From the NCBI GenBank assembly GCA_037481935.1, contig JBBFKQ010000002.1, positions 62,001 through 126,000 of the forward strand: a stretch of 64,000 nucleotides of DNA. The letters are read 5' to 3'. This document shows positions 1 through 64,000 of this stretch, in pieces. The stretch comes from Aquificaceae bacterium. GTDB lineage: Bacteria > Aquificota > Aquificia > Aquificales > Aquificaceae. The notes beneath the pieces were generated by a model. It ran no database searches. It was not told the origin of the DNA and saw nothing but the letters and a program-made list of their open reading frames with translations. Positions within the stretch are counted from its first letter, which is position 1. The number at the start of each line of letters is the position of its first letter. The position numbers and the translations under genes are program-made.

Positions 1-285
1 GTATCCGACAGGGTTGGTGTTCTTTACAAGGGAAAGCTGATGGAGGTTGGTCCCTCAAGAGAAGTTCTCAAAGCTCCTCTACACCCCTATACGCAATACC
101 TTATAAGCACCATGCCTGTTAGACATCCCTCTGAGAGAAGGGAGAAAACTGAGGACCTTTCCTCTGATGATTTTGAAGCACTGTGCCCTTTCTTTCCTCA
201 GTGCAGGCACAGGTTAAAGGAGTGTGAGGATGGGGTCAAGGAGGTAAGCCTGAATGGACGCATCGTCTCCTGCAATCTATACTGA
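1..285 (+). CDS. Peptide-type ABC transporter ATPase, C-terminal end (partial)
   Basis: The reading frame is open from base 1, so only the last 94 residues are present. The part seen corresponds to the end of the nucleotide-binding domain (SDRVGVLYKGKLMEVG) followed by the oligo_HPY tail typical of Opp/Dpp/nickel ATPases, with the usual HPYT motif and a cysteine cluster (CPFFPQC...C). This tail is known from di/oligopeptide and nickel importers; the substrate cannot be told from this fragment. Its 3' end overlaps the next gene by 32 nt. Walker motifs lie outside the window. Confidence 0.85.
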   Translation, partial: VSDRVGVLYKGKLMEVGPSREVLKAPLHPYTQYLISTMPVRHPSERREKTEDLSSDDFEALCPFFPQCRHRLKECEDGVKEVSLNGRIVSCNLY

Positions 286-1501
286 AATTCTCATATTCCT
301 GTCTTTGCTCTTAATGTCAGGTTTTTTCAGCTCTTCCGAGGTTGTTTTCTTTGGGGCAAACAGATACCTGCTCAAATTGAGGGAAAGGAGGAGAATATAC
401 AGGGCTCTTCTCAGGCTGCTTTCAAAGCCCAGAGAAGTCCTGCTTACCATACTGCTGGGGAACGAGCTTGTGAACATACTTATCTCTTCTTACGGGACAA
501 AGCTCTTTGTGGATTTCATGGGTCCCAAGGGTGCAGGATTTGCCGTTGTCTTTTCGAGCCTGCTCATATTCGTGTTTGGTGAGGTGATTCCAAAAAACAC
601 AGTTCTTCCCTTCACCACAAGGCTCGCACCCTTCTATTACATACCCTTTGTTTTAATCCACGGACTGATGCGGCCAGTTCGTATGGCTTTTACAGGACCA
701 GTGAGCAGGCTTACGGGGCTTTTTGATGTGGAAGAGAAAAGCAAGGAGGCAGGGGAGATTTTTATGGAAATACTTGAAACTGGGGTTTCCCTTGGCTATT
801 TTGATAAAAAGGACGTGGAAACAGTGGAAAGAGCGATGAGCCTCAAAGACACTACAGTAAAAGAAATAATGACGCCCAAACCAGATATATTCATGCTGCC
901 TGAAGAAGTTACCCTGGAGGAGGTTCTTGATGAAATAATTCAGAAAAAACACAGCAAAATACCCCTTTTCTCAAAGAGCCCTGATAATATGGTGGGAATA
1001 CTATACATTAAAGACATAGTGCCCCTGTCTAAAAATCTTAAGAGGCCTCTCGGGGATTTTAAAAGGGATGCTCTCTTTGTGCCGGAGATACTCAGCATAA
1101 CAGACCTGATAAAAGAGATGAGAAGTCAGGGAACGCAGACCGCCCTGGTGGTGGGAGAGCACGGAGAAATCTCCGGTCTTGTGAGCGTCTACGATATCAT
1201 GAAATACCTTTTTGGTGATGTGCCAGAGAGCTGGGAGGAAGACATAGTCAGGGTTTCAAAGGATACTTACATAGTAAGCGGTTGGGTTGATGTGGAGACA
1301 GCTGCGAGAAGGATAGGCTTTAGCCTTCCAGAAGATTACGAATACGATACAATAGGTGGTTTTGTGATGGCAAGGCTTTCAAAGGTGCCTGAGGAAGGAG
1401 ACCAGTTCTTTCACGATGGTTTCAAGTTTGTTGTGGATAAAATGGAGGGCAACAGGATACTGAGCCTTTTTATTACGGCAAAGGCGGAGGAAAAATCGTG
1501 A
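254..1501 (+). CDS. CNNM/CBS-domain membrane protein (HlyC/CorC family)
   Basis: 415 residues. The first ~150 are hydrophobic and form a DUF21/CNNM transmembrane domain, with the family-like start GFFSSSEVVFF. A CBS pair follows at about 205-320 (opening LKDTTVKEIMTPKPDIF), then a CorC_HlyC domain at the end (GGFVMARLSKVPEEGD). This is the normal layout of magnesium/cobalt-efflux-associated CNNM proteins; transport is inferred, not shown. It overlaps the ABC ATPase by 32 nt upstream and shares a 4-nt GTGA overlap with rpoN downstream, so the genes are probably cotranscribed. Confidence 0.9.
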   Translation: MDASSPAIYTEILIFLSLLLMSGFFSSSEVVFFGANRYLLKLRERRRIYRALLRLLSKPREVLLTILLGNELVNILISSYGTKLFVDFMGPKGAGFAVVFSSLLIFVFGEVIPKNTVLPFTTRLAPFYYIPFVLIHGLMRPVRMAFTGPVSRLTGLFDVEEKSKEAGEIFMEILETGVSLGYFDKKDVETVERAMSLKDTTVKEIMTPKPDIFMLPEEVTLEEVLDEIIQKKHSKIPLFSKSPDNMVGILYIKDIVPLSKNLKRPLGDFKRDALFVPEILSITDLIKEMRSQGTQTALVVGEHGEISGLVSVYDIMKYLFGDVPESWEEDIVRVSKDTYIVSGWVDVETAARRIGFSLPEDYEYDTIGGFVMARLSKVPEEGDQFFHDGFKFVVDKMEGNRILSLFITAKAEEKS

Positions 1502-2607
1502 AGGAAAAGGCTATCAGGGTCATAACCCAGCCAAAGACAAGCCTGCTTCTGAAGATAGAAAACAGCCTTGACCTGCTTTTAAAGACGTCAGAGGAGCTTC
1601 TGCAGGAGCTGGAGTTAAAGCAGGAAGAGTTGCCCCACATAAAGCTCACCCTCAGAACAAAGCCAAGATGGTTCTACAGGGAATACACGGAGCCCCAGCC
1701 CACTCTTACCCAGAGTGAAATAAGCAGGGTTGAGCAGCAGGTCCGATACGAGTTTGACGGCACTGACCTTGAGATAGCCCTTGAGATACTGTCTGGTTTG
1801 AACCACAAGGGCTTTTTCTCCGGAAAGATTGAGGAAATAGCCGGGTTCTATGGCGTGAGCCCTGATTATGTGGAGGATATAAGAGAGTTCATCATGAGAG
1901 AAATAGAGCCTCTGGGAGTTGCCAGCAAGAATCTTGAGGAGTTTATTCTGTTGCAGCTTGAAGAGCTGTATCCTGGCGAAGACAGTCTTCACAGGGAAGT
2001 TATACAGGTTTTCAGGGGAGGGAGCAAAGATACAAGAGCAAGGGAGGTGCTGTCCAGGCTGAAACTGAGTCCCTTTGAGGGTGGTGAGGCTGTATACAGA
2101 GGTGGTAGCGTAGATGTAGTATTTGAGCATGATGGAAGCCAGTGGTATGTTTTCCTTATGGAGGATTTCTGGGACGTGGAGGCAACGGGGAGCCTGAAGC
2201 CTTTGGCCTTTATACTGGAGGTTAGAAGAAGGGTGCTTCGCACAGCAGGCGAGCTTATTCTGGAAAGGCAGGCAGGCTTCATGCTGGGTAAGGAGCCACT
2301 AAAAAGTCTTACCCTGAGCGAGGTGGCCGGCAAGGCAGAGGTGAGCCTGTCAACGGTGAGCAGGGTTGTAAGCAGAAAATATGCAAGAACACCCGTGGGC
2401 ATATTTCCCTTAAGGTCCTTTTTCCTCAGGGAAACGAAGGAAGGTCTGAGCAGGGAAGAGATACTCAGGGCACTCAAAGAAATTCTGCAGTCTGAAAAAA
2501 GCCATCTTTCTGATGAAGAATTGTCAAAAATCCTCAGAGAGCGGGGCATAAAGATAGCAAGAAGGACAGTAAACAAATACAGAAGAATGCTTGAGGGAAA
2601 AGCATGA
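1498..2607 (+). CDS. rpoN: RNA polymerase sigma-54 factor
   Basis: 369 residues, GTG start overlapping the preceding stop by 4 nt. The C-terminal RpoN box ARRTVNKYR (354-362), which reads the -24 element, is intact. The helix-turn-helix stretch LSEVAGKAEVSLSTVSR, followed by KYARTPVGIFPLRSFF, matches the conserved -12/core region. The N-terminal activator-interacting region is divergent and lacks the glutamine/leucine-rich repeats of proteobacterial RpoN. The protein is about 100 residues shorter than the E. coli one. It lies between a CBS membrane protein and an M24 peptidase in a tight operon. I found no convincing -24/-12 promoter in this window, so its targets here are unknown. Confidence 0.95.
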   Translation: MKEKAIRVITQPKTSLLLKIENSLDLLLKTSEELLQELELKQEELPHIKLTLRTKPRWFYREYTEPQPTLTQSEISRVEQQVRYEFDGTDLEIALEILSGLNHKGFFSGKIEEIAGFYGVSPDYVEDIREFIMREIEPLGVASKNLEEFILLQLEELYPGEDSLHREVIQVFRGGSKDTRAREVLSRLKLSPFEGGEAVYRGGSVDVVFEHDGSQWYVFLMEDFWDVEATGSLKPLAFILEVRRRVLRTAGELILERQAGFMLGKEPLKSLTLSEVAGKAEVSLSTVSRVVSRKYARTPVGIFPLRSFFLRETKEGLSREEILRALKEILQSEKSHLSDEELSKILRERGIKIARRTVNKYRRMLEGKA

Positions 2608-3668
2608 AGAGAATACAGAGGGTTCAGGAGCTCCTCAAAAAATACAGGCTTGACGCCTTTCTCTTTAGCTCACAGCCCAGCGTCTTTTATCTGTCTGGCT
2701 TCAGGTCCAGCCACGCCTACATAATAGTCACGAGAGACTCCCACCATCTTCTTACTGATGGAAGATACTATGAAAAGGCCAGGTCTGCTCTGAAGGGCTG
2801 GGATGTGGTGCTCATAAGAGAAAATGCCATAAAAGTCATAAAGGGCTTTCTGAAAAAGCTTGGTGTCTTCAGAGTTGGCTATGAAGAGGACAGGGTAAGC
2901 TGTGAATTCAGAAAGAGCCTGAAGGGTAGCTTTGCATGGGTTGGAATCGCCAGCTTTCTGAAAGATTTGAGGATGATAAAGGATGAGGAGGAGCTGAGCA
3001 CCATGAGAGAGGGTGTGAGGATAAGCGACAGGGTTTATAAAAGGCTTCTTGAGAATATACAGGAAGGCATGACTGAGCTTGAGCTCAGGTCTTATCTTGT
3101 GGAGCAGTTTTTCAGGGAAGGTGCCAGTGGTGAAAGCTTTCCTGCCATAGTAGCGAGCGGAGAAGGCTCAGCCATACCTCACTATGAGACATCTCAGAGG
3201 TCTATAAAATACGGTGAACCTCTTCTGATAGATATGGGCCTCGTGTGGAAAGGCTATTGCACTGATTTTACCAGAACTGTTTTCCTGGGAAAGGCAAACA
3301 GTGAATTCAGAAGAGTTTATCAGATCGTGCGAGATGCTCACCTTTTTGCCCTTGATAAAGTAAGGGTAGGGAAGAAGCTGGGTGAGGTTGATAGAGTCGC
3401 AAGAGAATACATAAGAAAGAAGGGTTTTGGTAAGTTTTTCAACCATTCGCTTGGTCATGGTGTGGGTGTAGAAATACATGAGTTTCCCAGAGTTTACTAT
3501 AAAGGCAAGGATAAGGATGTAACAATAAAAGAAGGTATGGTATTCACCATAGAGCCAGGTATATACCTTCCCGGAAGATTTGGAGTCAGACTTGAAAACA
3601 TAGTGGTAGTCAACAGAGGTGTGGGAGAACCCCTTTCAAAAATCTCCCTTGACTTAGTGGAATTGTAA
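2604..3668 (+). CDS. pepQ: Xaa-Pro aminopeptidase / M24 metallopeptidase
   Basis: 354 residues with a creatinase N-terminal domain (1-~125) and a pita-bread M24 domain (~130-350). Dinuclear metal ligands are visible: the two aspartates in LIDMG and CTDFTRTV, the histidine in SLGHGVGVEIHE, and the glutamates in FTIEPGIY and RLENIV. The family removes residues N-terminal to proline in the cytoplasm. It overlaps rpoN by 4 nt. Aminopeptidase P and prolidase cannot be separated by eye. Confidence 0.9.
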   Translation: MKRIQRVQELLKKYRLDAFLFSSQPSVFYLSGFRSSHAYIIVTRDSHHLLTDGRYYEKARSALKGWDVVLIRENAIKVIKGFLKKLGVFRVGYEEDRVSCEFRKSLKGSFAWVGIASFLKDLRMIKDEEELSTMREGVRISDRVYKRLLENIQEGMTELELRSYLVEQFFREGASGESFPAIVASGEGSAIPHYETSQRSIKYGEPLLIDMGLVWKGYCTDFTRTVFLGKANSEFRRVYQIVRDAHLFALDKVRVGKKLGEVDRVAREYIRKKGFGKFFNHSLGHGVGVEIHEFPRVYYKGKDKDVTIKEGMVFTIEPGIYLPGRFGVRLENIVVVNRGVGEPLSKISLDLVEL

Positions 3669-3677
3669 AGTTATAAT
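3649..3677 (+). promoter_or_regulatory. Sigma-70-type promoter of tRNA-fMet
   Basis: TTGACT at 3649-3654, a 17-nt spacer and a perfect TATAAT at 3672-3677, 13 nt before the mature tRNA. The -35 lies inside the last codons of the peptidase gene. Spacing and hexamers are near consensus. Confidence 0.75.
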
Positions 3678-3690
3678 TATACATCTGCTA

Positions 3691-3764
<74 letters not shown>

Positions 3765-3765
3765 G

Positions 3766-4389
3766 TTAAAACTGTCTTAGGGGAAAGTCTTTAAGTCTTT
3801 TGTCCCTTTTCTCCTTGAGGAGTCTGAGCAGGACAAGGGCTGTCATGTAGGCATCTTCAAGGGCATTGTGCTGGGTTGATAGGGGCAATCTGTATTCTCT
3901 GAGGAGCTCCTCAAGGCTCGGCACCTTGCCTCTGTGTTCCACCATGTCCAGCAGGTCAAGGGCATAGACTTTCAGGGAGGCTTTGCATTCTTCTCTGACC
4001 AGCTTTTTGAGCATGGCCATATCAATATTTACAAAGTACCCCGCCAGGACACAGCCTCTGGCATATTCCAGAAATTCCATACACACTTCTCTCCTTTCCC
4101 TTGCCTTGCTCAGGCTATCCGGCGTTATGCCATGCACCCTTATTGAGTCCTCATATTCCCTTGTGGGTTTCAAAAGGGCATAAAAGCTCCTGCTCAGGTC
4201 AATTTTGAGATTCTCTATCTTCACAGCACCAAGGCTTATTGCCTCATCCTTTCTCAGGTCAAGACCAGTGGTTTCTGTATCAAAAACCGCAAAACATGTG
4301 TTTTCAGGCTTAGCCTCTTTGTCTATATGCCAGCCCAGCTCTTCTCGCCTTATTTTTTCTGAGAGTCCATCTATGAGCCACCTAATCAT
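3766..4389 (-). CDS. DnaQ-like DEDDh 3'-5' exonuclease
   Basis: 207 residues. Exo I is FDTETTGL (catalytic D37 and E39), Exo II is in the YFVNIDMAML stretch, and Exo III is HNALEDAY, whose His marks the DEDDh subclass. It resembles the epsilon proofreading subunit of DNA polymerase III, but about 30 N-terminal residues are extra and its neighbour is the cNMP/CBS/DUF294 gene (4-nt overlap), a pairing also seen in proteobacteria. It could be the replicative proofreader or a stand-alone exonuclease. It lies tail-to-tail with the tRNA gene. Confidence 0.85.
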   Translation of the reverse strand: MIRWLIDGLSEKIRREELGWHIDKEAKPENTCFAVFDTETTGLDLRKDEAISLGAVKIENLKIDLSRSFYALLKPTREYEDSIRVHGITPDSLSKARERREVCMEFLEYARGCVLAGYFVNIDMAMLKKLVREECKASLKVYALDLLDMVEHRGKVPSLEELLREYRLPLSTQHNALEDAYMTALVLLRLLKEKRDKRLKDFPLRQF

Positions 4390-6239
4390 TCAAAATACCT
4401 CAGGCTGTATCTTTCGTACAGGAACTCCTGAAATTCCTTTATTATTCTGAATACATCCTTCAGAGTTCCTTTTTCGGCCTTTGAAAGTCTGTCTGGATTT
4501 ATGTAGTTGTCCGGGTCTTTACCTTCCTTCATCTTCTGTGCCTGAGACCTGAACCTGAGGGCAAGCAAGAACCTGTAGGCTTCTTTTAGGTCTTTTGCAT
4601 AGTCCTCTGAGATTGCTCCTGCCTTACTCAGCTCTTCTATGCGTTCAAAGGTGTTCTGCTGAGCTATTCCCTTTTCAAGGGCAAGGGCTCTAACTCCCTG
4701 AGTTATGGGGAATATGCCACCCTTTTTTATGTCTATTTCTCCCCTGTGTTCACCACTTCTTTCCACCACAAAGTCCCTGAAAAAGCCTATAGGTGGCTTG
4801 AACCTTACCGCATCCACGGCAAGAAAGGGAATAAAGCCCGGGTTTTTCTCTATGCTCTTTCTTACATGCTCCCAGAGCTTCTGAACCAGTGTCTGGTCTC
4901 CAAAGACGTTCCTGAAGTCAAAGAAAATGGCTATGTTAAGTATGTTTTCTGGCTTTGGTTTTTCAATCCAGTCTGACACAGCCTGTTCCCACTCCTTTGA
5001 AGACCTTCTCCAGAAGGGGTTTGAGACCATAACGTTGCCAGGACAGGGAGGAAAACCTATTTCAAGAAGCACCTTTATGTATTCCTTTGAAAATCTTTCA
5101 AAGTATACCTTTGGCTCAAAGTCAAGAAGAGGATAATCCTGGTAAATGAGGGCGTTATCCTGGTCTGTCTTGAGGCTTTGCTCTCTTCTTCCTTCACTTC
5201 CCAGAACCATTATGCTGAAGGGCACCACAGGCTCTTCACCCAGTCTGCTCAGGGCTACATAAACTGCCCTTTTCATAAAGCGGTCGTTTATCTCCGATAT
5301 GTATTCCCCCAGTCTTTCAGGGTCAGTGCCATGAAATACAAGCTCCAGCACCTGTTCCTTTACGAGACCATAAAGGTATCTGAGGTCTTCTACCGTCTTT
5401 GCCTTGTCTATCTCCTTTATCAGAAGAACTGCGTTCTTGCTTTCGTAGGCTATTATGTCCCTGTCTTCAAGAAGCCCTACAGGCTTGTTTTCTCTCGTTA
5501 TGAGCAGCTTCCTTATGCCGTGCCTTGCCATAAGCACCATAGCATCATAAAGGGTTTTGTTGCTCTCTAAAGAAATCACAGGAAAGGTGGCCACATCCCT
5601 GAGTTTTACCTCCTCAGGTCTTAGTCCCTTAGCCAGAACCCTTTTGAGCACATCCCTTTCGGTCAGAATACCAAAAGCCTCAGGCAGCCTTACCAGGACA
5701 CAGGTGCTGTCCCTCGCAACCATTTCCTTTACCGCATCTTCAACGGTCAGGGAGCCATCAAGCACCAGCAGTGGTCTGAGATTTATATCCTCAAGTCGCA
5801 CCTCCATGTGCCTCTCTACGGTGGAAGTAGCCTTTTTTGAACTGGTCAGTAGTCTTTTTGCCAGCTTCTGAGTAAAGTATTCTCTGAAACCTTCATGGTC
5901 CCCCATGAGAGAGTTGAAGAGTTTTCTATTCAGCAAGAATACCACGCTGTCTTCTACAGCCTTTGCAGTAGAACTTGGCGGTGATTTGCTCATAAGTGAT
6001 ATGTAGCCAAAGGTTTCCCCCTCATGCAGGTATTCCACTGGCTGTCCTTCTCTTTCAAGAAGCACGCTGCCGCTCCTTAGTATGTGGAGAAATTCAAGAG
6101 GTTTTGAGCCCTCCTCAAAGATAACTTCACCCTTTCTAAAATACTCTACCAGCAGGTTGTGGGCAACGGTTCTTATTTGCTTTTCACTCAGAAGATTAAA
6201 GGGTTCTACCTCTGACAGAAATCTCTCCGCATCCAGCAT
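4386..6239 (-). CDS. cNMP-binding / CBS-pair / DUF294 nucleotidyltransferase-like regulator
   Basis: 617 residues from the ATG that overlaps the upstream stop by 1 nt (TGATG); an ATG 69 nt further upstream is open but less likely. Order: Crp-like cyclic-nucleotide-binding domain (~1-125), CBS pair (~150-285, with TERDVLKRVL and EDRDIIAYES), putative nucleotidyltransferase DUF294 (~315-450, GSEGRREQSLKTDQDNA), and a helical DUF294 C-terminal domain. The architecture is known beside acetate-type sodium:solute symporters, and the symporter genes lie just upstream here. A sensing or regulatory role in acetate use is inferred. Confidence 0.88.
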   Translation of the reverse strand: MLDAERFLSEVEPFNLLSEKQIRTVAHNLLVEYFRKGEVIFEEGSKPLEFLHILRSGSVLLEREGQPVEYLHEGETFGYISLMSKSPPSSTAKAVEDSVVFLLNRKLFNSLMGDHEGFREYFTQKLAKRLLTSSKKATSTVERHMEVRLEDINLRPLLVLDGSLTVEDAVKEMVARDSTCVLVRLPEAFGILTERDVLKRVLAKGLRPEEVKLRDVATFPVISLESNKTLYDAMVLMARHGIRKLLITRENKPVGLLEDRDIIAYESKNAVLLIKEIDKAKTVEDLRYLYGLVKEQVLELVFHGTDPERLGEYISEINDRFMKRAVYVALSRLGEEPVVPFSIMVLGSEGRREQSLKTDQDNALIYQDYPLLDFEPKVYFERFSKEYIKVLLEIGFPPCPGNVMVSNPFWRRSSKEWEQAVSDWIEKPKPENILNIAIFFDFRNVFGDQTLVQKLWEHVRKSIEKNPGFIPFLAVDAVRFKPPIGFFRDFVVERSGEHRGEIDIKKGGIFPITQGVRALALEKGIAQQNTFERIEELSKAGAISEDYAKDLKEAYRFLLALRFRSQAQKMKEGKDPDNYINPDRLSKAEKGTLKDVFRIIKEFQEFLYERYSLRYFE

Positions 6240-6469
6240 CAGAATAATTTTACGACCGCATACCTGAGAATAAATAGAGTCAGAACTATCGCAAGCGTAT
6301 GACAGCAAGGCAAAAAGGACCTATATAGTTTGTATATAGGCTCTGTTGGCACATAGAGCATGTTATAAAAGAAGTTTCTTCTGTCTGTGGTAAAAAAGGA
6401 AAGGGCGGCCCGCCCGAGGACGAGCCACATATAAAAGGCAAGGCTGTAGTTTAACACCTGCTCTATCAT
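6239..6469 (-). CDS. Small YggT-like membrane protein
   Basis: 76 residues with two or three hydrophobic segments and a central FYNMLYVPTEPIYKLYRSFLP stretch, resembling the YggT/CcmB-like small integral membrane family where the region after a helix reads TEP(I/L). It sits between the symporter (4-nt overlap) and the DUF294 regulator (1-nt overlap), so it belongs to the symporter operon. Its function is not known. Confidence 0.7.
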   Translation of the reverse strand: MIEQVLNYSLAFYMWLVLGRAALSFFTTDRRNFFYNMLYVPTEPIYKLYRSFLPCCHTLAIVLTLFILRYAVVKLF

Positions 6470-8466
6470 TCCTCTTCGCCAGCCTTTACTGCACCCTTTG
6501 GATAACGTATGTGGTCCACAAACTCCTGAACCTGTTGAGGTGGTGGGGGTGTTAGCCTTGAGACTATAAGGGCCACTATGAAGTTAAGGGGCATACCAAA
6601 TATGCCTGCGGCTATGGGCTTTATGCCAAAAAGCTCCACACCTTGGAAACGGCTAAGATAGAGGTAAATCATAGTAACGCCAAGCCCCACTATTATGCCG
6701 GCTACAGCTCCTTGCTTGTTCATCCTCTTGTCCCATATGCCAAGCACCAAGGCGGGGAACAAGGAGGCACCAGCCAAAGAGAAAGCCCAAGCCACAAGCT
6801 CCACTATTATGGCAAGCCTAAAGCTTGCCACATAAGCACCTATCAAAGCCACAACAAGAAGCAAAGCCTTTCCAATTTTCACCCTTGTGGAAGGAGAGAG
6901 GTTAGGATTGATGATCTTGTAATACAGGTCGTGGGATATGGCGTTGGAGATGGTTATGAGAAGGCCGTCCGCTGTGGATAGGGCTGCGGCCAAACCACCA
7001 GCTGCCACAAAGCCCGCTATCACGTAAGGAAGCCCAGCTATCTCTGGCGTTGCAAGCACTATCATATCGGGATGTATGGAGATCTCCGCAAACTGCACAA
7101 TACCATCGCCGTTTAGGTCCTTTATGCTTATAAGGTTTACCTTTGCCCACTTTTGTACCCAGTCTGGAAGCTCACTGAAGGCTTTGCCCACAAGGTTTAG
7201 CATCTCATACCTACCAAAGGCTGCATAGGCAGGTGCGGTTATATAGAGAAGAAGTATGAAAAAGAGCGCCCATCCTGCAGATGTTCTCGCCTCCCTCACG
7301 GTGGGTGTAGTGTAGAACCTCATTATGACGTGGGGAAGTCCTGCGGTTCCAAGCATGAGCATAAGGGTGAGTGCGAGGAAGTTTGCCATGCCCTTGGCGT
7401 CAGAGGGGGGTGCCACATAGGATTTGGGAGGCTTGGAGGCTTCCTGAGCCTTTTTCATGGCATCGGTCCACTTTTCCTTTGCTTCCTCTGGGGACTTGGG
7501 GTATTCTTTGAGCTGTTTCTCTACTTCAGCCCTCTTGGGGTCATCCGCCGGCATGGCTTTCAGCTTTTCCTCAAGCTCCTTTTTACCCTGCTCCCAGCTC
7601 TGAGGCAGTGCCGCTATCTTTGCCTTTAGGTCTTCTGCCCTCTTTTTGTGTATATCCCTTACTTCCTGCTCTTTTGGGTCATCCTTGAGCTGTGCAAACC
7701 TCTGCTCTATGCCCTGAAGGGCAAAGCCGTAAGAGACCTGAGATATGGGATTGCCCGTGTATTTGTAAGAGAGCACTGTAACGGGTATAAGGTATGCGAT
7801 TATGAGCACTATATACTGAGCAACCTGCGTCCAGGTTACCGCCTTCATACCTCCCAGGAAAGAACATACCAGTATGCCCGCAAGACCCACAAAGACGCCT
7901 ACTTCAAAGGGAAGTCCAAGAAGCCTGCTGGCTATTATACCCACGCCCGTTATCTGAGCCACAAGGTATGTAAAGGACACTATTAGGGTTGCCACTATCC
8001 CTACAAACCTTGGAAACTTCCCACCATATCTGGCATCAAGAAAGTCTGGTATGGTGTAGGCACCGAACTTTCTCAAATAAGGTGCGATGAGAACCCCGAG
8101 GAGCACATAACCACCCGTCCATCCCATTATGAAGGCAAGTCCGTTATAACCCTGAAGGGCAAGAGCACCGGCCATGCCTATAAAGGATGCTGCGGACATC
8201 CAGTCGGCCGCCGTTGCCATTCCGTTAAAGATCGCAGGAACCCTCCTTCCTGCTACGTAGTATTCGGCCACCTGTCCCGTTCTTGATATGATTCCGATGG
8301 CCGCATAGACCGCTATGGTTCCAAAAAGGAACACATAACCTATGAAGGTAGGAGAAAGTCCAAGGGTCTTTTCTCCTATGTAGAGGAGAATAAGGAGAGC
8401 TATAAGACCGCCCGTATAAATGGCGTAGACTTTTCTCAACCTCTCTGCAAAGCTCCTGTCCACCAT
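6466..8466 (-). CDS. Sodium:solute symporter, acetate (ActP)-type, with a charged insertion
   Basis: 666 residues with about a dozen transmembrane helices of the SSS fold. Near the N-terminus are EYYVAGRRVPAIFNGMA and ADWMSAASFIG, typical of ActP/MctC-type carboxylate symporters. A hydrophilic Lys/Glu/Pro-rich segment of about 100 residues (~252-350) interrupts the membrane domain before the helix containing ANFLALTLMLMLGTAGLPH. This shape is known from the large subunit that pairs with DUF4212 proteins, and a DUF4212 gene lies 1 nt upstream. Divergent acs supports acetate or another short carboxylate as substrate, which is inference. Confidence 0.88.
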   Translation of the reverse strand: MVDRSFAERLRKVYAIYTGGLIALLILLYIGEKTLGLSPTFIGYVFLFGTIAVYAAIGIISRTGQVAEYYVAGRRVPAIFNGMATAADWMSAASFIGMAGALALQGYNGLAFIMGWTGGYVLLGVLIAPYLRKFGAYTIPDFLDARYGGKFPRFVGIVATLIVSFTYLVAQITGVGIIASRLLGLPFEVGVFVGLAGILVCSFLGGMKAVTWTQVAQYIVLIIAYLIPVTVLSYKYTGNPISQVSYGFALQGIEQRFAQLKDDPKEQEVRDIHKKRAEDLKAKIAALPQSWEQGKKELEEKLKAMPADDPKRAEVEKQLKEYPKSPEEAKEKWTDAMKKAQEASKPPKSYVAPPSDAKGMANFLALTLMLMLGTAGLPHVIMRFYTTPTVREARTSAGWALFFILLLYITAPAYAAFGRYEMLNLVGKAFSELPDWVQKWAKVNLISIKDLNGDGIVQFAEISIHPDMIVLATPEIAGLPYVIAGFVAAGGLAAALSTADGLLITISNAISHDLYYKIINPNLSPSTRVKIGKALLLVVALIGAYVASFRLAIIVELVAWAFSLAGASLFPALVLGIWDKRMNKQGAVAGIIVGLGVTMIYLYLSRFQGVELFGIKPIAAGIFGMPLNFIVALIVSRLTPPPPQQVQEFVDHIRYPKGAVKAGEEE

Positions 8467-8467
8467 C

Positions 8468-8725
8468 TTACTCCTCCTCTACTCCGTATTTTCTGTCCAC
8501 CTTATCCATGCTTTTTGCATAAAAAATGATAAGAAGAAGAAAAACGATGAGTGCACCCTGAGAACCCATGTAATAGCCCAGTGGAAAGCCAAAGATAACC
8601 ACCTTGTTGAGCCAGCCCGATATCAGGGCAGCACCGTAAGAGACAAGAGCCCATATGAGGAGAACCAGAATCATAAGGTTTCGATTCTCCCGCCAGTAGC
8701 TTTCCAGCTGCTCTTTTGACAGCAT
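8468..8725 (-). CDS. DUF4212 small symporter subunit
   Basis: 85 residues with two transmembrane helices (MILVLLIWALVSYGAALISG and the segment after GYYMGSQGAL). The ATG at 8725 is preceded by an AAGGAGGT ribosome site at 7-nt spacing; an in-frame TTG further upstream lies within the ribosome-site region and is not the start. The family is the small partner of SSS-type symporters and is encoded directly before the large subunit, as here. Confidence 0.9.
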   Translation of the reverse strand: MLSKEQLESYWRENRNLMILVLLIWALVSYGAALISGWLNKVVIFGFPLGYYMGSQGALIVFLLLIIFYAKSMDKVDRKYGVEEE

Positions 8726-8756
8726 GGTTTTACCTCCTTCCAAAAGTTTGTGATTT

Positions 8757-8784
8757 ATTTTACAAGTTTTTTATTTTGTGTCAA
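8757..8784 (-). promoter_or_regulatory. Promoter of the DUF4212-symporter operon
   Basis: Read on the minus strand: TTGACA (8784-8779), 16 nt, TAAAAT (8762-8757). This is an excellent sigma-70 match followed by a ~30-nt leader with a strong ribosome site. It lies back-to-back with the acs promoter in the 238-bp AT-rich divergent region 8726-8963, which contains no gene. Confidence 0.75.
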
Positions 8785-8851
8785 GAGTATGGTGTTTTTA
8801 GCATATATTTATGTCTCTTTTTCAAAAACATATGATAAAAGTCGTAAGATT

Positions 8852-8879
8852 TTGACCGGATTGATAAATAATTTAAACT
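8852..8879 (+). promoter_or_regulatory. Promoter of acs
   Basis: TTGACC (8852-8857), 16 nt, TAAACT (8874-8879), about 85 nt before the acs ATG. The TAAACT hexamer recurs as the -10 element of three Pho promoters in this window. Confidence 0.65.
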
Positions 8880-8963
8880 ACAAGTGCAGGTTTTAAATCC
8901 ATGTTTTCCGTAATACAATCTGGGTTATACTTTTTTAAACAAATCAGCCGAGGAGGTTTTAAC

Positions 8964-10856
8964 ATGGAAGTAAGAGAAGAGGTTCACCTGAAGGTAGAGG
9001 AGAAATACAGCCCACCAGCCCATGTGGTTGAGAAGGCATGGGTAAAAGACTACGAAGGCCTCTATCAGGAATCTATCAGGGACAGGGAAGGCTTCTGGGC
9101 AAAGATGGCTGAAGAACTCCACTGGTTCAAAAAGTGGGACAGGGTCCTTGAGTGGAACTACCCCTATGCCAAGTGGTTCGTAGGCGGGAAGACCAACATA
9201 ACCTACAACTGTCTTGACAGACATGTGCAGAATGGAAAGAGAAACAAGGTGGCATACATCTTCGTGGACGAGGACGGCAGAGAAAAGAAGATTACATACG
9301 GTGAACTCCTTGAGCTTGTGAACCGCATAGCGAATGGTCTAAAGTCTCTTGGGGTTAAAAAGGGAGACAGGGTCTCCATCTACATGCCCAACACCATAGA
9401 GGCCATAGCCTGCATGCTTGCCTGCGCCAGAATTGGGGCCATACACAGTGTGGTCTTTGCTGGCTTCAGTGAGGGGGCTCTCAGGCTCAGGATTGAGGAT
9501 GCCAAGGCAAAGGTGGTCCTGACCGCAAGCTACACGAAAAGAAGAGGCAAAAAGATAGACCTCTTTGCCACCGTCCAGAGGGCAATAGACGGTCTTGGGT
9601 TCGTGGACAGGGTTGTAGTGTGGGACAGGGATGGAGATGTGCTTAACGGCTCTGGTGGTCTCTTTGTCAGCTTTGATGAGCTTGTCAAAAACGGCGCACC
9701 CGATTGTGAGCCCGTGCAGATGGACGCAGAGGACCCCCTCTTTATTCTCTACACCTCTGGAACTACAGGAAAGCCCAAGGGTGTCCTTCACACAACGGGT
9801 GGCTACATGGTGGGAACCTACTTCACCACCAAGATTACCTTTGACCTTCATTACGATGACATTTACTGGTGCACTGCAGACATAGGCTGGATAACAGGAC
9901 ACAGCTACATAGTCTACGGTCCTCTTGCATGCGGAGCTACGTCTGTTATTACAGAGGGTGCACCCGACTACCCTGACCCGGGAAGGTGGTGGAGCTATGT
10001 GGAAAAATACAGAGTGAACATCTTCTACACGGCTCCCACCGCCATAAGGATGTTTATGAGATACGGAGAGCAGTGGCCGGCAAAGTATGACCTTTCCTCT
10101 CTGAGAATTCTTGGCTCTGTGGGAGAACCCATAAACCCAGAGGCGTGGCACTGGTATTACAAGCACATAGGCAGGGAAAACTGTGCCATAGTGGACACCT
10201 GGTGGCAGACCGAGACTGGAATGCACATGATAACCACCATACCCTCATATCCTGCAAAGCCCGGAAAGGCTGGAAAGCCCTACTTTGGCATAGAAGTGGC
10301 CGTGGTGGACAGCCAGGGTAATGAGCTCCCTCCGAACACAGTCGGAAACCTTGTAATAAAGACCCCATGGCCCTCCATGCTGAGAACCTGCTGGGGAGAG
10401 CCAGAGAGGTATGAGAAATACTGGAACACCATACCCGGCTACTATCTGGCAGGAGACCTTGCCACTTATGATGAAGAGGGTTATGTGATGATACTGGGTC
10501 GTGCGGATGATGTTCTCAACGTGGCGGGACACAGGATAGGAACTATGGAAGTAGAAAGTGCCCTCGTGGACCACCCCTCTGTGGCAGAGGCTGCAGTAAT
10601 AGGAAAGCCGCATGAGATAAAGGGTGAGTCCATAAAGGCCTTTGTCATTCTGAAAAAGGGCGTGGAGCCTTCAGACCACCTAAAAGAGGAAATAAAACAG
10701 CACGTGAGGCAGATTCTGGGCGCCATAGCAGTTCCTGACGAGATAGAGTTTGTGGAAAAGCTGCCAAAGACGAGGAGCGGGAAAATCATGAGGAGGGTTC
10801 TCAAGGCTCAGGAACTCGGGCTTCCAGTGGGGGACGTCTCAACGCTGGAGGACTGA
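8964..10856 (+). CDS. acs: Acetyl-CoA synthetase
   Basis: 630 residues from the ATG preceded by GAGGAGGT (an upstream ATG at 8901 lacks this support). It converts acetate, ATP and CoA to acetyl-CoA, AMP and PPi. Motifs seen: P-loop YTSGTTGKPKGV, TWWQTETG, the A8 hinge GRADDVLNVAGHRIGT, and the C-terminal PKTRSGKIMRR with the lysine that is acetylated in other Acs proteins. Length is typical (~650). It is divergent from the acetate-type symporter genes, which together suggest acetate uptake and activation. Confidence 0.97.
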   Translation: MEVREEVHLKVEEKYSPPAHVVEKAWVKDYEGLYQESIRDREGFWAKMAEELHWFKKWDRVLEWNYPYAKWFVGGKTNITYNCLDRHVQNGKRNKVAYIFVDEDGREKKITYGELLELVNRIANGLKSLGVKKGDRVSIYMPNTIEAIACMLACARIGAIHSVVFAGFSEGALRLRIEDAKAKVVLTASYTKRRGKKIDLFATVQRAIDGLGFVDRVVVWDRDGDVLNGSGGLFVSFDELVKNGAPDCEPVQMDAEDPLFILYTSGTTGKPKGVLHTTGGYMVGTYFTTKITFDLHYDDIYWCTADIGWITGHSYIVYGPLACGATSVITEGAPDYPDPGRWWSYVEKYRVNIFYTAPTAIRMFMRYGEQWPAKYDLSSLRILGSVGEPINPEAWHWYYKHIGRENCAIVDTWWQTETGMHMITTIPSYPAKPGKAGKPYFGIEVAVVDSQGNELPPNTVGNLVIKTPWPSMLRTCWGEPERYEKYWNTIPGYYLAGDLATYDEEGYVMILGRADDVLNVAGHRIGTMEVESALVDHPSVAEAAVIGKPHEIKGESIKAFVILKKGVEPSDHLKEEIKQHVRQILGAIAVPDEIEFVEKLPKTRSGKIMRRVLKAQELGLPVGDVSTLED

Positions 10857-10861
10857 AAACT

Positions 10862-10876
10862 GGGGGCTTTGCCCCC
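10862..10876 (+). terminator. GC hairpin after acs
   Basis: Perfect inverted repeat GGGGGC-TTT-GCCCCC beginning 5 nt after the acs stop. No strong T-run follows (TTCCATCC), so an intrinsic terminator is not certain. The same 15-mer occurs after thiC at 12349-12363. Confidence 0.55.
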
Positions 10877-10915
10877 TTCCATCCAAAAACAACCCTGACC
10901 CTGCAAAATCTCATA

Positions 10916-12341
<1,426 letters not shown>

Positions 12342-12348
12342 AATCCCT

Positions 12349-12363
12349 GGGGGCTTTGCCCCC
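12349..12363 (+). terminator. GC hairpin after thiC
   Basis: GGGGGC-TTT-GCCCCC, identical to the one after acs, 8 nt after the thiC stop and only 1 nt before the first Pho repeat. It probably insulates the Pho promoter downstream; the following sequence TCTTAACC is not a clean T-run. Confidence 0.55.
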
Positions 12364-12364
12364 T

Positions 12365-12419
12365 CTTAACCAAATCTTAACCAAACCTTAAAGAAATCTT
12401 AACCTTTCTGCCCTATCCT
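12365..12419 (+). promoter_or_regulatory. Pho-box promoter A (four repeats) before the DUF2334 operon
   Basis: Four direct repeats with 4-nt spacers: CTTAACC (12365), CTTAACC (12376), CTTAAAG (12387), CTTAACC (12398). Then 9 nt and TATCCT (12414-12419), with the ATG 7 nt later. The 11-bp period and the repeats in place of a -35 element match the known layout of PhoB-activated promoters. The start codon falls where transcription should begin, so the mRNA may be leaderless. Confidence 0.8.
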
Positions 12420-12426
12420 TTTACCC

Positions 12427-13173
12427 ATGAAGCTCGCCATAGTGGAACTGCACGATGTGAGCCCCTACTACAGGGCTGAGTTTTTAGCCTCTCTTGAGCT
12501 TCTGGAGGAGGTGGGATTGCATAGATTTTCCCTCCTGGTGGTGCCCTACTTCTGGGAATGTGCACCTCTGGGAGGGGATATGGGCTTTTTAAGCCTTCTC
12601 AAAGGTCTTGATGCAGAGCTTTTGCTTCATGGCTATACGCACAGGGGCAGAAAGAGGCTTCAGCACATGCTCTGGACGGACGGGGAGGGAGAGTTTGGAG
12701 GGCTGGGACTGTCAGAAACCTATGAGAGGGTTCATGCAGGCCTGGAACTTATGGAACACTTTGGGCTAAAGACAAGGTTTTTCGTTCCGCCCGCTTGGAT
12801 AGGAAACCCATATCTTGAGGACGTGCTCTATTCTCTTGGCTTTATGGGTGTGGCTTACCGCTGGCACATAAAAGACCTGAAGGCAGAAAGGGCCATAAGG
12901 TCCCCGGTCCTCACCTTCAGCAACAGGCACCTTTTTTCCTGGCTCAGCCTGAAGGTTGTCCCAAACATTGAAAAGATTTACAGCAATCATGACCTTCTCA
13001 GGCTTGCACTCCATATGGCAGATTTTAGAGATGAAAGAAAGGTAAGACTGTGGAGGGATATACTCTGCAGGATAAAAAACAGCAGGAGGTTAACCAGCTA
13101 TGGGGAAATACTTGGCAAAGGCGGACCTTCACCTTCACTCAAAGGCCTCCAACCTGCCGGGGGGCTGGTTTAG
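12427..13173 (+). CDS. DUF2334 / polysaccharide deacetylase-like protein
   Basis: 248 residues, no signal peptide. It opens with LAIVELHDVSPYYRAEF, where the His-Asp resembles the metal-binding start of the NodB-like fold, and has LLHGYTHRG for the second metal motif. The DUF2334 family is assumed to be deacetylases of unknown substrate. It is the first gene of a Pho-box operon with two glycosyltransferases and PsiE, so a role in envelope glycolipid or polysaccharide remodelling under phosphate stress is inferred. Its 3' end overlaps the next gene by 74 nt. No Shine-Dalgarno precedes the ATG. Confidence 0.75.
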   Translation: MKLAIVELHDVSPYYRAEFLASLELLEEVGLHRFSLLVVPYFWECAPLGGDMGFLSLLKGLDAELLLHGYTHRGRKRLQHMLWTDGEGEFGGLGLSETYERVHAGLELMEHFGLKTRFFVPPAWIGNPYLEDVLYSLGFMGVAYRWHIKDLKAERAIRSPVLTFSNRHLFSWLSLKVVPNIEKIYSNHDLLRLALHMADFRDERKVRLWRDILCRIKNSRRLTSYGEILGKGGPSPSLKGLQPAGGLV

Positions 13174-15346
13174 CAGGCTCGTAGGATGCCCAGAGAGCTT
13201 TACAGAGCCTCTTGAGATATACAGAAGGCTAAAAGAGAGAGGCATGAGCTTTGTAACCATAACGGACCACAATACCGTAAGCGGAGTTCTTGAGATAGCT
13301 CACATGCCCGAGGTTTTCATAAGTTGCGAATATACGGTGGAGATACCTGAAGAAAGGGGTAAGGTGCACGTGCTGGTGTATGGCATTACAGAATCACAGC
13401 ATCAGGACCTTCTCAGGCTCAGAGAAAACATCTACGACTTTGTCCCTTATCTCAAGTCTTATAGAATAGCCCATTCACTTGCCCATCCCCTCTACTCTGT
13501 TCAGGGCACAAGGGTGAGCAGGAGTCTTGTGGAAAAGCTTGTGCTTCTCTTTGATAACTGGGAGGTGATAAACGGAACAAGGGGTGACGGAGTCAGATAC
13601 ATAGAGGAGACCATAGCCCGTGCTTACGATGGATGGGACAGAATACACTATCTGGCCGAAAGGCACAGAATTGAACCTCAGAGGACAAGAGAAAGAATAG
13701 CCTTTACCGCAGGCTCTGACGACCACGGTGGTATGGATGTGGGCAGAACATGGACAGGGGTTGAGGGGGCAACCACCAGAGAAGATTTCCTGAAAGGCCT
13801 ATGGGAGGGTAGAACGCAGGTGGGCACAGAAGAACTTGGCGATAAGAGGCTTCTAAATATGGTGTGTAGAGTTGGTTATGACTTTCTGAGGAGCAAAAAC
13901 CATATACCCTCTGAAGTAAAGCCTATTACCGACTACCTTTTTATGCATTCAGACAATCCAGTGGTAGGTATGCTTCTGAGGAATTTTTTAAGTATAAAGG
14001 CAGAAAGGGTGGACCTCCTGAGGGAGATAGCAAAAAAGCTGCCCTCTTTTACCTTAGAGAGATTTTTGAAAAGCCCCTCACCGCAAACCATCGGGGAGCT
14101 GTGCCTGTCCCTCATGGCTCATGGCTTCCCCGCCTTTTTAAAATACGCCCAGAGAAAAGAAGAGCAGAAGATAAAGGCTCTTGGAAAGGAGTTTGGAATA
14201 GTCAACGGAAAAACACCAAAGGTTGCCTACCTTACAGATACATACCACCACATAAACGGCGTTGCAAGAAGCAATAAGCTAATAAGAGAGATAGCTCTTG
14301 AAGAAGAACTGCCCTTTACTGTGGTTATATCCAGCTCGCAGGTTATGGAGGAGGAGAACCTGGTAAACCTCCAGCCCCTTTTTGAACTGCCCACGCCCTT
14401 CTATGAAGAGTTAAGGATGGGAGTGCCCAACCTCATAGAGTTCATGGACTTTCTTGAGAGGGAGGGCTTTACTCAGGTTCACATAGCCACACCCGGACCT
14501 CTGGGTCTTATGGGCCTTCTTCTGGGTAAGCTTCTTGGTCTAAGAGTAACCTTTGCCTTCCATACGGACATACCATCTTACGCAAAAACCTACACAGGAG
14601 ACTCAGAGTTGGAAGAAATGCTCTGGAAAGCCTTCCTTTTCCTCGGCAACATATCCGACAGGTTCTTTGTTCCCTCAGAACACTACAGAAAGATTTTTGT
14701 AAGCAGGGGGCTAAACTACGGCAAGATAAGCACCTTCAGGCGTGGCGTTGATACTGAGTTATTCTCCCCTGACAAGAAAAGCGACGACTTCTGGACCGAA
14801 AGGCTTGGAGTCAAAAGGCATCAGAAAGTTATCCTCTATGTAGGAAGAGTCTCAAAGGAAAAGGGTCTGGACAAATTCCTTTACGCAGCAAGATGCTTCC
14901 CTGAGGATGTTTTTGTGGTGGTGGGAGATGGTCCCTACAGGAAGGAGCTCGAAAACAAAAAGCCAAAAAACATGCACCTGGTGGGCTATATGGTGGGGGA
15001 AGAGCTTGCAAAAGCCTACGCAAGCTCTCATGTCTTTCTCTTCCCCTCTGAGACGGAGACCTATGGACAGGTGGTTCTGGAAGCGATGGCAAGCGGACTT
15101 CCAGTAATAGTTAGCTCAAGAGGTGCTTCTCACGAGCATGTGCAGGAAGGAGTGAACGGTTTTATAGCCACAAGGACAGAAGAATTCGTGGAAAAGCTCT
15201 CCCTTCTCATATCCAAAGAAGAAATGAGAAGAAACATGTCGCAGGAAGCCCTCTACTATGCAAAAAGCCTTGACATGAGAAAAACCTACATAGATTACAT
15301 GTTAGCCATAGCAGGTCTCGGGAGGCTTGTCCATGAAGCTTGTTGA
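13100..15346 (+). CDS. PHP-domain / GT4 glycosyltransferase fusion
   Basis: 748 residues. The N-terminal third is a PHP metallohydrolase-like domain (KADLHLHSKAS, TITDHNT, GSDDHGG). After a helical linker (~240-370) comes a GT-B fold glycosyltransferase of family 4 (~371-740) starting VAYLTDTYHHINGVARS, with ETYGQVVLEAMASGLPV near the donor site. The glycosyltransferase half resembles SqdX/SQD2-type lipid glycosyltransferases and mannosyltransferases. The ATG at 13100 lies inside the previous gene but has AGGAGGT 9 nt before it, which supports the long overlap. Likely a cytoplasmic-face enzyme; the acceptor is unknown. Confidence 0.85.
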   Translation: MGKYLAKADLHLHSKASNLPGGWFSRLVGCPESFTEPLEIYRRLKERGMSFVTITDHNTVSGVLEIAHMPEVFISCEYTVEIPEERGKVHVLVYGITESQHQDLLRLRENIYDFVPYLKSYRIAHSLAHPLYSVQGTRVSRSLVEKLVLLFDNWEVINGTRGDGVRYIEETIARAYDGWDRIHYLAERHRIEPQRTRERIAFTAGSDDHGGMDVGRTWTGVEGATTREDFLKGLWEGRTQVGTEELGDKRLLNMVCRVGYDFLRSKNHIPSEVKPITDYLFMHSDNPVVGMLLRNFLSIKAERVDLLREIAKKLPSFTLERFLKSPSPQTIGELCLSLMAHGFPAFLKYAQRKEEQKIKALGKEFGIVNGKTPKVAYLTDTYHHINGVARSNKLIREIALEEELPFTVVISSSQVMEEENLVNLQPLFELPTPFYEELRMGVPNLIEFMDFLEREGFTQVHIATPGPLGLMGLLLGKLLGLRVTFAFHTDIPSYAKTYTGDSELEEMLWKAFLFLGNISDRFFVPSEHYRKIFVSRGLNYGKISTFRRGVDTELFSPDKKSDDFWTERLGVKRHQKVILYVGRVSKEKGLDKFLYAARCFPEDVFVVVGDGPYRKELENKKPKNMHLVGYMVGEELAKAYASSHVFLFPSETETYGQVVLEAMASGLPVIVSSRGASHEHVQEGVNGFIATRTEEFVEKLSLLISKEEMRRNMSQEALYYAKSLDMRKTYIDYMLAIAGLGRLVHEAC

Positions 15347-16442
15347 TATAACACCTTATTTTCACAGCAGGAGCGGAGGCATAAGGAGGTATCTGCTTGA
15401 AAAAACAAAATATCTGCAGCAAAGGGGTGTGGAGCATGTGCTCATAGTTCCCGGCAGGGAGAGAAGAACATACTGCATAAATGCTACGAGAGTTTACGAA
15501 CTTCCCTCCTTCCCCCTCCCCCTCACTGGAGGTTACAGGTTCTTCTCCTCTTTCTCAGAGATAAGGGAGATACTGCAGAGGGAGGAGCCTGATGTGGTGG
15601 AGCTGGGCGGAACCTACCAGCCAGTAAACCATCTCAAGTCTGAAAGATACCTGCTGAGCGTTTTCTATCACTCTGACATAAGGACTGACCTGTCCCTGCT
15701 CCCTGCTCCGGAAAGGCTCAGAAAAGCCCTTCTGGAACATACCATAAAGAAGAAGCTCTCCAGGGCAGATATGATAATTACACCCTCAAGAGTGCAGGAA
15801 GAGTTTCTTAAGGCTTCGGGGCTTGAAAATGTGGTTACGGTAAACCTTGGAGTGGACACGGATGTGTTCAACCCGTCAAAGAGAGACCCATACTTTGACA
15901 GAGCTCTGGGCATAGGTGCGGGCAAGTTTAAACTACTATACTCTGGGAGGCTTTCACCGGACAAAAACGTAGACCTTCTTCTTGAAGTTTTCCAGCACCT
16001 TGACCCTACACTTTTCCACCTTGTTGTGGCGGGGGATGGTCCTGCAAGAAAAAAGGTGGAAAAACTCACCCAGAAGCTTCCTAACCTCACTTACTTGGGA
16101 TACCTTCACAGGGAGGAGGAACTTGCCAGGGTATATGCGAGCTGTGATGTTTTTGTGAGCACATCCTGCGGTGAAACCTATGGACTTGCCTTCCTTGAGG
16201 CTCAGGCATGTGGCTGTCTTCTGGTTGCCTTTGATATGGGTCTTGAAACCCAGCCCTTCAAAGAGTTTCTTGTGAGAGAGCCGACCCTGGAAGCCTTTTA
16301 CGACGCAATAATTCATGCATGCAATGCCTTAAGCCTTTCCAACAGAGAAAGGCTAAGCTCCTATGTTCAGAGGCACTTTTCATGGGAATCCACCTTTGAC
16401 AGGCTTCTCGGGGTTTACCGTGGAGTCCTTGCTCAGGTATAG
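15333..16442 (+). CDS. GT4 family glycosyltransferase
   Basis: 369 residues from the ATG 7 nt after GGGAGG (an in-frame TTG 6 nt earlier is less likely). GT-B fold: the N-terminal SRSGGIRRYLLE glycine-rich loop, then YSGRLSPDKNVDLLLEVF and the C-terminal ETYGLAFLEAQACG donor-binding motif. The start overlaps the PHP-GT gene by 14 nt. A second glycosyltransferase in the same Pho operon suggests two successive sugar additions. Lipid versus polysaccharide acceptor is not decidable from the sequence. Confidence 0.88.
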   Translation: MKLVDITPYFHSRSGGIRRYLLEKTKYLQQRGVEHVLIVPGRERRTYCINATRVYELPSFPLPLTGGYRFFSSFSEIREILQREEPDVVELGGTYQPVNHLKSERYLLSVFYHSDIRTDLSLLPAPERLRKALLEHTIKKKLSRADMIITPSRVQEEFLKASGLENVVTVNLGVDTDVFNPSKRDPYFDRALGIGAGKFKLLYSGRLSPDKNVDLLLEVFQHLDPTLFHLVVAGDGPARKKVEKLTQKLPNLTYLGYLHREEELARVYASCDVFVSTSCGETYGLAFLEAQACGCLLVAFDMGLETQPFKEFLVREPTLEAFYDAIIHACNALSLSNRERLSSYVQRHFSWESTFDRLLGVYRGVLAQV

Positions 16443-16866
16443 CCAGATAGTCAACCCCTCACTTGTGCTCTACTACAGCATAAGAGTTCTCACATACGGT
16501 GTTATATTCCTCGGGCTTTTTCTGCTTCTTGTGGAAATCTTCTCCATGGAGCTCAGCTTTGAAAATCTTGTCAAGAAACTCACAATAAGGATTCTTGAAC
16601 TCGTCATTCTTTATGAAATATTCAGGGCAGTGCTCGGCATATTTGAGTATCACAGGGTAAAACTTACTTTCCTTGTGGATGCCTCCATATCCTTCATGCT
16701 CAGAGAGCTTATCATAACGGTATACTCAGGAAAGCTTGATATTCATATGTCCATATCGATAGGTATCATAATGTTCATTCTGGCTCTTCTGAGGATAGTG
16801 GTAGTCAAATTTTCCCCCTCTTCAGAGACAAGGCAGGAAATACAAAAACCCTTAACAGAATCTTAA
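16420..16866 (+). CDS. PsiE-like phosphate-starvation-inducible membrane protein
   Basis: About 148 residues from a GTG at 16420; an ATG at 16363 would give 167 but overlaps the previous gene by 80 nt, so the start is uncertain. Four hydrophobic segments, with the pattern YSIRVLTYGVIFLGLFLLL, ILYEIFRAVLGIFEYHRV and LRELIITVYSG, as in E. coli PsiE. PsiE is a membrane protein of unknown function induced by phosphate starvation. Its position in an operon with a Pho-box promoter supports both assignments. Its stop codon lies inside a repeat of the next Pho promoter. Confidence 0.75.
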   Translation: MESLLRYSQIVNPSLVLYYSIRVLTYGVIFLGLFLLLVEIFSMELSFENLVKKLTIRILELVILYEIFRAVLGIFEYHRVKLTFLVDASISFMLRELIITVYSGKLDIHMSISIGIIMFILALLRIVVVKFSPSSETRQEIQKPLTES

Positions 16867-16883
16867 CAATTCTCGGTTAAACT
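16851..16883 (+). promoter_or_regulatory. Pho-box promoter B before the 68-residue gene
   Basis: CTTAACA (16851), GAAT, CTTAACA (16862), 9 nt, TAAACT (16878-16883), then 7 nt to the ATG at 16891. The second repeat contains the TAA stop of the PsiE-like gene. The gene after it has no ribosome site and is probably leaderless. Confidence 0.78.
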
Positions 16884-16890
16884 ATTCAGC

Positions 16891-17097
16891 ATGAAGGAGA
16901 GGATTGATAGCCTCATTCAGGAGATTGAGAGGGAGAAGGACTGCTACAGAAGGTTTCTGAGGAAAGGGGAGAGGCTCAGGAAGCGAGAAAGAGACACCTT
17001 CCTCACCGAAAAGGATAGAACCATACTGATAGAGTCCTTTGTGGTGGGTGGGCTTCTGGAAAACCTTATAACAAAGGCAGTAAACAGACTCTTTTAG
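16891..17097 (+). CDS. Small charged helical protein, Pho-box controlled
   Basis: 68 residues, not recognised. The first ~48 residues are very rich in Lys, Arg and Glu and look like a coiled coil (IQEIEREKDCYRRFLRKGER); the tail (IESFVVGGLLENLITKAVNR) is amphipathic. It has its own Pho-box promoter 7 nt away and overlaps the convergent SCP2-like gene by 4 nt at the 3' end. The dedicated promoter argues that it is a real gene. Confidence 0.6.
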   Translation: MKERIDSLIQEIEREKDCYRRFLRKGERLRKRERDTFLTEKDRTILIESFVVGGLLENLITKAVNRLF

Positions 17098-17447
17098 AGG
17101 AGCCTCTGAAGAGTGGACAGAACCTTCTGATAGTCCCCCCTTATCCTCACTCTACCTTCAAAGATGTAGCGTAATATTCTTGAGGGTTTTTCCACGAGCC
17201 TGAGCAGGTCTCTGTAGCTAATGCTTATCACATGTCTTGCCTCTGATATTCCAGAGCTATAACGTATGCCCTCAGAGCTTATCAGAAAGTTAGCCTTTCC
17301 CGCTTCTGGGAGCTCAACTTCAAGTAAGAGTGGCTCCTGTATGTTTTTTAAAAATTCCCCGTGTGTTTCTTGAATATGATGGGCAAGGAGCTTGAGCTCC
17401 CTTACATAATCCTCAGTATTCGCTTTCAATGTGTATGACCCTTTCAT
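17094..17447 (-). CDS. SCP2-like domain protein
   Basis: 117 residues from the ATG with AGGAGG 10 nt upstream; a longer frame reaches 17516 but lacks a better start. The C-terminal half (ISISYRDLLRLVEKP...IFEGRVRIRGDYQKVLSTLQRL) has the pattern of the SCP2 lipid-binding fold: a hydrophobic strand, an acceptor helix and the GR(V/L)RIKGD turn. It is the last gene of the P-type ATPase operon. Lipid or hydrophobic ligand binding is inferred from the fold only. Confidence 0.6.
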   Translation of the reverse strand: MKGSYTLKANTEDYVRELKLLAHHIQETHGEFLKNIQEPLLLEVELPEAGKANFLISSEGIRYSSGISEARHVISISYRDLLRLVEKPSRILRYIFEGRVRIRGDYQKVLSTLQRLL

Positions 17448-17670
17448 CCTGAGAGAGCCTCCTGATGATATCCTCAAGAATGTCAAAAGCCCTTTCCTCT
17501 GTGGAGTATATGCCAAGAACGGCGGGGAGGAGAGGCTGGCTCATGTAAGCAACCACCTTGTAAACCAGCCTCTTCTTACCCTCTATCTCTATCTTTGCCT
17601 CCTCCACCGAAAGGGAAATGACATGGAGGGTGTTCAGATACCTTCCACTTCTTGTCCTTATAAAGTTCAT
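17413..17670 (-). CDS. Uncharacterised 85-residue protein
   Basis: Not recognised. Predicted mixed alpha/beta: it begins NFIRTRSGRYLNTLHVISLSV and ends with a helix bearing ERAFDILEDIIRRL. No cysteine motif or membrane segment. It overlaps both neighbours (4 nt with the coiled-coil gene, 35 nt with the SCP2-like gene), so it is translated as part of the ATPase operon. Confidence 0.6.
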   Translation of the reverse strand: MNFIRTRSGRYLNTLHVISLSVEEAKIEIEGKKRLVYKVVAYMSQPLLPAVLGIYSTEERAFDILEDIIRRLSQDERVIHIESEY

Positions 17671-17942
17671 CCTTCCTCTTTTTTCTCCTCTTCTTTTAGG
17701 GCTTTTTTGGCTCCTTCCACGGCACCCTCAACGGAATACCTCACAACCTTGAGAGCCTTTTCTCCTATCTCCGCCGTGGTTTTGACTATTTCCTTGCTGA
17801 TATCCATAACCTTTGATAGAGCTTCAGCAGGAAGGTCTTTGAGGCTCTTTTCTTCCTCTGCCACTCCCATTTTCTTCTTGAGCTCTTCAAGCTCTGCCTT
17901 GATTCTCTCAAGCTCCTGAGCAAGGTCCCTCTTTTCTTCCAT
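17667..17942 (-). CDS. Coiled-coil / amphipathic helix protein
   Basis: 91 residues, almost entirely helical: a coiled coil at ~5-27 (LAQELERIKAELEELKKK) then an alanine/valine/glycine-rich amphipathic helix and a Lys/Glu tail. No catalytic motif. It has a strong AAGGAGGT ribosome site and follows the P-type ATPase gene by 6 nt. It resembles the small helical companions found beside some P-type ATPases; its function is unknown. Confidence 0.65.
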   Translation of the reverse strand: MEEKRDLAQELERIKAELEELKKKMGVAEEEKSLKDLPAEALSKVMDISKEIVKTTAEIGEKALKVVRYSVEGAVEGAKKALKEEEKKEEG

Positions 17943-17948
17943 GGCTTT

Positions 17949-20033
17949 TCACCTCCTTTGGGGTTTTTGTAATGAATATATACCCAACAGCACGGTAGTG
18001 CCGTTGTTTATGAGGGTTGAAACAGATGGCCCGATAAGCCCCAGGGCTGAGCCTATCAGACCTATAGTATTTATAAGGCCGTTAAGCCTGTATGTGGTTT
18101 TGAGCTTCTTTACGGTGTGCTCCGCAATGTCCACCACATCCACCAGGTGCCAGAGGCTATCCCCGATGACGATGTCCGCCACCTCTATGGCTATGTCGGT
18201 TCCGCTCCTGAGGGAAATGCCCACGTCTGAGGAGGAAAGGGCTGGTGAATCGTTTACACCATCACCAACAAAGGCCACCACCCTTCCCTGTTTTTTAAGC
18301 TTTTCCACAACCTTTGCCTTCTCTGCAGGGAAAACCCTTGCGTAAAATTCTTCCAGACCAAGCTCCTTTGCCATATATCTGGCTATACCTTCGTTGTCCC
18401 CAGTGCAAAGTATGACCTTCTTACCCCTCTTTCTGAGCTCAGCAACCACATCCTTTGCCTCTTCTCTGAGTGGGTCTCTGAAGGTGAGAAGACCAACTAT
18501 TTTCCTTTCCCTCACAAGATAGAGAACGGACTTCGCCTCGGAGTGAAACTTATCCACAAGGTCTCTAACTTCCTGACTTATCCTTATCCTCTTCCTTTGC
18601 ATAAAACGGGTGCTTCCCAGCATGAACTTTGTTCCATTCAGCTCACCCTCTATACCCAGTCCTATGTGATACTGGGAGTTTTCTCTTGGGACAAGTTCCA
18701 GCCCCCTATCCTCTGCCAGCTTCACTATCGCCCTTGCCACCGGATGGGTTATCCTCTGTTCAAGGGAGGCGGCGTATCTGAGGGTTTCTTCTTCAGAAAT
18801 CTCAAGCCCCACCACATCCTCAACCACTGGATGCCCCACCGTTAGTGTTCCCGTCTTGTCCATGACAAAGGTGTCAACCCTTGAGAGGGCTTCCAGCTTT
18901 CCACCGCTCTTTATGAGTATGCCGTAAGTGGAGGCCTGTGCCACACTGGATAGCACCGTAAGAGGCGTTGTAAGATGAATACCCGTGTGGTAGTCTATGA
19001 TAAGTGTGGAGGTGAGCCTTCCCACCTGACCGCTGAGAAGGTAAGACAGCGTGCCAAGGCCAACGGTCGGCATCACAAGCCTGTTGGCGGTCTCTTCTGC
19101 CATCTTCTGTATGTTTATGGGCTCTTTTATGCTCTCCTCCACGATTTTTGCGATTTTTGCCACCACCGTTTCTTCTCCCACCTCTTCTACCCTTACGTAA
19201 AGTTTACCATCTTCAACGAAGGTGCCCGCAAAAACCTTATCGCCCACCTTTTTGTGAACCGGGTTTGACTCTCCCGTCAGGGATGCCTGGTTTACGAGAG
19301 CATCCCCTTCCTCCACTACACCGTCTGCAGGAATCTTTTCCCCGGCGTAGACAGCTATCAGGTCGCCCTTTTTAAGGTCAAGGGCCTTTATCTTTATAAC
19401 CTGACCATTGCCTATAAGGAGCCATGCAGTATCCTCCTTGTAGGAGAAGAGCTTTTCAATCTTTTCATAAGCCTTTTTCTCTACCCTTTCGGAGAGGTAA
19501 TCGCCAAGAGCCAGCAGGAATACCATGGTATGTGCAGAAAGTGGGTTCCCTGTGAGGCTTGCCAGCACTATGGCTGAGGAATCAAGAAAGTGAACATCAA
19601 GCTTTCTTCCTCTGAGGGAGCTTATAGCCTTTTCAAATATGGGCTTTGAGAGGAGCAGGGTCATGCCTGCGAGAAGTGGACCGGGAATTACGCCCCTCAG
19701 GAGGTATGGCAGAAAACCAGCGGTGCTCAGCATTAGCCAGCGAGATGTCCCCGTATCTTTCTTGTGAACACTCGCCCTTTCCCTTGAGAGGTCTTCAAGG
19801 AAAACATCCCTTGGTGTGTTCTCAATGTGGCTGAGAAACTCTATGAGGTCAAAGCTCTGAGGGTCATATTCAAGAATTAGTCTTCCTGAAGTTCTTGAGT
19901 AGCTTACCTTCCTTACGCCCCCAAACCTTGAAAAATAAGACTTGAGCGTTTCATCTGGATGGTGTAAATACTGAAAGAGGTATGATGTGAGCCTGAGCCT
20001 TCCAGGAGAGAGCCTTTCTACCCTGTAGGTCAT
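17949..20033 (-). CDS. P1B-like heavy-metal P-type ATPase with atypical membrane motif
   Basis: 694 residues. N-terminal domain (~1-80) resembles a degenerate heavy-metal-associated fold without CXXC. Actuator motif TGES at 253-256, phosphorylation motif DKTGT at 392-396, the HP locus THPVARAI near 429 (a P1B trait), and GDGVNDSPAL near the end. In the transmembrane helix where P1B pumps carry CPC, this protein reads IDYHTGIHLTTP (347-351 DYHTG), so Cys-Pro-Cys is absent. Ion and direction are therefore unknown. It is the fourth gene of a Pho-box operon; a role in ion balance under phosphate limitation is inferred. Confidence 0.85.
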   Translation of the reverse strand: MTYRVERLSPGRLRLTSYLFQYLHHPDETLKSYFSRFGGVRKVSYSRTSGRLILEYDPQSFDLIEFLSHIENTPRDVFLEDLSRERASVHKKDTGTSRWLMLSTAGFLPYLLRGVIPGPLLAGMTLLLSKPIFEKAISSLRGRKLDVHFLDSSAIVLASLTGNPLSAHTMVFLLALGDYLSERVEKKAYEKIEKLFSYKEDTAWLLIGNGQVIKIKALDLKKGDLIAVYAGEKIPADGVVEEGDALVNQASLTGESNPVHKKVGDKVFAGTFVEDGKLYVRVEEVGEETVVAKIAKIVEESIKEPINIQKMAEETANRLVMPTVGLGTLSYLLSGQVGRLTSTLIIDYHTGIHLTTPLTVLSSVAQASTYGILIKSGGKLEALSRVDTFVMDKTGTLTVGHPVVEDVVGLEISEEETLRYAASLEQRITHPVARAIVKLAEDRGLELVPRENSQYHIGLGIEGELNGTKFMLGSTRFMQRKRIRISQEVRDLVDKFHSEAKSVLYLVRERKIVGLLTFRDPLREEAKDVVAELRKRGKKVILCTGDNEGIARYMAKELGLEEFYARVFPAEKAKVVEKLKKQGRVVAFVGDGVNDSPALSSSDVGISLRSGTDIAIEVADIVIGDSLWHLVDVVDIAEHTVKKLKTTYRLNGLINTIGLIGSALGLIGPSVSTLINNGTTVLLGIYSLQKPQRR

Positions 20034-20233
20034 TCTGTTTTGCTCTCCTGCTGAAGCTTGAGCTCAAGGGCTTTCACCATTGCCTCAATCTCTCTCTGGG
20101 TCTCTTCCAGCCTTCTCTTTTCCTTTGCCCTGTCAAGCATGTAGAAGGCAAGCACCCCAAGACCAAAGCCAAGGGCAAAACTGAAAGGACCTGAACATAC
20201 TGCCTTTCCAAGTAGTGAAGTTATGTTGTTCAT
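20030..20233 (-). CDS. Small membrane-anchored coiled-coil protein
   Basis: 67 residues: one transmembrane helix near the N-terminus (FSFALGFGLGVLAFYML) followed by a charged coiled coil (KEKRRLEETQREIEAMVKAL). GAGGAGGTG ribosome site; overlaps the ATPase start by 4 nt. With the 104-residue protein upstream it forms a pair of single-span helical proteins that may associate with the pump. No family assigned. Confidence 0.65.
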   Translation of the reverse strand: MNNITSLLGKAVCSGPFSFALGFGLGVLAFYMLDRAKEKRRLEETQREIEAMVKALELKLQQESKTE

Positions 20234-20245
20234 GTTTTCACCTCC

Positions 20246-20560
20246 TCACAGTCTTTCCTTTATTCTCTGCAGAATTTCTTGCTGTTTCTGGAGAACTTCA
20301 AGCTTTTTCTCCACCTCAAGCCTGTAGAGGTGCTTAGCTTCAGATACCACATCTTCCCAGAACTCCTTTCCTTCCTCAAGATTTCCCGTGAGCCACTGCT
20401 GGAAGGCTATGACCTCCTTGGTGGTGGATACAAGGAAAGGTCTTGCGTCTCTCATGAGCCTACTGAGGACCACAAGCCCTGCAATGGCACCAAAGCCATA
20501 AAGCATCATGTTGGTTGAAAGGCACCCACCTATGGTGCTTGGAATGCTGACGTTAAACAT
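20246..20560 (-). CDS. Membrane-anchored helical protein (possibly DUF5132-like)
   Basis: 104 residues: one hydrophobic helix (MMLYGFGAIAGLVVLSRLM), then a long cytoplasmic helical region ending in EKKLEVLQKQQEILQRIKER. AAGGAGGT ribosome site before the ATG at 20560. Small proteins of this shape accompany P-type ATPases with DYxTG-type motifs in my recollection, but I cannot confirm the family without a search. Confidence 0.6.
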   Translation of the reverse strand: MFNVSIPSTIGGCLSTNMMLYGFGAIAGLVVLSRLMRDARPFLVSTTKEVIAFQQWLTGNLEEGKEFWEDVVSEAKHLYRLEVEKKLEVLQKQQEILQRIKERL

Positions 20561-20571
20561 GCCTTACCTCC

Positions 20572-20946
20572 TTATAGCTTATTCTTTAAATATGGTATAA
20601 GAAACATACTGCAGACTGCAAAGGAAATAAGCCCCACATTCCACCCAAGAAGAGCCATGCTAAAGCCCAGCTTTACTGCAGGATGTTTCAAAAAGGGCTG
20701 AATATAAAAATGCAGGTCTTCCCTTTCCAGCTTCTGGGGTGCTCTGCCACCCTTGAGGTTTTCAATGATGTAGTGGAAAAAACTCCCTTCTCTGAACTTC
20801 ACAAGAAGCGTTCTTGTGTTTTCTTTGTATTCAACCCCCTCAACCCCCTCCACCCCGTTCATGCCACGCAGAAACAGGTCCCTCTCTGCAACACTTGAGA
20901 AGTAAAGCCTTGCTTCACCTCTTCTGAGGGACACATATTCTATCAT
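20572..20946 (-). CDS. HMA_2-like domain protein with C-terminal membrane helix
   Basis: 124 residues. The N-terminal ~65 resemble a ferredoxin-like heavy-metal-associated fold lacking CXXC (GEARLYFSSVAERDLFLRGM... LLVKFREGSFFHYIIENL), similar in plan to the N-terminus of the P-type ATPase downstream. The tail holds hydrophobic stretches (LGFSMALLGWNVGLISFAVC). A repeat GVEGVEGVE lies in the first loop. First gene of the Pho-box ATPase operon; the -10 TATAAT is 8 nt from the ATG and there is no Shine-Dalgarno, so probably leaderless. Confidence 0.65.
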   Translation of the reverse strand: MIEYVSLRRGEARLYFSSVAERDLFLRGMNGVEGVEGVEYKENTRTLLVKFREGSFFHYIIENLKGGRAPQKLEREDLHFYIQPFLKHPAVKLGFSMALLGWNVGLISFAVCSMFLIPYLKNKL

Positions 20947-20954
20947 TAGGGAAG

Positions 20955-20987
20955 ATTATAAAGTAGGATTGTTAAGATTTGGTTAAG
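20955..20987 (-). promoter_or_regulatory. Pho-box promoter C of the P-type ATPase operon
   Basis: Read on the minus strand: CTTAACC (20987-20981), AAAT, CTTAACA (20976-20970), 9 nt, TATAAT (20960-20955), 8 nt, ATG. The first repeat contains the TAA stop of the CZB-like gene upstream. Confidence 0.8.
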
Positions 20988-21378
20988 GATAGCGGACCTC
21001 TTCGAGACCTTTTAGCATACGCTCCAGTTTCATCAGGAGATGATAAAGGGTCAGGGATGTATCCTGCATCTGCTTTACAAGGTTTTCATCGGGTTCCTTC
21101 GTGTTTATGTTCTTCCCTATCTCGTGAAACCTGCAGTGAACCTCTTCTATCTGAAGCAGCACATCCCTTATATGTTGGGGAAATTCATCTATTCTAGGCA
21201 TTACGTCTCTGTAGAAGGTCTGCCCAAAGGCACAGCAGTTCTCTTTTGTATCCCTGCAACACTCCTTATGGTTAAAGTCTTTTCTATTTTCTATGGCCCT
21301 CTTAAGCCTCTTCAGATAAAGCTCATGCTGTGCCAGATAAAACCTCACATCTATCACAGTGCTCGCTCCAGCCCGCAT
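20983..21378 (-). CDS. CZB-like zinc-binding domain protein
   Basis: 131 residues from the ATG at 21378; the frame stays open to 21450. Conserved-looking His/Cys pattern: AQHELYLKRL near the start, a central CCAFGQTFYRDV and VHCRFHEIGK, which matches the chemoreceptor zinc-binding (CZB) layout H...C-x-(F/L)-G...H-x-x-(F/V)-H. CZB domains sense zinc, redox or chlorine species, usually within chemoreceptors or diguanylate cyclases; here the domain stands alone. A minus-strand TATAAT at 21387-21382 lies only 3 nt from this ATG, so the true start could be slightly downstream. Its stop lies in Pho promoter C. Confidence 0.65.
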   Translation of the reverse strand: MRAGASTVIDVRFYLAQHELYLKRLKRAIENRKDFNHKECCRDTKENCCAFGQTFYRDVMPRIDEFPQHIRDVLLQIEEVHCRFHEIGKNINTKEPDENLVKQMQDTSLTLYHLLMKLERMLKGLEEVRYP

Positions 21379-21402
21379 TAAATTATAACAAACAAGCAGT
21401 GT

Positions 21403-21408
21403 TAAAAT
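21403..21408 (+). promoter_or_regulatory. Putative -10 of thrB, leaderless spacing
   Basis: TAAAAT 7 nt before the thrB ATG with no ribosome site between. No convincing -35 at 16-18 nt. The spacing equals that of other suspected leaderless genes in the window. Confidence 0.35.
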
Positions 21409-21415
21409 TTTCTGC

Positions 21416-22315
21416 ATGTTTAAAATCGTAGTTCCCGCCAGCACCAGCAACTTTGGCTCTGGCTTTGATACCTTTGGGCTTGCACTAAGCCTCTATAACG
21501 ACTTCATGGTGGAATTTTCAGAGGAATACTCGGTTGAAATTGAGAGCGAAGGTGGCCATCTGCCGAGGGACAGAAACAATCTCTTTATAAAGGCATACGC
21601 AAGGGCATGTCAGCTGTCAGGAATACCAGAAAAACCCATAAGGCTCAAACAGTTAAACAGGGTGCCCACCGCAAGGGGTCTTGGTTCATCAGCCACCGCC
21701 ATAGTAGGAGGCATTTCTGCCTTTGAAGTTCTCCACCATGTAAAGTTAAGCCTTGAGGATAAACTCAGGATTGCCTTTGAGTTTGAGCCTCATCCTGATA
21801 ACCTGCTTCCTGCTCTTCTTGGGGGCTTCGTGGTGTGTGCAGGCTCTGAGGAAGGGGTGAAGTTTCTCAGGCTTGACTTTCCTGAGGAGCTAAAGGTTGT
21901 GGTCTGCATTCCCCATTTTGAGCTCTCCACTCAGAAGGCAAGGGAGGTGTTAAAGAGGGAGGTTTCTCTGAAAGATGCAGTCTTTAACCTTCAGAGGTCT
22001 GCCCTCTTTGTGGGGGCGTTGCTTTCTGGCAGGTTTGACCTCCTGAGGGAAGCGGTAAAAGACAGGCTTCATCAACCCCACAGGGCTGAGCTCATACCCG
22101 GGTTCTGGAAAGTCATGGAAAGTGCCTATTCTGCAGGTGCGGTGGCCCTTTTCCTGAGCGGTGCAGGACCCTCCATAGCGGGTCTATGTCTTAAAAACTG
22201 CGATGGGGTGGGAAAAGCTATGGTGGAAGCCTTCAGAGAAAGGGGAATAAGCTCAACATACATGGTGCTCTCTTCATCTCGGGAGGGTGTAAGGGTTGAA
22301 AATCCTGACCCTTGA
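21416..22315 (+). CDS. thrB: Homoserine kinase
   Basis: 299 residues, GHMP kinase fold. It phosphorylates homoserine in threonine biosynthesis. The ATP-binding loop PTARGLGSSATAIVGG and the N-terminal substrate motif PASTSNFGSGFDTFGLAL are both seen, plus the C-terminal LSGAGPSIAGL. Length is normal (~300). No Shine-Dalgarno is visible before the ATG. It overlaps coaX by 20 nt. Confidence 0.95.
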   Translation: MFKIVVPASTSNFGSGFDTFGLALSLYNDFMVEFSEEYSVEIESEGGHLPRDRNNLFIKAYARACQLSGIPEKPIRLKQLNRVPTARGLGSSATAIVGGISAFEVLHHVKLSLEDKLRIAFEFEPHPDNLLPALLGGFVVCAGSEEGVKFLRLDFPEELKVVVCIPHFELSTQKAREVLKREVSLKDAVFNLQRSALFVGALLSGRFDLLREAVKDRLHQPHRAELIPGFWKVMESAYSAGAVALFLSGAGPSIAGLCLKNCDGVGKAMVEAFRERGISSTYMVLSSSREGVRVENPDP

Positions 22316-22976
22316 TGTGGGGAACACATCGGTGGACGCCTGCCTTTTTGAGGGCACTCTCTCCTACCTTGGAAAGTTTAGACATACAGACCTTCCCAGA
22401 GTTGAAGCGGACATGGTGCTCGTGTCCTCTGTCAGACCTTCTGCCAATGCCCTTGTGAAAGAAGTCTATCCGGAGGCAAAGTTCATAAAGGCGGAGCATG
22501 TGCCCGTCAGGACTGCCTTTGAGGGAAAGGAAAGGGTGGGCGTTGACAGGCTTCTCAACCTCTTTGGTGCTGTAAGGCTATACGGTGAAAACGTGGTGGT
22601 CGCCAGCCTTGGGACTGCTCTTGTGGTTGACCTTGCGGTGGATGGCGTCTTTCAGGGTGGCTTTATAACCCTCGGGATTGGCTCTGGGCTTGAGTGCCTG
22701 TCCCAAAGGGCAGAGCTAATACCACCTCTGACCTTCAAAAGGGTTCACCCAGACATAGGCACGGATACGGAAAGCGCCATCCTTGGAGGCTTCATAAAGC
22801 AGAGCATGCACTTTTTGAGGGGATGCCTCAGCGAATGGCAGGAGCTTTATGGCAGAAGCCTCAGGCTGGTGATAACGGGTGGCGATGGCTGGCTTTTTGA
22901 GGAAGTGGGCGTTTACGACCCCCTTCTCATTCACAGGGCTATGCTTCTTCTCTATAGCCCTTTACAAACTCTATAG
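22296..22976 (+). CDS. coaX: Type III pantothenate kinase
   Basis: 226 residues from a TTG inside the end of thrB; no ATG fits the N-terminal family motif [15 protein letters not shown]. CoaX phosphorylates pantothenate in CoA biosynthesis and belongs to the ASKHA fold. The second motif, VGVDRLLN, and the glycine-rich [10 protein letters not shown] and [12 protein letters not shown] follow in order. Slightly short for the family (~250). Its 3' end overlaps the convergent nucleotidyltransferase by 38 nt. Confidence 0.92.
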
Positions 22977-24456
22977 CCTCCTCCTTTGTCCTTACCCTCC
23001 CATCCAGCTGTGCCTCCTCGAGAGCCTTCTTTATCCTCCCGACCTGTGGTCCCGGCTCAATGCCCAGAAGCTCCATTATCTCCCTGCCGTCAAGGAGAGC
23101 TTTTACTGGCATCCTTGAGAGTCTGACTCTTCTGAAGCTTACAAGGTCATGGATTGTCTCAAGAAGTCTCTTTATTTCCACCTCCTCATCACCGCTCCCG
23201 AGGGCGTCCGCAATGGCGTGAAGGAAAAGGTGGGGTGCTATATCTCCACACTCTCTCCAGAAGTTTGCCCTTCCTCTATCGGTGAGCTGACCCTTAAAGA
23301 GAGACTCTCTTAGGTAGAAGGGTCTGAGGTGTTCCCTTACAAGCTTTGCTACAAACTCTGTGGCATGTTCCCCCCACCTGTAGGTTTTCCCGTATTCTCT
23401 TACCATGTCCGCACCCAGCTTATCGTGGTTGTAGAAGGTGACCTTGCCCTCTCTCACCTCAAAGGTATGGGGCTTTGCAAGGTCATGAAAGAGGGCTGAA
23501 AGCTTGAGAAGCTCAAGGTCAGAAAACTCACCGAGCACCTCCATCCTTCCAAAGTCCTCAAGAAGCTCTGCAGGCAGATACCTGTCCCGTTCTTCTATAA
23601 CCCTCTCCAAGAACTCCAGCACCTTAAAGACATGCTCCTCAAGGGGATAAACATGATGCTCACCCTGGTCCTTTACCTCCTTCCAGCGGGCTGTGTCTGG
23701 AAAAAGCGTCTGCAGGACGCCGTGCGCGTATAGCTCCCTGAGAACTCTGTAGCTGCCGGAAGCTCTCAGAACCTTAAAGAGCTCAAGGGTAATCCTCTCC
23801 GCCGGAGCCCTCCTGAGCAGATGCCCCTTTTCCCTCACAAAGCGGTAAAAATCCTCCGTGAGCTCCAGCCCTTTTTCTACCGCAAGGCGAAAGCCCCTGA
23901 GGATCCTGACCGGGTCTTCTTCGAGGTTTTTCAGAAATACGGGTCTCAAAAGCCCTCGCTCCAGGTCCTCCACGCCATGGGCGGGGTCGTAAATCAGAGT
24001 TTGCTTTGCTCCAATGCTGAGCACATCGTCAATACTCACTGCCATGGCGTTGGCGGTAAAGTCCCTCGAGAGCAGGTCTTCCACCAGAGCCTTCTCCACA
24101 TCTCTACCCTTTATCTGGGCAAAGTCAAACCTGTATTTGTAGGGACCAAGCCTGAGAACCACAGTCGCTATGGTGGGTCTCTTTATGAAGAGCCCCTTCT
24201 TCTCAAACTCAAAGTAAGAACCGCCTATTCTCTCCGCCAGCCTTTTTGCGGTCTCTCTGGGGTCGCAGGTCACAAGAAGGTCCACATCTATATGGTATCC
24301 CACAGACTCTCCCAGAAGCCTGTCTCTAACCCACCCACCCACTATAAAACAGAGTGCTTCCCTTGGAAGAACCCTTGCAATATCGTCAAAGTAAGTCATG
24401 TAAAAGTTGAGCCCGTGGGCTGTGTGTTTTATGCCCTTCTCAAAGAGGACATCCAT
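22939..24456 (-). CDS. tRNA nucleotidyltransferase (CCA-type) with HD domain
   Basis: 505 residues. Class II polymerase-beta fold head: [10 protein letters not shown] and the catalytic pair in HIDVDLLV, then the [10 protein letters not shown] motif and neck/body ([19 protein letters not shown]). A C-terminal HD domain ([21 protein letters not shown]) is present. In Aquifex the CCA end is built by two separate enzymes, one adding CC and one adding A; the length here is close to the shorter of the two, but which activity this protein has cannot be read from sequence alone. The fMet tRNA in this window lacks an encoded CCA, so the function is needed. Confidence 0.88.
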
Positions 24457-24482
24457 GGGACTTAAATATATGCAGTCTTCTT

Positions 24483-24515
24483 CTTAACGAAAACTTAACA
24501 CTCTGGGGGTAAACT
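24483..24515 (+). promoter_or_regulatory. Pho-box promoter D of the GTPase/EAL-GGDEF operon
   Basis: CTTAACG (24483), AAAA, CTTAACA (24494), 9 nt, TAAACT (24510-24515). A 21-nt stretch with AAAGGAGGA precedes the ATG at 24537, so this mRNA has a short normal leader. Confidence 0.8.
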
Positions 24516-24536
24516 CATAGACAAAGGAGGAAAGCC

Positions 24537-25043
24537 ATGGAGCTTTTCAAAAATCCTCAGGGACTTCTGGAAATTGTGACGGAGCAGGTGGGTCTTATCG
24601 GTGGGGAGATGGCCGGAAAAACCTTCCGCAGGCTTGTGGAAGAGCTCAATGGGACAGACCCGCTCGTAGCCATAGAGAGAAGCATCTCATACATCTTTGA
24701 CCGGGCTGGAAGCGTGCTTATGGGACATATAGGCAGGAGGGTTGCCCTTGAATCTCAGGCTCTTCACAACTTCTTCGGGCTTCCTACCAATGACTACAGG
24801 CTCAGCATGGAACTGAAATATCCCATAATTGACACTTTGAAAAACAATGGTATAGAGCCCACGAGAGGAATGCTGTGCTCTCTCTGCAAAGGTTACATGC
24901 AGGGGACTGCAGAAAGGATAAACCTTGGCAATCTCAGGGAGGTAGTTCACAGGGAGGGCGTATGCCAGTTTTTCTTTGGAGGTGAAGAAAATGGACCTGC
25001 TGGACTACAGCCTGAGCCAGCAAGAGCTGGAGGAAATAACTAA
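24537..25043 (+). CDS. V4R-like domain protein
   Basis: 168 residues. The second half resembles a V4R/4VR small-molecule-binding domain: CSLCKGYMQGTAERIN followed by VVHREGVCQFFFGG, with three cysteines spaced as in V4R proteins that bind metal or hydrocarbons. The first half is helical. First gene of a six-gene operon ahead of pst; as such it is a candidate sensor for the roadblock/GTPase pair. Assignment is by eye and moderate. It overlaps the roadblock gene by 53 nt. Confidence 0.6.
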   Translation: MELFKNPQGLLEIVTEQVGLIGGEMAGKTFRRLVEELNGTDPLVAIERSISYIFDRAGSVLMGHIGRRVALESQALHNFFGLPTNDYRLSMELKYPIIDTLKNNGIEPTRGMLCSLCKGYMQGTAERINLGNLREVVHREGVCQFFFGGEENGPAGLQPEPARAGGNN

Positions 25044-25440
25044 TAGGCTTCAGGATTTTAAAAACTCCCTTTTTCTTGAGCTTGTGGTGCTTATGGACGA
25101 TGGGGGGAGGCTTGTGAGCTATGCACCCTACGTGGATACTCTAAAACCCATGGTTCAGCGGGTCGCCATCGTAGGTGCGGCGGTTGTGGGTGCGGTGGAC
25201 CAGCTTGAGCATGTGATATCTTCCAAGAGAAACATGTATTTCTCTGGAGTAGACAAGAACATGTATGTGCACGTGATAGACCAAAAGTTTCTGCTTGCAT
25301 CGGTCTTTAATCATAAGGTTCCTCTCGGAAGCGTCAAGCTCATGAAAGAAAGACTGTCAAGAGAGATAGGGGAAATACTTAAAAGGGCGAGAAGCAGAAA
25401 CCAGAAAAAGGTGGTAAGGTTTGAGGACCTTGCTATATGA
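24991..25440 (+). CDS. Roadblock/LC7 domain protein
   Basis: 149 residues from the ATG preceded by TGGAGGTGAA; an in-frame TTG 15 nt earlier overlaps the ribosome site and is not the start. The roadblock core is ELVVLMDDGGRLVSYAPY, then a helix and KNMYVHVIDQKFLLASVF. Such proteins (MglB-like) act as GTPase-activating or scaffold partners of small GTPases, and an MglA-like GTPase follows with a 4-nt overlap. The last ~25 residues are basic. Confidence 0.82.
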   Translation: MDLLDYSLSQQELEEITNRLQDFKNSLFLELVVLMDDGGRLVSYAPYVDTLKPMVQRVAIVGAAVVGAVDQLEHVISSKRNMYFSGVDKNMYVHVIDQKFLLASVFNHKVPLGSVKLMKERLSREIGEILKRARSRNQKKVVRFEDLAI

Positions 25441-25967
25441 ACCTGCGCATACTTTACCACGGACTTGGTATGGCGGGCAAAACCACAAACCTTGAAAAGC
25501 TCAGGGAAATATATGCCTCCTTTGTAAATGACAGGCTTCATCAGCAGACCACCGAAGGCAGGACCGTTTACCTTGACATACTCGCTCTTAACCTCAAAAC
25601 AAAGACAGGTAATGAAGAGGTAGAGGTGAGCCTTTTCACCACTCCAGGACAGGAAAGGTTCAAAATTCTCAGAAAGTGGATATTTGGACATGTGGATGGG
25701 CTTGTGATGGTGTTAGATTCCTCCAGAAGTCTTGAGGAGAATCTCAAGGCTTACCAGGAGCTGGAAGAATACGGACTTACTTCCCTGCCGGTAGTGGTTC
25801 AGGCGAACAAGCGGGATGCAGACAACCCCATTCCTATGGAAGAAATATCAAGGGCCTTTGACGGCCTTAAAGTGCTGGAAGCGATTGCGAAGGATGGGCT
25901 GGGTGTTGCAGAGACTTTCAGGGCAATTATCAGGGAGGTTCTCCATGCAAAGGCTCATGCTGGCTGA
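25437..25967 (+). CDS. MglA-like small Ras-family GTPase
   Basis: 176 residues. G1 is GLGMAGKTTN, G3 is TTPGQERF and G4 is NKRD (QANKRDAD); the aspartate of the usual DxxG is replaced by TPGQ as in MglA and Arf/Gtr-related bacterial GTPases. MglA proteins with roadblock partners set cell polarity and motility in Myxococcus and Thermus. Here the pair sits in a Pho-box operon with an EAL-GGDEF protein. Polarity or motility output under phosphate stress is an inference. Confidence 0.88.
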   Translation: MNLRILYHGLGMAGKTTNLEKLREIYASFVNDRLHQQTTEGRTVYLDILALNLKTKTGNEEVEVSLFTTPGQERFKILRKWIFGHVDGLVMVLDSSRSLEENLKAYQELEEYGLTSLPVVVQANKRDADNPIPMEEISRAFDGLKVLEAIAKDGLGVAETFRAIIREVLHAKAHAG

Positions 25968-26733
25968 GCTAAGCCTCAAGCTCAGGCCTCTTTATGGACC
26001 CTTTCACAGGGACATGGTGAACGTCTCATGGCTCACGGAAACGGTTAGCAGTTCTCTCAGGTCAGGCTACTTTATGCTTCAGAGTCTGGAAGGACTTGAG
26101 TTCGTTCCAGTGCTTGAAGGAAGGTTAAAAGGTGCTCTGTCAGAAGAATTTGAGCTTATTAGCTTTTACTCCACACTTGAAAACTTCGTTGTGCATGCTT
26201 TTGAACTTTACGAGAAGTATCGTCTTCCACTTTACAGCGACAGACCCCTCTGGGTGAACTTAGAGAGCATAAACTTCAACATAAGGGAGTTTTTTAAAAA
26301 ACTTCAAGATTTTGAGGTCACAGGCTTTATGCTGGTGGACAACAGGGTAAAGCTCATAAGGGGAACACTGCTTTTGCAGAAAGGCTTGGTGGTGGGAGCC
26401 CATTACGCAGAAGAAAGTGGCAGGAACGCTCTCGTAAAGATTATTGAGGACCTCGGCAAAGACATGTGCTCCATGAAGGTGTATGAGATACCCGAGGAGC
26501 TACTTTCCTTTCTCTTACTTGACTGTGAACTTGCCGGTCTGTATCAGAGCTTTGAAGACGTGCCTTTCAAAAGCCTTTCTGGAACTGCTATTGTGGTAAG
26601 CGTATCGCCTGAAAAGTATGGATACCTTATTTTCTCTCAGGGTGAGGAGGTTTTCAGCGAAGGCTTTGAAGAAGACGCACCTTTTATGAGCTTTTGCTAC
26701 CTTCAGGAGTTGTGGCATCCGTGGAACCCATGA
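25945..26733 (+). CDS. Uncharacterised protein of the GTPase operon
   Basis: 262 residues from the ATG after GGGAGGTT (a longer frame to 25816 lies inside the GTPase gene). No family recognised with confidence. The middle (INFNIREFFKKLQDFEVTG... GTLLLQKGLVVGAHY) resembles DUF4388-like modules in which a short helix precedes a beta hairpin, and which occur beside MglA and response regulators. It overlaps the GTPase gene by 23 nt and the next gene by 4 nt (ATGA). Confidence 0.65.
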   Translation: MQRLMLAELSLKLRPLYGPFHRDMVNVSWLTETVSSSLRSGYFMLQSLEGLEFVPVLEGRLKGALSEEFELISFYSTLENFVVHAFELYEKYRLPLYSDRPLWVNLESINFNIREFFKKLQDFEVTGFMLVDNRVKLIRGTLLLQKGLVVGAHYAEESGRNALVKIIEDLGKDMCSMKVYEIPEELLSFLLLDCELAGLYQSFEDVPFKSLSGTAIVVSVSPEKYGYLIFSQGEEVFSEGFEEDAPFMSFCYLQELWHPWNP

Positions 26734-27182
26734 ACCCTCTTGAATTTATTCCCGATGACAGAAGTTTAAGGATAGTAAAGTATGACCCAGAACATCCCAT
26801 ACTCTACTTCTGCCCAGCCTGCTGGAGCACCGTTTCAAAGGACGATAAAGTGTGTCCTAACTGCGGATATGACCTTACAGAGTTCCATCAGCTTCCATAC
26901 GAATACAAGCTCATAATGGCCCTTGAACATCCAGTGAAGGACATGAAAAAGAACGTTATATACACAGTGGGAAGAAAAGACTTAGAGCTTGCCCTGCCTC
27001 ACTTTGAGCTGATGGTAAACAGGGAAACAGACCCCATAATACTTATGGAGATTGCGGACGCTCTTTCGAGGATGAGCTCGCCAGAAGCCACAAACCTCCT
27101 GAGAAAACTGGCGCAGCACCGCTACCCTGTGGTGCGTTCAAGGGCTATCATGCACCTTCAGAAGAGAATCAGCGATGTATAA
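26730..27182 (+). CDS. Zinc-ribbon / HEAT-repeat protein
   Basis: 150 residues. A double CXXC zinc ribbon (FCPACWSTVSKDDKVCPNCGYDL, cysteines near 28, 31, 42 and 45) is followed by two or three HEAT-like helical pairs (TDPIILMEIADALSRM, EATNLLRKLAQHRYPVVRSRA). Start chosen from the 4-nt ATGA overlap; the ribosome site is weak. Probably a protein-interaction adaptor in the GTPase/c-di-GMP operon. Confidence 0.72.
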   Translation: MNPLEFIPDDRSLRIVKYDPEHPILYFCPACWSTVSKDDKVCPNCGYDLTEFHQLPYEYKLIMALEHPVKDMKKNVIYTVGRKDLELALPHFELMVNRETDPIILMEIADALSRMSSPEATNLLRKLAQHRYPVVRSRAIMHLQKRISDV

Positions 27183-28941
27183 CACTGGGTTAAAATCCCT
27201 TGTAAAAAGGGAGTTTCTTGAAAGAATAAAGATAAAGCCCCATTATCAGCCCATAGTAGACTTGAGTTCGGGAGACATACACGGCTACGAGGCACTGAGC
27301 AGGTTTGAGCTGGATGGGAAGAACTTTAGTCCATTGAAAATCTTCAGCATGGCTAAGGATATTGACGCAGCATCGGAGCTTGACCTTATGTGCAGGAAAG
27401 TTGCCCTTGAAAACTTTCCAAGGGACCTGAAGGGCAAACTCTTCCTGAATGTATACCCATCCTATCTTGTGTCTGAATACATGGGGAAGGGGCACACCAT
27501 GAGCTATGTGCTTGAGTCTGGCTTTAATCCCCGCAGCGTAGTCCTAGAACTCACAGAAGCAGAAAAGGTGCAGGATATGAGGCTTTTAAAGGGTGCCCTA
27601 AGCCACTACAAGGATATGGGCTTTCATGTTGGCATAGACGACATAGGCACGGGCTTTAACTCCCTTGAACACCTCTTAAACCTTGAGGGGCTACTAGACT
27701 ACGTAAAGCTTCCGAGGGAGCTTATAAATGGCGTTTCAAGAAGCAAAATAAGACATAGTCTTATAAAGGTTCTTACGGAGGTGTCCCTCAGTATAGGTGC
27801 AAGGCCCATATACGAGGGGCTCGAAAAGCAAGAAGACCTTCTTGTGCTCTGTCAGGACTTTGACGCCCACCTCTTTCAGGGTTTCTACTTCTCATTACCC
27901 CTTTCTCCAGAAGATTTGAGAAACTTCAAGCTGGAGGCGAGACTGTGTCTGTGTTCTCAGGATAAGGGTCTGCACGGCGTAGACTTGCGTATCCTCCATG
28001 TTAAAGGTGAGGAGAAGTTTGGCTCATTTCTGGAAAGAGTAGAAGAGTTTCAGGACAGGTATACTCTTCTGGATATGGATGGAAACTTATACCTTCTTGA
28101 CCTGTGGAAGTTAAAAAGCCAGCTTAACCACATAAAAAGGAACCTTTATTACTACAGGAACATCAGAGAAGCTACAGGTCTTATGAAGGAGGTCTTTGTG
28201 AGCGTTGAAAACCTACCAGAGGTAGACACGAGCAATTCTAACTTAAGGAACCTCTTTGACCTGGTTACCTCCTCAGACTGGGAGGTTTTTGTCCTTGGAA
28301 AGGGGAATGGTGCTCTGAGGGTGATTGAAAAGCATAACCTTATAGACTACCTTCACAGGAAGCTCACAAAGGAACTTCTTGAGAGCAACCCCCTAACCCA
28401 ACTGCCAGGAAACAGGTCTATAGAGGAGACCATAAAAAGACTGGGAAATTCTGGCTATGACTTCTATGTCTGTTATCTTGACATAGACAACTTTAAAGCC
28501 TTTAACGACGCCTACGGTTTTTATGCGGGGGACCAGATGATAAAAAAGGTGGGCTTTCTGCTCAAAAACTTTGAGAGCGAGAACGTTGGCAGGGTCTTTG
28601 TAGGGCATGTAGGAGGAGATGACTTTGTCCTTATACTCTGGGATACTGCCCTGGAGGATGTAAAAGGCAAACTATTTGAGCTATTAAAGAACCTGAAGGC
28701 GAACCTCCTTGAGTTTTACAGTCCTGAAGACATACAGAGAGGCTACTTTATGGCAAGGAGCAGGGAGGAGGAAATAAGAGAGTTTCCCCTGGCGGATGTT
28801 TCCATGGTGCTCGTGAAGGGCTCTCCTGACCCACTGGACATATCCAGAAGGTCTGCTCAGCTCAAGAAGAAAGCAAAGTCTGTAAGAGGCAGTGTGCTTG
28901 TGGTGGAGGGTCTTAACGAAATCTTAACAATTGACCTGTAA
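27175..28941 (+). CDS. EAL-GGDEF c-di-GMP signalling protein
   Basis: 588 residues with the unusual order EAL first (~10-250), GGDEF last (~410-570). EAL side: GYEALSRF, NVYPSYL, VLELTEAE, DDIGTGFNS, all motifs close to those of active phosphodiesterases. GGDEF side: the signature is GGDDF in HVGGDDFVLIL, with DIDNFKAFND before it, so cyclase activity is plausible but uncertain. A linker (~265-400) has no obvious domain. No membrane segments. It closes the Pho-box D operon, and its last nine codons and stop double as the pstS promoter. Confidence 0.88.
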   Translation: MYNTGLKSLVKREFLERIKIKPHYQPIVDLSSGDIHGYEALSRFELDGKNFSPLKIFSMAKDIDAASELDLMCRKVALENFPRDLKGKLFLNVYPSYLVSEYMGKGHTMSYVLESGFNPRSVVLELTEAEKVQDMRLLKGALSHYKDMGFHVGIDDIGTGFNSLEHLLNLEGLLDYVKLPRELINGVSRSKIRHSLIKVLTEVSLSIGARPIYEGLEKQEDLLVLCQDFDAHLFQGFYFSLPLSPEDLRNFKLEARLCLCSQDKGLHGVDLRILHVKGEEKFGSFLERVEEFQDRYTLLDMDGNLYLLDLWKLKSQLNHIKRNLYYYRNIREATGLMKEVFVSVENLPEVDTSNSNLRNLFDLVTSSDWEVFVLGKGNGALRVIEKHNLIDYLHRKLTKELLESNPLTQLPGNRSIEETIKRLGNSGYDFYVCYLDIDNFKAFNDAYGFYAGDQMIKKVGFLLKNFESENVGRVFVGHVGGDDFVLILWDTALEDVKGKLFELLKNLKANLLEFYSPEDIQRGYFMARSREEEIREFPLADVSMVLVKGSPDPLDISRRSAQLKKKAKSVRGSVLVVEGLNEILTIDL

Positions 28942-28944
28942 ACT
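28912..28944 (+). promoter_or_regulatory. Pho-box promoter E of pstSCAB
   Basis: CTTAACG (28912), AAAT, CTTAACA (28923), 9 nt, TAAACT (28939-28944), whose TAA is the stop codon of the EAL-GGDEF gene. pstS has a 29-nt gap with AAGGAGGT. As pst is a classic PhoB target, this site anchors the interpretation of the other four. Confidence 0.85.
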
Positions 28945-28973
28945 TATAGCAAAATCCTTAAGGAGGTGCTAAA

Positions 28974-29978
28974 ATGAGAAAGAGGATGCTCAAGACGGCT
29001 GTCCTTTCAATGGGAGCTATAGCTCTCATGTCAGTGCCTGCCAAGGCACAGCAGGTAATCAAGATTGACGGCTCTTCCACCGTCTATCCCATAACGGAGG
29101 GCGTGGCAGAGGAGTTCCAGAAGGCTAAGAAGGGTGCGGTAAAGGTCACTGTGGGTATCTCCGGAACAGGTGGTGGCTTCAAGAAGTTCTGCAGAGCTGA
29201 AACAGACATATCCAACGCCTCAAGGCCCATCCTTGCAAAGGAGATGGAGGAGTGCAGGAAGAACGGCGTTCAGTATATTGAGCTCCCAGTGGCCTACGAC
29301 GGTCTTGCCGTGGTGGTAAACCCCAGAAACAACTGGGCAACATGCATGACGGTGGAACAGCTGAAGGAAATCTGGAAGCCCGAGTCTCAGGGCAAAAAGT
29401 TCATGTGGTCAGACCTTGACCCCAAATGGCCCAGAGAAGAGATAAAGCTCTGCGGTCCTGGCTCTGACTCTGGAACCTTTGACTACTTTACGGAGGCAAT
29501 AGTGGGTAAAGCAAAGGCTTCAAGGGGTGATTACCTTGCCTCCGAAGATGACAATGTGCTGGTGCAGTTTGCCCAGAGGGAAAGGGGAGCCATATGCTAC
29601 TTTGGACTTGCCTATGTGGAAGAGAACAAGGGTAAGGTGAAGGCAATTCAGATTAAGAACCCCAAGACGGGTCAGTGTGTGGCACCCACTTATGATACAG
29701 TTCAGAAGGGTACCTATCAGCCCCTTTCTAGGCCTCTCTTCATATACGTGAACGCAAAGGCAGTTCAGGAAAGACCTGAAGTCAGAGAGTTTGTGGAGTT
29801 CTATCTTAAAAATGCTGGAAAGATATCCAAGCAAGTGGGCTACATAGCACTACCCGACAGAGCTTATAAACTTGCCGAGGAAAGGTTCAACAAGAGAGTG
29901 CTTGGCACCGTCTTTGGCGGTGAGCCCGAGGTGGGTTTGACAATAGATGAGCTCCTCAAGAGGGAAGCCAAGCAATGA
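28974..29978 (+). CDS. pstS: Periplasmic phosphate-binding protein
   Basis: 334 residues with a signal peptide (basic RKRMLK, hydrophobic core, AKAQQ cleavage region). Phosphate ligand motifs are visible: [16 protein letters not shown] and SGTFDYF. It captures phosphate for the PstCAB importer. Strong ribosome site. Four cysteines in the mature part are unusual compared with E. coli PstS and may form disulfides. It overlaps pstC by 4 nt. Confidence 0.96.
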
Positions 29979-30898
29979 CCCTTTCTCTTGGTGCAAAAAA
30001 GGCAATAGACATCGCCCTGTATGCCTTCCTTATGGTGATGGGGGCGGTGTCGGTCTTTGTAACCTTTGCCATAGTATGGGTTCTCGTTGGAGACACGATA
30101 AAGTTCTTCACCCACCCCGAAGGGGGTGGCTTCCCCACCTCCCTTATAAGGTTTTTTACGGAAACACAGTGGACGCCCACCTTTTACAACAAACAGATAG
30201 GCATATGGCCGCTTGTCAATGGCACCTTTTTGATAGCTCTTATATCCATGATAGTGGCTGTTCCCCTTGGAATAGCGGTTGCAGTTTATTTGAGTGAGTA
30301 TGCAAGCTGGAAGGTGAGAGAAACAGTAAAGCCTTGGCTTGATTTTCTTGAGGCTGTTCCTACAGTTGTTTATGGCTACTTTGCCCTCCTGCTGGTTACA
30401 CCTGTTCTTCAGAAATTCTTTTCCCTCTTTGGTATAGCCATGGAAGGTATGAACGCCCTGTCTCCTGGAGTAGTCATAGGAATAATGATACTTCCCTACA
30501 CCGCCTCCATGATAGAGGATTCTTTCAAAGGAGTCCCCCAGTATCTCAGGGAGGCATCTTATTCACTTGGGGCTTCGAAGCTCAGGACTGCCCTTCTTGT
30601 AGTCCTTCCCGCTGCAAAGTCAGGGGTGCTTTCAGCATATCTTCTTGGCTTTTCAAGGGCAATAGGTGAAACTATGGTGGTGGCTGTGGCCGCTGGCATG
30701 TATCCCCAGATTACTGCCAATCCCCTCCAGCCCATACAGACCATAACTGGATACATCGTTCAAGTGGCCCTTGGAGACCTGCCCTTTGGCTCCTTTGAGT
30801 ATCTTTCCATATTTGCTGCGGGTTTTACACTCTTTGCTATTACGCTCCTTCTAAATTCCATAGCGGTTTATCTGAAATCTAAAGCAGTGGGGTATTAA
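29975..30898 (+). CDS. pstC: Phosphate ABC transporter permease PstC
   Basis: 307 residues, six transmembrane helices. The EAA loop is REASYSLGASKLRTALLVVLPAAKSG, normal for PstC; FLEAVPTVVYGYFALLLV is a family block. Works with PstA and PstB to import phosphate. One nt before pstA. Confidence 0.95.
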   Translation: MTLSLGAKKAIDIALYAFLMVMGAVSVFVTFAIVWVLVGDTIKFFTHPEGGGFPTSLIRFFTETQWTPTFYNKQIGIWPLVNGTFLIALISMIVAVPLGIAVAVYLSEYASWKVRETVKPWLDFLEAVPTVVYGYFALLLVTPVLQKFFSLFGIAMEGMNALSPGVVIGIMILPYTASMIEDSFKGVPQYLREASYSLGASKLRTALLVVLPAAKSGVLSAYLLGFSRAIGETMVVAVAAGMYPQITANPLQPIQTITGYIVQVALGDLPFGSFEYLSIFAAGFTLFAITLLLNSIAVYLKSKAVGY

Positions 30899-30899
30899 G

Positions 30900-31844
30900 A
30901 TGGAACAGAGTATTGAAGTCAAAGGAGAGCTGGAAACGAGGCTGAAGGATTTTGATATAGAAGCCTACATAAAGGGTGTAAGGAAAAGAGACAGAATTTT
31001 TGAAGCTGTGGGTATGATAGCCACTTTTCTTGTGCTTCTTTTTCTGTTTGCAATAGCCGTAGACCTCCTAATTGATGGATGGGTGAGGATAAAGGACCCA
31101 GGTTTCTACACCTCTTACCCCTCAAGGTTTCCCGAGCAGGCAGGCATACTTTCCTCCTGGGTAGGAACGGTCTATGTGATGCTCGGAGCCATATTCTGGG
31201 CTGTGGTGCTTGGAATTCCTGCAGGCATATACCTTGAAGAGTATGGTGGTAAGGGGAAGATAGCAAGAATAATAGAGGCAAACATTTCTAATCTTGCTGC
31301 TGTTCCATCTATAGTGTACGGTCTTTTAGCTCTTGGCGTGTTTGTTTACAGGTTTGAGTTTGGTGAGAGTGTCCTGACAGCAGGGCTTACCCTTGGGCTT
31401 CTGATGCTTCCGGTTGTTGTGGTTGCTACAAGAGAATCCATAAGGAGGATACCCAGGTCCATTAGGGAGGCCGCCTATGCCCTTGGAGCCACAAGGTGGG
31501 AAACCCTTTTCCATCACATACTACCCTACTCGCTTGGAGGAATATTCACCGGTCTCATAATCGCAGCTTCAAGGGCAATCGGGGAAACCGCACCTCTTAT
31601 AACCATAGGAGCTCTCACCTTTATAGCCTTCCTACCTCCAGCGCCTTGGGAGGACTTTTTGGGTATGCTCAAGTCCCCCTTTACAGTTCTTCCCATACAG
31701 ATGTACAACTGGGTTTCAAGGCCTCAGGAGGCCTTTCATACAAACGCGGCAGCGGCTGGCTTTATACTTCTAGTTATAGCCCTTCTTATGAACTCCATCG
31801 CCTTCTATCTGAGGTTTAAAGTAAGGAGGAAATACCAATGGTAA
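30900..31844 (+). CDS. pstA: Phosphate ABC transporter permease PstA
   Basis: 314 residues, six transmembrane helices after a ~40-residue charged N-terminus. EAA loop [26 protein letters not shown] and the block [16 protein letters not shown] identify it. Overlaps pstB by 7 nt. Confidence 0.95.
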
Positions 31845-32656
31845 ACCCTGCTAAAATGTTAGAAGAGAGGAAAGTGGTGCAGAGCACTGGTCCAATCAAT
31901 GTAAAACTTGAAGTAAGGAATTTTAACTTCCATTATGGGAACTTTCACGCCCTGAAGAACATAAACTTTCCCATTCACGAGAAAAGGGTAACCGCCATAA
32001 TAGGCCCCTCTGGCTGTGGAAAGACCACTCTTCTGAGAGCCTTCAACCGCATGCACGACCTCTATCCCGGTGCCCGCTACCAGGGGGAGATAGTTATGTA
32101 TCCAGACGGTATAAACCTTATAGATGGAAAAACAGACCCCCTCAGGGTGCGCATGCGCATAGGCATGGTCTTCCAGAAACCCAACCCCTTCCCAAAAAGC
32201 ATATACGAAAATGTGGCATATGGGCTGAAAATAAGGGGTATAAAGAACAAAAAGCTTCTGGACGAGGCAGTAGAAAAGGCCCTTGTGGGTGCAGCCCTCT
32301 GGGACGAGGTAAAGGATAGGCTCCATGTGAACGCCTACTCCCTTTCCGGTGGTCAGCAGCAGAGGCTGTGCATTGCAAGGGCAATAGCTGTAGAGCCTGA
32401 GGTGCTTCTCTTTGACGAGCCTACCTCTGCCCTTGACCCCATATCTACCGCCAAGATAGAGGACCTCATAGTGGAGCTAAAGCACAGGATTACCATAGTA
32501 ATCGTTACCCATAACATGCAACAGGCGGCAAGGATATCGGATTACACCGCCTTCATGTATCTTGGAGAGCTTGTAGAGTTTGGACCCACGGAGAAGATAT
32601 TCACAAAGCCCGAGAAGAAGCTCACAGAAGACTACATCACAGGAAGGTTTGGATAA
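31838..32656 (+). CDS. pstB: Phosphate ABC transporter ATPase PstB
   Basis: 272 residues. Walker [10 protein letters not shown], signature [14 protein letters not shown], Walker [15 protein letters not shown]-loop [13 protein letters not shown], all as in PstB. No phoU, phoB or phoR gene follows in the window. Confidence 0.97.
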
Positions 32657-32665
32657 AATATCTCT

Positions 32666-33088
32666 GTGTTCCACTACCGCAGGCGTGTGCAGTTCTACGA
32701 GACTGATGCTCAGGGTATAGTGCATCACTCTAACTACTTCAGATACTTTGAGGAGGCAAGGGGGGAGCTCCTCCGCTCCTTAGGATACCCATACTCACAA
32801 CTCAGAAAAGATGGCTTTGAGGTAGTGCTCATATCTGCCAGCTGTGAGTTTTTAAAGCCACTTTATTATGATGAGGAGTTTACGATTGAGTTGAGCCTTT
32901 CTCACATAGACCGCTTTACCTTTTCCTTCCAGTATCTTCTCAGGTCTTCAGAGCTTCTGAGAGCCAGAGGAAACACGAAGCACTGCGTCGTAAAAGAAGG
33001 CAGAATAGTGTCCATACCATCGGAGGTAAAGGAGAGACTTATCCAATCTTTTTCAGGTCTCTGTAGGCATTCAGAAAACCAGAGATGA
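32666..33088 (+). CDS. YbgC-like acyl-CoA thioesterase (4HBT hotdog)
   Basis: 140 residues, GTG start. The hotdog motif RVQFYETDAQGIVHHSNYFRYFEEAR contains the catalytic aspartate of the 4-hydroxybenzoyl-CoA thioesterase type. The family hydrolyses short acyl-CoAs. There is no clear ribosome site, and TAAAAT (32654-32659, overlapping the pstB stop) lies 6 nt from the GTG, so a leaderless start is possible. Its last 50 nt overlap the convergent AtpZ-like gene. Confidence 0.85.
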   Translation: MFHYRRRVQFYETDAQGIVHHSNYFRYFEEARGELLRSLGYPYSQLRKDGFEVVLISASCEFLKPLYYDEEFTIELSLSHIDRFTFSFQYLLRSSELLRARGNTKHCVVKEGRIVSIPSEVKERLIQSFSGLCRHSENQR

Positions 33089-33251
33089 TGCCTATAAAAA
33101 AGAAAAAGAGCATTCCAAAGGGAAAGATTCTGAGCCCAAAAAGCCCTTCCATCAGCCACCGGTCAAAGGCATATCCCACCAACAGCCCTGCTATTATGCC
33201 ACCCAGCAGGTTAAAGCCTACCGTCAGGGCAAGAAAGTCTTTACCCTTCAT
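33039..33251 (-). CDS. AtpZ/AtpI-like small membrane protein
   Basis: 70 residues, two transmembrane helices: GFNLLGGIIAGLLVGYAFDRWL, then FPFGMLFFFFIGIISGFLNAYRDLKK. This is the pattern of AtpZ/AtpI, which accompany F-type ATP synthase and help ion loading or ring assembly. It overlaps the CusA stop by 4 nt and so lies at the end of the metal efflux operon rather than with atp genes. Confidence 0.75.
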   Translation of the reverse strand: MKGKDFLALTVGFNLLGGIIAGLLVGYAFDRWLMEGLFGLRIFPFGMLFFFFIGIISGFLNAYRDLKKIG

Positions 33252-36200
33252 CTCTTAAAAGTATACAGTGCAGGCAAAACAAACAGGGCTGTAAGAAAGG
33301 AGGAGACAACTCCCCCCAGCATGGGCAGAGCTATGCGGGATATGACCTCCGCGCCCGTTCCCTGAAGGTAAACCGCTGGCACAAGCCCGGCTACCACCGT
33401 AAGCATGGTCATGCTCTTGGGTCTTATCCTCTTGACGGCACCCTCGTATACGGCCTCTTCAAAACTCTTCTCCCCACGCCGTTCGAGGGCTTTCATTATG
33501 TAAACAACCATCACTATACCCATCTCTGCGGCGATACCAAGAAGGGCAAGAAAGCCTGCTATTGACGCTATGGAAAGTTTGTAGTCAAAGAGCCACATAA
33601 GGAAGAAGCCTCCAAAAAGGGAAGAGGGCAGAGTAAATAGGACAAGCAGAGTTTCAAAGAGCCTCCCAAGGCTCAGATACACGAGAAGGACTATGGTAAG
33701 GAGCACGAGGGGAACTATAACCCTCAGGTCTTCCATAGCTCTCTTCCAGTATTCAAACTGACCGCTCCACTCATAAAAATAGCCCGATGGCAAGTTTATA
33801 CCCTCCTTTATCCTTTTTTCTCCCTCTTCCAATATCCTTCCTAGGTCGGCGCCCGGCTCAGGGGTTATGTAAACATAGGCAACCAGCATACCGTTCTCTG
33901 ACTTTATCTCGGCAGGGCTTTCTAACCTCTTTATCTCTGCTACCGCACTGAGGGGGACCAGCCTGTCTCCAAGGGGCAGCATGAGCCTCTCAAGGTCTTC
34001 TCTGTAATCTCTTGGAATTCCTAAGGTTATGGAATACCTTTCTCTGTCGCTTAGGTAAACGGAGACTGGACTGTTGGCAAGAAGGGTTTCCACCGCAGAG
34101 GCTATGTCCTCAAGGTTCAGTCCGTAGAGCAACAGCCTGTCCCTGTCTGGCTTTATCTCAAGGTATGTGGCACCCCCTACTCTCTCTGCGTAAAGGCTCA
34201 TCACACCCTCTATACCCTGAAGGACCCTTTCAAACTCAAGCACAAGCCTTGAGAGCTCTTCTACATCTCTGCCGTAAACCTTTATGCCAAGGGGAGTCCT
34301 TATGCCAGTGGTAATCATGTCTATCCTTCCCTTTATGGGCATAGTCCAGCTGTTTACAAGCCCCGGAAGCTGAAGGGCTCTGTCCAGCTCTGCGATTAGC
34401 CTTTCGTAGGTCATACCTTCCCTCCACTGGCTCTCAGGCTTTAGCACTATGGTAGTTTCTATCATGGAGAGGGGTGCGGGGTCTGTGGGGGTGTTTGCCC
34501 TTCCTGCCTTTCCAAAGACGCTTTCTACCTCAGGAAAGCTCTTTATGATTCTGTCCTGAAGGGTTATGAGCCTCTGGGCTTCCTGAATGGAAATACCCGG
34601 GGCTGTGATGGGCATGTAAAGGAGCGTGCCTTCCCTCAGGTCTGGCATAAACTCCCTTCCAAGGTTTCTGTAGAGAAGGTATGTGAGGGGTATGGAAAGA
34701 AGGGCAAACGCGAGGAAAAGATATCTGAGCCTCAGAGAAAGGTAAAAGAGGGGGGAGTAGAGGCTTATAAGTCCCTTTACGATGGGGTTTTTCTCCTCGG
34801 GAAGTTGTCTTCCCCTTCCAAGGTAGTAGAGAAGGGAGGGAAAGAGAAGGATACTGAGAAGGGACGCCACCAGCATGGCGAAGGTTTTGGTAAGCACAAG
34901 GGGTTCAAAAAGTCTTCCTGCCTGTCCCTTGAGGGCAAGCATGGGAACGAAGGACACTGCCACCACAAGAAGGGCAAAGAATATGGGCTTTCCCACCTCG
35001 GAGACAGACTCCACTATGGCAGTCTCTATATCCTTTCCCTCCTCCCTTTTCCTTGAAAAGGCTTCCACCAGCACAATGCCCGCATCCACCATAGTTCCTA
35101 TGGCTATGGCTATGCCACCAAGGGACATGATGTTGGAGTTTATGCCAAGGTGGTTCATGAGAATAAAGGTGCCAAACAGAGAAAGCAGGAGAAATACAAC
35201 GATAGAAAGGCTAAGAGTCAGGCTGAGCAAGAATATGCCCACAACCACCACAACCACCACAGACTCTTCCAGCAATACCCTCCACAGGTGCCTTATTGCC
35301 CTCTCTATAAGGTCAGACCTGTCGTATACGGGCACAATTTTCACATCCTCAGGCAGTCCTGCCCTGACCTCTTCCAGCTTCCTCTTTACCTCCCTTATGG
35401 TCTTGTAGGCGTCCGCACCGTATCGCATCACCACTATTCCCCCCACCGTGTTTCCAAGACCGTTAAGGTCTGCGGTGCCCATCCTCAGAGCTGGAGTTTC
35501 CACCACCTTACCTATGTCACCCACCCTTATGGGTATTCCTCTCACATCTTTTACAACCGCCTTTTCTATATCCTCTTTGCTCCCCACATAACCTCTTAGC
35601 CTTACCGTAAACTCTCTGCCACCAAACTCCACATACTTTCCACCCGCTTCTATGTTTGAGCCTTTTACTGCTCTGGCGACCTCCTCAAGGGAGACCCCGT
35701 AAAGGGAGAGAAGCTCAGGCTTTAACACCACCCTGTATTCTTTTTCAAAGCCCCCCACACTTGCCACTTCCGCCACATCAGGCACAGACAGCAGGGCATA
35801 CCTTATGTAAAAGTTCTGAAAGCTCCAGAGCTCATCAAGGCTTCTCCTCTCCGAATAGAGGGCATACTGATAGACCCAGCCAAGTCCCGTGGCGTCGGGA
35901 CCTATCTCCACCCTTGCCTGCTGGGGCAGTTGGCTTCTTATGGAGGAGAGCTTTTCCAGAACCCTTGAGCGTGCCCAGTAGAGGTCAGTCCCATCCTCAA
36001 ATATCACATACACCAGAGAATAGTTGGGCATGGAGTAGCCCCTTACCGCCTTTACTCTGGGAAGTCCCAGCATGGCAGAGCTGAGGGGGTATGTGAGCTG
36101 GTTTTCTATAACCTGAGGAGCCTGCCCCATCCACTCAGAGTATAGGATAACCTGTGTGTCTGTGAGGTCTGGGAGAGCGTCTATGGGAGTTTTTCTCAAA

Positions 36201-36286
36201 GATTCAAGACCATAAAGCACAAGAAAAGCCATGAGGATAAGGGTTATAAACCTGTATCTCAGAAGAAATTCGGTCAATGCCTTCAC
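33248..36286 (-). CDS. cusA: Copper/silver RND efflux pump (CusA-type)
   Basis: 1012 residues, RND family. TM4 reads GGIAIAIGTMVDAGIVLVEAF, the pattern of monovalent Cu/Ag pumps (CusA) rather than the CzcA type. Two large periplasmic loops and twelve helices in the usual order; the MGQAPQVIENQLTYPL and AVRGYSMPNYS blocks are typical. Works with the CusB-like adaptor and TolC-like channel encoded at the operon start. Accessory copper proteins in between support the substrate. Confidence 0.93.
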   Translation of the reverse strand: MKALTEFLLRYRFITLILMAFLVLYGLESLRKTPIDALPDLTDTQVILYSEWMGQAPQVIENQLTYPLSSAMLGLPRVKAVRGYSMPNYSLVYVIFEDGTDLYWARSRVLEKLSSIRSQLPQQARVEIGPDATGLGWVYQYALYSERRSLDELWSFQNFYIRYALLSVPDVAEVASVGGFEKEYRVVLKPELLSLYGVSLEEVARAVKGSNIEAGGKYVEFGGREFTVRLRGYVGSKEDIEKAVVKDVRGIPIRVGDIGKVVETPALRMGTADLNGLGNTVGGIVVMRYGADAYKTIREVKRKLEEVRAGLPEDVKIVPVYDRSDLIERAIRHLWRVLLEESVVVVVVVGIFLLSLTLSLSIVVFLLLSLFGTFILMNHLGINSNIMSLGGIAIAIGTMVDAGIVLVEAFSRKREEGKDIETAIVESVSEVGKPIFFALLVVAVSFVPMLALKGQAGRLFEPLVLTKTFAMLVASLLSILLFPSLLYYLGRGRQLPEEKNPIVKGLISLYSPLFYLSLRLRYLFLAFALLSIPLTYLLYRNLGREFMPDLREGTLLYMPITAPGISIQEAQRLITLQDRIIKSFPEVESVFGKAGRANTPTDPAPLSMIETTIVLKPESQWREGMTYERLIAELDRALQLPGLVNSWTMPIKGRIDMITTGIRTPLGIKVYGRDVEELSRLVLEFERVLQGIEGVMSLYAERVGGATYLEIKPDRDRLLLYGLNLEDIASAVETLLANSPVSVYLSDRERYSITLGIPRDYREDLERLMLPLGDRLVPLSAVAEIKRLESPAEIKSENGMLVAYVYITPEPGADLGRILEEGEKRIKEGINLPSGYFYEWSGQFEYWKRAMEDLRVIVPLVLLTIVLLVYLSLGRLFETLLVLFTLPSSLFGGFFLMWLFDYKLSIASIAGFLALLGIAAEMGIVMVVYIMKALERRGEKSFEEAVYEGAVKRIRPKSMTMLTVVAGLVPAVYLQGTGAEVISRIALPMLGGVVSSFLTALFVLPALYTFKR

Positions 36287-36302
36287 TTAAACACCCCCCA
36301 TC

Positions 36303-36422
36303 TCACCCTTTAATCAGATACTTTATGAAAGCCATTATGCCGAGGATAAGAAAGAGGAGCACAAGGATATAAATAAGCCCCATACCCCAGCCCATTCCAT
36401 GCATATCCCACATCCACATCAT
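36303..36422 (-). CDS. 39-residue single-span membrane protein
   Basis: A short gene with a full AAGGAGGTGAT ribosome site 7 nt before tandem ATG codons. The N-terminus is rich in Met, Trp and His (MMWMWDMHGMGWGMG) and could bind copper. It is followed by one transmembrane helix (LIYILVLLFLILGIMAFI) and a Lys-containing end. It lies in the efflux operon between NosL-like and CusA genes. Not a known family to me. Confidence 0.7.
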   Translation of the reverse strand: MMWMWDMHGMGWGMGLIYILVLLFLILGIMAFIKYLIKG

Positions 36423-36437
36423 ATCAATCACCTCCTT

Positions 36438-36890
36438 TTAATGAACATGCCCCATATCAAGGTGCTCAAGAAAGACCTTGTCTATTTCCTTAAGCTGATA
36501 TACCCTGTCCTTTGCGGACTTTGGGCTTTTTGCAAACTCCTGAGCGTCAAGCCTGCTTCTGAAAGGAACAAGGTCGTAGCCCATGGGTCCTTCTTTTATG
36601 GAAACATAGAAGGCTTTTGTGCCGTCTATCCACCTACCGCTTTTAAAATCCTTCACCCATAGCTCAGCCACCTTTTCTCTGTTCTCAAGGTAATACTTGA
36701 GAATGTGCTTTGGAGACTCTGCATATTTGTATGAGCCATCCTTTAGTTTTACCTGAGCTGTGAGCCTTGGTTCCATGTTCACATCCATACCGCAAACAAC
36801 GCACCTTTCACCCCTTGGTGGCTCCTTTGGCTGTGAAAAGGCAAACAGGACTATGAATAATGTTGAAAGGATAAGAATAAGGGCTTTCAT
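36438..36890 (-). CDS. NosL-like copper-binding protein
   Basis: 150 residues with a signal peptide (MKALILILSTLFIVLFAFSQP). RCVVCGMDVNMEPRLTAQVKL is the CxxCGM copper site of NosL, a periplasmic Cu(I) carrier known from nitrous oxide reductase loci; the C-terminus HLDMGHVH adds His/Met ligands. No nos genes are near; here the partner is the Cus-type pump, so it probably delivers or buffers copper. Confidence 0.85.
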   Translation of the reverse strand: MKALILILSTLFIVLFAFSQPKEPPRGERCVVCGMDVNMEPRLTAQVKLKDGSYKYAESPKHILKYYLENREKVAELWVKDFKSGRWIDGTKAFYVSIKEGPMGYDLVPFRSRLDAQEFAKSPKSAKDRVYQLKEIDKVFLEHLDMGHVH

Positions 36891-36901
36891 AGTTCCACCT
36901 C

Positions 36902-37222
36902 CTACTTTAGAAACTCTTCCATGCGTCTCTTCATATCAGGGTTATTCTCGAAGACCTTTCTCATGGTTTCCCTGTGCTGGAGCATCATCTTCATCATCCT
37001 TTCCATAGAGCTTGGGCTTTTCATCATCATTTCCATCATCTGCTCACTGCATCTATGCATGTGTTCCATCATCATCCTCTGCATCTCAGGGTCATCCATC
37101 ATATGCATCATCATACCCTGTGAGCTCCTGTAATCACCTGAGCCTTGCGTATGAGCCTCTCGGGTGTAAGGGCTTGGAACGGACATGACCAGAAGAATCG
37201 ATGACATAACAAGTTTTCTCAT
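36902..37222 (-). CDS. Methionine-rich periplasmic metal-binding protein
   Basis: 106 residues from the ATG with AAAGGAGGT upstream; an ATG six codons earlier lies in the ribosome-site region. A signal sequence (MRKLVMSSILLVMSV) then long runs of Met with His (GMMMHMMDD, RMMMEHMHRC, MMEMMMK). Such Met/His arrays bind Cu(I)/Ag(I), as in CusF or CopK-type chaperones, though the fold is different and mainly helical. Probable copper sponge for the efflux pump. Confidence 0.78.
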   Translation of the reverse strand: MRKLVMSSILLVMSVPSPYTREAHTQGSGDYRSSQGMMMHMMDDPEMQRMMMEHMHRCSEQMMEMMMKSPSSMERMMKMMLQHRETMRKVFENNPDMKRRMEEFLK

Positions 37223-37226
37223 GATA

Positions 37227-37604
37227 CTACCTCCTTTCAACTATTTGATAGCTTTCCTCGTAGCTTCCATAGGCGCTCTTCTTTCCGTGGCTTGAAGCCA
37301 CACCCCTTATACTCCTGTCCTTTATAACCCTTCTTACACCTTCTGGAAGCACATGCCCTTCTATGAACCTTCCTTCGTAGACCATGGTATGGCACGACCT
37401 GAGCTGTGGAGGTACGCCAAGCTGGCTCTTTATCTCCATAAGCCTTTCTGGGCTCACTTCAACCCTCTTTACATTAAACCCATCCCTTTCCAGCCTTGAG
37501 AAATACTTACTACAACACCCACAGCTGGGGCTGTAATAAGCAGTTAGCTCACCAGCGAGTGCCTGAAAGGCAAGCAGGCTTAGTAAAAAGGCAAGAGTTT
37601 TCAT
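37227..37604 (-). CDS. DUF411 copper-associated periplasmic protein
   Basis: 125 residues with a signal peptide ([17 protein letters not shown]). The family signature [21 protein letters not shown], with its CxCC cluster, and [19 protein letters not shown]-like block (SCHTMV, GHVLP) identify DUF411. It is often encoded with copper resistance genes. Overlaps the upstream membrane protein gene by 4 nt. Confidence 0.88.
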
Positions 37605-38215
37605 CCTTTCACCTCCTTTCTTTCATAAAGCCATCCGACCAAGGGTGGTAGCCAGCAAAGATTTGCTGCTATAGTTTCAAGTGCCACATAGAGGTTAGTA
37701 GTGGGGCTGAAGCTTACGAACCTCACCACTAAGAGCCCGAGAGGAACAAAGAGCACAACCCCGAGGCTTGTCAGCATCACAGGGTTTTTTATGTAGTCCC
37801 TAAGGGCAACCTTAAGGCTTTTACTCCTTCTGAGGAGAAATAGAAAGCCTGATATGTTCGCCCCTATCTGGTCGCTAAGGGCATAGAAATAAGGAATATA
37901 AAAGCCTTCCACACCGTATACGTTAACTCCGAGCAGGCGTGAGAAAAGGTCAACGACCCACGGGAAGACCATACCCATAAGCTTTCCCCATCCATAGGCT
38001 TCCGCCATAGAAACTTCCGCCCCAACCAGTCTGCTCTTAAGGGCGTAGATGCCTTCAAAGAGGCTTTCACCTTCCCCAGAGAGCGTTCTTACAGCCCATT
38101 CCCCAAAAGGATTCTGTTTTATGTCAAGACCATCAAGAAAGACTCCGAGAGAAAGCCCGAGTATGTATCCAGTTAATGTAAACTTAAGGAGCTCTGAAAA
38201 CTCTTCTCTTTCCAT
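37601..38215 (-). CDS. Uncharacterised integral membrane protein of the copper operon
   Basis: 204 residues, four or five hydrophobic segments ([52 protein letters not shown]). No family recognised. An AGGAG ribosome site stands 8-9 nt before the ATG. Position between CusB and DUF411 genes suggests a role in metal handling. Confidence 0.65.
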
Positions 38216-38217
38216 GC

Positions 38218-38355
38218 TCAGCGTCTCCTATAATTTTTTTCATGGACCTTCTTCTCTACTTTCTTGGGCTTATTGTCTTCAGCCTTGCTCTGCTCTACCT
38301 TCTTCACCTCTATGGTAGATTTATGAGCAGAAGGTAGCTCAATGATGATGTTCAT
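38218..38355 (-). CDS. Possible 45-residue basic protein filling the cusB gap
   Basis: Start ATG inside the end of the CusB-like gene, preceded by AGGAGGTGA at good spacing, and a stop 2 nt before the next ATG, so it would exactly bridge a 123-nt gap in the operon. The product is Lys/Glu/Arg-rich without a membrane segment ([20 protein letters not shown]). The ribosome site is also CusB coding sequence, so it may be chance. It competes with a plus-strand ORF at 38242-38337 covering the same bases. Confidence 0.4.
38242..38337 (+). CDS. Possible 31-residue single-span membrane peptide (antisense)
   Basis: ATG 7 nt after a TATAAT (38229-38234), matching the leaderless spacing seen elsewhere. 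The product is one hydrophobic helix ([20 protein letters not shown]) ending in basic residues. It is antisense to the Lys/Glu-rich 45-residue ORF, and a hydrophobic frame opposite Lys/Glu codons is an expected artefact, so at most one of the two is likely real. No -35 is convincing. Confidence 0.3.
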   Translation: MDLLLYFLGLIVFSLALLYLLHLYGRFMSRR

Positions 38356-39703
38356 GACCCTTCACCTCCTGTCCATAGACGCCTCTGAGCTGTGCCTCTG
38401 AGTCCAGAAGGAATGTTCCCCTGACCACTACCCTCTCCCCTTCTCTGAGACCCTCAAGCACCTCATAGTATCCTTCTGCTCTTCTTCCAACCCTTACCCT
38501 TCTTGGCTCGTATAGCCCTGGCTCTTTTTCCACAAAGACTATCTGCCTTTTTCCTGTATCCACCACCGCTGACTCCGGCACTGCAAGAGCCTCCCCCAGA
38601 GGTCTTTCAAAGTAAACCTCCACGAGCTGGTTTATCTTCAGACCTTTCCCCGGCAGGTCTATTCTAACTCTTACAGTCCTTGCATCCCTGTTAGCCTCCG
38701 GGAATATGTAGTCAACTCTGCCCGAGACCGACTCTCCTCCCACCGGGCTCACCAAAACCTTCATCCCCCTTTTCACACTTCCTGCATACTCCTGTGGCAC
38801 TTCTGCGATTACCCACACCCTTGATATGTCCGCAATCCTGTAAGCAACATCTCCAGCCTTCAGAAAACCTCCGGGAGAAACCCTTCTCTCAAGCACAACC
38901 CCCGAGTATGGGGAAGTGACCACATCACCGGCTTTGAGGTAAGAGAGCCTTTCAAGCACCAGCTTCTCAAGCTCTTTTCTTCCCATATCCCTTGCGAGCC
39001 TGAGCTCCGCCTGTGCTATTTCCCCTTCCGGGCTCATTATCCTCATAAGTGGGGTGCCCTTGTTTATCAGCTCTCCCTCAAACCTGCCAAAGGTATCAAG
39101 CACCCATCCATCAGACCTCACAGTAATCTCGTAGGTTCTTGAAAGGTCATAGGAAACGTATCCAACGGTGCTAAAGCTCTGCAGGAGCTCAACCCTTTTT
39201 ACCTCCTCCGTCTGCACTCCAAGAAGCTGGAGCTTTTCCGGGCTTACGCTGATTCCCTCTTCTCTCTTCTGCTCGCCCTGCCCTGGGGTAAAGGGAATGG
39301 ATATGTCCCTTTTGAGAATCTTCCCTTCAACCTGTGCGATTACCTGCCACGAGCCCGCCATGCTTATGTCCACAGTGCCCTCGTATCTTCCACTTTTCAA
39401 CTCTTTAAGCCCTGCATCCTCCCTCATCTCCCCCATCCCGGGCATGGGAGGCATGTAAAAGTAGAGGCTCTGAAGCCTCTTTTCTGGCTTTATCTCCACA
39501 AAGACAGTATTCTTCCCCACCCTCAGGCTTCCATCCCTCGTATAAAGCTTCAGCACTACACCCTCTCCTTCAAGGCTTAAAGTCAGGAGGTATCCCTTAG
39601 GCGCTATATCTTCTGCCTTCTTAGACTTCCAGGAAAGATAGAGAAAGAAAGCCGTAAGACTTGCAATCAGGACAGAAATGCCCAAAAAGAGCCATCTCTT
39701 CAT
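38339..39703 (-). CDS. cusB: CusB-like periplasmic adaptor (membrane fusion protein)
   Basis: 454 residues, one N-terminal membrane anchor (FLGISVLIASLTAFFLYLSW). An N-terminal beta domain with a Met-rich loop (FYMPPMPGMGEM) suits Cu/Ag handling. The adaptor core follows: lipoyl/hairpin region around SDGWVLDTFGRFEGELINKGTPL, then SPYSGVVLERRVSPGGFLKAGD and the membrane-proximal domain. Ends in HEHHH, a likely metal tail. Overlaps the TolC-like gene by 4 nt. Confidence 0.9.
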   Translation of the reverse strand: MKRWLFLGISVLIASLTAFFLYLSWKSKKAEDIAPKGYLLTLSLEGEGVVLKLYTRDGSLRVGKNTVFVEIKPEKRLQSLYFYMPPMPGMGEMREDAGLKELKSGRYEGTVDISMAGSWQVIAQVEGKILKRDISIPFTPGQGEQKREEGISVSPEKLQLLGVQTEEVKRVELLQSFSTVGYVSYDLSRTYEITVRSDGWVLDTFGRFEGELINKGTPLMRIMSPEGEIAQAELRLARDMGRKELEKLVLERLSYLKAGDVVTSPYSGVVLERRVSPGGFLKAGDVAYRIADISRVWVIAEVPQEYAGSVKRGMKVLVSPVGGESVSGRVDYIFPEANRDARTVRVRIDLPGKGLKINQLVEVYFERPLGEALAVPESAVVDTGKRQIVFVEKEPGLYEPRRVRVGRRAEGYYEVLEGLREGERVVVRGTFLLDSEAQLRGVYGQEVKGHEHHH

Positions 39704-40881
39704 AGATACACCTCCGCCCTTACTTTTATTCTTTTCCTCTCAAGCTCAAGCTCAAGAAGGTTCATCCTGAGTTCCCACAGCTCCCTGTAGAGCCTCAGTA
39801 TGTCCCTGAAGTCTGCCTTTCCAAAGGTGTATGCAATCTGGAGAGCCTTGAGCTCATTTTCCTTTTCCTCCACCAGCCTTTGGGTGAGATTTCTTAAACC
39901 TTCTACCCTCACTTCCTCCACTTTGAGAGCCTGAATTTCCTTTCTTAGCTGAAGCCTTAGCCTTTCACGCTCCAATTCCTTAGCCCTGAGCTCCTCCAGT
40001 TTTTCAAGCACCATGAGTTCTTCCCTTACAGACCTTCTGAGTGGAAGGCTGACGCTTACTCTGAGGCTAAACATGTTTTCAAGCCCGGGTCTTATCATAT
40101 ACTCCGCCATAAACTCTGCATCCGGCAGATACTCCACCCTTCGTCTTTCCACCTCAGCCTTGAGCTTTTCTATCTCTTCGGACACCACCTTTAAGTAAGG
40201 GCTTTTTTCCGCATTTAAAGCCTCCAGGTCAACTTCCTGAATTGCTGGCTCTTCCCCTCTCAGTTCAAAGCTCTTTCCCACAAGGCTGTCCAATTCAACC
40301 TTTAGAATTCTTCGGTCTTCAAGAAGGTTTCTCATGTCCCTCTCAACCTTCAGAGCCTCAGCCTTCAGGGAAAGAAGTTCAGAAAGGTTTGCTCTACCGA
40401 GCCTGTAGTTTTCCTCTGTGAGCTTTTCAAGAGACCTTATCTCGGAGAGTATGTTTCTATAGAGCTCTTCTCTTTTGTAGGTGTAAAGCCACTCAAGGTA
40501 TCTTAGCTTTATCTCTCTTATAAGTTCCCTTTTTGCCACCTCCTCCTGAAGCCGGAAAATCTCACCCTCTACCCTTGCAGTAAGGGCTTCCCTTTCTCTT
40601 TTTGTCGGAAGCACATACATCTGGCTAAAGCCTACAGAAAGACTGCTCATACTCTCATACTTGCTTGGGTATGGTCTGTTGAGAGGAAGGTTGTTGAGAC
40701 CAAGGTATGCTGAGGGATTTGGAAGGCTTTTTGAATATCTTTCTCTGTATTCAGCAGATTTTTTCATATGCTGGTAGGTTTTGAGAGCCGGTGAATTGTC
40801 AAGGGCGTATTTTATGAGCACTTCAAGCTCCCCTGCGCCTGAAAAGGAAAAGATAAAGAGAATGAGTATCATTAAGTGCAT
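39700..40881 (-). CDS. TolC-like outer membrane efflux channel
   Basis: 393 residues with a signal peptide (MILILFIFSFSGAG). Two repeats of long helices (LRNLTQRLVEEKENELKAL, YTFGKADFRDILRLYREL) and a strand region in the CusC/TolC manner; PNPSAYLGLNNLPLNRPYPS near the start is in place of the first beta strand. First gene of the efflux operon. The ATG at 40881 is 6 nt from the -10 hexamer; an ATG three codons on is an alternative. Confidence 0.88.
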   Translation of the reverse strand: MHLMILILFIFSFSGAGELEVLIKYALDNSPALKTYQHMKKSAEYRERYSKSLPNPSAYLGLNNLPLNRPYPSKYESMSSLSVGFSQMYVLPTKREREALTARVEGEIFRLQEEVAKRELIREIKLRYLEWLYTYKREELYRNILSEIRSLEKLTEENYRLGRANLSELLSLKAEALKVERDMRNLLEDRRILKVELDSLVGKSFELRGEEPAIQEVDLEALNAEKSPYLKVVSEEIEKLKAEVERRRVEYLPDAEFMAEYMIRPGLENMFSLRVSVSLPLRRSVREELMVLEKLEELRAKELERERLRLQLRKEIQALKVEEVRVEGLRNLTQRLVEEKENELKALQIAYTFGKADFRDILRLYRELWELRMNLLELELERKRIKVRAEVYL

Positions 40882-40887
40882 GTGACT

Positions 40888-40916
40888 ATTATAGGCTTCA
40901 GAGCTTTTTATTTCAA
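40888..40916 (-). promoter_or_regulatory. Promoter of the copper efflux operon
   Basis: Minus strand: TTGAAA (40916-40911), 17 nt, TATAAT (40893-40888), then 6 nt to the ATG at 40881. Consensus spacing makes this one of the best promoters in the window, and the mRNA would begin at or within the start codon. No copper-regulator operator was identified. Confidence 0.72.
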
Positions 40917-40921
40917 GGCTT

Positions 40922-41194
40922 TTATTTCACTTTATTTTTGTATACAAAAAGCCAAACTTTACCGTTAATTTTATCCTCTCTTATGACACATATATGGCTG
41001 GTGCCTTCCCTGTAGCACTCATAAACCTCCCCCTTTTGTCTGTTTATGTAATAGACCCTGTCCTCAAGGTGGTTTTCCTCACGAAACTCTTCAAGGCTCA
41101 GGACCTTAAGCTCAAACTGTGCGTTCCTGTATCCGTAAACGAGCCCCAGGATGAAGGCTATGGACTTATCACTTCTTGTTTCTATCCTCTGCAT
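40922..41194 (-). CDS. Uncharacterised 90-residue protein after ftsZ
   Basis: Not recognised. Starts MQRIETRSDKSIAFILGLVYGYRNAQFEL and ends in a beta-rich, lysine-rich stretch (GKVWLFVYKNKVK). Two cysteines (ECYREGTSHICV). It begins 2 nt after the ftsZ stop, so it is the last gene of the division cluster. Confidence 0.65.
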   Translation of the reverse strand: MQRIETRSDKSIAFILGLVYGYRNAQFELKVLSLEEFREENHLEDRVYYINRQKGEVYECYREGTSHICVIREDKINGKVWLFVYKNKVK

Positions 41195-41196
41195 TC

Positions 41197-42282
41197 TTAT
41201 ATCTTCTTCTTCCTCCTGAGGTAGGCAGGTATATCCTCAATCTCCGGCTGGACTGGTTCTATGGTTGTTTCCGGAACTGCCTTTTTCAGAGGCTCCTTGA
41301 ATTCTGGCTTTTTGACCACCTTCAGCTGCCCAAGACTCTGGGCATTTTCAAAGTCCGTGGCAACCACAGCCACTCTCATGAAGTTCTCCCTGCTGTTTTC
41401 AAGCATGGCACCAAAGATTATCAGGGCATCTTCGTGGGCAGTCTCCCTTATCCTGCCTATAGTTTCCTCAACTTCTCTGAAGGGCACATCCTCGCTCACC
41501 CAGAGGGTCACAAGCAATCTCCTTGCTCCCTGTATGCTGTTGCCCTCAAGGAGTGGGCTGCTAATTGCCTGTTCAATGGCATAGTCCCTTCTTCCGTCTC
41601 CCTTGCCCTCACCTATTCCTATAAGGGCAAGCCCTCCCTTTTCCATCACCGTCTTTACGTCCGCAAAGTCCACGTTTATAAGGGCTGGAGTGACCACTAT
41701 GCTGGTAATTCCCATAACCGCCTTTGCAAGCACATCGTCCACCATCTTGAAGGCATCCTTTATGCTGAAGTTTCTGTCTGCCATCTCCACCAGCTTCTGG
41801 TTGTTGACCACTATGTAAGTGTCCACCACATCTCTGAGTTTTTCCAGCCCCTCGCTTGCTACCTGCATTCTTTTTGGTCCTTCAAAGTTGAAAGGCTTAG
41901 TAACCACAGATACGGTGAGTATGCCCATATCCTTTGCTATCTCCGCTATTATGGGTGCTGCACCGGTTCCGGTTCCTCCGCCAAGTCCACTGGCTATGAA
42001 GAGCATGTCGGTGTTTCTCAAAACCTCCCTTATCTTGTCCGCATCCTCAAGGGCTGCCTGCTCTCCCACCTCAGGCTTTGCACCCGCTCCCAGACCTTTC
42101 GTGACCTTCTCTCCTATCTGTATCTTGTTGGGAACTGAGAGGGACGCAAGATGCTGGACATCGGTGTTTATCACAAAAAGCTCTACACCCTCAATACCCT
42201 CAAGATACATCCTGTTTACTGCGTTGGAGCCACCACCTCCGACTCCAAATACCTTTATCCTCGTGGGGTTCAGACCTTCCAT
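41197..42282 (-). CDS. ftsZ: Cell division protein FtsZ
   Basis: 361 residues. Tubulin signature GLGGGTGTGAAPIIAE, N-terminal GVGGGGSNAVNRM, T7 loop INVDFADVKTVM. The C-terminal peptide IEDIPAYLRRKKK is the conserved docking tail for FtsA/ZipA-type partners after a short linker. GTP-dependent polymer that forms the Z ring. 16 nt after ftsA. Confidence 0.98.
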   Translation of the reverse strand: MEGLNPTRIKVFGVGGGGSNAVNRMYLEGIEGVELFVINTDVQHLASLSVPNKIQIGEKVTKGLGAGAKPEVGEQAALEDADKIREVLRNTDMLFIASGLGGGTGTGAAPIIAEIAKDMGILTVSVVTKPFNFEGPKRMQVASEGLEKLRDVVDTYIVVNNQKLVEMADRNFSIKDAFKMVDDVLAKAVMGITSIVVTPALINVDFADVKTVMEKGGLALIGIGEGKGDGRRDYAIEQAISSPLLEGNSIQGARRLLVTLWVSEDVPFREVEETIGRIRETAHEDALIIFGAMLENSRENFMRVAVVATDFENAQSLGQLKVVKKPEFKEPLKKAVPETTIEPVQPEIEDIPAYLRRKKKI

Positions 42283-42298
42283 ATCCTTCCTCCTTAGT

Positions 42299-43552
42299 TC
42301 ACATTATATCCTTAAAAAAAGACTTGAACCTCGTTATAAGACTTGAAAGGTTAAAGGTATTTTCTGAAACTTTTTCTTTTCCCTTCTGTGATACTCCCCT
42401 TTTTTCCAGGGTTAGCTCTCTGTAGGCCAGTTTAACAAGCCCCACAGCTGTAGCATAGGCTGGGTCCTGAACCTTTTCTTTGAGCCCTATTACACCCATG
42501 GGGTAGCCCATCCTTACTGGAAGGTCAAAGTATCTCTCAAGAAATTCCCTCATACCGGCCAGCTTTGCAGACCCGCCCGTTATAACCACACCTGCATGGA
42601 GCGAGTCCAGGTTCACCCCCTGAGCGTTCAGGTAGTCCGCCACCTTTTCCATGATTTCCTCAAGCCTTATCTGTATAACTTCAGCGAGCTGTTTTCTGCC
42701 AACGGTCACTTCCTTCTCTTCACCCCTGGGTTTTATCTTTATCCTCTCTGTCTCGTTTACCGCATCCGCCAGTGCGTAACCATTCTCTATCTTTATCCTC
42801 TCTGCCTGTTCCACGTTTATTTTCATAAAATGGGCTATATCCTTAGTTATGTTAATCCCTCCCATGGGAACACATCCCGTGACCAGTATGGAACCTTCAG
42901 AGAAAACCACAAAGTTTGTAAGTCCGGCACCCATGTCCATCATAAGCACCCCCTCTTCCTTCTCCTCGTAGGTAAGCACTGCCTCTGCAGAGGCAAGAGG
43001 AGAAAGAAACTTCCCGGCTATGTCCATGCCTGCGTTCATGACCACCTTCTCCGTGTTCTTGAGAAGGCTTGCTCCTATCTTTACCACATGCACCTCTGCA
43101 GACATCTTTGACCCAAGAAGTCCAACGGGGTCTATTACACCCTCCTGCTCGTCCAGCACGAACCTTCTGGGTATGGCGCTCAGTATTTCATAACCCTCTT
43201 CCCTTGAGCGCATGATGGCTCTGTCTATCAGCCTTTCTATGTGAGTGTAGTCTATCTCTACTGGCTGGGAGGATATGCTTACCGTATCCCTCTCATTCTG
43301 ACTTTTTAGAGTTGGACCGGAGATGCCAAGCACAACCGTTGAGAGCTTTACACCAGACATTTCCTGAGCCTCTTTCATAGCACTAAGGACTGAGTTTACT
43401 GCAAGGTCAAGACGCGTAACATAACCCCTGTCTATACCCTTTGAGGGGCTCTCCCCTATGCCTATGACATGAACATCACCGTAGCTATCTATCTCACCCA
43501 CAAGGGCTACCACCTTACTGGTGCCTATGTCAAGGGCTGTTATTAGCTTCAT
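42299..43552 (-). CDS. ftsA: Cell division protein FtsA
   Basis: 417 residues, actin-like fold: ALDIGTSKVVALVGE phosphate-1 motif, MDMGAGLTNFVVF phosphate-2, and VVITGGSAKLAGM adenosine loop. The C-terminal amphipathic helix (LITRFKSFFKDIM) is the membrane anchor. Tethers FtsZ to the membrane. Overlaps ftsQ by 4 nt. Confidence 0.97.
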   Translation of the reverse strand: MKLITALDIGTSKVVALVGEIDSYGDVHVIGIGESPSKGIDRGYVTRLDLAVNSVLSAMKEAQEMSGVKLSTVVLGISGPTLKSQNERDTVSISSQPVEIDYTHIERLIDRAIMRSREEGYEILSAIPRRFVLDEQEGVIDPVGLLGSKMSAEVHVVKIGASLLKNTEKVVMNAGMDIAGKFLSPLASAEAVLTYEEKEEGVLMMDMGAGLTNFVVFSEGSILVTGCVPMGGINITKDIAHFMKINVEQAERIKIENGYALADAVNETERIKIKPRGEEKEVTVGRKQLAEVIQIRLEEIMEKVADYLNAQGVNLDSLHAGVVITGGSAKLAGMREFLERYFDLPVRMGYPMGVIGLKEKVQDPAYATAVGLVKLAYRELTLEKRGVSQKGKEKVSENTFNLSSLITRFKSFFKDIM

Positions 43553-44271
43553 TTTACCTTTTCACCTCTTATTATCGCTAAACCCTCCATGTTTACATCT
43601 AACTCCTTTGTGTTCATATCAATATTATAAACTTTAAAGACATTCACCACATTCTCCACAACCCCTCTATCCAGGAGAAAGAGTGGGGGCATGGTTATCT
43701 TCAACCCGTCCCAGGTATAGGCTACAGTATTCAGATTTGTAACATAGATTTCTCCCAGCTTATTTCCCATTAAATCAACAAGTGTTTTTAAATTATTAAA
43801 GTTCCTTTTTATAAATTCAACATCATGGGTATATGCCACTGGCCTGACGATTTTTATGTATTGTGATTGAAATACTGTTCCATTTTTGTCAAAGAAATAT
43901 ACAACATCATTCTTAATTACGGCGATTACTGGCTTTTTCTCTTCAATAAATATCTTTAATTCTACACCCTTACTACTAAAGACTCTATCTATCTTGACGC
44001 TGTTAACAGAGTTCCTGGTTCTGGCGTTTAGATTGTTTAAAAGAGCGGCACTGTTTATGAATAACCAGTTATTTTTGAATTTTTTTACCTCATCGGCAAC
44101 AACCTCAGGAGGTATGGTTTCAATACCTTCTACGTAAAGAGCTTTAATCTTGAAAAAGTCTATGTTATCCGTAAAGTAGGGAACAAAGAATCCAGAAAGA
44201 CCCATTGAGAAGAGCCAGAGCGCTGAAAGAATATAACCCAGCCATCTTCCCCGTCTCCCATCCTTTTTCAT
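43549..44271 (-). CDS. ftsQ: FtsQ/DivIB-like division protein
   Basis: 240 residues, one N-terminal transmembrane helix (LGYILSALWLFSMGLSGFFV), then a POTRA-type domain (IKALYVEGIETIPPEVVADEVKKF) and a beta domain (VEFIKRNFNNLKTLVDLMG). Position between ddl and ftsA is the classic one. The gene is visibly richer in A and T, and its protein in Asn/Lys/Ile, than its neighbours. Confidence 0.85.
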   Translation of the reverse strand: MKKDGRRGRWLGYILSALWLFSMGLSGFFVPYFTDNIDFFKIKALYVEGIETIPPEVVADEVKKFKNNWLFINSAALLNNLNARTRNSVNSVKIDRVFSSKGVELKIFIEEKKPVIAVIKNDVVYFFDKNGTVFQSQYIKIVRPVAYTHDVEFIKRNFNNLKTLVDLMGNKLGEIYVTNLNTVAYTWDGLKITMPPLFLLDRGVVENVVNVFKVYNIDMNTKELDVNMEGLAIIRGEKVK

Positions 44272-44273
44272 GA

Positions 44274-45143
44274 TTAAAATAATAACATATCTATCAACTC
44301 TCTAAAATCAAGTCCTGCCTTTTTGCAAGCCATGGGGAAAAGACTCAGTTCTGTCAGACCCGGTAGGGTGTTTACCTCCAGAAGGTAGAGCCTGTTGTCT
44401 TCGCTTATCCTGAAATCGACCCTTGAAAGGTCTTTGAGTTCAAGTAATCTGTGGGCAAGAAGTGCAGTTTCCTGAAGTCTTTCAGCAAGGTCTCTATCCT
44501 CCACGAAAAGGTATTCTGTCATGCCTTTAGTATACTTACTTTCATAGTCGTATATTCCCCTCTTTGGCCTTATTTCCACCGGCGGCAGTGCTTTTTCTTT
44601 CAGAATCCCCACGGTTACATCTCTGCCCTCTATATACTCTTCCACCATGACCTTTTTTGAAAGTTCAAGACACTTTTTTATAGCCTCTCTCGCCTCAACT
44701 TCATCCCTCACGAGGAAAAGTCCAAAGCTTGAGCCCTGGTCAGCAGGCTTTACGATTGCAGGGTATATATGCCATCTGAGCTCTTCCTCTTCGGACCTTA
44801 TGCAGACCCAGCGTGGCACTCTGATACCATGAAAGGAGAGCACCTTTTTTGTAATATCCTTGTCCATGGCTATACTGCTTCCGAGAACTCCAGAGCCCAC
44901 GTAGGGAATTCCAAGTATGTCAAGAAGCCCCTGAACCCTACCATCCTCCCCGTAGGGACCGTGAAGGGCAATAAAAACCTTGTCAGGCTTTATATTCTTC
45001 AGTCTCTCGCAGAGGTCGTCAGTCAGGTCCAGGGGTATAGCCTCGTGCCCCAGCTCCTGAAGGGCTCTGAGCACCGCCTGACCGCTTTTTAGAGAAATCT
45101 CACGCTCTGCAGACCTTCCTCCCATAAGCACTACCACTTTCAA
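44274..45143 (-). CDS. ddl: D-alanine--D-alanine ligase
   Basis: 289 residues, ATP-grasp. VVLMGGRSAEREISLKSG start, IALHGPYGEDGRVQGLLD, VKPADQGSSFG, and LLEVNTLPGLTELSLFP with the metal-binding Glu and Asn. Makes the D-Ala-D-Ala dipeptide for peptidoglycan. Slightly short (usual ~305). Its start overlaps murB by 44 nt. Confidence 0.96.
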   Translation of the reverse strand: MKVVVLMGGRSAEREISLKSGQAVLRALQELGHEAIPLDLTDDLCERLKNIKPDKVFIALHGPYGEDGRVQGLLDILGIPYVGSGVLGSSIAMDKDITKKVLSFHGIRVPRWVCIRSEEEELRWHIYPAIVKPADQGSSFGLFLVRDEVEAREAIKKCLELSKKVMVEEYIEGRDVTVGILKEKALPPVEIRPKRGIYDYESKYTKGMTEYLFVEDRDLAERLQETALLAHRLLELKDLSRVDFRISEDNRLYLLEVNTLPGLTELSLFPMACKKAGLDFRELIDMLLF

Positions 45144-45993
45144 CGAGCCTTACCTCCTCCTCAAGGTTTATACCAAACTCTTCAAAGACCCTTCTTTTGG
45201 CCTCTTCTATTATTCTAACCACCTCCTCGTAGTTCCCTCCGCCCAAGTTTACAAGAAAGTTGGCGTGAAGCTCTGAGAAGGCAATGCTTCCAACCCTGAA
45301 GCCCTTCATACCTACCTTTTCTAAAAGCCTTCCCGCATAATCGCCCGGAGGATTTTTGAAGGTGGACCCGCTCGTTAGCATGTTTATGGGCTGTGTCCGT
45401 TTTCTTCTCTCTCTTATAAGCTCATACTCTTTTCTCACATCTGCCCTGCTGAGTGGCACCCTGAAGCTGGCAAGAAACACCATACCAAGCTCCGGAAAGG
45501 GAGAGCCTCTGTAAGTAAAATTTAGCTCCTCCTTCTTTGCCCTGTGAACCCTCCCCTCCCAGTCCATAAAGCTCACCTCCACAAGGTGCGCGCTTATATC
45601 ATAACCAAAGGCTCCCGCGTTCATAGCTACCGCGCCCCCAACCGTCGCAGGAAAGCCCCCAAGCCTGTAAAAACCCTCAAGATTTTCCCTCAGGGAAAGG
45701 TTTACAAGCTCCGAAAGAGGCACCCCCGCCTGAGCTTCTATGTAAAGGCTATCGCCTTCCCCTTTTACCCTCAGAGCCTTGAAACTCCTCATGCCTATAA
45801 CGAGACCATCAAAATCTCCAAATATGGTGTTAGCACCCCTGCCGAGGATAAAGACTTCAAGACCTTTATCCTGTGCAAAAAAAAGTAAGTATCTTAAATC
45901 CTCTTCTCTGTCTGGCTGGGCGAAGTATTTTGCCTTACCGCCAACTCCTATGGTAGTATAGGATGAAAGCCCAACCCTTTCTCTTATCAACAT
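45100..45993 (-). CDS. murB: UDP-N-acetylenolpyruvoylglucosamine reductase
   Basis: 297 residues, FAD-linked oxidase fold. TIGVGGKAKYF, ILGRGANTIFG, the GGFPATVGGAVAMNAGAFG flavin motif, and a C-terminal TFKNPPGDYAGRLLE with LHANFLVN, the type without the extra E. coli-like insert. Second step to UDP-MurNAc. No murC beside it, unlike many murC-murB-ddl clusters. Confidence 0.96.
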   Translation of the reverse strand: MLIRERVGLSSYTTIGVGGKAKYFAQPDREEDLRYLLFFAQDKGLEVFILGRGANTIFGDFDGLVIGMRSFKALRVKGEGDSLYIEAQAGVPLSELVNLSLRENLEGFYRLGGFPATVGGAVAMNAGAFGYDISAHLVEVSFMDWEGRVHRAKKEELNFTYRGSPFPELGMVFLASFRVPLSRADVRKEYELIRERRKRTQPINMLTSGSTFKNPPGDYAGRLLEKVGMKGFRVGSIAFSELHANFLVNLGGGNYEEVVRIIEEAKRRVFEEFGINLEEEVRLVESGSAYGRKVCRA

Positions 45994-45995
45994 GC

Positions 45996-46571
45996 TTAAA
46001 GCATTATCCAGTATACAAAGCCTGCAGTCAAGGGCACTGTGAAGTTGTCGTCAATCCCTACAGGCAGAGCCTCAACAACTGCAGAAAGAAAAGAGACTAC
46101 GAGAGCCTTCCACATCTCCACAAAGGGCAGAAGCACCAGAAAACTTGAAAGGAAAAAGGCAAGCGTCCCCTCAAGGCTTCTCTCTCCAATCCTCCTTCTT
46201 CCATACCTAATCCCCACTATGCTGGCAAAAGCATCCCCCACTGCAAGAACCACCACAGAGACTATGGCAGGCTCTCTTCCAAAGAGGATGAAAACCAGGA
46301 ATATGCCCAGGTTTGCCCACAGAGCCTGAATGCCTGGCTTTGATAGGTTTTTCTCCCTTTCAAGCCTGTAAACAAGCTGGTAGTATAGCCTGAACCTGTC
46401 TTTCCAGGCCTTCATCACAGTAAGAAGGTTGACCCCCAATACGCCAAGGAACAGCAAAAAGCTTAGCCATGCGGGAAAAAAGCCCAGCGGAACCAACCAT
46501 AAAAGCAGGGCAAAAAGGTGAAAAACCTTTCTTCTTGTTTCCAAATCCTCTATAATTTCCCCTATGTTCAT
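45996..46571 (-). CDS. Dolichol/phytol kinase-like (SEC59/VTE5) membrane enzyme
   Basis: 191 residues, six or so transmembrane helices. The start ETRRKVFHLFALLLW and the core VLAVGDAFASIVGIRYGRRRIG with SLEGTLAFFLSSF match the CTP-dependent dolichol/diacylglycerol/phytol kinase family near phosphatidate cytidylyltransferase. It may phosphorylate a polyprenol or phytol-like alcohol; substrate unknown. Its ATG overlaps the start of the divergent esterase gene by 8 nt, and no ribosome site is seen. Confidence 0.75.
   Translation of the reverse strand: MNIGEIIEDLETRRKVFHLFALLLWLVPLGFFPAWLSFLLFLGVLGVNLLTVMKAWKDRFRLYYQLVYRLEREKNLSKPGIQALWANLGIFLVFILFGREPAIVSVVVLAVGDAFASIVGIRYGRRRIGERSLEGTLAFFLSSFLVLLPFVEMWKALVVSFLSAVVEALPVGIDDNFTVPLTAGFVYWIML
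46551..46556 (+). promoter_or_regulatory. -10 element of the esterase gene
   Basis: Perfect TATAAT 7 nt before the ATG at 46564, inside the first codons of the divergent kinase-like gene. No good -35. No ribosome site, so the transcript is probably leaderless. Confidence 0.45.
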
Positions 46572-47247
46572 CTACGAGCTCACAAACCCTGAGGTTATTT
46601 TAATACACCTTCACGGCTTTGCCAGCAACGTAAAGGGTAGCAAGCTGGAGGTCCTGAGAGAAAGGAGCCTTCAGGGTAGATTTTCCCTATTTGCCATGGA
46701 TATGGACTACCAGACCACTACCACCAGCAGAGTCCTTGAGGTGCTTGATGTCCTTGTGCAGGGCTTTTCCCGGAAATTTTCCACTGTATGGCTCTCGGGA
46801 AGTTCACACGGTGGTTATGTGTCCCTCAACTATCTCAGGTTCTACAGACCAGAAAAGGTGAGCAAGGTCTTTCTCTTTGCCCCCTCTTACTCAACCCTCG
46901 GGCTTACCGTAAGGGAAGTAGGGGAGGAAAAGTGCAGAAGCTGGCTTGAAGGCAAGGAGGATTTAAGTTTTGAGGAATGTGAAACGGGACTTGAAATAAC
47001 CATAAACAGGGAGTTTGCTGTAGACATAATTCAGAAGGGCTATGAGATAATCAGGGATGGTGAGGTGGATTTTCCTTCAGAACTTCCCTACGAGATTTAT
47101 GTCTTTCATGGCAGACAGGACAGTATGGTTCCGGTGGAACACTCAAGGCTATTTACCAGAAAGGTTAAAGTCAAGGAGTTTCTTGAGCTTGAGGATGACC
47201 ACAGGCTAAGTAGCACTTTCGGGTCTCTGGTGAAGAAATTTATGTAA
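46564..47247 (+). CDS. YqiA/YcfP-like alpha/beta hydrolase
   Basis: 227 residues. HLHGFASNVKGSKLEVL is the YqiA-type oxyanion region, LSGSSHGGYVSLNYL carries the nucleophile serine in GxSxGG, and the late YVFHGRQDSMVPVEHSR and EDDHRL place the Asp and His of the triad. Esterase or thioesterase of unknown substrate. Its start overlaps that of the minus-strand kinase-like gene. Confidence 0.82.
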   Translation: MFIYELTNPEVILIHLHGFASNVKGSKLEVLRERSLQGRFSLFAMDMDYQTTTTSRVLEVLDVLVQGFSRKFSTVWLSGSSHGGYVSLNYLRFYRPEKVSKVFLFAPSYSTLGLTVREVGEEKCRSWLEGKEDLSFEECETGLEITINREFAVDIIQKGYEIIRDGEVDFPSELPYEIYVFHGRQDSMVPVEHSRLFTRKVKVKEFLELEDDHRLSSTFGSLVKKFM

Positions 47248-47294
47248 GCCATATCTTTGATAAAGGTCATAGCAAGTCTGGACAAAACTATCAT

Positions 47295-47327
47295 ATTCTA
47301 ATTGAACAATGTTAAGGAGGTGTTAAG
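47295..47327 (-). promoter_or_regulatory. Reverse-oriented Pho-box-like site over the iscU ribosome site
   Basis: On the minus strand: CTTAACA (47327-47321), CCTC, CTTAACA (47316-47310), 9 nt, TAGAAT (47300-47295). Repeat spacing and the 9-nt gap equal the five Pho promoters. On the plus strand the same bases form the iscU ribosome site AAGGAGGT, so chance is a serious alternative. It would fire antisense into the esterase gene. Confidence 0.35.
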
Positions 47328-47789
47328 ATGTTTGAATACAGCGAGAAGGTGCTTGACCATTTTCTAAACCCACGGAATGTGGGTGTGCTTGAGGATGCCA
47401 ATGCCATAGGTCAGTGTGGCAATCCAGCCTGTGGTGATGCCATGCTTTTCACCCTCAAGGTAAACCCTGAGAACGATGTTATAGAGGACGTGAGGTTCAA
47501 GACCTTTGGCTGCGGCTCAGCCATAGCGGTCTCCTCACAGCTGACAGAGATGATAAAGGGCAAGCCACTCACCTACGCCCTTAACCTGACCTACAAGGAC
47601 ATATTTGACGAGCTTGGTGGCCTCCCTCCACAAAAGATACACTGCACAAACCTGGGGCTTGAGACACTGCACGTTGCCATAAAGGACTACCTCCTCAAGC
47701 AGGGCAGAATTGAAGAAGCCATGAGGATACCTGACTGCTACGAGGAGGAAGAGGAAGAAAGCAGAGAGTTTGAATTTCTTTCCACATGA
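47328..47789 (+). CDS. iscU: Iron-sulfur cluster scaffold IscU
   Basis: 153 residues. The three scaffold cysteines are in place: CGNPACGD, FGCGSAIA and KIHCTNLG, with the Asp after the first motif. Assembles [2Fe-2S]/[4Fe-4S] clusters. Has an acidic C-terminal tail (CYEEEEEESREFEF) beyond the core. Strong AAGGAGGT. Overlaps the PP-loop gene by 4 nt, linking cluster and sulfur transfer chemistry. Confidence 0.93.
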   Translation: MFEYSEKVLDHFLNPRNVGVLEDANAIGQCGNPACGDAMLFTLKVNPENDVIEDVRFKTFGCGSAIAVSSQLTEMIKGKPLTYALNLTYKDIFDELGGLPPQKIHCTNLGLETLHVAIKDYLLKQGRIEEAMRIPDCYEEEEEESREFEFLST

Positions 47790-48832
47790 AAGTAAGGGCT
47801 GTTGCTCTTTTTTCTGGAGGGCTGGACAGCAGTTTAGCGGTCCGCCTCCTTCAGGACCAAGGCATTGAGGTTAAGGCCCTTCACTTCTACACTGGCTTTT
47901 GCATCACAGAGCACAAGAGACGCCTTGGCCTGAAGAGAGAAGACGGGTCGCAGTATGTCAACCCTGCACTCAGGGCAGCAGCCCAGCTTCATGTTCCCAT
48001 TGAAATGGTGGATGTGTCGCAGGAATACTTTGATGTGATTCTCAACCCAAAGTATGGCTACGGAAAAAATGTAAACCCCTGCGTGGACTGCCGCATATTC
48101 ATGCTCAGGAAGACAAAAGAAATAATGGAGAAAGAGGACTACCACTTTGTGGTCACCGGCGAGGTGCTGGGACAGAGGCCCATGAGCCAGACCTTTGAAA
48201 GGCTCATGCTCATAGAGAAGGAAGCCGGGCTTGAGGGCTACATCCTCAGACCCCTCTCTGCAAAGCTCCTTCCTGAGACCATACCCGAAAGGTTAGGCTG
48301 GGTTGACAGGGAAAGACTGCTCGGCATCAGCGGAAGAGGAAGAAAAAAACAGATAGCCCTTGCCAAGAAATACAGTCTTGAATACCAGCAGCCAGCTGGA
48401 GGCTGTTGTTATCTTACAGATGAAAACTACGCCTACAGGTTTCGCGAAGCCTTTGAGATGGAAGGCACCATTACCAGAGATGACCTTGTGCTTTTTTCTG
48501 TGGGGAGGCACTTCAGGCTACCCTCGGGTGCAAGGCTTATAACTGCAAGGAACGAGGGGGAAGTCAGGTTTCTCATGGGCTTCAGAAACCGCTACAGCCA
48601 CGCCTACAGAAAGGACCTGAAGGGCACCTTTGCCCTCATAAAGGGGGAGCTCAGGGATGAGGAGAAAAAGCTGGTGGCAGATATTGTGGCAAGATATTCA
48701 AAAAATGAACCTTGTGAAGTGGTTATAAACTTCAATTCTAAGGAGGAAACCCTCCGGGGAAAACCAGCCCAGGAAGAAATTGTGGAATCTCTTAAAATAT
48801 ATAACAGACAGGGAGCAAAGCATGGGAATTGA
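47786..48832 (+). CDS. PP-loop thiouridylase-like protein (MnmA/ThiI-related)
   Basis: 348 residues. The PP-loop ATP motif is LFSGGLDSSLAVRLL; conserved cysteines occur in NPCVDCRIFML and later PAGGCCYLTDE. Related to tRNA 2-thiouridine and 4-thiouridine enzymes, but without a THUMP domain and with an extra C-terminal beta domain (~200-348). TusA, IscU and Nfu-like neighbours supply sulfur or clusters. Which nucleotide is modified is unknown. Confidence 0.78.
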   Translation: MKVRAVALFSGGLDSSLAVRLLQDQGIEVKALHFYTGFCITEHKRRLGLKREDGSQYVNPALRAAAQLHVPIEMVDVSQEYFDVILNPKYGYGKNVNPCVDCRIFMLRKTKEIMEKEDYHFVVTGEVLGQRPMSQTFERLMLIEKEAGLEGYILRPLSAKLLPETIPERLGWVDRERLLGISGRGRKKQIALAKKYSLEYQQPAGGCCYLTDENYAYRFREAFEMEGTITRDDLVLFSVGRHFRLPSGARLITARNEGEVRFLMGFRNRYSHAYRKDLKGTFALIKGELRDEEKKLVADIVARYSKNEPCEVVINFNSKEETLRGKPAQEEIVESLKIYNRQGAKHGN

Positions 48833-49073
48833 AAACATAGAACCGGACGTGGTTCATGATGTGGTGGGGACCTTCTGTCCAGTCCCCGTTGCGGAGACTG
48901 CAAAGGTCATAAAGACCATGCAGGTTGGTCAGGTGCTTGAGCTTGTGGCAGATGACCCGGGTGTGGTGGAAGACATACCTGCATGGTGCAAGGCTACAGG
49001 TCAGGAGTTTCTCGGGCTTTATGAGGAAGATGGCGAGTATCATCTCTTTGTGAAAAAGGTAAAGGAAACATGA
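48822..49073 (+). CDS. tusA: TusA-family sulfur carrier
   Basis: 83 residues from the ATG with GGGAG upstream. The active-site CP motif is in GTFCPVPVAETAKVIKTM, with GQVLELVADDPGVVEDIPAWCKATGQEFLG, the classic TusA/SirA fold. It carries a persulfide. Overlaps the PP-loop gene by 11 nt, so it may serve that enzyme. Confidence 0.9.
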   Translation: MGIENIEPDVVHDVVGTFCPVPVAETAKVIKTMQVGQVLELVADDPGVVEDIPAWCKATGQEFLGLYEEDGEYHLFVKKVKET

Positions 49074-49306
49074 AGGAAAGAATCACGTTGGACACCAACC
49101 TTATGGAGCTTCTCAAAAACTTTCCCCAGGCAAGGGAAATCCTCATGAGGTATGGCTATCGCACCCTTGAGGAGGAGGATATTGAGGATGTGGTGGCTGA
49201 TAAGCTGACCCTTAAGGGTTTTTGCAGATTGATGGACCTGGATGATGAAGCTCAGGGAAATCTCTGGCAGGAGATACAAGATTTATACAGACAGCTGGAG
49301 GATTAA
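49070..49306 (+). CDS. DUF1858-type small protein
   Basis: 78 residues. ITLDTNLMELLKNFPQAREILMRYG is the DUF1858 pattern (hydrophobic helix and a turn before a Cys, here replaced by Tyr-Arg). Such domains accompany hybrid-cluster or sulfur proteins. The conserved cysteine of most members is missing. Overlaps tusA by 4 nt. Confidence 0.75.
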   Translation: MKERITLDTNLMELLKNFPQAREILMRYGYRTLEEEDIEDVVADKLTLKGFCRLMDLDDEAQGNLWQEIQDLYRQLED

Positions 49307-49308
49307 TC

Positions 49309-49560
49309 ATGAAGGAGAATGAGCTAAGAGAGGTGGAAGAGATACTGGAAAGAATAAGACCAGCCCTTAAGGAGCACCACGGAGACCTAAAGGTGGTAGA
49401 CATAAGGGAAGGTGAGGTTTACCTTCAGTTTGAGGGCGGCTGCACCGACTGTCCAATAGCGGACGTAAGCGTGAAAAACGTGGTGGACATGGCAATAAAG
49501 GGTAATCTCAGCTGGGTCAAAAAGGTGGAAATTCTTCAACCCAAGTATCAGATTGGATGA
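49309..49560 (+). CDS. NifU C-terminal (Nfu) domain protein
   Basis: 83 residues. IRPALKEHHGDLKVVDI then EGGCTDCPIADVSVKNVVDMAI: the CxxC that holds a [4Fe-4S] cluster shared between two monomers. Cluster carrier. Two nt after the DUF1858 gene and overlaps aroE by 4 nt. Confidence 0.9.
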   Translation: MKENELREVEEILERIRPALKEHHGDLKVVDIREGEVYLQFEGGCTDCPIADVSVKNVVDMAIKGNLSWVKKVEILQPKYQIG

Positions 49561-50369
49561 CCCTTGATGGAAGGACGCAGGTACATGGTATACTGGGCTA
49601 CCCCGTAAAGCACTCCCTTTCTCCAGTCTTTCAGAACAGAGCCTTTGAGCACTTTTCAATCAATGCTGTTTATGTCCCCTTTGAGGTAAAACCTGAAGAC
49701 TTTGAGCCTGCCCTGAGTGGTCTAAAAGCCCTTGGCATAAGAGGTGTCAACATCACACTCCCCCACAAGGAAAGAGCCCTTGAGCTTGCAGACTTCAAAG
49801 ACAGGCATGCTGAAGCCATAGGCTCTGCCAACACTTTGAAGGTTACAGAGGAGGGAATATACGCCTACAACACCGACTGGATAGGATTTCTGAAGTCTGT
49901 CAGAAAATTGACTCCCGAGCTCTCTGGAATAAAAGCCCTCGTGCTGGGTGCTGGGGGTTCTGCGAGGGCAATAGTTTATGCTCTCAGGGCTGAAGGGGCG
50001 GAGGTTTTCCTGTGGAACAGGACAAGGGAGAGAGCAGAAAGTCTCTGCGAGCACTTTGGATGCAGGGTTGTAGAGAGCGTGGAAAGGGTGCTTGAGGAAG
50101 TAGAGCTTATTGTAAATACCACCTCCTCTGGTCTCAGAGGCGACGACCCTCCCATCTTTGATTACGGTCTTCTCAGACCGGAGCACAGAGTGATGGACAT
50201 AATATACAGTCAGACGCCCCTTCTGAAGGCTGCCATGGAAAAGGGCTGTCCCTTTCAGGACGGACTTGACATGCTTCTCTATCAGGGCATGGAAAGCTTT
50301 AAAATATGGACCGGGCTGGAAGTGCCCTACGAGGTGGTCAGAAAAGCTGTTGAGGAATACAGAGGGTAA
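49557..50369 (+). CDS. aroE: Shikimate dehydrogenase
   Basis: 270 residues. HGILGYPVKHSLSPVFQN, catalytic Lys in NITLPHKERAL, the AYNTDWIGF motif, dinucleotide loop VLGAGGSARAIVYAL and NRTRERAES (NADP-type). Reduces 3-dehydroshikimate in aromatic amino acid synthesis. Its stop is just before the TATAAT of the HARP gene. Confidence 0.96.
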   Translation: MTLDGRTQVHGILGYPVKHSLSPVFQNRAFEHFSINAVYVPFEVKPEDFEPALSGLKALGIRGVNITLPHKERALELADFKDRHAEAIGSANTLKVTEEGIYAYNTDWIGFLKSVRKLTPELSGIKALVLGAGGSARAIVYALRAEGAEVFLWNRTRERAESLCEHFGCRVVESVERVLEEVELIVNTTSSGLRGDDPPIFDYGLLRPEHRVMDIIYSQTPLLKAAMEKGCPFQDGLDMLLYQGMESFKIWTGLEVPYEVVRKAVEEYRG

Positions 50370-50375
50370 TATAAT
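50370..50375 (+). promoter_or_regulatory. -10 element of the HARP gene
   Basis: TATAAT directly after the aroE stop, 8 nt before the ATG; no ribosome site in between. TTGAGG at 50350-50355 is too close (14 nt) for a good -35. Probable leaderless promoter. Confidence 0.45.
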
Positions 50376-50383
50376 TAAAAACA

Positions 50384-50965
50384 ATGGACATCTTTGTGCT
50401 TGACACCAGCGTCTTTACCAATCCAGATGTCTACTCTCAGTTCGAAAAAGACCAGCTTGGAGCCATAGAAAACTTTATTACGCTTGCTTCTCACAGCAGG
50501 GCACAGTTCTACATGCCCACCTCCGTGTATGAGGAGTTCAACAAGATGGTGGAACTCGGGAGCCTGAAGCCAAAGTTTGAACTGGCAGTCAGGATTCGTT
50601 CCCCCCGCAGATTCAACCTGATGGTGCCCGCAGAGTTTCTCTACGAGTTTATAGAAGAGGTAAGATACAGGATAAACAAGGGGCTACGCATAGCGGAAGA
50701 GCACACAAAGGAGGCAGGAAAGCTCTCACAGGAAGATGTGGGAAAGTTAATAAACAAGCTGAGAGACAAATACAGAGAGGCTCTGAGGACAGGCATAATA
50801 GACAGTAAGGAGGACCTTGATGTGTTGCTGCTTGCCTACGAACTTGATGGTATATTAGTCTCCGGTGATGAGGGGCTCAGAAGCTGGGCGGACAAGGTGG
50901 GAATAAAGCTCATAGACCCCAGAGGCTTCAGGTTTATACTTGAAAGCCAGACCGTAAGAACTTAA
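50384..50965 (+). CDS. Protein-only RNase P (HARP, PIN domain)
   Basis: 193 residues. A PIN-like metal nuclease that matures tRNA 5' ends without an RNA subunit; the family was found in Aquifex (Aq_880), whose sequence as I recall it is nearly the same. Acidic active-site residues: D7 in [15 protein letters not shown]140 and D144 in [14 protein letters not shown]162 in [10 protein letters not shown], matching the known spacing. A protruding helical region (~85-135, [19 protein letters not shown]) mediates oligomerisation in homologues. No RNase P RNA gene was seen in the window. Convergent with the RNA ligase (4-nt overlap). Confidence 0.96.
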
Positions 50966-52059
50966 TCTATCAGGGAGCCGCCCTTCAGTAAATGCCCCAG
51001 AAGCCCAGTCATGTTAAGAAAGACCTTTTCAAACTCAAGAAGCCAGAATTCTCCTTCCTGTCTCAGGGCTAACTGGTTTACCTGTATGTGAACGGATGCA
51101 TGTTTTATCTGCTCCAGAAATACGAGCGCATTCTCCCTTTTTCTAAACCTGCATCTGAAAACCCTGCGCACCTTTCCCTCTTCTCTTGCCATCTTGCATG
51201 CCTCAAAGAGACCTGTGAGAAAAGCCTCCCCCAGTTCTCTATACAGCTCCTCATCCTTCTTAAGCCCCTCCTCTTCTATGAAGAGGGCAAGCCTGAGAAG
51301 CCTGTTGGTGTAGTAATCCGCAGGAAGACCGAGCATGTTGAGCGAGGTTATCCTTATATCGTTCAGGTTTGCGTAGCTTGTTATGTATTTGACCCTCTTA
51401 TCCCTCTCTGAGTCCTCTTTCATAACAACGCCTTCCCTCCCTTCTTCGTTTAGCCTTCTGAGAAGCTCCTTAAGGTCTTCAACCTGCTCGGGGGTGTACA
51501 GACCATACCTTTCCACGCTGGGAAGACCGTATTTTTCGATGAGCCTTAGCTTTTCTCTGTAGGGCAGAAACCCCTGAGAATTCTTACGCATGATGTCAAA
51601 GAGGAAAAATCTGATGTCCTCCTTTATGTAAGGTGGGCTTTCCTCCACGTAGGGATTTTCAGGACCTGCCACCTCCATACAGAGCACAAGGTCAGGATTA
51701 TCTTCGAAGAACCTCCTGTCCACAAAGTCAAGAACCCTGTCGGTGCTGAAGGCACACACATACCCACCCCTCGTAAGGGCATAGACCTCACCATCGTGCA
51801 TAAAAACCCTCACGTTGTAGCCATCCACCTTCTCCTCCACCCAGAAGGGGGCTTCAAACTGCTCGGGAATGCCCGTGGAGAGCTGGAATATCCTCCCTAT
51901 GTGGGGATAGCCCCAAATGACGGTGTCTTTGAAAAGGACTGTCCCCCTTGGAATGTCTTTAAAGTCATCGGTAAAACGGAGGTATTCAAAATCTCCAAAG
52001 GACTCGCTTTTCAGCCTGTTCCTTTTGAGAGCTTCCTTCAATGTATCCTGCGCTATCAT
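50962..52059 (-). CDS. ATP-dependent RNA ligase, Rnl3 type
   Basis: 365 residues. Nucleotidyltransferase motif I is [14 protein letters not shown] (Lys77 would be adenylylated), motif [15 protein letters not shown], motif [14 protein letters not shown]. The C-terminal ~120 residues are the dimerisation domain of the archaeal Pab1020/MthRnl type. The family circularises or seals RNA in vitro; its physiological substrate is unknown. It shares a palindromic -10 with the SPFH gene and converges on HARP. Confidence 0.9.
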
Positions 52060-52069
52060 ATACAGGTCT

Positions 52070-52081
52070 AAATTATAATTT
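52070..52081. promoter_or_regulatory. Palindromic bidirectional -10 element
   Basis: AAATTATAATTT is its own reverse complement, giving TATAAT on both strands (plus 52074-52079; minus 52077-52072). The minus copy is 12 nt from the RNA ligase ATG; the plus copy is 22 nt from the SPFH gene GTG. Minus strand has CTTAAC at 17 nt as a possible -35; plus strand has no clear -35. Confidence 0.6.
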
Positions 52082-52101
52082 CTTTTGAGGAGAAGTTAAG
52101 C

Positions 52102-52953
52102 GTGAAAGGCTCTGCTTTTGATGGCTTTAAGTCTGTGGGATACTTTGTAGTCTTTATATTACTAATACTTTTTCTTGTCCTTGCGGGTAACCCTCTTGTA
52201 ATAGTTCAGTCTGGCTTTGTAGGGGTTAAGAGAACACTTGGTAAGATTGACCCGACCCCATTAGTGGAAGGACTGCACTTGAGGATTCCACTTCTGCAGA
52301 CAGTTGAAAAGGTTGAGATAAGAACAAGGGCTGTAGAGTTCACCCGAGAAAAACAGAACCCTATAAGCACTCTCTCAAGGGATGGGTTGCCTGTAAACAT
52401 GGATGTAGCGGTGCTTTACAGGGTTGATGCCCAAAAAGCTCCGGAGCTTATAAGAGAATACGGACCAGACTATGAAGAAAAGGTAATAAAACAGATAGTG
52501 AGAACAGCAGTAAGAGACGCCATAGCTGAAATGGAAAGTTCTATAGTCTATCAGGAAAGACAGAAACTGCAGGAGAGAATAAAGAGAGAAGTGGCCGGAC
52601 AGCTTGCGAGAAGATATTTGCTTCTTGAGGATGTGCTCATAAGAGATATAAGACTTCCAGAGAGTGTGGTCAAAGCTATAGAAGAAAAAAGGAAGGCCTA
52701 CGAAGAAGCTCAGAGGATGCAGTTTCTCTTAGAGAAAGAAAAACTTGAGGCCGAAAGGAAAAAAGTGGAAGCACAGGGTATAGCAGAGGCGAACAGAATA
52801 ATAGCAGGTTCTCTTACGAGGGAATACCTTATGTGGAAGTTCATAGAGAACATCCAAGAGTATGCCAGAAGTCAGAATAACACCATAATACTTCTGCCCT
52901 ACGATACCAGAATGACACCCATTATAAACATACCGCAGGGAGGTCAAAAATGA
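52102..52953 (+). CDS. SPFH/prohibitin-family membrane protein
   Basis: 283 residues, GTG start with GAGGAG 9 nt before. One N-terminal transmembrane helix (VFILLILFLVLAGNPLVIV), the SPFH domain with GFVGVKRTLGKI and LSRDGLPVNMDVAVLYRVD, a long coiled coil (EKRKAYEEAQRMQFLLEKEKLEAERKK) and a C-terminal membrane-edge segment. Family members scaffold membrane proteases. Overlaps the mutase gene by 4 nt. Confidence 0.88.
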   Translation: MKGSAFDGFKSVGYFVVFILLILFLVLAGNPLVIVQSGFVGVKRTLGKIDPTPLVEGLHLRIPLLQTVEKVEIRTRAVEFTREKQNPISTLSRDGLPVNMDVAVLYRVDAQKAPELIREYGPDYEEKVIKQIVRTAVRDAIAEMESSIVYQERQKLQERIKREVAGQLARRYLLLEDVLIRDIRLPESVVKAIEEKRKAYEEAQRMQFLLEKEKLEAERKKVEAQGIAEANRIIAGSLTREYLMWKFIENIQEYARSQNNTIILLPYDTRMTPIINIPQGGQK

Positions 52954-54326
52954 TTAAATTCGGCACCGACGGCTGGAGAGCCATAATAGGTGATTCCTTT
53001 ACCTTTGAAAATGTAAGGAAAGTTGCCCATGCCCATGCAAGAGTTCTTCAGAAACAGGGAAAGAAGAAGGTGGTAGTGGGCTATGACAACCGCTTTATGT
53101 CCGAGCACTTCGCCCTCGAGGTCTACAGGGTTTTCAGAGCGCTTGGCTTTGAGTGCTTTCTTACCAACAAAGCCTGCACCACGCCCATGGTCTCTTTTGC
53201 TGTCAAGTATATGGGCTTTGACAATGGGGTTGTGATAACTGCCTCCCATAACCCTCCAGAGTATAACGGATACAAGATAAAGGACTCCTTTGGTGGCTCC
53301 GCCACGCCGGAGTTTATAGCGCAGGTGGAGGAAGAGCTGAAGTTTGCAGAAGTTGTAAAGCCTGAAAAGTTCCAGCCCGAGTATGTAAACGTCTGGGGCG
53401 AATACACAAGGGAGGTAAAGAGCAGGGTAAACATGGAACTTTTCTCACAGAAGGACATGCTTCTTGTGCACGACGCCATGTATGGCTCTGCTCTGGGAAC
53501 ATACTCCCATGTGCTTTCCGGCACGAGGATAGGGGTGCATCAGATAAGGAGCTACAGGGACCCCCTCTTTGGAGGGCATGCGCCAGAGCCGGTGGAGAAG
53601 CACCTTGAACCTCTTATGCTCAAAGTGAAGGCTCTGAAAGCTCACCTTGGCATAGCCAACGACGGGGATGGGGACAGGATAGCCCTTGTGGATGATAAGG
53701 GAAGCTTTGTGAACGCCCAGCTGATATACGTTCTGCTTCTTTATCATCTTCTCAGAAACAAGGGTATGAGGAATGGTGTTGTAGTAAAGACCGTCTCCAC
53801 CACATACCTTGCGGACAGAATATGCAGGACTGAAGGTGTGGAGCTGAAAGAAGTGGCTGTGGGCTTTAAAAACATAAACGAGGTAATCCTGAAAGAAAGG
53901 GTCATATTCGGGGGAGAAGAAAGCGGTGGTTACGGCATTGTGGACTTTCTTCCAGAGAGGGATGGGCTTTTCACTGGACTTAACATACTTGAGCTCCTTA
54001 TGCTCAAGGACAAACCTCTCTCTGAAGTGATAGAGGAGATATTCAAAAACTACGGGGAAGCACACTTCAAAAGAGTTGACTTTCATGCGGAGGAGGACAA
54101 AAAGCAGAAGCTCAGGGAACTCATAAAGAACCCACCGGAGAGGCTCGGGAACATGAAGGTCTCAAAGGTCATAACCCTTGATGGTCTCAAGCTGGTCTTT
54201 GAAAACGACGGGTGGGTGCTATTCAGAGCCTCCGGCACTGAGCCCCTCATAAGAGTTTACGCAGAGATGCCCAGCAAGGATGAGCTCGAGGAAGTTCTCA
54301 GGAGGGCGGTGGAGCTTTTTGATTGA
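52950..54326 (+). CDS. Phosphoglucomutase/phosphomannomutase
   Basis: 458 residues, alpha-D-phosphohexomutase. Phosphoserine loop TASHNPPEYNGYKIKD, metal loop GDGDRIAL (ANDGDGDR), sugar loop GGEESGGYGI, phosphate loop RASGTEPLIRVY. Interconverts hexose 1- and 6-phosphates; sugar specificity is not readable. Its 3' end overlaps the convergent chaperone gene by 29 nt. Confidence 0.95.
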   Translation: MIKFGTDGWRAIIGDSFTFENVRKVAHAHARVLQKQGKKKVVVGYDNRFMSEHFALEVYRVFRALGFECFLTNKACTTPMVSFAVKYMGFDNGVVITASHNPPEYNGYKIKDSFGGSATPEFIAQVEEELKFAEVVKPEKFQPEYVNVWGEYTREVKSRVNMELFSQKDMLLVHDAMYGSALGTYSHVLSGTRIGVHQIRSYRDPLFGGHAPEPVEKHLEPLMLKVKALKAHLGIANDGDGDRIALVDDKGSFVNAQLIYVLLLYHLLRNKGMRNGVVVKTVSTTYLADRICRTEGVELKEVAVGFKNINEVILKERVIFGGEESGGYGIVDFLPERDGLFTGLNILELLMLKDKPLSEVIEEIFKNYGEAHFKRVDFHAEEDKKQKLRELIKNPPERLGNMKVSKVITLDGLKLVFENDGWVLFRASGTEPLIRVYAEMPSKDELEEVLRRAVELFD

Positions 54327-55014
54327 TAAACATCTGCGGTGTCTTGCCTTCTATACCGCACTCCCATGTGGAACCCTCAAGCATTTCCTTTCTGTACTCT
54401 ATAAGGTCAAGCACAACTCCTATCTCTTGCCTTTCTCTGTCAAGGAAAGAACGCATCAGCTTTGACATGAGCCTGTAGTACTCCTCCTGAGTTTCCTCTT
54501 CAACTAGCTGGCAGAAGAGTCTGTACCACCTTCCGAGGTGGTCTCTAAAGAAATACTCGTAGCCCTTGCTGGCTATCTCCGCCTTTTCTGCCTCGTCCGC
54601 ATGGACCTTTTTCAGGAGCAAAAGGCTCAAAAATTCCAGCTGAGGAATTAATCCATCCGGCTCGTATCCCTGCCTTACTTCAAGACCAAAGGCTCTGTAA
54701 AAACCTTCTATGTCCGCAAGCTCTTGAGCTTTCCTTCCTGCCTTTTCAAGCTCGTAAGCAGTCTCCCAGCTGGGCGCCTTCAGAGATGTGGCAAAAAGGG
54801 AATTCCAGTCGCACTGGAGGTCCAAAAGCCTTTCTTCTCCCTCGTACTCCTGCAGACATGCTTTCAGAGCTTCTACATCAAAATCAATGCCAAGGTTTCT
54901 AAGGCTCAGGGAGAGGTCCTCAAGACTTTCTTTTAAAGCCTTCAGGGAGTCCTCCCCTGGATATTCAAAAGCCAGCGATATAAACTTGTAAAGGAAGGCT
55001 TTATAAAGTTCCAT
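54298..55014 (-). CDS. TorD/NarJ-type chaperone of the molybdoenzyme
   Basis: 238 residues, all-helical, no signal peptide. WETAYELEKAGRKAQELADIEGFYRAFGLEV and the LIPQLEFLSLLLLKKVHAD stretch match the TorD family, where the ExxDH-like central motif binds the Tat signal of the catalytic subunit. Last gene of the ABCD operon, 1 nt after the gamma gene, so it should mature the large subunit. Confidence 0.85.
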   Translation of the reverse strand: MELYKAFLYKFISLAFEYPGEDSLKALKESLEDLSLSLRNLGIDFDVEALKACLQEYEGEERLLDLQCDWNSLFATSLKAPSWETAYELEKAGRKAQELADIEGFYRAFGLEVRQGYEPDGLIPQLEFLSLLLLKKVHADEAEKAEIASKGYEYFFRDHLGRWYRLFCQLVEEETQEEYYRLMSKLMRSFLDRERQEIGVVLDLIEYRKEMLEGSTWECGIEGKTPQMFINQKAPPPS

Positions 55015-55015
55015 C

Positions 55016-55852
55016 TCACTCCACCTTTAGCCTTATCCATGAATAGCTTAGAGACTTCCTTGCCCCCACTTCTCCGTTGGCTCCATCCCACACTGCAAAG
55101 CTGGCGAAGGTTTCCTTGCCAGGTCCCCATTCAGGGTTTGAAGTGCTCTCTTCTACAAAAACCCTCTTTATAACCACATGCCATTTTCCATTCCTGTAAA
55201 CACCTTTGCCCTCTGCCCCCTGTATATCTTTCCATGTGGAAGAACCATACCCCTCTGCAATCACTTCCCTTACTGGTGTGTTAAAGGTGTTCTTTCTGAA
55301 GACCTTCTCACCGCCTATGTAATTCAAAGCATACTGGTTTGCCCAATTCTCAGGATACCTATAAGGTGGATCTGCGTGTGGGTACCAGTCATAGGCATAA
55401 TTAGGATATATCTTCGCAGTGTCGGAATAACCTTTTTCTATATTCTCTTGTCTGAAGGCACTCCAGTGTAGTATTAGAACTCTCTGACTTTTGTCTCCCA
55501 TGGTTACCGGAACATCTGCAGAAGGCTTATAAGGAATCTGAACCGCCACAGCATCAGAGAATTTACCGATGAGGTGAAACCTGTCTTCAGTTTTATCAGA
55601 CCAGGTCATATGAAAGGCTATACTTTTCCCATCGTTGAGACATCTTACAGCAATGCTTGTTACTGAAGGTTTAAGTTCCATCGGAACAGTTACAGCCTGA
55701 CCACTGAGAGAAACATCTAAAGGCTTGACGCTTGCCCAAACCTTATCAAATGGGTCCAGGGGTAGGCTTTTTACCCTTTTACATACCATCTCCTGAGAAA
55801 AGGTAACACCCGAAAAAATAAGCCCTAAGATTAAGGCTTTCGTGTATCTCAT
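55016..55852 (-). CDS. Heme-binding gamma subunit of a type II DMSO reductase family enzyme
   Basis: 278 residues with a Sec signal peptide (ALILGLIFSGVTFSQ). A beta-rich domain as in EbdC/DdhC/SerC (ISAFHMTWSDKTEDRF-like core: IAFHMTWSDKTEDRF). The family binds one heme b with Met and Lys ligands; those residues cannot be fixed by eye. Periplasmic electron connection for the A and B subunits. Confidence 0.85.
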   Translation of the reverse strand: MRYTKALILGLIFSGVTFSQEMVCKRVKSLPLDPFDKVWASVKPLDVSLSGQAVTVPMELKPSVTSIAVRCLNDGKSIAFHMTWSDKTEDRFHLIGKFSDAVAVQIPYKPSADVPVTMGDKSQRVLILHWSAFRQENIEKGYSDTAKIYPNYAYDWYPHADPPYRYPENWANQYALNYIGGEKVFRKNTFNTPVREVIAEGYGSSTWKDIQGAEGKGVYRNGKWHVVIKRVFVEESTSNPEWGPGKETFASFAVWDGANGEVGARKSLSYSWIRLKVE

Positions 55853-55863
55853 GGCTCACCTCC

Positions 55864-56976
55864 TTAAGGTATATCCTGTCTCACCACATCAAGCTTTTCA
55901 TCTTTGTGAGGTCTGAATTGAACAGGCTCAACCATTGGAACTCTGACTATCTCCTTTCCTGCTTCATCGTATGCCACGACCTCTTTCTTATCTACCTTGA
56001 AGGTATGAGGTATTCTGGGGGTTGAGCCAAAGAGGTGCAGAAGTGCTTGAAGTTCCGGCTCTTTACCTTCTCTCATAGCCATGTATGTCTTCACTGCATG
56101 TTCTGCACCAGGCCCAAACATCTGTTTTAGAAAGCTAACAGGAACATTTATGGGCGGTATGTAATAAACATTAGGCTCAAGCCCACTTTGAGGATATATT
56201 GGCAGTGCAACTTTTTTTACATGAACCAGAAAGTCTATAGGGTTTTCAGGTCTTGCCTTTTCAGGTGGGCTTATAAAGCCCATGAGCCTTATTTTACCTA
56301 TACAGGTTATGACGCACTGAGGCTGGTAGCCATCTTCAACCCTTGGGAAGCATCCGATACACTTCTGAGAGATTCTTGCCACAAAATTGAAATGTGTTTT
56401 CTTGTAAGGACAGGCCTTTATGCATTCTTGATAACCCTCACACCTTTCTGGGTCTATGAGTACTATTCCATCCTCTTCCCTCTTGTATATTGCCTGTCTT
56501 GGACAGGCGGCGAGGCATGCAGGATAGGTGCAGTGATTGCATATTCTTGGAAGGTAGAACATCCATATTGGATGGGGTAGGTTTTCAAGGACAGTCCCCA
56601 CATCTACTGGCTCGTTGACCTCGTCCTCACCCACGTTTGGATACATCCAGTCAAGCTCATCAGGCTTCCATCCGAGAACTATTTCTCCTTCTGGTGCATC
56701 AAAGACAGTTTTCTTGCTACCGTCAAGAAGTTCAAGAAGCTTTATATCCCAGCCGAGAGGATAAAAGCCCCAAGGTTTTGTCTCCACATTGTTCCAGAGC
56801 ATATACTCCTGACCTCTTCCGGGTGTCCATGTGGTCTTGCAGGCTACTGTGCATGTCTGACAGGCTATGCATTTGTTGAGGTCCATAACCATCGCGAACT
56901 GTTTCTTTGGTCTCTTGGGCTCGTAGGGATAGTTAACTTCCCTGTTAAGTTGCCAGTTGTAGGCTTTGTGCGCCAT
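55864..56976 (-). CDS. Iron-sulfur beta subunit (NarH-like)
   Basis: 370 residues, no signal peptide (likely carried by the alpha Tat signal). Four cysteine groups: CIACQTCTVACKTTW, CNHCTYPACLAACPR, CEGYQECIKACPYKK and CIGCFPRVEDG...CVITCIGKIRLMG, as in NarH/SerB/EbdB, holding four clusters. It passes electrons between alpha and the gamma heme. 11 nt after the gene end of alpha (57-nt scale spacing with a ribosome site). Confidence 0.93.
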   Translation of the reverse strand: MAHKAYNWQLNREVNYPYEPKRPKKQFAMVMDLNKCIACQTCTVACKTTWTPGRGQEYMLWNNVETKPWGFYPLGWDIKLLELLDGSKKTVFDAPEGEIVLGWKPDELDWMYPNVGEDEVNEPVDVGTVLENLPHPIWMFYLPRICNHCTYPACLAACPRQAIYKREEDGIVLIDPERCEGYQECIKACPYKKTHFNFVARISQKCIGCFPRVEDGYQPQCVITCIGKIRLMGFISPPEKARPENPIDFLVHVKKVALPIYPQSGLEPNVYYIPPINVPVSFLKQMFGPGAEHAVKTYMAMREGKEPELQALLHLFGSTPRIPHTFKVDKKEVVAYDEAGKEIVRVPMVEPVQFRPHKDEKLDVVRQDIP

Positions 56977-56989
56977 GGCTCACCTCCTT

Positions 56990-59900
56990 TCAAACAAACT
57001 TACCTTGCAGGTATTTCTTGAGGGCTTCTGAAGCTGTTGTAGGTCTAAAGCCAAGTTTTACAGGTCTCCACATACCCTTTCCACCTATGCCACCGTCCTC
57101 CGCCTTGCTTATCCTGCAGAAGCCCTCTCTTGGAGCTCCTATAAGTCCGTGCACATCAAGCTCAAAGCCCTTTCCTATTATCTGACCCATAAGATTCTTT
57201 CTTATAAGAGTATCGGTCTGGTATGTGGGCTTAAACCATCCCCTTGTAACGGACTGATGGCTTCCACACCTGTATAGTGACTGGTAGTTTGTATCCGGGT
57301 TCTTTGCCATACCGTCCCTTCTTACCCTTGTTCCTCTTACAGTTCCATGGGAAGAGCCATACATGTTGAACCATATCTTGGCACAGCCTGGCGGTGTGTT
57401 GTTGGAAGCCCGTGCCCTTAAAAGAAGTCTACCAACCTCATAATCCTCTTTTCTCTTTTGCCAGCCTTCAAAGGGTCTATCCTGAGGGTCTGCATCCACG
57501 TAAACATAGTCGCCATCCTGTATGCCCATTTTCTGAAGGTCCTTAGGGTTTATATCTATGTATGCTTCGGAGATAAAGGGCATTCTCTTATCGTGTCTGT
57601 AAATGTCTCCGAAGGGTCCAAAAAGAAGAGTGGTTACATCCGTGTCCCCCGTTGTTGTATGTGCTGCATGCCTGTATTTGGGCGTGTGAACTATGTGGGT
57701 TGCTCCTACAGTTACTATGAGAGGATGCTTTGTTCCAGGTAGCTTTTCCGGTTCTACAAGCACATTTCTCGCCTGCCTCCACTCTGTGCTCAGTAGGGCA
57801 TCCTTGCTGCTTACTCCATAATCTTCTGGTTTCTTGGGTTTCAAAAGTGGATATGGTTTTGCCACGATTACGTTGGGTTCGTGATGGGTTGAATCAATGG
57901 GTTCTCTGTATACTGGAAGGTTCTCTCCAGCATTTATAAACTCATCTTCTTCTCTGTAAAACTCAAGCCTTCCGCTCTTGGTATACCATGGCATATTTTC
58001 TTTTGTCTGGTCTTCACCCACATACTTGGGATAACTTCTCGTCATTATCAGGGATGGTATGCCTTCATGGGCTTTCTTGGCTATATCCTCAAGCCTGTAT
58101 CCCCTCAAGTTTGATGAAGCGTCTATAACTCTCTGAACATAAACCACATCCTGCTTTCCTTCTAAGACAAACTTCCAGTAGTTTCTGAACCTTTCATCAC
58201 CTGTAAGTTCTGTCAGCCTGTTGGCAACGAGGGCAAAGGTTTCTGCATCGTTCTTTGTGTCAAAGAACCTCCTGTGCCCTGTCTTAGGCCATACGTACAC
58301 AAAGGGATTTGTAACAGAGCCTGCTATATCCCAGTATTTGTTCTCATTCCATGCATCCACACCAAGGACTATGTCCGAGTATTCACAGGTAAGAGACCAC
58401 CACCATTCGTTGGTAACTATGCACTCAATCTTTGGAAGAGTGTTCATTATTATGTTGTATTTCCACTTGGCGTTTCCAAGGGCTGAGTTAGCATCAACAA
58501 ACCATATGAATTTTGTGGGCGTTGGCATGTGTGTTTTACCGGTGATGAGATGTTCACCCATATACTGGGGGTGGTCATCGTGGGAGTAGTAGTGGGCGGA
58601 TTCTGGCTTCCAGTAAAACTTAACCCTTGCAGGCTTTTTGGGGTCAAGTTCTACATTGAATGGGTCCTCTGCAAGATATTGTGGTGCCCCGTTAAACAGA
58701 GCGAGCCTGAAGTTTCCTGCATATGAACCTATGTTTCCAGTTTCATGACCGATGTTGTCGGTCAGGGCACATATCATATACATAGCCCTGTCCTTCAGGT
58801 CTGCATGCTGATACTGGTTTACACCCATACCCTGAGCCAGCTTCATGTTTCTTGGATGCTTTGCTATCTCCCTTGCAAGGGACTCTATCTTCTTTGCTGG
58901 AACGCCAGTTATCATTTCAGCTTGCCTGGGCGTGTAATTGCTTTCAAAGAACTCAAGGTAAACCTGAAAGAGGGGCTTTACTTCAATTTCTTTACCATCA
59001 ACTGTCTTAACCTTATAGCTTCCGGTCAGGGCAGGGTCTATACCAAGTTTCCAGAAGTCCTCACCCACATCATCCCTTGTTATAACCTTTGGAGAATTTG
59101 TCTTTGTGTCCCAGACCACAAAGTCGTTCATATCATTATGCCTTATTGACTCTGGTATGTACTGCTTGTCCTGCTTGTAGAAGGGCGGGAGGGGTTCACC
59201 GGGCTTAAAGGTAACAGCCTTTTTAAGTGGTTTGGGTTGATAGTTGGGTATAATGTCCATTGCCCTCAAAACCTTTCCATTATCCATCCTGACGAGTAGG
59301 GGCATATCGGTAAAGCTTTTCACATACCTTTCCTGATAGAGTTTTTCCTTCATTATCACGTAGGCTATTGACAGGGCAAGCGCTGTGTCCGTTCCAGTCC
59401 TAACCACAATAAGCTCATCTGCAGACCTTGCCGTGGGTGAATAGTCGTTGGATATGACTATAACCTTGGAACCTTTTATCCTTGCCTCTGTTAGCCAGTG
59501 ACAGTCAGGCATCTTTGTGGTAAAGGGGTTCATGCCCCATAGTATGAGGAGCTTTGAATGTTCAAACATGCATAGGTCAAACTCTACGTTCTGCTGCCCA
59601 GAAACCATGGGATGCCCGGGTGCGAGGTCTGTATGGAAGGCGTAGTTGTCCCACCCCCTTCCACCAAGAGCTTTATCTGGTCCGACACCCCTTATGTGAC
59701 TGTCAAGAAGAGCCAACATGTTTGCCATCCTGTAAGGAGATGTATACCTTACAACTGCGAGGAAGGGCATTGAACCCCTGAACTTGAGAACTCTGGTGCC
59801 CGCACCCTCCATTGCGTCAATCATCGGCTTAGGATAATGTCCCTGTGCTTCAAGTTTTCTTCTTCCCTCCTCCCCAGAGTAGGTGGTTGCTATGTTTATG

Positions 59901-60454
59901 AGCGTCTTTGCGATTATGTCTGCCACTTCATCCCATGTGACTTTTATGAACTTATCCTTTCCTCTCTGGAAGTATTTCTCTGGGGGCTTTCCTGTCTTGG
60001 GGTCTCTTGGAAAACCAGCCTTATACCACTCGTAGAAACCCTTTCTCACCATTGCACCCTTTACCCTTCTGTCCCCGTAAAACCTTCTCATAAGGGCTAT
60101 GCCCTTGTTACAGCACCTCGGATCCCACCGGTGGGAAGCTCTAAGCCCGTATATGTCCGTTGCCTCACCAAACTTATAAGTGGGCTCTATCCTTGTTATT
60201 ACTCCGTTCTTCACATGGGCTGTCAGCAGACAGTTGTGTGTGTCGTTGGGGGCACAGAGAAAGACAAAAGATGATTCAGAACGGTATATGTCCCTGTAAA
60301 ATCTCTCCCAGTCTCTGTTTGGATAGTAGGAGAGTGGATTTTCCACCTTTACAACCGGTTCAAAGACCCTTATGGCAGAGAAGGCAGGGCTGGAAAGAGC
60401 GCTCAGGCTCAGAGCACCAGCCTTTATAAGGTCTCTACGAGTGAGGTCTCCCAT
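56990..60454 (-). CDS. Molybdopterin catalytic subunit, type II DMSO reductase family
   Basis: 1154 residues with a twin-arginine signal (LTRRDLIKAGALSLSA), so it is exported folded. FS0 region: C67, D71, C75 and C114/C115 align by eye with NarG H49, C53, C57 and C92. D277 in FHTDLAPGHP aligns with the Mo-ligand Asp of type II enzymes, and TDMPLLVRMDNGKVL is a family block. Relatives reduce nitrate, selenate, chlorate or perchlorate, or oxidise ethylbenzene or dimethylsulfide; the substrate here is unknown. First gene of an A-B-C-D operon. Confidence 0.9.
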   Translation of the reverse strand: MGDLTRRDLIKAGALSLSALSSPAFSAIRVFEPVVKVENPLSYYPNRDWERFYRDIYRSESSFVFLCAPNDTHNCLLTAHVKNGVITRIEPTYKFGEATDIYGLRASHRWDPRCCNKGIALMRRFYGDRRVKGAMVRKGFYEWYKAGFPRDPKTGKPPEKYFQRGKDKFIKVTWDEVADIIAKTLINIATTYSGEEGRRKLEAQGHYPKPMIDAMEGAGTRVLKFRGSMPFLAVVRYTSPYRMANMLALLDSHIRGVGPDKALGGRGWDNYAFHTDLAPGHPMVSGQQNVEFDLCMFEHSKLLILWGMNPFTTKMPDCHWLTEARIKGSKVIVISNDYSPTARSADELIVVRTGTDTALALSIAYVIMKEKLYQERYVKSFTDMPLLVRMDNGKVLRAMDIIPNYQPKPLKKAVTFKPGEPLPPFYKQDKQYIPESIRHNDMNDFVVWDTKTNSPKVITRDDVGEDFWKLGIDPALTGSYKVKTVDGKEIEVKPLFQVYLEFFESNYTPRQAEMITGVPAKKIESLAREIAKHPRNMKLAQGMGVNQYQHADLKDRAMYMICALTDNIGHETGNIGSYAGNFRLALFNGAPQYLAEDPFNVELDPKKPARVKFYWKPESAHYYSHDDHPQYMGEHLITGKTHMPTPTKFIWFVDANSALGNAKWKYNIIMNTLPKIECIVTNEWWWSLTCEYSDIVLGVDAWNENKYWDIAGSVTNPFVYVWPKTGHRRFFDTKNDAETFALVANRLTELTGDERFRNYWKFVLEGKQDVVYVQRVIDASSNLRGYRLEDIAKKAHEGIPSLIMTRSYPKYVGEDQTKENMPWYTKSGRLEFYREEDEFINAGENLPVYREPIDSTHHEPNVIVAKPYPLLKPKKPEDYGVSSKDALLSTEWRQARNVLVEPEKLPGTKHPLIVTVGATHIVHTPKYRHAAHTTTGDTDVTTLLFGPFGDIYRHDKRMPFISEAYIDINPKDLQKMGIQDGDYVYVDADPQDRPFEGWQKRKEDYEVGRLLLRARASNNTPPGCAKIWFNMYGSSHGTVRGTRVRRDGMAKNPDTNYQSLYRCGSHQSVTRGWFKPTYQTDTLIRKNLMGQIIGKGFELDVHGLIGAPREGFCRISKAEDGGIGGKGMWRPVKLGFRPTTASEALKKYLQGKFV

Positions 60455-60489
60455 GGCTTCACCTCCTGTTGATTAAAATCATACTTATA

Positions 60490-60518
60490 ATCATAAGCCA
60501 TTCCATATCATATGTCAA
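60490..60518 (-). promoter_or_regulatory. Promoter of the molybdoenzyme operon
   Basis: Minus strand: TTGACA (60518-60513), 17 nt, TATGAT (60495-60490), then a ~35-nt leader with CAGGAGGTG before the ATG. Strong match; no FNR- or NarL-type operator identified in the 84-bp gap. Confidence 0.75.
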
Positions 60519-60538
60519 GTATTAATATTCTTATATTT

Positions 60539-61195
60539 TTATCTTAAAATTGCACCATCTTTCATCTCCACTATCCTCTGGGAGAGCTCGGCAAGCTCCA
60601 GCTCGTGGGTTACCATGACTATGGTAGTCCCTTCCGAGTTTATCTCTCTGAATATCTCCATCACCTTCTGGGTGTTTTTGCTGTCAAGATTTCCAGTTGG
60701 CTCGTCAGCAAGTATTACAGAGGGCCTGTTTATGAGTGCCCTTGCTATGGCGACCCTTTGCATTTCCCCTCCAGATATCTGATAAATCTTTCTTCTCTCC
60801 TTTCCTTCAAGACCAAGCCTCTTCAGGAGCTCGTAAGCCCTTTCCCCTGCCTCTTTCCTATGCATACCCATCTTCACCGCCGGAAGCATCACGTTCTCAA
60901 GAAGGGTGAACTCAGGTATTAAGTAATGAAACTGAAATACAAAGCCTATCTTCCTGTTTCTTATCTCTGAGAGCCTTTTCTCATTTGAAAAGTCAATCTT
61001 TTCTTCTTCAAAAAAAACATGGCCCTCTGTTGGTCTGTCAAGCAAACCCATGATGTAGAGCATGGAGCTCTTCCCAGAACCGCTGGCTCCAATTATGGCA
61101 ACAAACTCCCCTTTCAGAATGCTCAGGTCTATACCCTTTAGAATCTGCTCCTGACCTATGGATTTTTTTACACCTTTGAGCTCCAACACCTTCAT
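60539..61195 (-). CDS. ABC transporter ATPase (LolD/MacB type)
   Basis: 218 residues. Walker A GASGSGKSS, Q-loop VFQFHYLIPEFTLLENV, signature ISGGEMQRVAIARAL, Walker B VILADEPTGNLDSKNT, all of the MacB/LolD/FtsE group. Overlaps the permease by 4 nt. Lipoprotein release versus efflux is not decidable; the MacA-like adaptor upstream favours export. Confidence 0.92.
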   Translation of the reverse strand: MKVLELKGVKKSIGQEQILKGIDLSILKGEFVAIIGASGSGKSSMLYIMGLLDRPTEGHVFFEEEKIDFSNEKRLSEIRNRKIGFVFQFHYLIPEFTLLENVMLPAVKMGMHRKEAGERAYELLKRLGLEGKERRKIYQISGGEMQRVAIARALINRPSVILADEPTGNLDSKNTQKVMEIFREINSEGTTIVMVTHELELAELSQRIVEMKDGAILR

Positions 61196-62412
61196 TGGCT
61201 TCTGAATATATCCACCGGGTTGAGTCTGCTTGCCCTGTAGGAGGGATAAAGGCTGGCAAGAAGGGAGAAGAAGAGGGAAAAAATAAGTGCGTAGAAGTAG
61301 AAGATAGGACTTCTGTCAAGCACAAAGCCCCTTGTTCTTATAAGCCCTTCCACGTCAAGCCTTACAGATTCCAAGTATTCCTGAAGTCCAAAGCCAAGCA
61401 CCGAGCCCAGAAGGGCTCCAAGCACTCCCACTACGAAACCTTCAAGCATAAAGATGAGCAGAACATCCTTTCTTGTAAAGCCCATAGCCATGAGTATGGC
61501 TATGTCTTTCTTTTTCTCAAGGACTGTCATCATTATTATGTTGAAGATTCCAAAGGCGGACACGGTGAGTATGGCAAAGACAATCATGTAGGTTATGATA
61601 TTCTGGATTCTGAAGATACCAAGAAAGTTTCTGTATGCCTTCTGCCAGCTTTCTACCTCGTAAGTTATAGAGCTCTGAAGTTTCCTTGACAGCCTCTCAG
61701 CCAGGTTAACGTCCCTTATTTTCAGCACAATCTCGTTTACCTCACCTTCCTTCTCGAGTAGTCCCTGAAGGGTCTTTATGTTTATGTAAACCCTGGTATC
61801 GTCAATGTTTGTAATGCCAGATTCAAAAAAGTCCTCTACAGTCACAAGAATAGTCTGCCCGTTAGGTGCCACAAGAAGGAGTTTTTTACCCAGCTCTTCA
61901 ATGCCCAGACTCTTCGCCACCAATGCACCAACTATGACACCGGTTCTGTTTGTCTCAAGCCTTCGCAGGTTTTTGTGAACCAGAAATCTTTCTATTACGG
62001 AGGCCTTTGGCTCTCTCTGTGGGTCTATACCCAGAAGAGTTACTGGCTTGTCTTTTACTCCATACTTGAGGATTCCTCTGCTTACGAGCCTGGGTGCCAC
62101 ACCCAGAACTTCCGAGTTGTCCTCAAGCCTCTGCACCAAATCCTGCCATCCCAGTATTCTGTCCTTTTCCCTGGGTTTTTCACCAAGAAGAAGGGCTGTA
62201 GCCTCCACCTGCTGATGCTCTTCCCTCGGCTTTATCCTTATATGTGGCTCTAGGTCTATGACCTGCTGTATAAAGTAGTTCTGAAAACCAAGCATAAGGG
62301 AGCTCATCACTATGAAGGCGGAAACTCCTATGGAAACGCCAACCACAGAAACAAGCGTCTGTCTTTTCCTTTCAAGGAGAAGTTTGAAGGCAACAAAGAG
62401 CACATGTCTCAT
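61192..62412 (-). CDS. MacB/LolCE-type ABC permease
   Basis: 406 residues, four transmembrane helices: one N-terminal (VVGVSIGVSAFIVMSSLMLGF), a large periplasmic MacB_PCD domain, then three at the end with the FtsX fold (FAILTVSAFGIFNIIMMTVLEKKKDIAILMAMG). LolC/E-like in length. Overlaps the adaptor gene by 4 nt. Confidence 0.9.
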   Translation of the reverse strand: MRHVLFVAFKLLLERKRQTLVSVVGVSIGVSAFIVMSSLMLGFQNYFIQQVIDLEPHIRIKPREEHQQVEATALLLGEKPREKDRILGWQDLVQRLEDNSEVLGVAPRLVSRGILKYGVKDKPVTLLGIDPQREPKASVIERFLVHKNLRRLETNRTGVIVGALVAKSLGIEELGKKLLLVAPNGQTILVTVEDFFESGITNIDDTRVYINIKTLQGLLEKEGEVNEIVLKIRDVNLAERLSRKLQSSITYEVESWQKAYRNFLGIFRIQNIITYMIVFAILTVSAFGIFNIIMMTVLEKKKDIAILMAMGFTRKDVLLIFMLEGFVVGVLGALLGSVLGFGLQEYLESVRLDVEGLIRTRGFVLDRSPIFYFYALIFSLFFSLLASLYPSYRASRLNPVDIFRSQ

Positions 62413-63515
62413 GGCAGTATTACTCTGTCACCCGGCCTGAGTCCCTCTAATACCTCAAAATACTCTCCGTATCTCCTCCCAACCTTTACGGGAGTCTTTA
62501 CCCTTCTCACCCCGTCGTAAAGAAGCACATGCCCTTCTCTGTAAGCCACCGCCGGTATGAGAAGAGCTCTCTTCCTCTCCACCTCTATCTGACCGTCCAC
62601 CGTTGAGCCGTTGGGAAGGTCTTCTGGCAGTTCTGCACTTACCTTTACCGTTATGAGCTTTCTGCTTCTGTCCACTTCCCTTACTACCTGAAAGACCCTT
62701 CCCTCAAAACTTCTTTCAGGGTATGCATCCACCCTTAGAAGAACCCTCTGTCCCTCCTTCAGCATACTGGCATACTCCTCATCCACTTCAAGCCATACCT
62801 CCCATCCTCCTGAACCCACTGAAAAGAGTCTGTTTTCCTGACTTATGTGGTTTATGTAATCACCGGGGTTTACAAACTTTTTCAGCACATACCCCTCTAT
62901 GGGGCTTTTTATGGTGTATTTTTCCTTTTCTCTTATGAGCCTTTCCCTCTCCGCCAGAAGCACCCTTTCCTCAGACCTGAGAGAGTTTATGGCATCCTCG
63001 TAGCTACTTTTTGCCCTTTCATGCTCTTTTGAGGCCAGTTCATACTGAGTTCTGCTCTGCTCATAGGTTTCTCTCGGTATAAGACCCTGTGAAAAGAGCC
63101 TTTCCCTTCTCTCAAAAAGCCTCCTGCTGTTTTCCATACTTACGCGTGAAGATTCAACGGCATTTTCAAGGCTTCTCAGATAGGGTGAGCCTTCCTTCAG
63201 CCTCTCACGCACAAGATTGAGCCTCTCTGATGCCTCCCTTATGCCCGCCTCCAGGGGTCCTGCATCCATCAGGGCAAGCACCTGCCCCTTTCTTACAAAG
63301 TCCCCCTCCTTCACATAAACTTCCTTCACATGTCCGGAAACTTCAGCCCTTACCACCACATACTGGCTCGCCTTTGCAAAACCGGAGCCGTAAACCAGTA
63401 TCTTTACCTCTTCCTCCTTTGCCACTGCGTAGTTTTCCCTGTTTCCTCTTACTGCGAGCAAAAGCACAAGGAGCGCAATAAAGATTAAGGGAAGAGCCAG
63501 GAGGAGCCTGCGCAT
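62409..63515 (-). CDS. MacA/HlyD-type periplasmic adaptor
   Basis: 368 residues, N-terminal membrane anchor (LLLALPLIFIALLVLLLAV). Lipoyl half YVVVRAEVSGHVKEVYVKEGDFVRKGQVLALMD, a coiled-coil hairpin (~85-190), second lipoyl half KSPIEGYVLKKFVNPGDYI and beta-barrel. Links the ABC pair to an outer-membrane channel not encoded nearby. A weak AT-rich -10 lies in the 13-nt gap upstream. Confidence 0.9.
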   Translation of the reverse strand: MRRLLLALPLIFIALLVLLLAVRGNRENYAVAKEEEVKILVYGSGFAKASQYVVVRAEVSGHVKEVYVKEGDFVRKGQVLALMDAGPLEAGIREASERLNLVRERLKEGSPYLRSLENAVESSRVSMENSRRLFERRERLFSQGLIPRETYEQSRTQYELASKEHERAKSSYEDAINSLRSEERVLLAERERLIREKEKYTIKSPIEGYVLKKFVNPGDYINHISQENRLFSVGSGGWEVWLEVDEEYASMLKEGQRVLLRVDAYPERSFEGRVFQVVREVDRSRKLITVKVSAELPEDLPNGSTVDGQIEVERKRALLIPAVAYREGHVLLYDGVRRVKTPVKVGRRYGEYFEVLEGLRPGDRVILP

Positions 63516-63528
63516 CTCTGTTATATTA

Positions 63529-64000
63529 TCACAGAACCCCTATCCTTTCCCTGTTACCTAATACCACCAGAATGTCATCTGGAAGTATTACCTCCTCAGC
63601 TGATGGGTTAACTATGAACCTTTCGCCCCTCTTTATGGCAAGCACTGTCACATCGTATTTTCTTCTGAGGTCAAGCTCCCTGAGGGTTCTGTTGTGAAGT
63701 CTCTGCGGTGGCTTCATTTCAAATATGCTGTAGTTTTCCGCTATGGGTATCTCCTCTATAAAGCCACCCATGAGAAGAGAATGGGCAAGCCTTATGGCCA
63801 TATCCCTTTCAGGATGTATTACCCTGCTCACCCCAAGCCTTTCAAGAATTCTTCCATGAAGTGGGTTGACCGCCTTGGCTATTATCTCTTTCACTCCAAG
63901 CTCCATGAGCTGAACCACCACGAGTATGCTTGCCTCAATGTTTTCCCCTATGCTCACTATCACCACATCCGCATTGGCTATGCCAGACTCCTTTAGGGCC
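63529..64000 (-). CDS. TrkA/KtrA potassium-channel regulator, C-terminal part (partial)
   Basis: The frame is open past the window end (residues ALKESGIANAD before the first GTG), so the start is missing. The end of the Rossmann RCK_N domain (ADVVIVSIGENIEASI, AKAVNPLHGRILERLG) and a TrkA_C domain (LRELDLRRKYDVTVLAIKR, DDILVVLG) are seen. Regulates K+ uptake through Trk/Ktr in response to nucleotides. Confidence 0.92.
   Translation of the reverse strand, partial: ALKESGIANADVVIVSIGENIEASILVVVQLMELGVKEIIAKAVNPLHGRILERLGVSRVIHPERDMAIRLAHSLLMGGFIEEIPIAENYSIFEMKPPQRLHNRTLRELDLRRKYDVTVLAIKRGERFIVNPSAEEVILPDDILVVLGNRERIGVL

Follow-up and report, generated by a model that had tools for sequence, protein, structure and literature searches.

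Five promoters in one stretch of an Aquificaceae genome, each built on CTTAAC direct repeats with an 11-bp period, are very probably the operators and promoters of this bacterium's phosphate (Pho) regulon. The same box stands before genes for phosphate uptake, for phosphate scavenging, and for less expected functions, so these genes are very probably switched on together at low phosphate. This yields a testable phosphate regulon for the phylum Aquificota; in the literature searched, we found no description of Pho boxes or a Pho regulon in Aquificales or Aquificota, nor of this gene set in the lineage.

The window, that is, the whole stretch analysed, is C2:62001-126000 (64 kb) of a 1.69-Mb, 26-contig Aquificaceae bacterium assembly. 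Its PstS is 86-93% identical to those of MAGs labelled Aquificaceae, which supports this placement. PstS proteins 78-80% identical are found in MAGs labelled Calescibacterium and Caldimicrobium (L067, L080), pointing to possible gene transfer or mislabelled bins. In addition, RFFP01000014.1 (L066), labelled Acidobacteria MAG J001, probably bears a wrong label, since its length of 72,291 equals that of contig C22 of G009, a genome placed in this Aquificaceae genus.

Five sites and the architecture of the box

The window was scanned with CTTAAC-N5-CTTAAC-N10-TANNNT, which is the same pattern as the CTTAACN-N4-CTTAACN-N9-TANNNT proposed from the sequence-only reading. At two mismatches or fewer, it gave 7 matches against 0.14 expected, a number reached in 0 of 100 shuffles. 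The sites are as follows:

12365-12419, plus strand: site A; repeats CTTAACC (12365), CTTAACC (12376), CTTAAAG (12387), and CTTAACC (12398), then N9 and the -10 hexamer TATCCT (12414-12419), 7 nt from the ATG at 12427
16851-16883, plus strand: site B; two repeats, -10 TAAACT (16878-16883), 7 nt from the ATG at 16891
20955-20987, minus strand: site C; two repeats, -10 TATAAT (20960-20955), 8 nt from the ATG at 20946
24483-24515, plus strand: site D; two repeats, -10 TAAACT (24510-24515), 21-nt leader with a Shine-Dalgarno sequence, ATG at 24537
28912-28944, plus strand: site E, overlapping the 3' end of the EAL-GGDEF gene; two repeats, -10 TAAACT (28939-28944), 29-nt leader with a Shine-Dalgarno sequence, ATG at 28974

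The pattern scan and a reading of the DNA place all five sites where the sequence-only reading had put them, and the -10 hexamers, their distances, and the repeat numbers (four at site A, two at each other site) are as it described. Its repeat consensus, CTTAAC(A/C/G), fails at the third repeat of site A, which is CTTAAAG. Sites B, C, D, and E are perfect matches; site A matches at 12387-12419 with one mismatch and has its additional repeat pair upstream, from 12365, in register. Most site A orthologs keep the four repeats, and most likewise carry CTTAAAG as the third.

A further perfect match, at 47327-47295 on the minus strand and absent from that earlier list, was rejected as a Pho box. It lies antisense to the ribosome-binding site and start of an iscU-like gene (GTTAAGGAGGTGTTAAGATG), and, being the reverse complement of the iscU ribosome-binding site, it recurs across the genus for that reason.

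Footprint statistics are biased, the sites having been found with the pattern, and do not serve as our main evidence. A scan of ten genomes for CTTAAC-N(0-22)-CTTAAC was made without any -10 requirement. Among 112 pairs, 69 had the 11-bp period and 13 a spacing of 22 bp, with every other spacing seen 1-6 times. Once ribosome-binding-site matches and pairs with further boxes were taken out, 42 terminal 11-bp pairs remained, and in 39 of them TANNNT began exactly 10 nt after CTTAAC, against 8 at the runner-up offset. The fixed N9 claimed before the -10 hexamer is thus borne out, and it is not an artefact of the search pattern.

The number of repeats per terminal site (n=157) was two in 133, four in 23, and three in 1, the four-repeat form being typical of operon A and of several PhoX genes. 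What distinguishes PhoB-type operators is found here: tandem 11-bp direct repeats, at least two per operator, and a box that stands where a -35 element would, with a constant gap of about 10 bp before TANNNT.

Sites elsewhere in the genome and in relatives

In the whole genome, at two mismatches or fewer, the pattern gave 17 matches and the reversed pattern 1. Outside the window, sites precede these genes:

C11:16554: phoU, then a HAMP-HisKA-HATPase kinase
C2:46844-46876 and 46822-46854: four-repeat operator of a PhoX phosphatase (PF05787, 481.7 bits)
C1:41264: PhoD phosphatase (PF09423, 264.7 bits)
C1:184507: low-molecular-weight phosphatase-family protein
C2:215631: DUF302 protein
C1:211019: 214-aa secreted protein, no function assigned

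The prediction that genome-wide hits would cluster at phosphate genes was confirmed, with phoU-kinase, phoX, phoD, and pst all among them and the count far above the control rate. Two sites with two mismatches each, C5:105500 (before a P-type ATPase) and C1:236277, were left out, as no counterpart with one mismatch or fewer was seen in relatives. On C11, a molybdate-type ABC transporter cluster, so judged from its protein sequences, ends just upstream of the phoU Pho box (L023:4360-6559).

Relatives were scanned at one mismatch or fewer, again with the reversed pattern as control. The 14 genomes of the same genus, our own included, hold 6-11 sites each (6-10 in the 13 others) against 0-1 in the control, which sums over the table to 114 sites against 2. 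Other genera of Aquificaceae gave 61 sites against 0, and other families of the order 19 against 3. Within the fetched regions, 112 of 161 distinct sites lie directly before orthologs of the targets in our genome. The sites recur, mostly before the same genes, in the 13 genus-mates and less densely in other genera; this is the conservation that the sequence-only reading had made a test of its claim.

Could the boxes be no more than chance AT-rich repeats near the promoters of a compact genome? CTTAAC is AT-rich, and the perfect match at 47295, over a ribosome-binding site, is indeed fortuitous. However, the reversed pattern finds 0-1 sites per genome where the true pattern finds 6-11, and the same orthologs are hit repeatedly despite diverged spacers and leaders. 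Together with the scan free of any -10 requirement, the genome counts and the relatives' counts refute this explanation, to which we attach almost no probability.

In other genera, sites stand before pstS and phoU as well as before genes for a phosphonate-binding protein, a phosphodiesterase, and an OprP-type porin. Non-orthologous targets are phosphate-like too and comprise an OprP-type porin, a type I phosphodiesterase, a PhnD-like binding protein, another PstS, a phosphoesterase inside a boxed TonB-system cluster, and TonB receptors. By site position, pst transport, phoU, and secreted phosphatases are all preceded by the box. Such recurrence before phosphate genes, genome-wide and in relatives, supports the phosphate-regulon reading.

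Counting against this reading, no sites at one mismatch or fewer were present in G024, G026, G031, and G028, family genomes that each have a PhoB relative. A degenerate TTAAC pattern, applied to site-less genera and other families of the order, stayed at or near control in most and was higher in G026 and G053.

Two families of small proteins were also seen behind Pho boxes. One, of about 60 aa (MKVL.VKDRK.AK+LT.RLLKKGLVVA) and with no function assigned, occurs in several genera (L167:2245-2427, L184:2112-2285, and L185:2237-2428, all on the minus strand; also L257, L263, L275, and L278), and a member precedes a PhoB-type regulator in G025. The other, a secreted protein of 73-83 aa (AGTNHPALDTLLE..), is encoded immediately behind the box (L155:6761 on, L191, L198, L201, L253, L279) and is followed by a second PstS type where this was read (L155, L191, L198, L201).

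Probable target operons, candidate regulator, and proposed mechanism

Behind the five sites lie the following genes:

12427-16866, plus strand: operon A; DUF2334 (12427-13173), PHP domain-glycosyltransferase (13100-15346), GT4 glycosyltransferase (15327-16442), PsiE-like (16363-16866)
16891-17097, plus strand: 68-aa protein behind site B, no function assigned; Pho target in 12 sampled sites
17094-20946, minus strand: operon C; 124-aa, 104-aa, and 67-aa proteins, heavy-metal-type P-type ATPase (17949-20033), 91-aa, 85-aa, and SCP2-like 140-aa proteins
24537-28941, plus strand: operon D; 168-aa protein, MglB/roadblock-like (24976-25440), Ras-like GTPase (25437-25967), 305-aa protein, Zn-ribbon/HEAT (26694-27182), EAL-GGDEF (27175-28941)
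28974-32656, plus strand: operon E; pstS (28974-29978), pstC (29975-30898), pstA (30900-31844), pstB (31838-32656)

Operon E scores 304 bits with TIGR02136, over the cut-off, and has PBP_like_2 and BPD_transp_1 domains; the names pstA and pstB rest on position and sequence. The PsiE gene named in the sequence-only reading does match its family over the cut-off, by the tiny margin of 24.0 against 23.9 bits, and is a marginal assignment. Two operon A proteins are homologs of the GlcNAc-phosphatidylglycerol synthase and deacetylase (NF053787/NF053788), but at 200.2 against 480 and 94.1 against 280 bits both fall below the curated cut-off and were rejected as members. The PHP-glycosyltransferase is close to glycolipid synthases, and operon A is probably devoted to membrane-glycolipid synthesis or membrane lipid remodelling.

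The P-type ATPase of operon C is over its cut-off (TIGR01525, 481.9 bits), and in genus g11 a P-type ATPase cluster of similar arrangement stands behind boxed sites. For the 168-aa protein of operon D, the predicted structure is of low confidence (mean pLDDT 65.3) and gave no significant fold match. In the literature searched, we found no description of Roadblock/MglA in Pho regulons.

Start codons follow the end of the -10 hexamer in a bimodal way, either at 7-8 nt or, behind an AGGAGG leader, at about 18-32 nt. The first class holds the genes behind sites A (DUF2334), B (68-aa protein), and C (124-aa protein), together with PhoD and the phosphatase-family gene; the second holds operon D, the 214-aa gene, pstS, and phoU, and PhoX falls in either depending on the genome. 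DUF2334 family genes keep the 7-nt distance at 10 of 17 sites. A TANNNT about 12 bp before the start codon is an accepted sign of leaderless genes, reported in Aquifex aeolicus (PMC3160421). Since the 7-8 nt distance is kept in orthologs, the mRNAs of A, B, and C are predicted to be leaderless.

The search for a regulator compared four full-length OmpR-type proteins of the genome. The one at C8:43532-44194, which carries the helix DRTVDVHIKKLREKL, has the top PhoB-model score (235.6 bits, against a TIGR02154 curated cut-off of 296.2) and no adjoining kinase. The kinase behind phoU has no adjoining regulator and a weak PhoR likeness (51.9 against a cut-off of 334). These two are likely the PhoB-PhoR pair, judged by elimination: both are orphans, and each of the other three regulators precedes a kinase of its own. 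Relatives of the candidate adjoin a kinase gene and a pstS with a Pho box in G018 and G033 and lie near a boxed porin-like gene in G015; in G025, a 57-aa gene and the gene of a PhoB-type regulator share an operon headed by a Pho box. No box was found in the 600 bp upstream of the phoB candidate.

The repeats might instead be the operator of another OmpR-family regulator, answering for example to envelope or metal stress, under which the phosphate genes happen to fall together with the P-type ATPase and glycolipid operon A. Two of the three further regulators are about 40% identical to the candidate, and a heavy-metal-type ATPase is among the targets. Yet the genes targeted in the various genera make up the phosphate set (pst, phoU, PhoX, PhoD, OprP, PhnD, phosphodiesterase), the remaining three regulators have adjoining kinases, and only the candidate's relatives adjoin pst. 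We regard this alternative as improbable.

A phosphate regulon under the C8:43532 regulator would work as follows. At low phosphate, the orphan kinase behind phoU would phosphorylate the orphan PhoB-type regulator, dimers of which would occupy the 11-bp CTTAACA-N4 repeats in a head-to-tail arrangement. Bound PhoB would then recruit RNA polymerase in place of a -35 element, at the -10 hexamer 9 nt downstream. Switched on would be pst uptake, phoU-kinase (a feedback), and the PhoX and PhoD phosphatases, alongside operons A (membrane glycolipid), C (P-type ATPase), and D (small-GTPase/c-di-GMP) and small genes with no function assigned. Four-repeat operators (A, PhoX) may respond more strongly or cooperatively.

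It is also conceivable, although we think it unlikely, that the regulon is real and operons A to D are not all members, some sites being bound without regulation or acting on one neighbour. Other bacteria have documented cases of non-productive Pho boxes (PMC4415409), and sites with two mismatches, such as C5:105500, are unseen among the relatives' sites with one or fewer. Against this, each of sites A to D turns up in many genomes, its spacing conserved, and in genus g7 the roadblock-GTPase genes stand under their own box, away from pst.

Full membership would put the 68-aa, 124-aa, roadblock-GTPase-EAL/GGDEF, and DUF2334-PHP-glycosyltransferase families under predicted phosphate control and give a handle on their function. 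More tentatively, and with slightly less than even confidence, we suggest that the phosphate regulator drives operons D and C directly, wiring phosphate hunger to cell polarity or surface behaviour and to metal supply, and that part of the regulon is leaderless and so bypasses Shine-Dalgarno initiation.

Comparison with known phosphate systems

The PhoP-PhoR regulon of Bacillus subtilis uses TTAACA repeats, and so shares the TTAACA core and the 11-bp period. In the Escherichia coli phoA promoter, the 7-mer is followed by N10; the E. coli box is CTGTCAT, and its -10 lies about one base farther than the N9 seen here. Likeness to the E. coli PhoB regulon extends to tandem 11-bp direct repeats upstream of a TANNNT -10, a PhoB-type regulator, and pst/phoU (PMC4415409, PMC1906773). 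Leaderless promoters with TANNNT about 12 bp before the start (PMC3160421) are similar to our 7-8 nt class, which differs in the addition of an activator box.

PHO boxes in general are 11-bp direct repeats whose letters are species-specific (PMC4415409), and the cyanobacterial SphR box is CTTAACCT (PMC1906773). By its match to both, the Aquificaceae box is, at the level of sequence, of an already known Pho-box type. The cyanobacterial SphS-SphR regulon shares the CTTAAC core and the 11-bp period, and it drives pst and phosphatases (PMC1906773). Its operators require at least three repeats (PMC1906773), whereas those of Aquificaceae have two in 133 of 157 terminal sites, with the -10 distance fixed at 9 nt. 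A CTTAAC-type Pho box, cyanobacterial-like, would thus be in use in Aquificota.

Follow-up and report, generated by a model that had tools for sequence, protein, structure and literature searches.

A Pho-controlled operon encoding a PHP–glycosyltransferase fusion in Aquificota, a candidate route for membrane-lipid remodeling

We analyzed a 64,000-nt stretch from the 1.69-Mb genome of an Aquificaceae bacterium (G000), hereafter called the window, and all positions refer to the numbering of this whole stretch. The genes in question lie on the + strand and encode a DUF2334 protein (12427–13173, 248 aa), a 748-aa protein in which a PHP phosphoesterase domain (13100–13855) is joined to a GT4 glycosyltransferase domain (14207–15346), a second GT4 enzyme (15336–16442, 368 aa counted from ATG, with an alternative TTG start at 15327 likewise open), and a PsiE-like membrane protein (16363–16866). 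The two domains of the fusion protein, PHP-GT4, are connected by a helical linker (13856–14206) with a moderately hydrophobic helix that may contact the membrane. As expected for an operon, neighboring genes overlap (13100–13173 between the DUF2334 and PHP-GT4 genes; 15336–15346 between the PHP-GT4 and second GT4 genes). The open reading frames are those given in the initial annotation, and Pfam recognized DUF2334 (70.7 bits vs. a cut-off of 26) and both GT4 domains (85–110 bits). Clear transmembrane segments are absent from the DUF2334, PHP-GT4, and second GT4 proteins.

The assignment of PsiE (PF06146) was marginal, with a score of 24.0 bits just above the cut-off of 23.9. Its start at 16363 falls inside the second GT4 gene and relatives align from about 16417, which is probably the true start. 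A gene-neighborhood survey of PHP-GT4 with PsiE, as had been proposed, revealed PsiE adjoining PHP-GT4 in some Aquificaceae and in Geobacteraceae; the operon itself has a PsiE neighbor in few species only. The description of the operon as ending in PsiE holds for the window, but PsiE is an optional member, and we rejected it as an essential or core partner because most relatives lack it at this place. A literature search on Geobacter PsiE under phosphate limitation returned nothing relevant.

Ahead of the DUF2334 gene are four 7-bp repeats, CTTAACC, CTTAACC, CTTAAAG, and CTTAACC, with 11-bp spacing (12365–12404, + strand), and this spacing is identical to that of the Pseudomonas Pho box CTGTCATNNNNCTGTCAT (PMC8528852). 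The Pho site of four repeats that had been assigned to the segment 12427–16866 is thus real, but it is positioned just 5′ of that segment. The motif CTTAACN5CTTAAC with at most one mismatch had 18 matches in the genome versus 0 for the reversed control, and the densest cluster genome-wide, with three overlapping matches, was the one at this operon. No other site in the window reached a score of 15/18 across three repeats, and shuffled windows gave 0–1 such sites (one strand). Other genomic copies precede, among others, genes for a PstS-type binding protein, PhoU, PhoX, and PhoD. A −10-like element, TATCCT (12413–12418, + strand), follows the last repeat by about 10 bp and precedes the ATG by about 9 bp; its T/A/T columns are invariant in 13 aligned sequences. 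This arrangement, with the ATG directly behind the element, points to an mRNA with little or no leader.

The Pho array is upstream of homologous operons as well. It stands 49–84 bp ahead of the first gene in most Aquificaceae, as it does in most Hydrogenothermaceae operons led by olsB, in a pair of loci from Thermodesulfobacteriota (L118, L122), and, in weaker form, in some Geobacter. The Hydrogenobaculum loci (L100–102) and most other phyla showed no such array. The initial annotation had staked its reading on a Pho association in relatives, and most of them retain the array, its distance being almost constant.

A strong PHP-GT4 match was found in 32 of 61 Aquificota relatives, and the gene order DUF2334, PHP-GT4, GT4 was kept in all 30 of the relatives' neighborhoods that were fetched. 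One of the 32, a genome of the Hydrogenothermaceae (G048), has its PHP-GT4 gene (L107:4297-6610) broken by a stop or frame change. In Thermocrinis, phoX is the first gene and the core operon follows. Most Hydrogenothermaceae have the ornithine-lipid genes olsB-olsA in first place, with phoX downstream in L105 and L134, and Hydrogenobaculum has olsA as the first gene of the operon. OlsB (PF13444) is absent from the window genome; it was detected in 11 of the 61 genomes, every one of which carries PHP-GT4. A scan of genome contigs located the fusion also in Thermodesulfobacteriota/Desulfobacterota, Campylobacterota, Verrucomicrobiota, Nitrospinota, and Nitrospirota, these phyla being taken from record titles, which can be wrong for MAGs. 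One record titled Acidobacteria (L112) matches a genome of the window's genus (G009) in sequence and neighborhood and is probably a mislabeled MAG. The system is thus not confined to one family, as the label "Aquificaceae version" had implied. Thermodesulfobacteriota such as Caldimicrobium possess the same three-gene core, Verrucomicrobia only DUF2334 followed by PHP-GT4, and Campylobacterota PHP-GT4 and a second glycosyltransferase without DUF2334. In Geobacteraceae, PHP-GT4 adjoins polyphosphate kinase (PPK1) in five loci and a divergent PsiE gene in three. In this modular distribution, PHP-GT4 is the constant part, which the other genes decorate.

We compared the glycosyltransferase domain of PHP-GT4 with known enzymes. 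The four best NCBIfam models for the window protein were all glycolipid synthases (IagA/BgsA, 113 bits; GpgS, 100 bits; Dgs, 82 bits; Mgs, 79 bits). The Agt references for the phylogenetic tree came from plasmid records, namely a P. aeruginosa glycosyltransferase beside plcR/plcH/cerN and a Roseomonas pair of a PlcP-like protein and a glycosyltransferase. Judging from its neighbors (PMC8528852), we take the former to be Agt2, whose gene is numbered PA0842. In the tree, the PHP-GT4 glycosyltransferase domain was sister to, not inside, the group of Agt2 and PlcP-linked Agt, with support of 93/91, good but not overwhelming, on long branches. The motifs of the Agt clade, GRVAxEKN and FPSxTDTFG (PMC8231724), are matched in PHP-GT4 by GRVxKEK and FPSxT(D/E)T, next to HTDxPxY; at the D/E position, 22 of 42 sequences have Asp and 20 have Glu. 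The window protein is among the latter, although Asp is described as characteristic of the Agt clade. A structure-based search, one of the checks suggested earlier, confirmed the GT4 fold, since PHP-GT4 matched only GT4 enzymes (MshA, BshA, HepE, PimB', PimA, WaaG), but all with high Z, so that lipid GT4s were not told from other GT4s.

These placements bear on the idea that the operon effects a Pho-controlled change of surface polysaccharide or LPS core, in which a short glycan made by the glycosyltransferases is deacetylated by DUF2334, while the PHP domain strips a phosphate substituent to save phosphate. GT4 enzymes are indeed common in glycan synthesis, and CE4-fold deacetylases often act on polysaccharides. 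In the tree, which lacks trehalose enzymes, the glycosyltransferase domains were nevertheless apart from E. coli WaaG, WaaB, WcaL, WcaI, and WcaC as well as from most other Aquificota GT4s, so that the grouping with O-antigen or trehalose enzymes named earlier as a counter-indication did not appear as far as these LPS-core and colanic-acid enzymes go. Moreover, the neighbors are lipid genes, and no Wzx/Wzy-type neighbor was recognized among the proteins tested. We regard a role in surface glycans as quite improbable.

The PHP domain was detected only faintly by Pfam (PHP, 16.7 bits, below the cut-off of 26.4; PHP_C, 21.4 vs. 21.3), but its metal-ligand pattern HxH, D, H, E, H, DxH is intact. 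Residues D9, H13, D56, H57, H90, H129, D207, and H209 are present in 42 of 42 homologues, H11 in 40, and E77 in 37. The AF2 models were confident (89.4 and 90.0, the DUF2334 model having a pLDDT of 90). When the PHP domain of the window protein was compared with the PDB, only pentatricopeptide-repeat stretches with no significant domain match were retrieved, which we judged spurious, and a literature search on PHP-glycosyltransferase fusions found nothing relevant. The closest of the weak profile matches were generic metal-dependent phosphoesterases of known structure (3e0f and 2yb1, E = 0.03–0.14). PHP enzymes of known function hydrolyze small phosphomonoesters or nucleotides, and we know of none that acts on phospholipids or has a role in lipid remodeling. 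The profile matches and the known activities speak for a PHP domain that is no phospholipase C but a phosphatase. Its substrate would be phosphatidic acid or a nucleotide by-product, while diacylglycerol (DAG) or phosphatidylglycerol (PG) would come from another enzyme and the rest of the pathway would be unchanged. Against this, no other PlcP-like enzyme was found, though the absence of one family leaves others possible, and we consider such a phosphatase rather unlikely. The phospholipase PlcP was detected in none of the 61 related genomes with a single query, the Roseomonas PlcP-like protein, which did find the positive control, Shinella PlcP (2.8e-91). The PHP domain, whose metal ligands are intact, likely substitutes for PlcP.

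The PlcP-Agt system, which remodels lipids under phosphate starvation (P. aeruginosa PA3219/PA3218/PA0842; Agrobacterium; SAR11), is comparable in its Pho box control, its pairing of a phosphoesterase with a GT4 enzyme, and the sister position and common motifs of the glycosyltransferase. It differs in that PlcP is a calcineurin-like metallophosphoesterase encoded by a separate gene, whereas PHP-GT4 unites a phosphoesterase of the PHP type with the glycosyltransferase in one protein, and in that the window operon adds a further glycosyltransferase and a deacetylase. A Sulfitobacter protein (L207:1960-4188) provides another comparison, as it consists of a Metallophos domain fused to a GT4 domain whose place in the tree is beside the Agt/PHP-GT4 group. 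Phosphoesterase-GT4 fusions thus exist with another phosphoesterase superfamily. This gene is on a conjugative plasmid and adjoins a gene for an LPG_synthase_TM-type membrane protein. We rejected the possibility that the fusion carries PlcP itself, because a BLASTP comparison of its N-terminal region with the PlcP-like protein from Roseomonas showed no similarity.

The second GT4 enzyme resembles GpgS (NF053787), with a full-length score of 200 bits vs. 57 for the next family, and groups with GpgS-like enzymes in the tree. The DUF2334 protein scored 94 bits against GpgD (NF053788), and that of Verrucomicrobia 192 bits. Structure matches of its AF2 model were CE4 deacetylases and ArnD, an enzyme acting on lipid-linked sugars, and its metal triad (D10, H68, H72) is invariant. 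A literature search on DUF2334 was uninformative. DUF2334 had been presented as a new lipid-processing part, but it is not wholly new, because GpgD of Pseudomonas is a DUF2334/COG3233-type deacetylase of GlcNAc-PG. The GpgSDF system of P. aeruginosa, which makes glucosaminyl-phosphatidylglycerol (GlcN-PG; PMC12713373), likewise has a GpgS-type GT4 and such a deacetylase in one operon. The operon could accordingly encode a divergent GpgSD pathway, with GlcN-PG, a phospholipid, or another glucosaminylated Aquificota phospholipid as the alternative product; it would shift membrane charge, not save phosphate, and the PHP domain would trim a phosphate or hydrolyze a side product. In addition to the closeness of both enzymes to GpgS and GpgD, a Sphingomonas GpgS-like gene that overlaps a CDP-alcohol phosphatidyltransferase gene speaks for this. 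However, both window scores are far under the equivalog cut-offs (480 bits for GpgS and 280 bits for GpgD), and therefore acceptor and sugar may differ. No gpgF-type flippase gene adjoins the operon, PF03706 matches being located elsewhere in the genome (C2:4225 and C4:112316 vs. the operon at C2:74427). Such a pathway also accounts neither for PHP-GT4, the constant member, nor for regulation by the Pho site or the association with phoX, ppk, and ornithine-lipid genes. We consider it unlikely.

We instead favor, at a probability of about 60%, that the operon carries out membrane-lipid remodeling under PhoB-type regulation, replacing phospholipid with a phosphate-free amino-glycolipid. We propose the following order of steps. 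At low phosphate, the PHP domain would hydrolyze the head group of a phospholipid to give DAG. The fused Agt-like GT4 domain would, judging by its place in the tree and its motifs, add a sugar to form hexosyl-DAG, to which the GpgS-like GT4 may, by homology, transfer N-acetylhexosamine. The DUF2334 enzyme, with its conserved metal triad, would then remove the acetyl group, and the predicted end product is a phosphate-free amino-glycolipid such as hexosaminyl-hexosyl-DAG. Synthesis would be expected on the cytoplasmic leaflet, since the three enzymes have no clear transmembrane segments. The last two steps parallel those of GpgS/GpgD (PMC12713373) and HexS/HexD; the HexSDF system of Clostridioides difficile produces aminohexosyl-hexosyl-DRG by transfer of HexNAc onto hexosyl-DRG and subsequent deacetylation (PMC10128005). 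This likeness is one of function. HexS carries the annotation of an MGDG synthase and HexD that of a polysaccharide deacetylase, and the system is regulated by HexRK. The suggestion of a phosphate-starvation glycolipid in the initial annotation is upheld by the Pho site, the Agt-sister glycosyltransferase, and the olsBA, phoX, and PPK neighbors, so that the link to lipids is well supported by context, while the product itself is a prediction. More tentatively, at worse than even odds, PHP-GT4 may be a phospholipase C and DAG glycosyltransferase in one polypeptide, an independent replacement of PlcP-Agt in at least six phyla that makes hexosaminyl-hexosyl-DAG together with the GpgS- and GpgD-like enzymes. 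To our knowledge, this would be the first phosphate-saving lipid remodeling route in Aquificota.

If this reading is true, a function would be given to the widespread, unstudied PHP-GT4 family, and its carriers would be a source of lipids seen in hot springs. In Yellowstone streamers, which include Thermocrinis among their members, 1G and 2G glycolipids dominate and an aminoglycolipid, G-NG-DAG, is present as well, all of them ascribed to "unknown thermophilic bacteria" (PMC4318418). The predicted product of the operon fits G-NG-DAG, which is a suggestion only, and branched iso fatty acids on some streamer glycolipids point to other sources too. The question of who produces these abundant, unassigned glycolipids becomes testable.

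Further Pho boxes were observed in the window. One (CTTAACAGAATCTTAAC, 16851–16867, + strand) lies across the end of the PsiE gene, ahead of a 68-aa open reading frame (16891–17097, + strand), which has no Pfam match but is 75–90% conserved in eight related neighborhoods, often with its own Pho box. Another (20971–20987, − strand) is near a 155-aa open reading frame and a 124-aa one without a Pfam match, with a P-type ATPase gene further on. A third (24483–24499, + strand) is ahead of a 168-aa open reading frame without a Pfam match, followed by frames of 154 and 176 aa, the last of which resembles a small GTPase, and represents an unexpected Pho-controlled cluster.

Follow-up and report, generated by a model that had tools for sequence, protein, structure and literature searches.

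A row of seven genes on the minus strand of an Aquificaceae genome, from the heat-loving phylum Aquificota, encoding a P-type ATPase and six small companions, is very likely regulated by phosphate, judging from a Pho box that stands at its promoter. The best explanation that we can offer, tentatively, is that the products form a Pho-induced, scaffolded efflux platform for a hard or borderline divalent cation.

The row occupies 17094-20946 of the window (the whole 64,000-nucleotide stretch of DNA that was analysed), where the original prediction had placed it; all seven ORFs exist, and the sizes and rough descriptions given for them were right. The genes lie on one strand, separated by gaps of 6-12 nt or overlapping by 4 nt, and this common direction and tight spacing fit a single operon. 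The features, in window coordinates, are:

20971-20987, minus strand: Pho box CTTAACCAAATCTTAAC, a tandem repeat with an 11-bp period, located 24 nt upstream of the A start codon
20955-20960, minus strand: -10 element TATAAT, between the Pho box (10 bp away) and the A start codon (8 nt away)
20572-20946, minus strand: A, 124 aa; N-terminal domain weakly HMA_2-like, C-terminal membrane span with a Cys
20246-20560, minus strand: B, 104 aa; single N-terminal span with a Gly motif, invariant Cys13, long charged helical tail
20030-20233, minus strand: C, 67 aa; single span with G-x3-G, invariant Cys13, helical tail
17949-20033, minus strand: D, 694 aa, P1B-type ATPase; DYHTG replaces CPC in TM4, NNGTT in the last helix
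17667-17942, minus strand: E, 91 aa; soluble, charged and helical, with a Lys/Glu/Ala-rich end
17413-17670, minus strand: F, 85 aa; module-specific family with an invariant TRSGRY, predicted alpha+beta domain
17094-17447, minus strand: G, SCP2-like; likely start at ATG 17447 (117 aa), the ORF extending to TTG 17516
16891-17097, plus strand: H, 68-aa helical protein, convergent with G
16851-16867, plus strand: second Pho box CTTAACAGAATCTTAAC, in front of H and convergent to the operon

The start of G is probably the ATG at 17447 and not the TTG at 17516, because homologues in two other loci (L052 and L054) suggest so. A Pho box also precedes H in L052, L053 and L054, and H accompanies the module in three families. 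Immediately upstream of the operon (20983-21450, minus strand) is a gene for a CZB protein of the zinc-binding chemoreceptor type, which only some of the congeners have at this position.

The Pho box and its genomic context

A genome-wide count of the motif CTTAACnnnnnCTTAAC gave nine perfect copies in the 1.69-Mb source genome, against about 0.24 expected from base composition, and the reversed pattern used as a control had no match in the genome even when one mismatch was allowed. Canonical targets lie behind the motif in this genome, namely pstS (window 28912), PhoX and PhoU, together with PhoD when one mismatch is accepted, and it is this association that identifies the motif as a Pho box. 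A chance occurrence is ruled out by the genome counts and by the conservation described below. The arrangement is like that of the Pho regulon of E. coli and Bacillus, in which tandem repeats with an 11-bp period likewise replace the -35 element in front of pst, phoU and phosphatase genes. A generic sigma-70 scan did not report the operon promoter, a result to be anticipated if the Pho box takes the place of the -35 element. Since the TATAAT is only 8 nt from the ATG of A, the A-G transcript is probably leaderless or nearly so; a TATAAT-like hexamer was present at a similar distance in several congeners.

In the ten other species of the genus for which the upstream region was available, all 12 of the 12 fixed bases of the box were kept, at a distance of 24-35 nt from the start codon of A, although neither the more distal upstream DNA nor the flanking genes were the same. 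Three other Aquificaceae genera also have the box before the module with at most one mismatch; it is perfect in genomes G019, G066 and G072 and carries one mismatch in G065 and in five genomes of the Hydrogenobaculum group. Among the Hydrogenothermaceae, the operon begins with a helical gene in G036, G040, G110 and G092, and a repeat array, weaker in G092, stands in front of it; in a Sulfurihydrogenibium locus (L069, genome G108) phoU and a gene for a PhoR-like PAS histidine kinase are followed, with hardly any gap, by the module; the frame upstream of this phoU resembles, by eye, the end of PstB. No Pho box was found at the module of G123, which represents a third family, and phoU lies about 1 kb behind the module there. 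The phoU of the source genome is on another contig (C11). Taken together, footprinting and the linkage to phoU/phoR strongly support control by Pho, and the Pho promoter that had been predicted for this operon is thus confirmed as an element common to pst/pho genes and conserved in relatives. One copy of the module, in G066 (L179, flipped, 6106-9133), has an intact Pho box and also an in-frame stop in A and a D split into several frames; it is either decaying or affected by sequence errors.

Beyond the Aquificota, phoU adjoins the pump gene, in convergent orientation, in two deltaproteobacterial contigs whose pumps are 77% identical to each other; the other deltaproteobacterial pumps with a readable motif are of DYSCA, CPC or similar types. 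Control of related pumps by a metal regulator, which the original prediction had named as evidence against its reading, was seen only at a distance: a metal-sensing repressor (PF02583) lies beside a distant, cysteine-bearing Chloroflexota relative (L081). The deeper family can therefore be metal-regulated while the DYxTG clade of the Aquificota very likely answers to Pho. A literature search in a limited library found no report of a Pho-controlled P1B pump, and a review of the Pho regulon (PMC4415409) mentions no P-type pump, unlike the situation in the module described here.

A P1B-type pump with a thiol-free transport site

As had been proposed, D is a P1B-type ATPase (TIGR01525, E 3e-144, 481.9 bits against a cut-off of 346). 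The core motifs DKTGT, TGES and GDGxND are present, with motifs at 253, 392 and 590, and the fold matches both CopA and ZntA. Where CopA has ACPCAFGLATP in TM4, D has IDYHTGIHLTTP, so that the CPx/CPC motif (or its SPC/TPC variants) by which P1B ATPases are recognised was not found. In the aligned rows this position reads DYHTG throughout the DYHTG clade (DFHTG in one member) and DYNTN in the Hydrogenobaculum group, and no TM4 cysteine was seen anywhere in the Aquificota pump clade. The sole cysteine of D, Cys 543, is in the cytosolic part and none is in the membrane; nor does a CxxC occur in A or in the N-terminus of D. The HN motif that marks the last helices of P1B6 and P1B6-like (CtpC) pumps is replaced by NN, and the Asn at the HN-motif position is invariant in 24 of 24 rows.

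A maximum-likelihood tree grouped the Aquificota DYHTG and DYNTN pumps together (99/97), with DxxTG pumps of Nitrospirota and of a Melainabacteria-like MAG as their sister group (100/99). The next outgroups were DYSCA pumps (100/99), followed by CtpC-like CPC pumps. On sequence grounds, the tree supports kinship of D to the CtpC-like pumps, and D is P1B by descent although it lacks the classical CPC motif. The nesting of the groups suggests that loss of the cysteines was probably stepwise and old, being ancestral to the clade, and the series CPC, DYSCA, DYGTG, DYHTG offers a natural ladder on which a change of P1B substrate could be tested. KdpFABC, too, combines a P-type ATPase and small membrane subunits into a stable complex, but D scores as P1B (3e-144) over KdpB (1.9e-53) and the module has no KdpA-like channel subunit.

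Partner proteins and their resemblance to effluxosome scaffolds

The description of A as HMA_2-like held only weakly: a profile-profile comparison with true HMA_2 proteins gave a probability of 85.7%, but A is below the Pfam cut-off. Among its homologues the best HMA_2 score was 18.9 bits (cut-off 30 bits), and 3 of 11 matched HMA_2 at E≤0.1. In an alignment of eight genomes from outside the Hydrogenobaculum group, the Cys in the membrane span of A is invariant. In B as in C, a single hydrophobic span precedes a charged, helical segment, in agreement with their description as single-span coiled-coil proteins; in both, the invariant Cys13 is near the N-terminal end of the span and glycines lie inside it. 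E is charged and, as it had been called, helical. F, listed at the outset as an unknown, scored below every family threshold; it is confidently predicted to fold into a small alpha+beta domain that is PH-like at best, and comparison with the PDB gave no significant hit (the top Z was 6.1, over 57 residues in an arrangement that is common). G proved to be SCP2-like (Pfam SCP2 23.8 bits against a cut-off of 21.3 for the copy in the window), and six of eight G homologues match SCP2, the best with an E value of 8.4e-08.

In mycobacteria, small single-span PacL proteins scaffold and stabilise CtpC (PMC9374683, PMC13043812), and DUF6110 proteins adjoin P1B6-family ATPases (PMC9374683). The PacL1-CtpC pair of M. 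tuberculosis (DUF1490 and a P1B6-like ATPase) shares with the module a P1B-type pump accompanied by an N-terminal HMA_2-like domain, and co-encoded small single-span proteins whose span contains Gly and whose tail is charged and helical; B and C, whose genes adjoin that of a P-ATPase, show this layout of single span and helical tail. The module differs in that D has no CPC, the metal-binding C-terminal motif is not seen in B or C, there are six partners instead of one, and a Pho box takes the place of zinc induction. DUF6110 and DUF5132 proteins beside P1B6-family pumps have the same layout as B and C, but counterparts of E, F and G were not seen at those loci. Assignment of B and C to these families was rejected in each case: there was no Pfam match to DUF1490 (PacL), DUF6110 scores were below the cut-off, and for DUF5132 the best score, from a Hydrogenobaculum-type B, was 14.5 bits against a 25-bit cut-off, the match to DUF5132-like proteins being short and weak. 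B and C resemble PacL/DUF6110 scaffolds in their layout, and their sequences gave no significant homology to DUF1490 or DUF6110. At two loci with DxxTG pumps (L072 and L097) weakly DUF5132-like proteins precede the pump, joined in L072 by an HMA_2 protein, and a small-span protein beside such pumps may therefore predate the Aquificota. Because the gene set is conserved and single-span scaffolds are proven for related mycobacterial P-ATPases, it is plausible, by analogy, that the A-G products form a multi-protein assembly.

Distribution and gene order of the module

B had a good match in 29 of 136 Aquificota genomes, spread over three families with one copy each, and a further, marginal match in G085 (the 30th). 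It was not found in the other 106, so the module answers no general need under phosphate limitation. Wherever its surroundings were examined, B adjoins a DYxTG pump. Matches to F turned up in 24 genomes, 21 of which also have B; the remaining three are G010 (where the contig is cut), G074 (a partial match) and G111. The order A-B-C-D-E-F-G is kept in the genus and in the Hydrogenothermaceae, and E, F and G also follow the pump in G123, E having been read by eye from an opposite-strand frame. The Hydrogenobaculum group has two A-like proteins, B, C and D, with a cation diffusion facilitator (CDF) in place of E-F-G. The concern attached to the original prediction, that homologous pumps might stand without the companions, was not borne out for the Aquificota DYxTG pumps, beside which companions are present. 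The sequences themselves document this conservation of the module, and they make its regulation by phosphate very likely.

Other genes were found next to the module in individual genomes. A TonB-dependent receptor with ExbB/ExbD/TonB-like genes adjoins it at two loci (L178, 10628-14556, where there is a Pho box, and L050, 1705-5629), and this row is a candidate for a phosphate-starvation outer-membrane uptake system. In a genome of the Hydrogenobaculum group a PF04185 phosphoesterase (L180, 3066-5687) is encoded directly upstream of the Pho box of the module.

Substrate and possible roles of the pump

P1B-type ATPases export a cation at the cost of ATP, and D would use ATP to do the same, like its P1B kin. 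Judged from the alignment, the donors at its site would be only oxygen and imidazole, contributed by Asp, Tyr, His and Thr in TM4 and by Asn-Asn in the last helix, and from this we infer that Mn, Fe, Mg or Ca is the most likely substrate, and not Cu, Zn or Cd; the ion that D exports is probably not the one carried by its relatives with a cysteine site. A CDF is encoded in the operon, after the pump or after E, in G040 and in the Hydrogenobaculum group, and the two CDFs are 44% identical. An alignment with transporters of solved structure showed that one CDF has Tyr and the other Phe at the His position of the TM2 HxxxD site, and that one of the two has Arg in place of the TM5 His. Pump and CDF have thus both left the soft-metal ligand set, which favours a hard or borderline cation; the Phe or Arg in the CDF site could, however, mean another function.

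In the efflux platform that we propose, scarcity of phosphate would lead a PhoB-type regulator to bind the tandem CTTAAC repeats and induce A-G as a single transcript. The pump may then be held in a membrane platform by B and C, possibly joined by A and E, in the way that PacL holds CtpC. The need for such a system may arise from the fact that ATP, polyphosphate and RNA, the main cation ligands, would shrink at limiting phosphate and set their cations free. If this is correct, a cation-export arm would be added to the bacterial phosphate-starvation response, and the idea of the effluxosome, a pump with small membrane scaffolds, would no longer be confined to mycobacteria but would take in a clade whose transport site is free of thiols. 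A bolder version, which we consider unlikely, is that the module represents a new class of multi-subunit P-type ATPase: the membrane chain of the pump is thiol-free, A, B and C each have a strongly conserved Cys at or in the span, and the partners might contribute in trans to completing the transport site or a redox-linked gate, so that phosphate starvation would be linked to hard-cation export in a new branch of Pho.

It is distinctly less probable that D is an ordinary exporter of soft metals (Zn, Cd or Cu) merely recruited into the Pho regulon. The P1B fold and a best profile of the heavy-metal kind would fit this, as would the CPC-bearing relatives, which are of the heavy-metal kind and one of which lies beside a metal repressor, but the Aquificota clade has no TM4 cysteine, the lone Cys of the window pump is cytosolic and the loss of CPC is ancestral to the clade. 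PhoX and PhoD use metals such as Ca or Fe, and metal supply to secreted metalloproteins was proposed for another P1B pump; D might accordingly export Ca or Fe to load these Pho-induced periplasmic enzymes. PhoX and PhoD share the regulon by virtue of their Pho boxes, PhoD is encoded close upstream of the module in G040, and one or other enzyme is present in 23 of the 29 module genomes against 15 of the 107 others (Fisher p 5e-11, uncorrected for kinship). Six genomes (five of the Hydrogenobaculum group and G123) nevertheless keep the module with neither enzyme, which weakens supply as the main role, and 15 have PhoX or PhoD but no match to B. Tat substrates are, moreover, usually loaded with metal in the cytoplasm, and we regard a supply pump as improbable.

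Two further roles would set the module apart from metal export or turn it back on the Pho pathway. In remodelling of lipids or glycolipids at low phosphate, G would bind lipid and D would move a lipid-linked or other non-metal substrate; the SCP2-like nature of G agrees with this, and so does the Pho-boxed operon of DUF2334, PHP-glycosyltransferase and glycosyltransferase genes that adjoins the module in the window and recurs in G040. The glycosyltransferase genes are not always adjacent, however, a CDF has joined the operon twice, and D is a clear P1B member with nothing of the P4 or P5 pumps about it, so that an envelope role seems very unlikely. The least probable of the readings considered is one in which the pump tunes the metal bound by PhoU and so feeds back on the Pho pathway. 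PhoU has been described as a metal-binding protein (PMC4415409), and the module lies directly behind phoU and the PhoR-like kinase gene in L069 and near phoU in G123, as does the pump in the two deltaproteobacterial contigs. Against this, the deltaproteobacterial genes are convergent and not co-transcribed, phoU and the module are on separate contigs in the window genome, and the module is preceded by a Pho promoter of its own, which is what one would expect of an output gene.

Other Pho-boxed rows in the window

At 12354-12403 (plus strand) a Pho-box repeat array precedes the row at 12427-16866, which encodes DUF2334, PHP-glycosyltransferase, glycosyltransferase and PsiE-like proteins and probably serves the synthesis of phosphate-free glycolipid or glycan; DUF2334 and glycosyltransferase genes also adjoin the module in G040 (L050). 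At 24483-28941, directly upstream of pstS, a perfect Pho box is followed by genes for a Ras/Arf-like small GTPase, a HEAT-repeat protein and an EAL-GGDEF protein. From its gene content and box this row is a predicted Pho-controlled GTPase/cyclic-di-GMP module, and similar rows are present in L052 and L055.

Follow-up and report, generated by a model that had tools for sequence, protein, structure and literature searches.

What is known of MglA-type GTPases comes mainly from their part in polarity and motility in a few bacteria, and for most members no input is known. The locus described here raises the question of whether the input of one such GTPase can be read from the DNA around it. In the window (the whole 64,000-nucleotide stretch of Aquificaceae DNA that was analysed), the ORF list contains six overlapping genes, A to F, all on one strand (+), followed by pstS, pstC, pstA and pstB:

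24537..25043 (+): gene A, 168-aa protein with conserved C-x2-C-x-G ... C-x-F
24991..25440 (+): gene B, MglB-like roadblock protein; profile match to an MglB structure
25437..25967 (+): gene C, MglA-type Ras-like GTPase; Ras domain and MglA structure match
25945..26733 (+): gene D, PATAN/DUF4388-like; in the window in a different frame from E
26730..27182 (+): gene E, zinc ribbon and HEAT repeats; HEAT_2 and Zn_ribbon_3 matches
27175..28941 (+): gene F, EAL, a middle region and GGDEF with GGDDF; EAL and GGDEF matches
28974..32656 (+): pstS (start at 28974), pstC, pstA and pstB, as ORFs

The operon is real, lies where the original prediction placed it and is conserved; the ORF coordinates and domain matches bear out its gene order and its position upstream of pst. 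The pstS gene matched TIGR02136 in a family-model search (E=8.8e-91), and the names pstC, pstA and pstB rest on gene order and our reading of the ORFs. The predicted number of genes held only in part: six overlapping ORFs are present in the window, but D and E form one ORF (385–436 aa) in 22 genomes out of the 136 searched from the phylum; a split occurs only in the window genome, through a frame change, and in G029. The six genes are therefore probably five, D and E encoding a single protein, DE, in nearly all relatives.

The predicted combination of a roadblock protein, an MglA-like GTPase and a c-di-GMP enzyme was supported by domain and structure matches. Protein C matched the Ras domain (E=3.9e-11), and its closest solved structure was MglA (3t12_A, 4.8e-24). 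The P-loop GxxxxGK[ST] and the G4 motif [NT]KxD were kept in all 16 aligned sequences, as was an Arg beside the G2 threonine, the position of the intrinsic Arg finger (RT in 16/16). In the available portion of PMC4316618, MglA Group 1 is defined by the P-loop, G4, the Arg next to the G2 Thr and a TVPGQ G3 motif. The G3 motif of C was TTPGQ or STPGQ in 16/16 sequences, which is neither TVPGQ nor the GTPGQ of MglA Groups 2–5, so C was assigned to the MglA family and not filed in Group 1. The GTPase tree was not used as evidence, because the long branches of the genome's two own paralogues leave its deep joins unreliable. When its profile was compared with solved structures, B matched MglB (6h5b_B, 3.6e-14); it also matched the NCBIfam MglB model at 1.5e-7, below the cut-off of that model, and only 3 of 9 members gave a Robl_LC7 match (best 4.2e-4). 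Gene B lies directly upstream of C in every examined locus having both. B is thus MglB-like, and C an MglA-type Ras-like GTPase.

Both domains predicted for F were recovered by domain search (EAL, 7.8e-36; GGDEF, 1.8e-14). The EAL residues that we take to be catalytic (E, N, E, DD, K, E, Q) were kept in 15/15 sequences, pointing to an intact EAL active site; the DD-x-G-T-G loop was altered in two sequences from family f2 and in G044. All 15 sequences carried GGDDF, and none of them matched the diguanylate cyclase signature GG[DE]EF. For D, a DUF4388 match was obtained in 5 of 11 members (best 3.3e-4), the window protein giving none, and hhalign aligned it with a PATAN-like protein of another mglBA locus (96%, 4.9e-9); these comparisons suggest a PATAN/DUF4388-like protein. 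E matched HEAT_2 (4.7e-8) and Zn_ribbon_3 (2.5e-6). An AlphaFold model of DE from a relative (pLDDT 81.6) gave fold matches mainly to the HEAT part; the absence of a solved match for the PATAN-like half in that search says nothing on novelty.

The candidate input lies in the promoters, of which one precedes the operon and one precedes pst:

24483..24499 (+): Pho box CTTAAC-N5-CTTAAC of the operon, exact match
24510..24515 (+): -10-like element TAAACT, 10 nt past the operon Pho box, from column counts
28912..28928 (+): second Pho box, for pstSCAB, within the end of F, exact match
28939..28944 (+): -10-like TAAACT of the pst promoter, at the same 10-nt spacing, overlapping the F stop codon

Exact copies of CTTAAC-N5-CTTAAC occur nine times in the 1.69-Mb genome of the window, versus none for the reversed control, and precede phoX (5e-144), phoU (2.9e-50), a PsiE-family operon, pstS and the A–F operon. 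In other genomes the same box was found ahead of pstS, phoX and phoU, and in G050 the sole exact box lies upstream of a PstS gene. Of the 17 orthologous loci of genera g1, g4 and g8, 16 carried a box with at most one mismatch, placed 11–52 bp ahead of the first gene (g1, 8/8; g8, 4/4; g4, 4/5); the corresponding counts were 1/2 in g5 and 0/3 in f2. Outside this count are the window itself, the loci cut by contig ends (G034, G032, G098, G042, G043:C35 and G040), G128 and G104. The chance expectation is ~0.007 per 121-position search window (39 matches in 644,900 both-strand bp). Over 18 module promoters, the -10 columns were T in 17, A in 17 and a last T in all 18, which gives the pattern of two CTTAAC half-sites 11 bp apart, 10 nt and then TANNNT. 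The second box at the end of F, followed by the pst genes, was present in all ten g1 relatives with a visible F end.

In f2 (Sulfurihydrogenibium and kin) no clear Pho box was found, the best candidates lying upstream of F with two to three mismatches; the f2 pstS promoters matched the box no better than the f2 module promoters. PhoB-like regulators are present, none scoring above the PhoB cut-off (best 235.7 versus 296.2 bits). The claim of a Pho promoter ahead of the operon was thus supported by an exact box shared with pst, phoU and phoX, and the separate pst promoter expected in the last codons of the EAL-GGDEF gene was found as an exact box. Pho control of the operon, and with it predicted membership of the Pho regulon, is strongly supported by these elements. 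One further exact box in the window, at 47311–47327 (-), was rejected as probably a false positive, because its complement reads as a ribosome-binding-site stretch that immediately precedes a start codon. Its letters occur again in G036 and G037.

Is the module then a part of the phosphate-uptake system? Wherever the junction is readable in g1 relatives, pst lies directly downstream, an arrangement that would fit a role in tuning phosphate uptake or Pho signalling itself, similar to that of PhoU, with c-di-GMP only reporting the state; the lack of correlation with flagellin described below would also fit. We nevertheless regard such a role as unlikely: in G050 the module (at 1,068 kb) is distant from pstS (at 195 kb), the window genome has phoU as a separate gene with its own Pho box, and we know of no MglA system that controls Pst. 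The B-C-DE module of Thermocrinis and Hydrogenobacter does not adjoin pst and has no F, and a box precedes it in 4/4 and 4/5 loci, respectively. The original prediction had named as adverse an operon that in all relatives lies far from pst and has no Pho box, or a GTPase pair that joins unrelated genes elsewhere; instead, these two genera keep the box away from pst, and the pair was always accompanied by DE in the examined loci.

The module itself varies in composition. B-C-DE is co-located in families f1 and f2, F-B-C-DE in f2 and DE-F in g5. In g4 and g8 F is absent, no orthologue exceeding the general EAL level, and g5 and G045 have no B-C; therefore, no pair of module genes is obligatory. 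DE is only the most constant part, because a third genus (g5), which has no B-C, keeps DE-F. In G029, moreover, the box and B are gone and C has lost its P-loop part, indicating that the module is dispensable. Such modular losses of F or of B-C might be expected if B-C-DE and F were phosphate-induced passengers that share no mechanism. This is very improbable in our judgement, given that the box is retained across several differing genomic settings in three genera, that the catalytic residues of the GTPase and the EAL domain are retained and that D shares homology with the PATAN-like protein accompanying another mglBA pair. A scan of named sequences for the module outside Aquificota, which used two short peptide patterns and can miss distant forms, returned 30 loci. 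Twelve of these match DE over most of its length, all with titles naming Aquificaceae, Aquificota, Thermocrinis, Hydrogenobacter, Sulfurihydrogenibium or Hydrogenothermaceae; the remainder were L102 (uncultured bacterium), matching the E part only, and 17 loci that match short zinc-ribbon stretches. The module is thus apparently confined to Aquificota.

As to what the module controls, flagellin is missing in 5 of the 16 genomes with an intact module (G025, G026, G027, G028 and G044). A flagellar role was therefore rejected as the general reading, and the link to motility and polarity made in the original prediction is weakened in its plain flagellar sense. PilT is present in 64/64 family genomes, so its presence cannot discriminate; in a single case (G026), pilT- and pilC-like genes directly follow the module. 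We infer surface behaviour, including pili, as the output. With moderate confidence, we propose a phosphate-starvation switch that changes surface behaviour through a GTPase and c-di-GMP. Falling phosphate would lead a PhoB-type regulator to switch the operon on; B would act as the GTPase-activating partner of C, and DE as a scaffold or effector that reads C-GTP and links it to F. F would degrade c-di-GMP, its GGDDF domain perhaps binding GTP as a regulator. Gene A may encode a rapidly evolving input protein that possibly uses its three conserved cysteines to detect a ligand or the redox state. As an outcome, behaviour at surfaces (type IV pili, attachment or detachment) would shift with phosphate, with a logic like that of RapA in Pseudomonas fluorescens. 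These findings suggest that phosphate hunger alters cell behaviour through a Ras-like switch.

The neighbourhoods in g5 (L079–L081) and f2 (L048 and L049) bring in another output. Here the modules adjoin glycosyltransferase-, PHP/glycosyltransferase-, DUF2334- and acyltransferase-like genes (named by reading, with putative lipid roles), and a DUF2334-glycosyltransferase operon in the window has its own Pho box at 12365. The module might thus steer a phosphate-sparing remodelling of the envelope (glycolipids or ornithine-type lipids), with glycosyltransferases, for instance, as the enzymes that it positions or activates. However, no glycosyltransferase-type neighbours occur among the g4 and g8 loci listed, and shared regulation by itself can gather Pho genes; we consider envelope remodelling quite improbable.

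Compared with described systems, the surface-behaviour switch proposed here combines familiar parts. Like the MglA-MglB polarity system of Myxococcus and Thermus, it has an MglB-like gene directly before an MglA-type GTPase, both homologous to solved MglA and MglB, but it differs in its G3 motif (TTPGQ/STPGQ versus TVPGQ), its Pho promoter and its partners DE and F. The available portion of PMC4316618, citing Makarova 2006, reports that PATAN proteins occasionally neighbour MglA/MglB and connects the MglA groups with neither c-di-GMP nor phosphate; the PATAN-like D likewise lies beside mglBA, whereas here the PATAN part is fused to a zinc ribbon and HEAT repeats and accompanied by a c-di-GMP enzyme and a Pho box. 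The same portion describes Rup Group 1 GTPases in neighbourhoods with DGC/PDE fusion proteins and with OmpA-domain and coiled-coil partners. These resemble the present locus in placing a small Ras-like GTPase beside a c-di-GMP enzyme, but the GTPase here is of the MglA and not the Rup family, and no MglB is named there for Rup. It also covers the actinobacterial conservons (CvnABCD), which share an operon with a roadblock protein and an MglA-type GTPase; unlike them, the A–F operon has no CvnA histidine-kinase-like gene and has other G motifs. In P. fluorescens, the c-di-GMP phosphodiesterase RapA is induced by phosphate limitation (RapA/LapD/LapA circuit; available portion of PMC3032545). Low phosphate would likewise be tied to a predicted c-di-GMP phosphodiesterase in our case, although the circuit as described there has no GTPase module. 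The statement that no such system had been described therefore needs qualification: MglA/MglB-PATAN loci, Rup with a c-di-GMP enzyme (PMC4316618) and RapA (PMC3032545) are known, at least from the portions available, but the combination was not found in open-licence PMC papers. As far as these literature searches show, MglA-MglB-PATAN with a c-di-GMP enzyme in one Pho-controlled module is new. For an MglA-type GTPase, a predicted input, phosphate starvation, can thus be read from DNA through a box common to pst, phoX and phoU. The input of a Ras-like GTPase module thereby becomes open to testing, as does, in one genus, an output enzyme (F), and the heat-stable proteins of its thermophilic Aquificota host lineage suit structural work.

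By sequence, gene A, which had been described as V4R-like, was confined to genus g1; 7 of 136 genomes gave any match, of which one was spurious and partial. The V4R description received no Pfam support: none of the six members matched the V4R/Bet3 domain models at E values up to 5, A had no Pfam or NCBIfam match, and Foldseek searches of its model (pLDDT 71, pTM 0.61) gave no match under 0.001. Weak fold matches to TRAPP chains were obtained (Z 3.4–4.7; best, 85 aligned, 3.9 A), alongside BcsD (Z 5.8), MopR (4.3) and H-NOX (up to 4.5). In V4R and TRAPP Bet3, the last helix characteristically carries two glycines spaced three residues apart (PMC2253512); in A, GxxxG follows the Cys pair in four of six aligned sequences, and the helix-2 pair is not evident. 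It is a speculative and unlikely extension of the switch that A, as a cysteine-bearing Bet3/V4R-type sensor, joins B and C in a bacterial equivalent of the TRAPP-Rab exchange assembly, gating the phosphodiesterase F directly via a DE hub under phosphate starvation; if true, this would be the first demonstrated control of c-di-GMP by a Ras-like GTPase under the Pho regulon. The alignment of members confirmed three conserved cysteines (C-x2-C-x-G ... C-x-F), and a divergently transcribed motif relative of A was observed in G028.

Genes A (24537-25043) to F lie with pstSCAB on the same strand, in overlapping order, on contig 2 of a 1.69-Mb Aquificaceae-type genome; the relatives carrying names are Aquificaceae and Aquificota MAGs. 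B matched MglB structures in a profile search (3.6e-14) and is MglB-like, C is an MglA-type GTPase (4.8e-24), E contains a zinc ribbon and HEAT repeats, and F contains EAL and GGDEF domains. A candidate Pho box, CTTAAC-N5-CTTAAC, occurs in exact form nine times in the genome versus zero times when reversed. The exact copies, with what lies downstream of each, are:

24483-24499, box before this operon
28912-28928, box in the end of F, before pstS
box before the PhoX gene (5e-144)
box before the PhoU gene (2.9e-50), with a histidine kinase
box before a DUF2334-glycosyltransferase-PsiE-family operon
box before a P-type-ATPase operon
boxes before a 68-aa protein and a 214-aa exported-looking protein

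The exact box at 47311-47327 (minus strand) is probably a chance match, because it is complementary to the ribosome-binding site of the gene at 47328.

When the orthologous loci of other genomes were scanned, with the window left out, a box with at most one mismatch was found no more than 120 bp ahead of the module's first gene in 17 of 22, namely 8/8 in the window's genus, 4/4 in Thermocrinis, 4/5 in Hydrogenobacter, 1/2 in genus g5, which we take to be Hydrogenobaculum, and 0/3 in the Hydrogenothermaceae/Sulfurihydrogenibium family. The background was 39 hits per 644,900 bp of both strands, module boxes counted in. Alignment of these 17 promoters and that of the window revealed TANNNT 10 nt after the box; its first T is conserved in 17 of the 18, its A in 17 and its final T in all 18. 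In other genomes, exact boxes are likewise found before pstS, phoX and phoU, though not every one stands before such a gene, and some precede no recognised gene.

The order in the window's genus is A-B-C-DE-F-pst, where DE denotes D and E fused, and the 3' end of F contains another box; this box and the adjoining pst genes were found in all ten relatives with a readable junction (G036, G037 and G039-G046), and in G039 and G046 the pst set is different apart from pstB. A is missing from G044 and G045, the latter also being without B and C. Hydrogenobacter and Thermocrinis carry box-B-C-DE without F, at genome sites other than the pst-linked one (in G050, 1,068 kb versus 195 kb for pstS, of 1,501 kb). 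The g5 genome G033 has box-small gene-DE-F without B-C, the Hydrogenothermaceae order is F-B-C-DE, and in G029 the box, B and the part of C that carries the P-loop are gone. DE is the most constant part of the module.

D and E form a single ORF of 385-436 aa, with the E match inside it, in 22 of 136 phylum genomes, and a split is confined to the window genome and G029; the apparent split in the window (25945-27182) is a frame change, which may be real or an assembly error, and the single-frame copies of relatives are intact. DUF4388 was recognised in 5 of 11 D members (best 3.3e-4), and profile comparison matched D to a protein encoded beside another mglBA pair of the family (96%, 4.9e-9), which points to a PATAN-like protein. 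The window genome also has a second, ordinary trio (roadblock-DUF4388-GTPase), and its third MglA-type gene stands before the gene of a 467-aa protein read as PATAN-like. Given a PATAN-like D and these further sets, the B-C-D trio would be a known arrangement in variant form.

All GTPase motifs of C are kept in 16/16 sequences, each of which has TTPGQ or STPGQ as its G3 motif and an Arg adjacent to the G2 Thr; this mix is not among the MglA Groups 1-5 in section 15 of a small-GTPase survey (PMC4316618). The EAL residues of F, and GGDDF, are kept in 15/15. That survey already describes PATAN proteins as neighbours of MglA/MglB and Rup GTPases accompanied by a c-di-GMP enzyme, and c-di-GMP breakdown at low phosphate is already in the RapA paper (PMC3032545). 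Each half has a precedent; what appears to be new is their union in one predicted Pho-driven module, a variant seen so far in Aquificota only.

Gene A was detected by sequence only in the window's genus, where G046 has a diverged copy. Its members share 24-45% identity with the window copy (60-73% for B and C within the genus) and carry C-x2-C-x-G without variation and, further along the chain, C-x-F. Their fold may be of the Bet3/V4R type. G028 encodes a 136-aa protein with this motif (6.8e-6, 46 columns), transcribed away from the module and with its own box-like site upstream.

We propose that the operon would be induced at low phosphate, that B and C would form a GTP switch read by DE, and that F would lower c-di-GMP, with a change in surface behaviour as the result. 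Judged from sequence, the regulation and composition of the operon are well supported, and its output is not. PilT was found in 64/64 genomes of the family, and pilT- and pilC-like genes directly follow the module in one (G026) of the nine Hydrogenobacter and Thermocrinis loci with neighbours listed; the case for pili as a putative output is thin. Flagellin is absent from 5 of the 16 intact-module genomes (G000, G025-G028, G036, G037, G039, G041, G043, which is cut by a contig end, G044, G046, G050, G053, G055 and G056).

Several further features were also observed. The third MglA-type gene and its PATAN-like neighbour (locus L051, 5744-9690) are followed by an OmpR-type response regulator and a histidine kinase, a predicted further GTPase-signalling operon. 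In genus g3, an mglB-mglA pair lies downstream of a sensor-like gene at loci L023 and L027, with a 377-aa PATAN-like protein after the pair at L027. A CTTAAC repeat array with 11-bp steps precedes the operon of DUF2334, PHP/glycosyltransferase, glycosyltransferase and PsiE-family genes (12354-16866), which perhaps serves phosphate-sparing glycolipids. At the end of its PsiE-family gene, a box is followed after 10 nt by TAAACT and then by the 68-aa protein (16891-17097; 16851-17097 with the box); similar proteins of 60-69 aa lie downstream of exact boxes in G036, G029 and G052. The first gene of the P-type ATPase operon (17949-20987; box at 20971, minus strand) is weakly KTSC-like, and its box-gene order recurs in the same three genomes.
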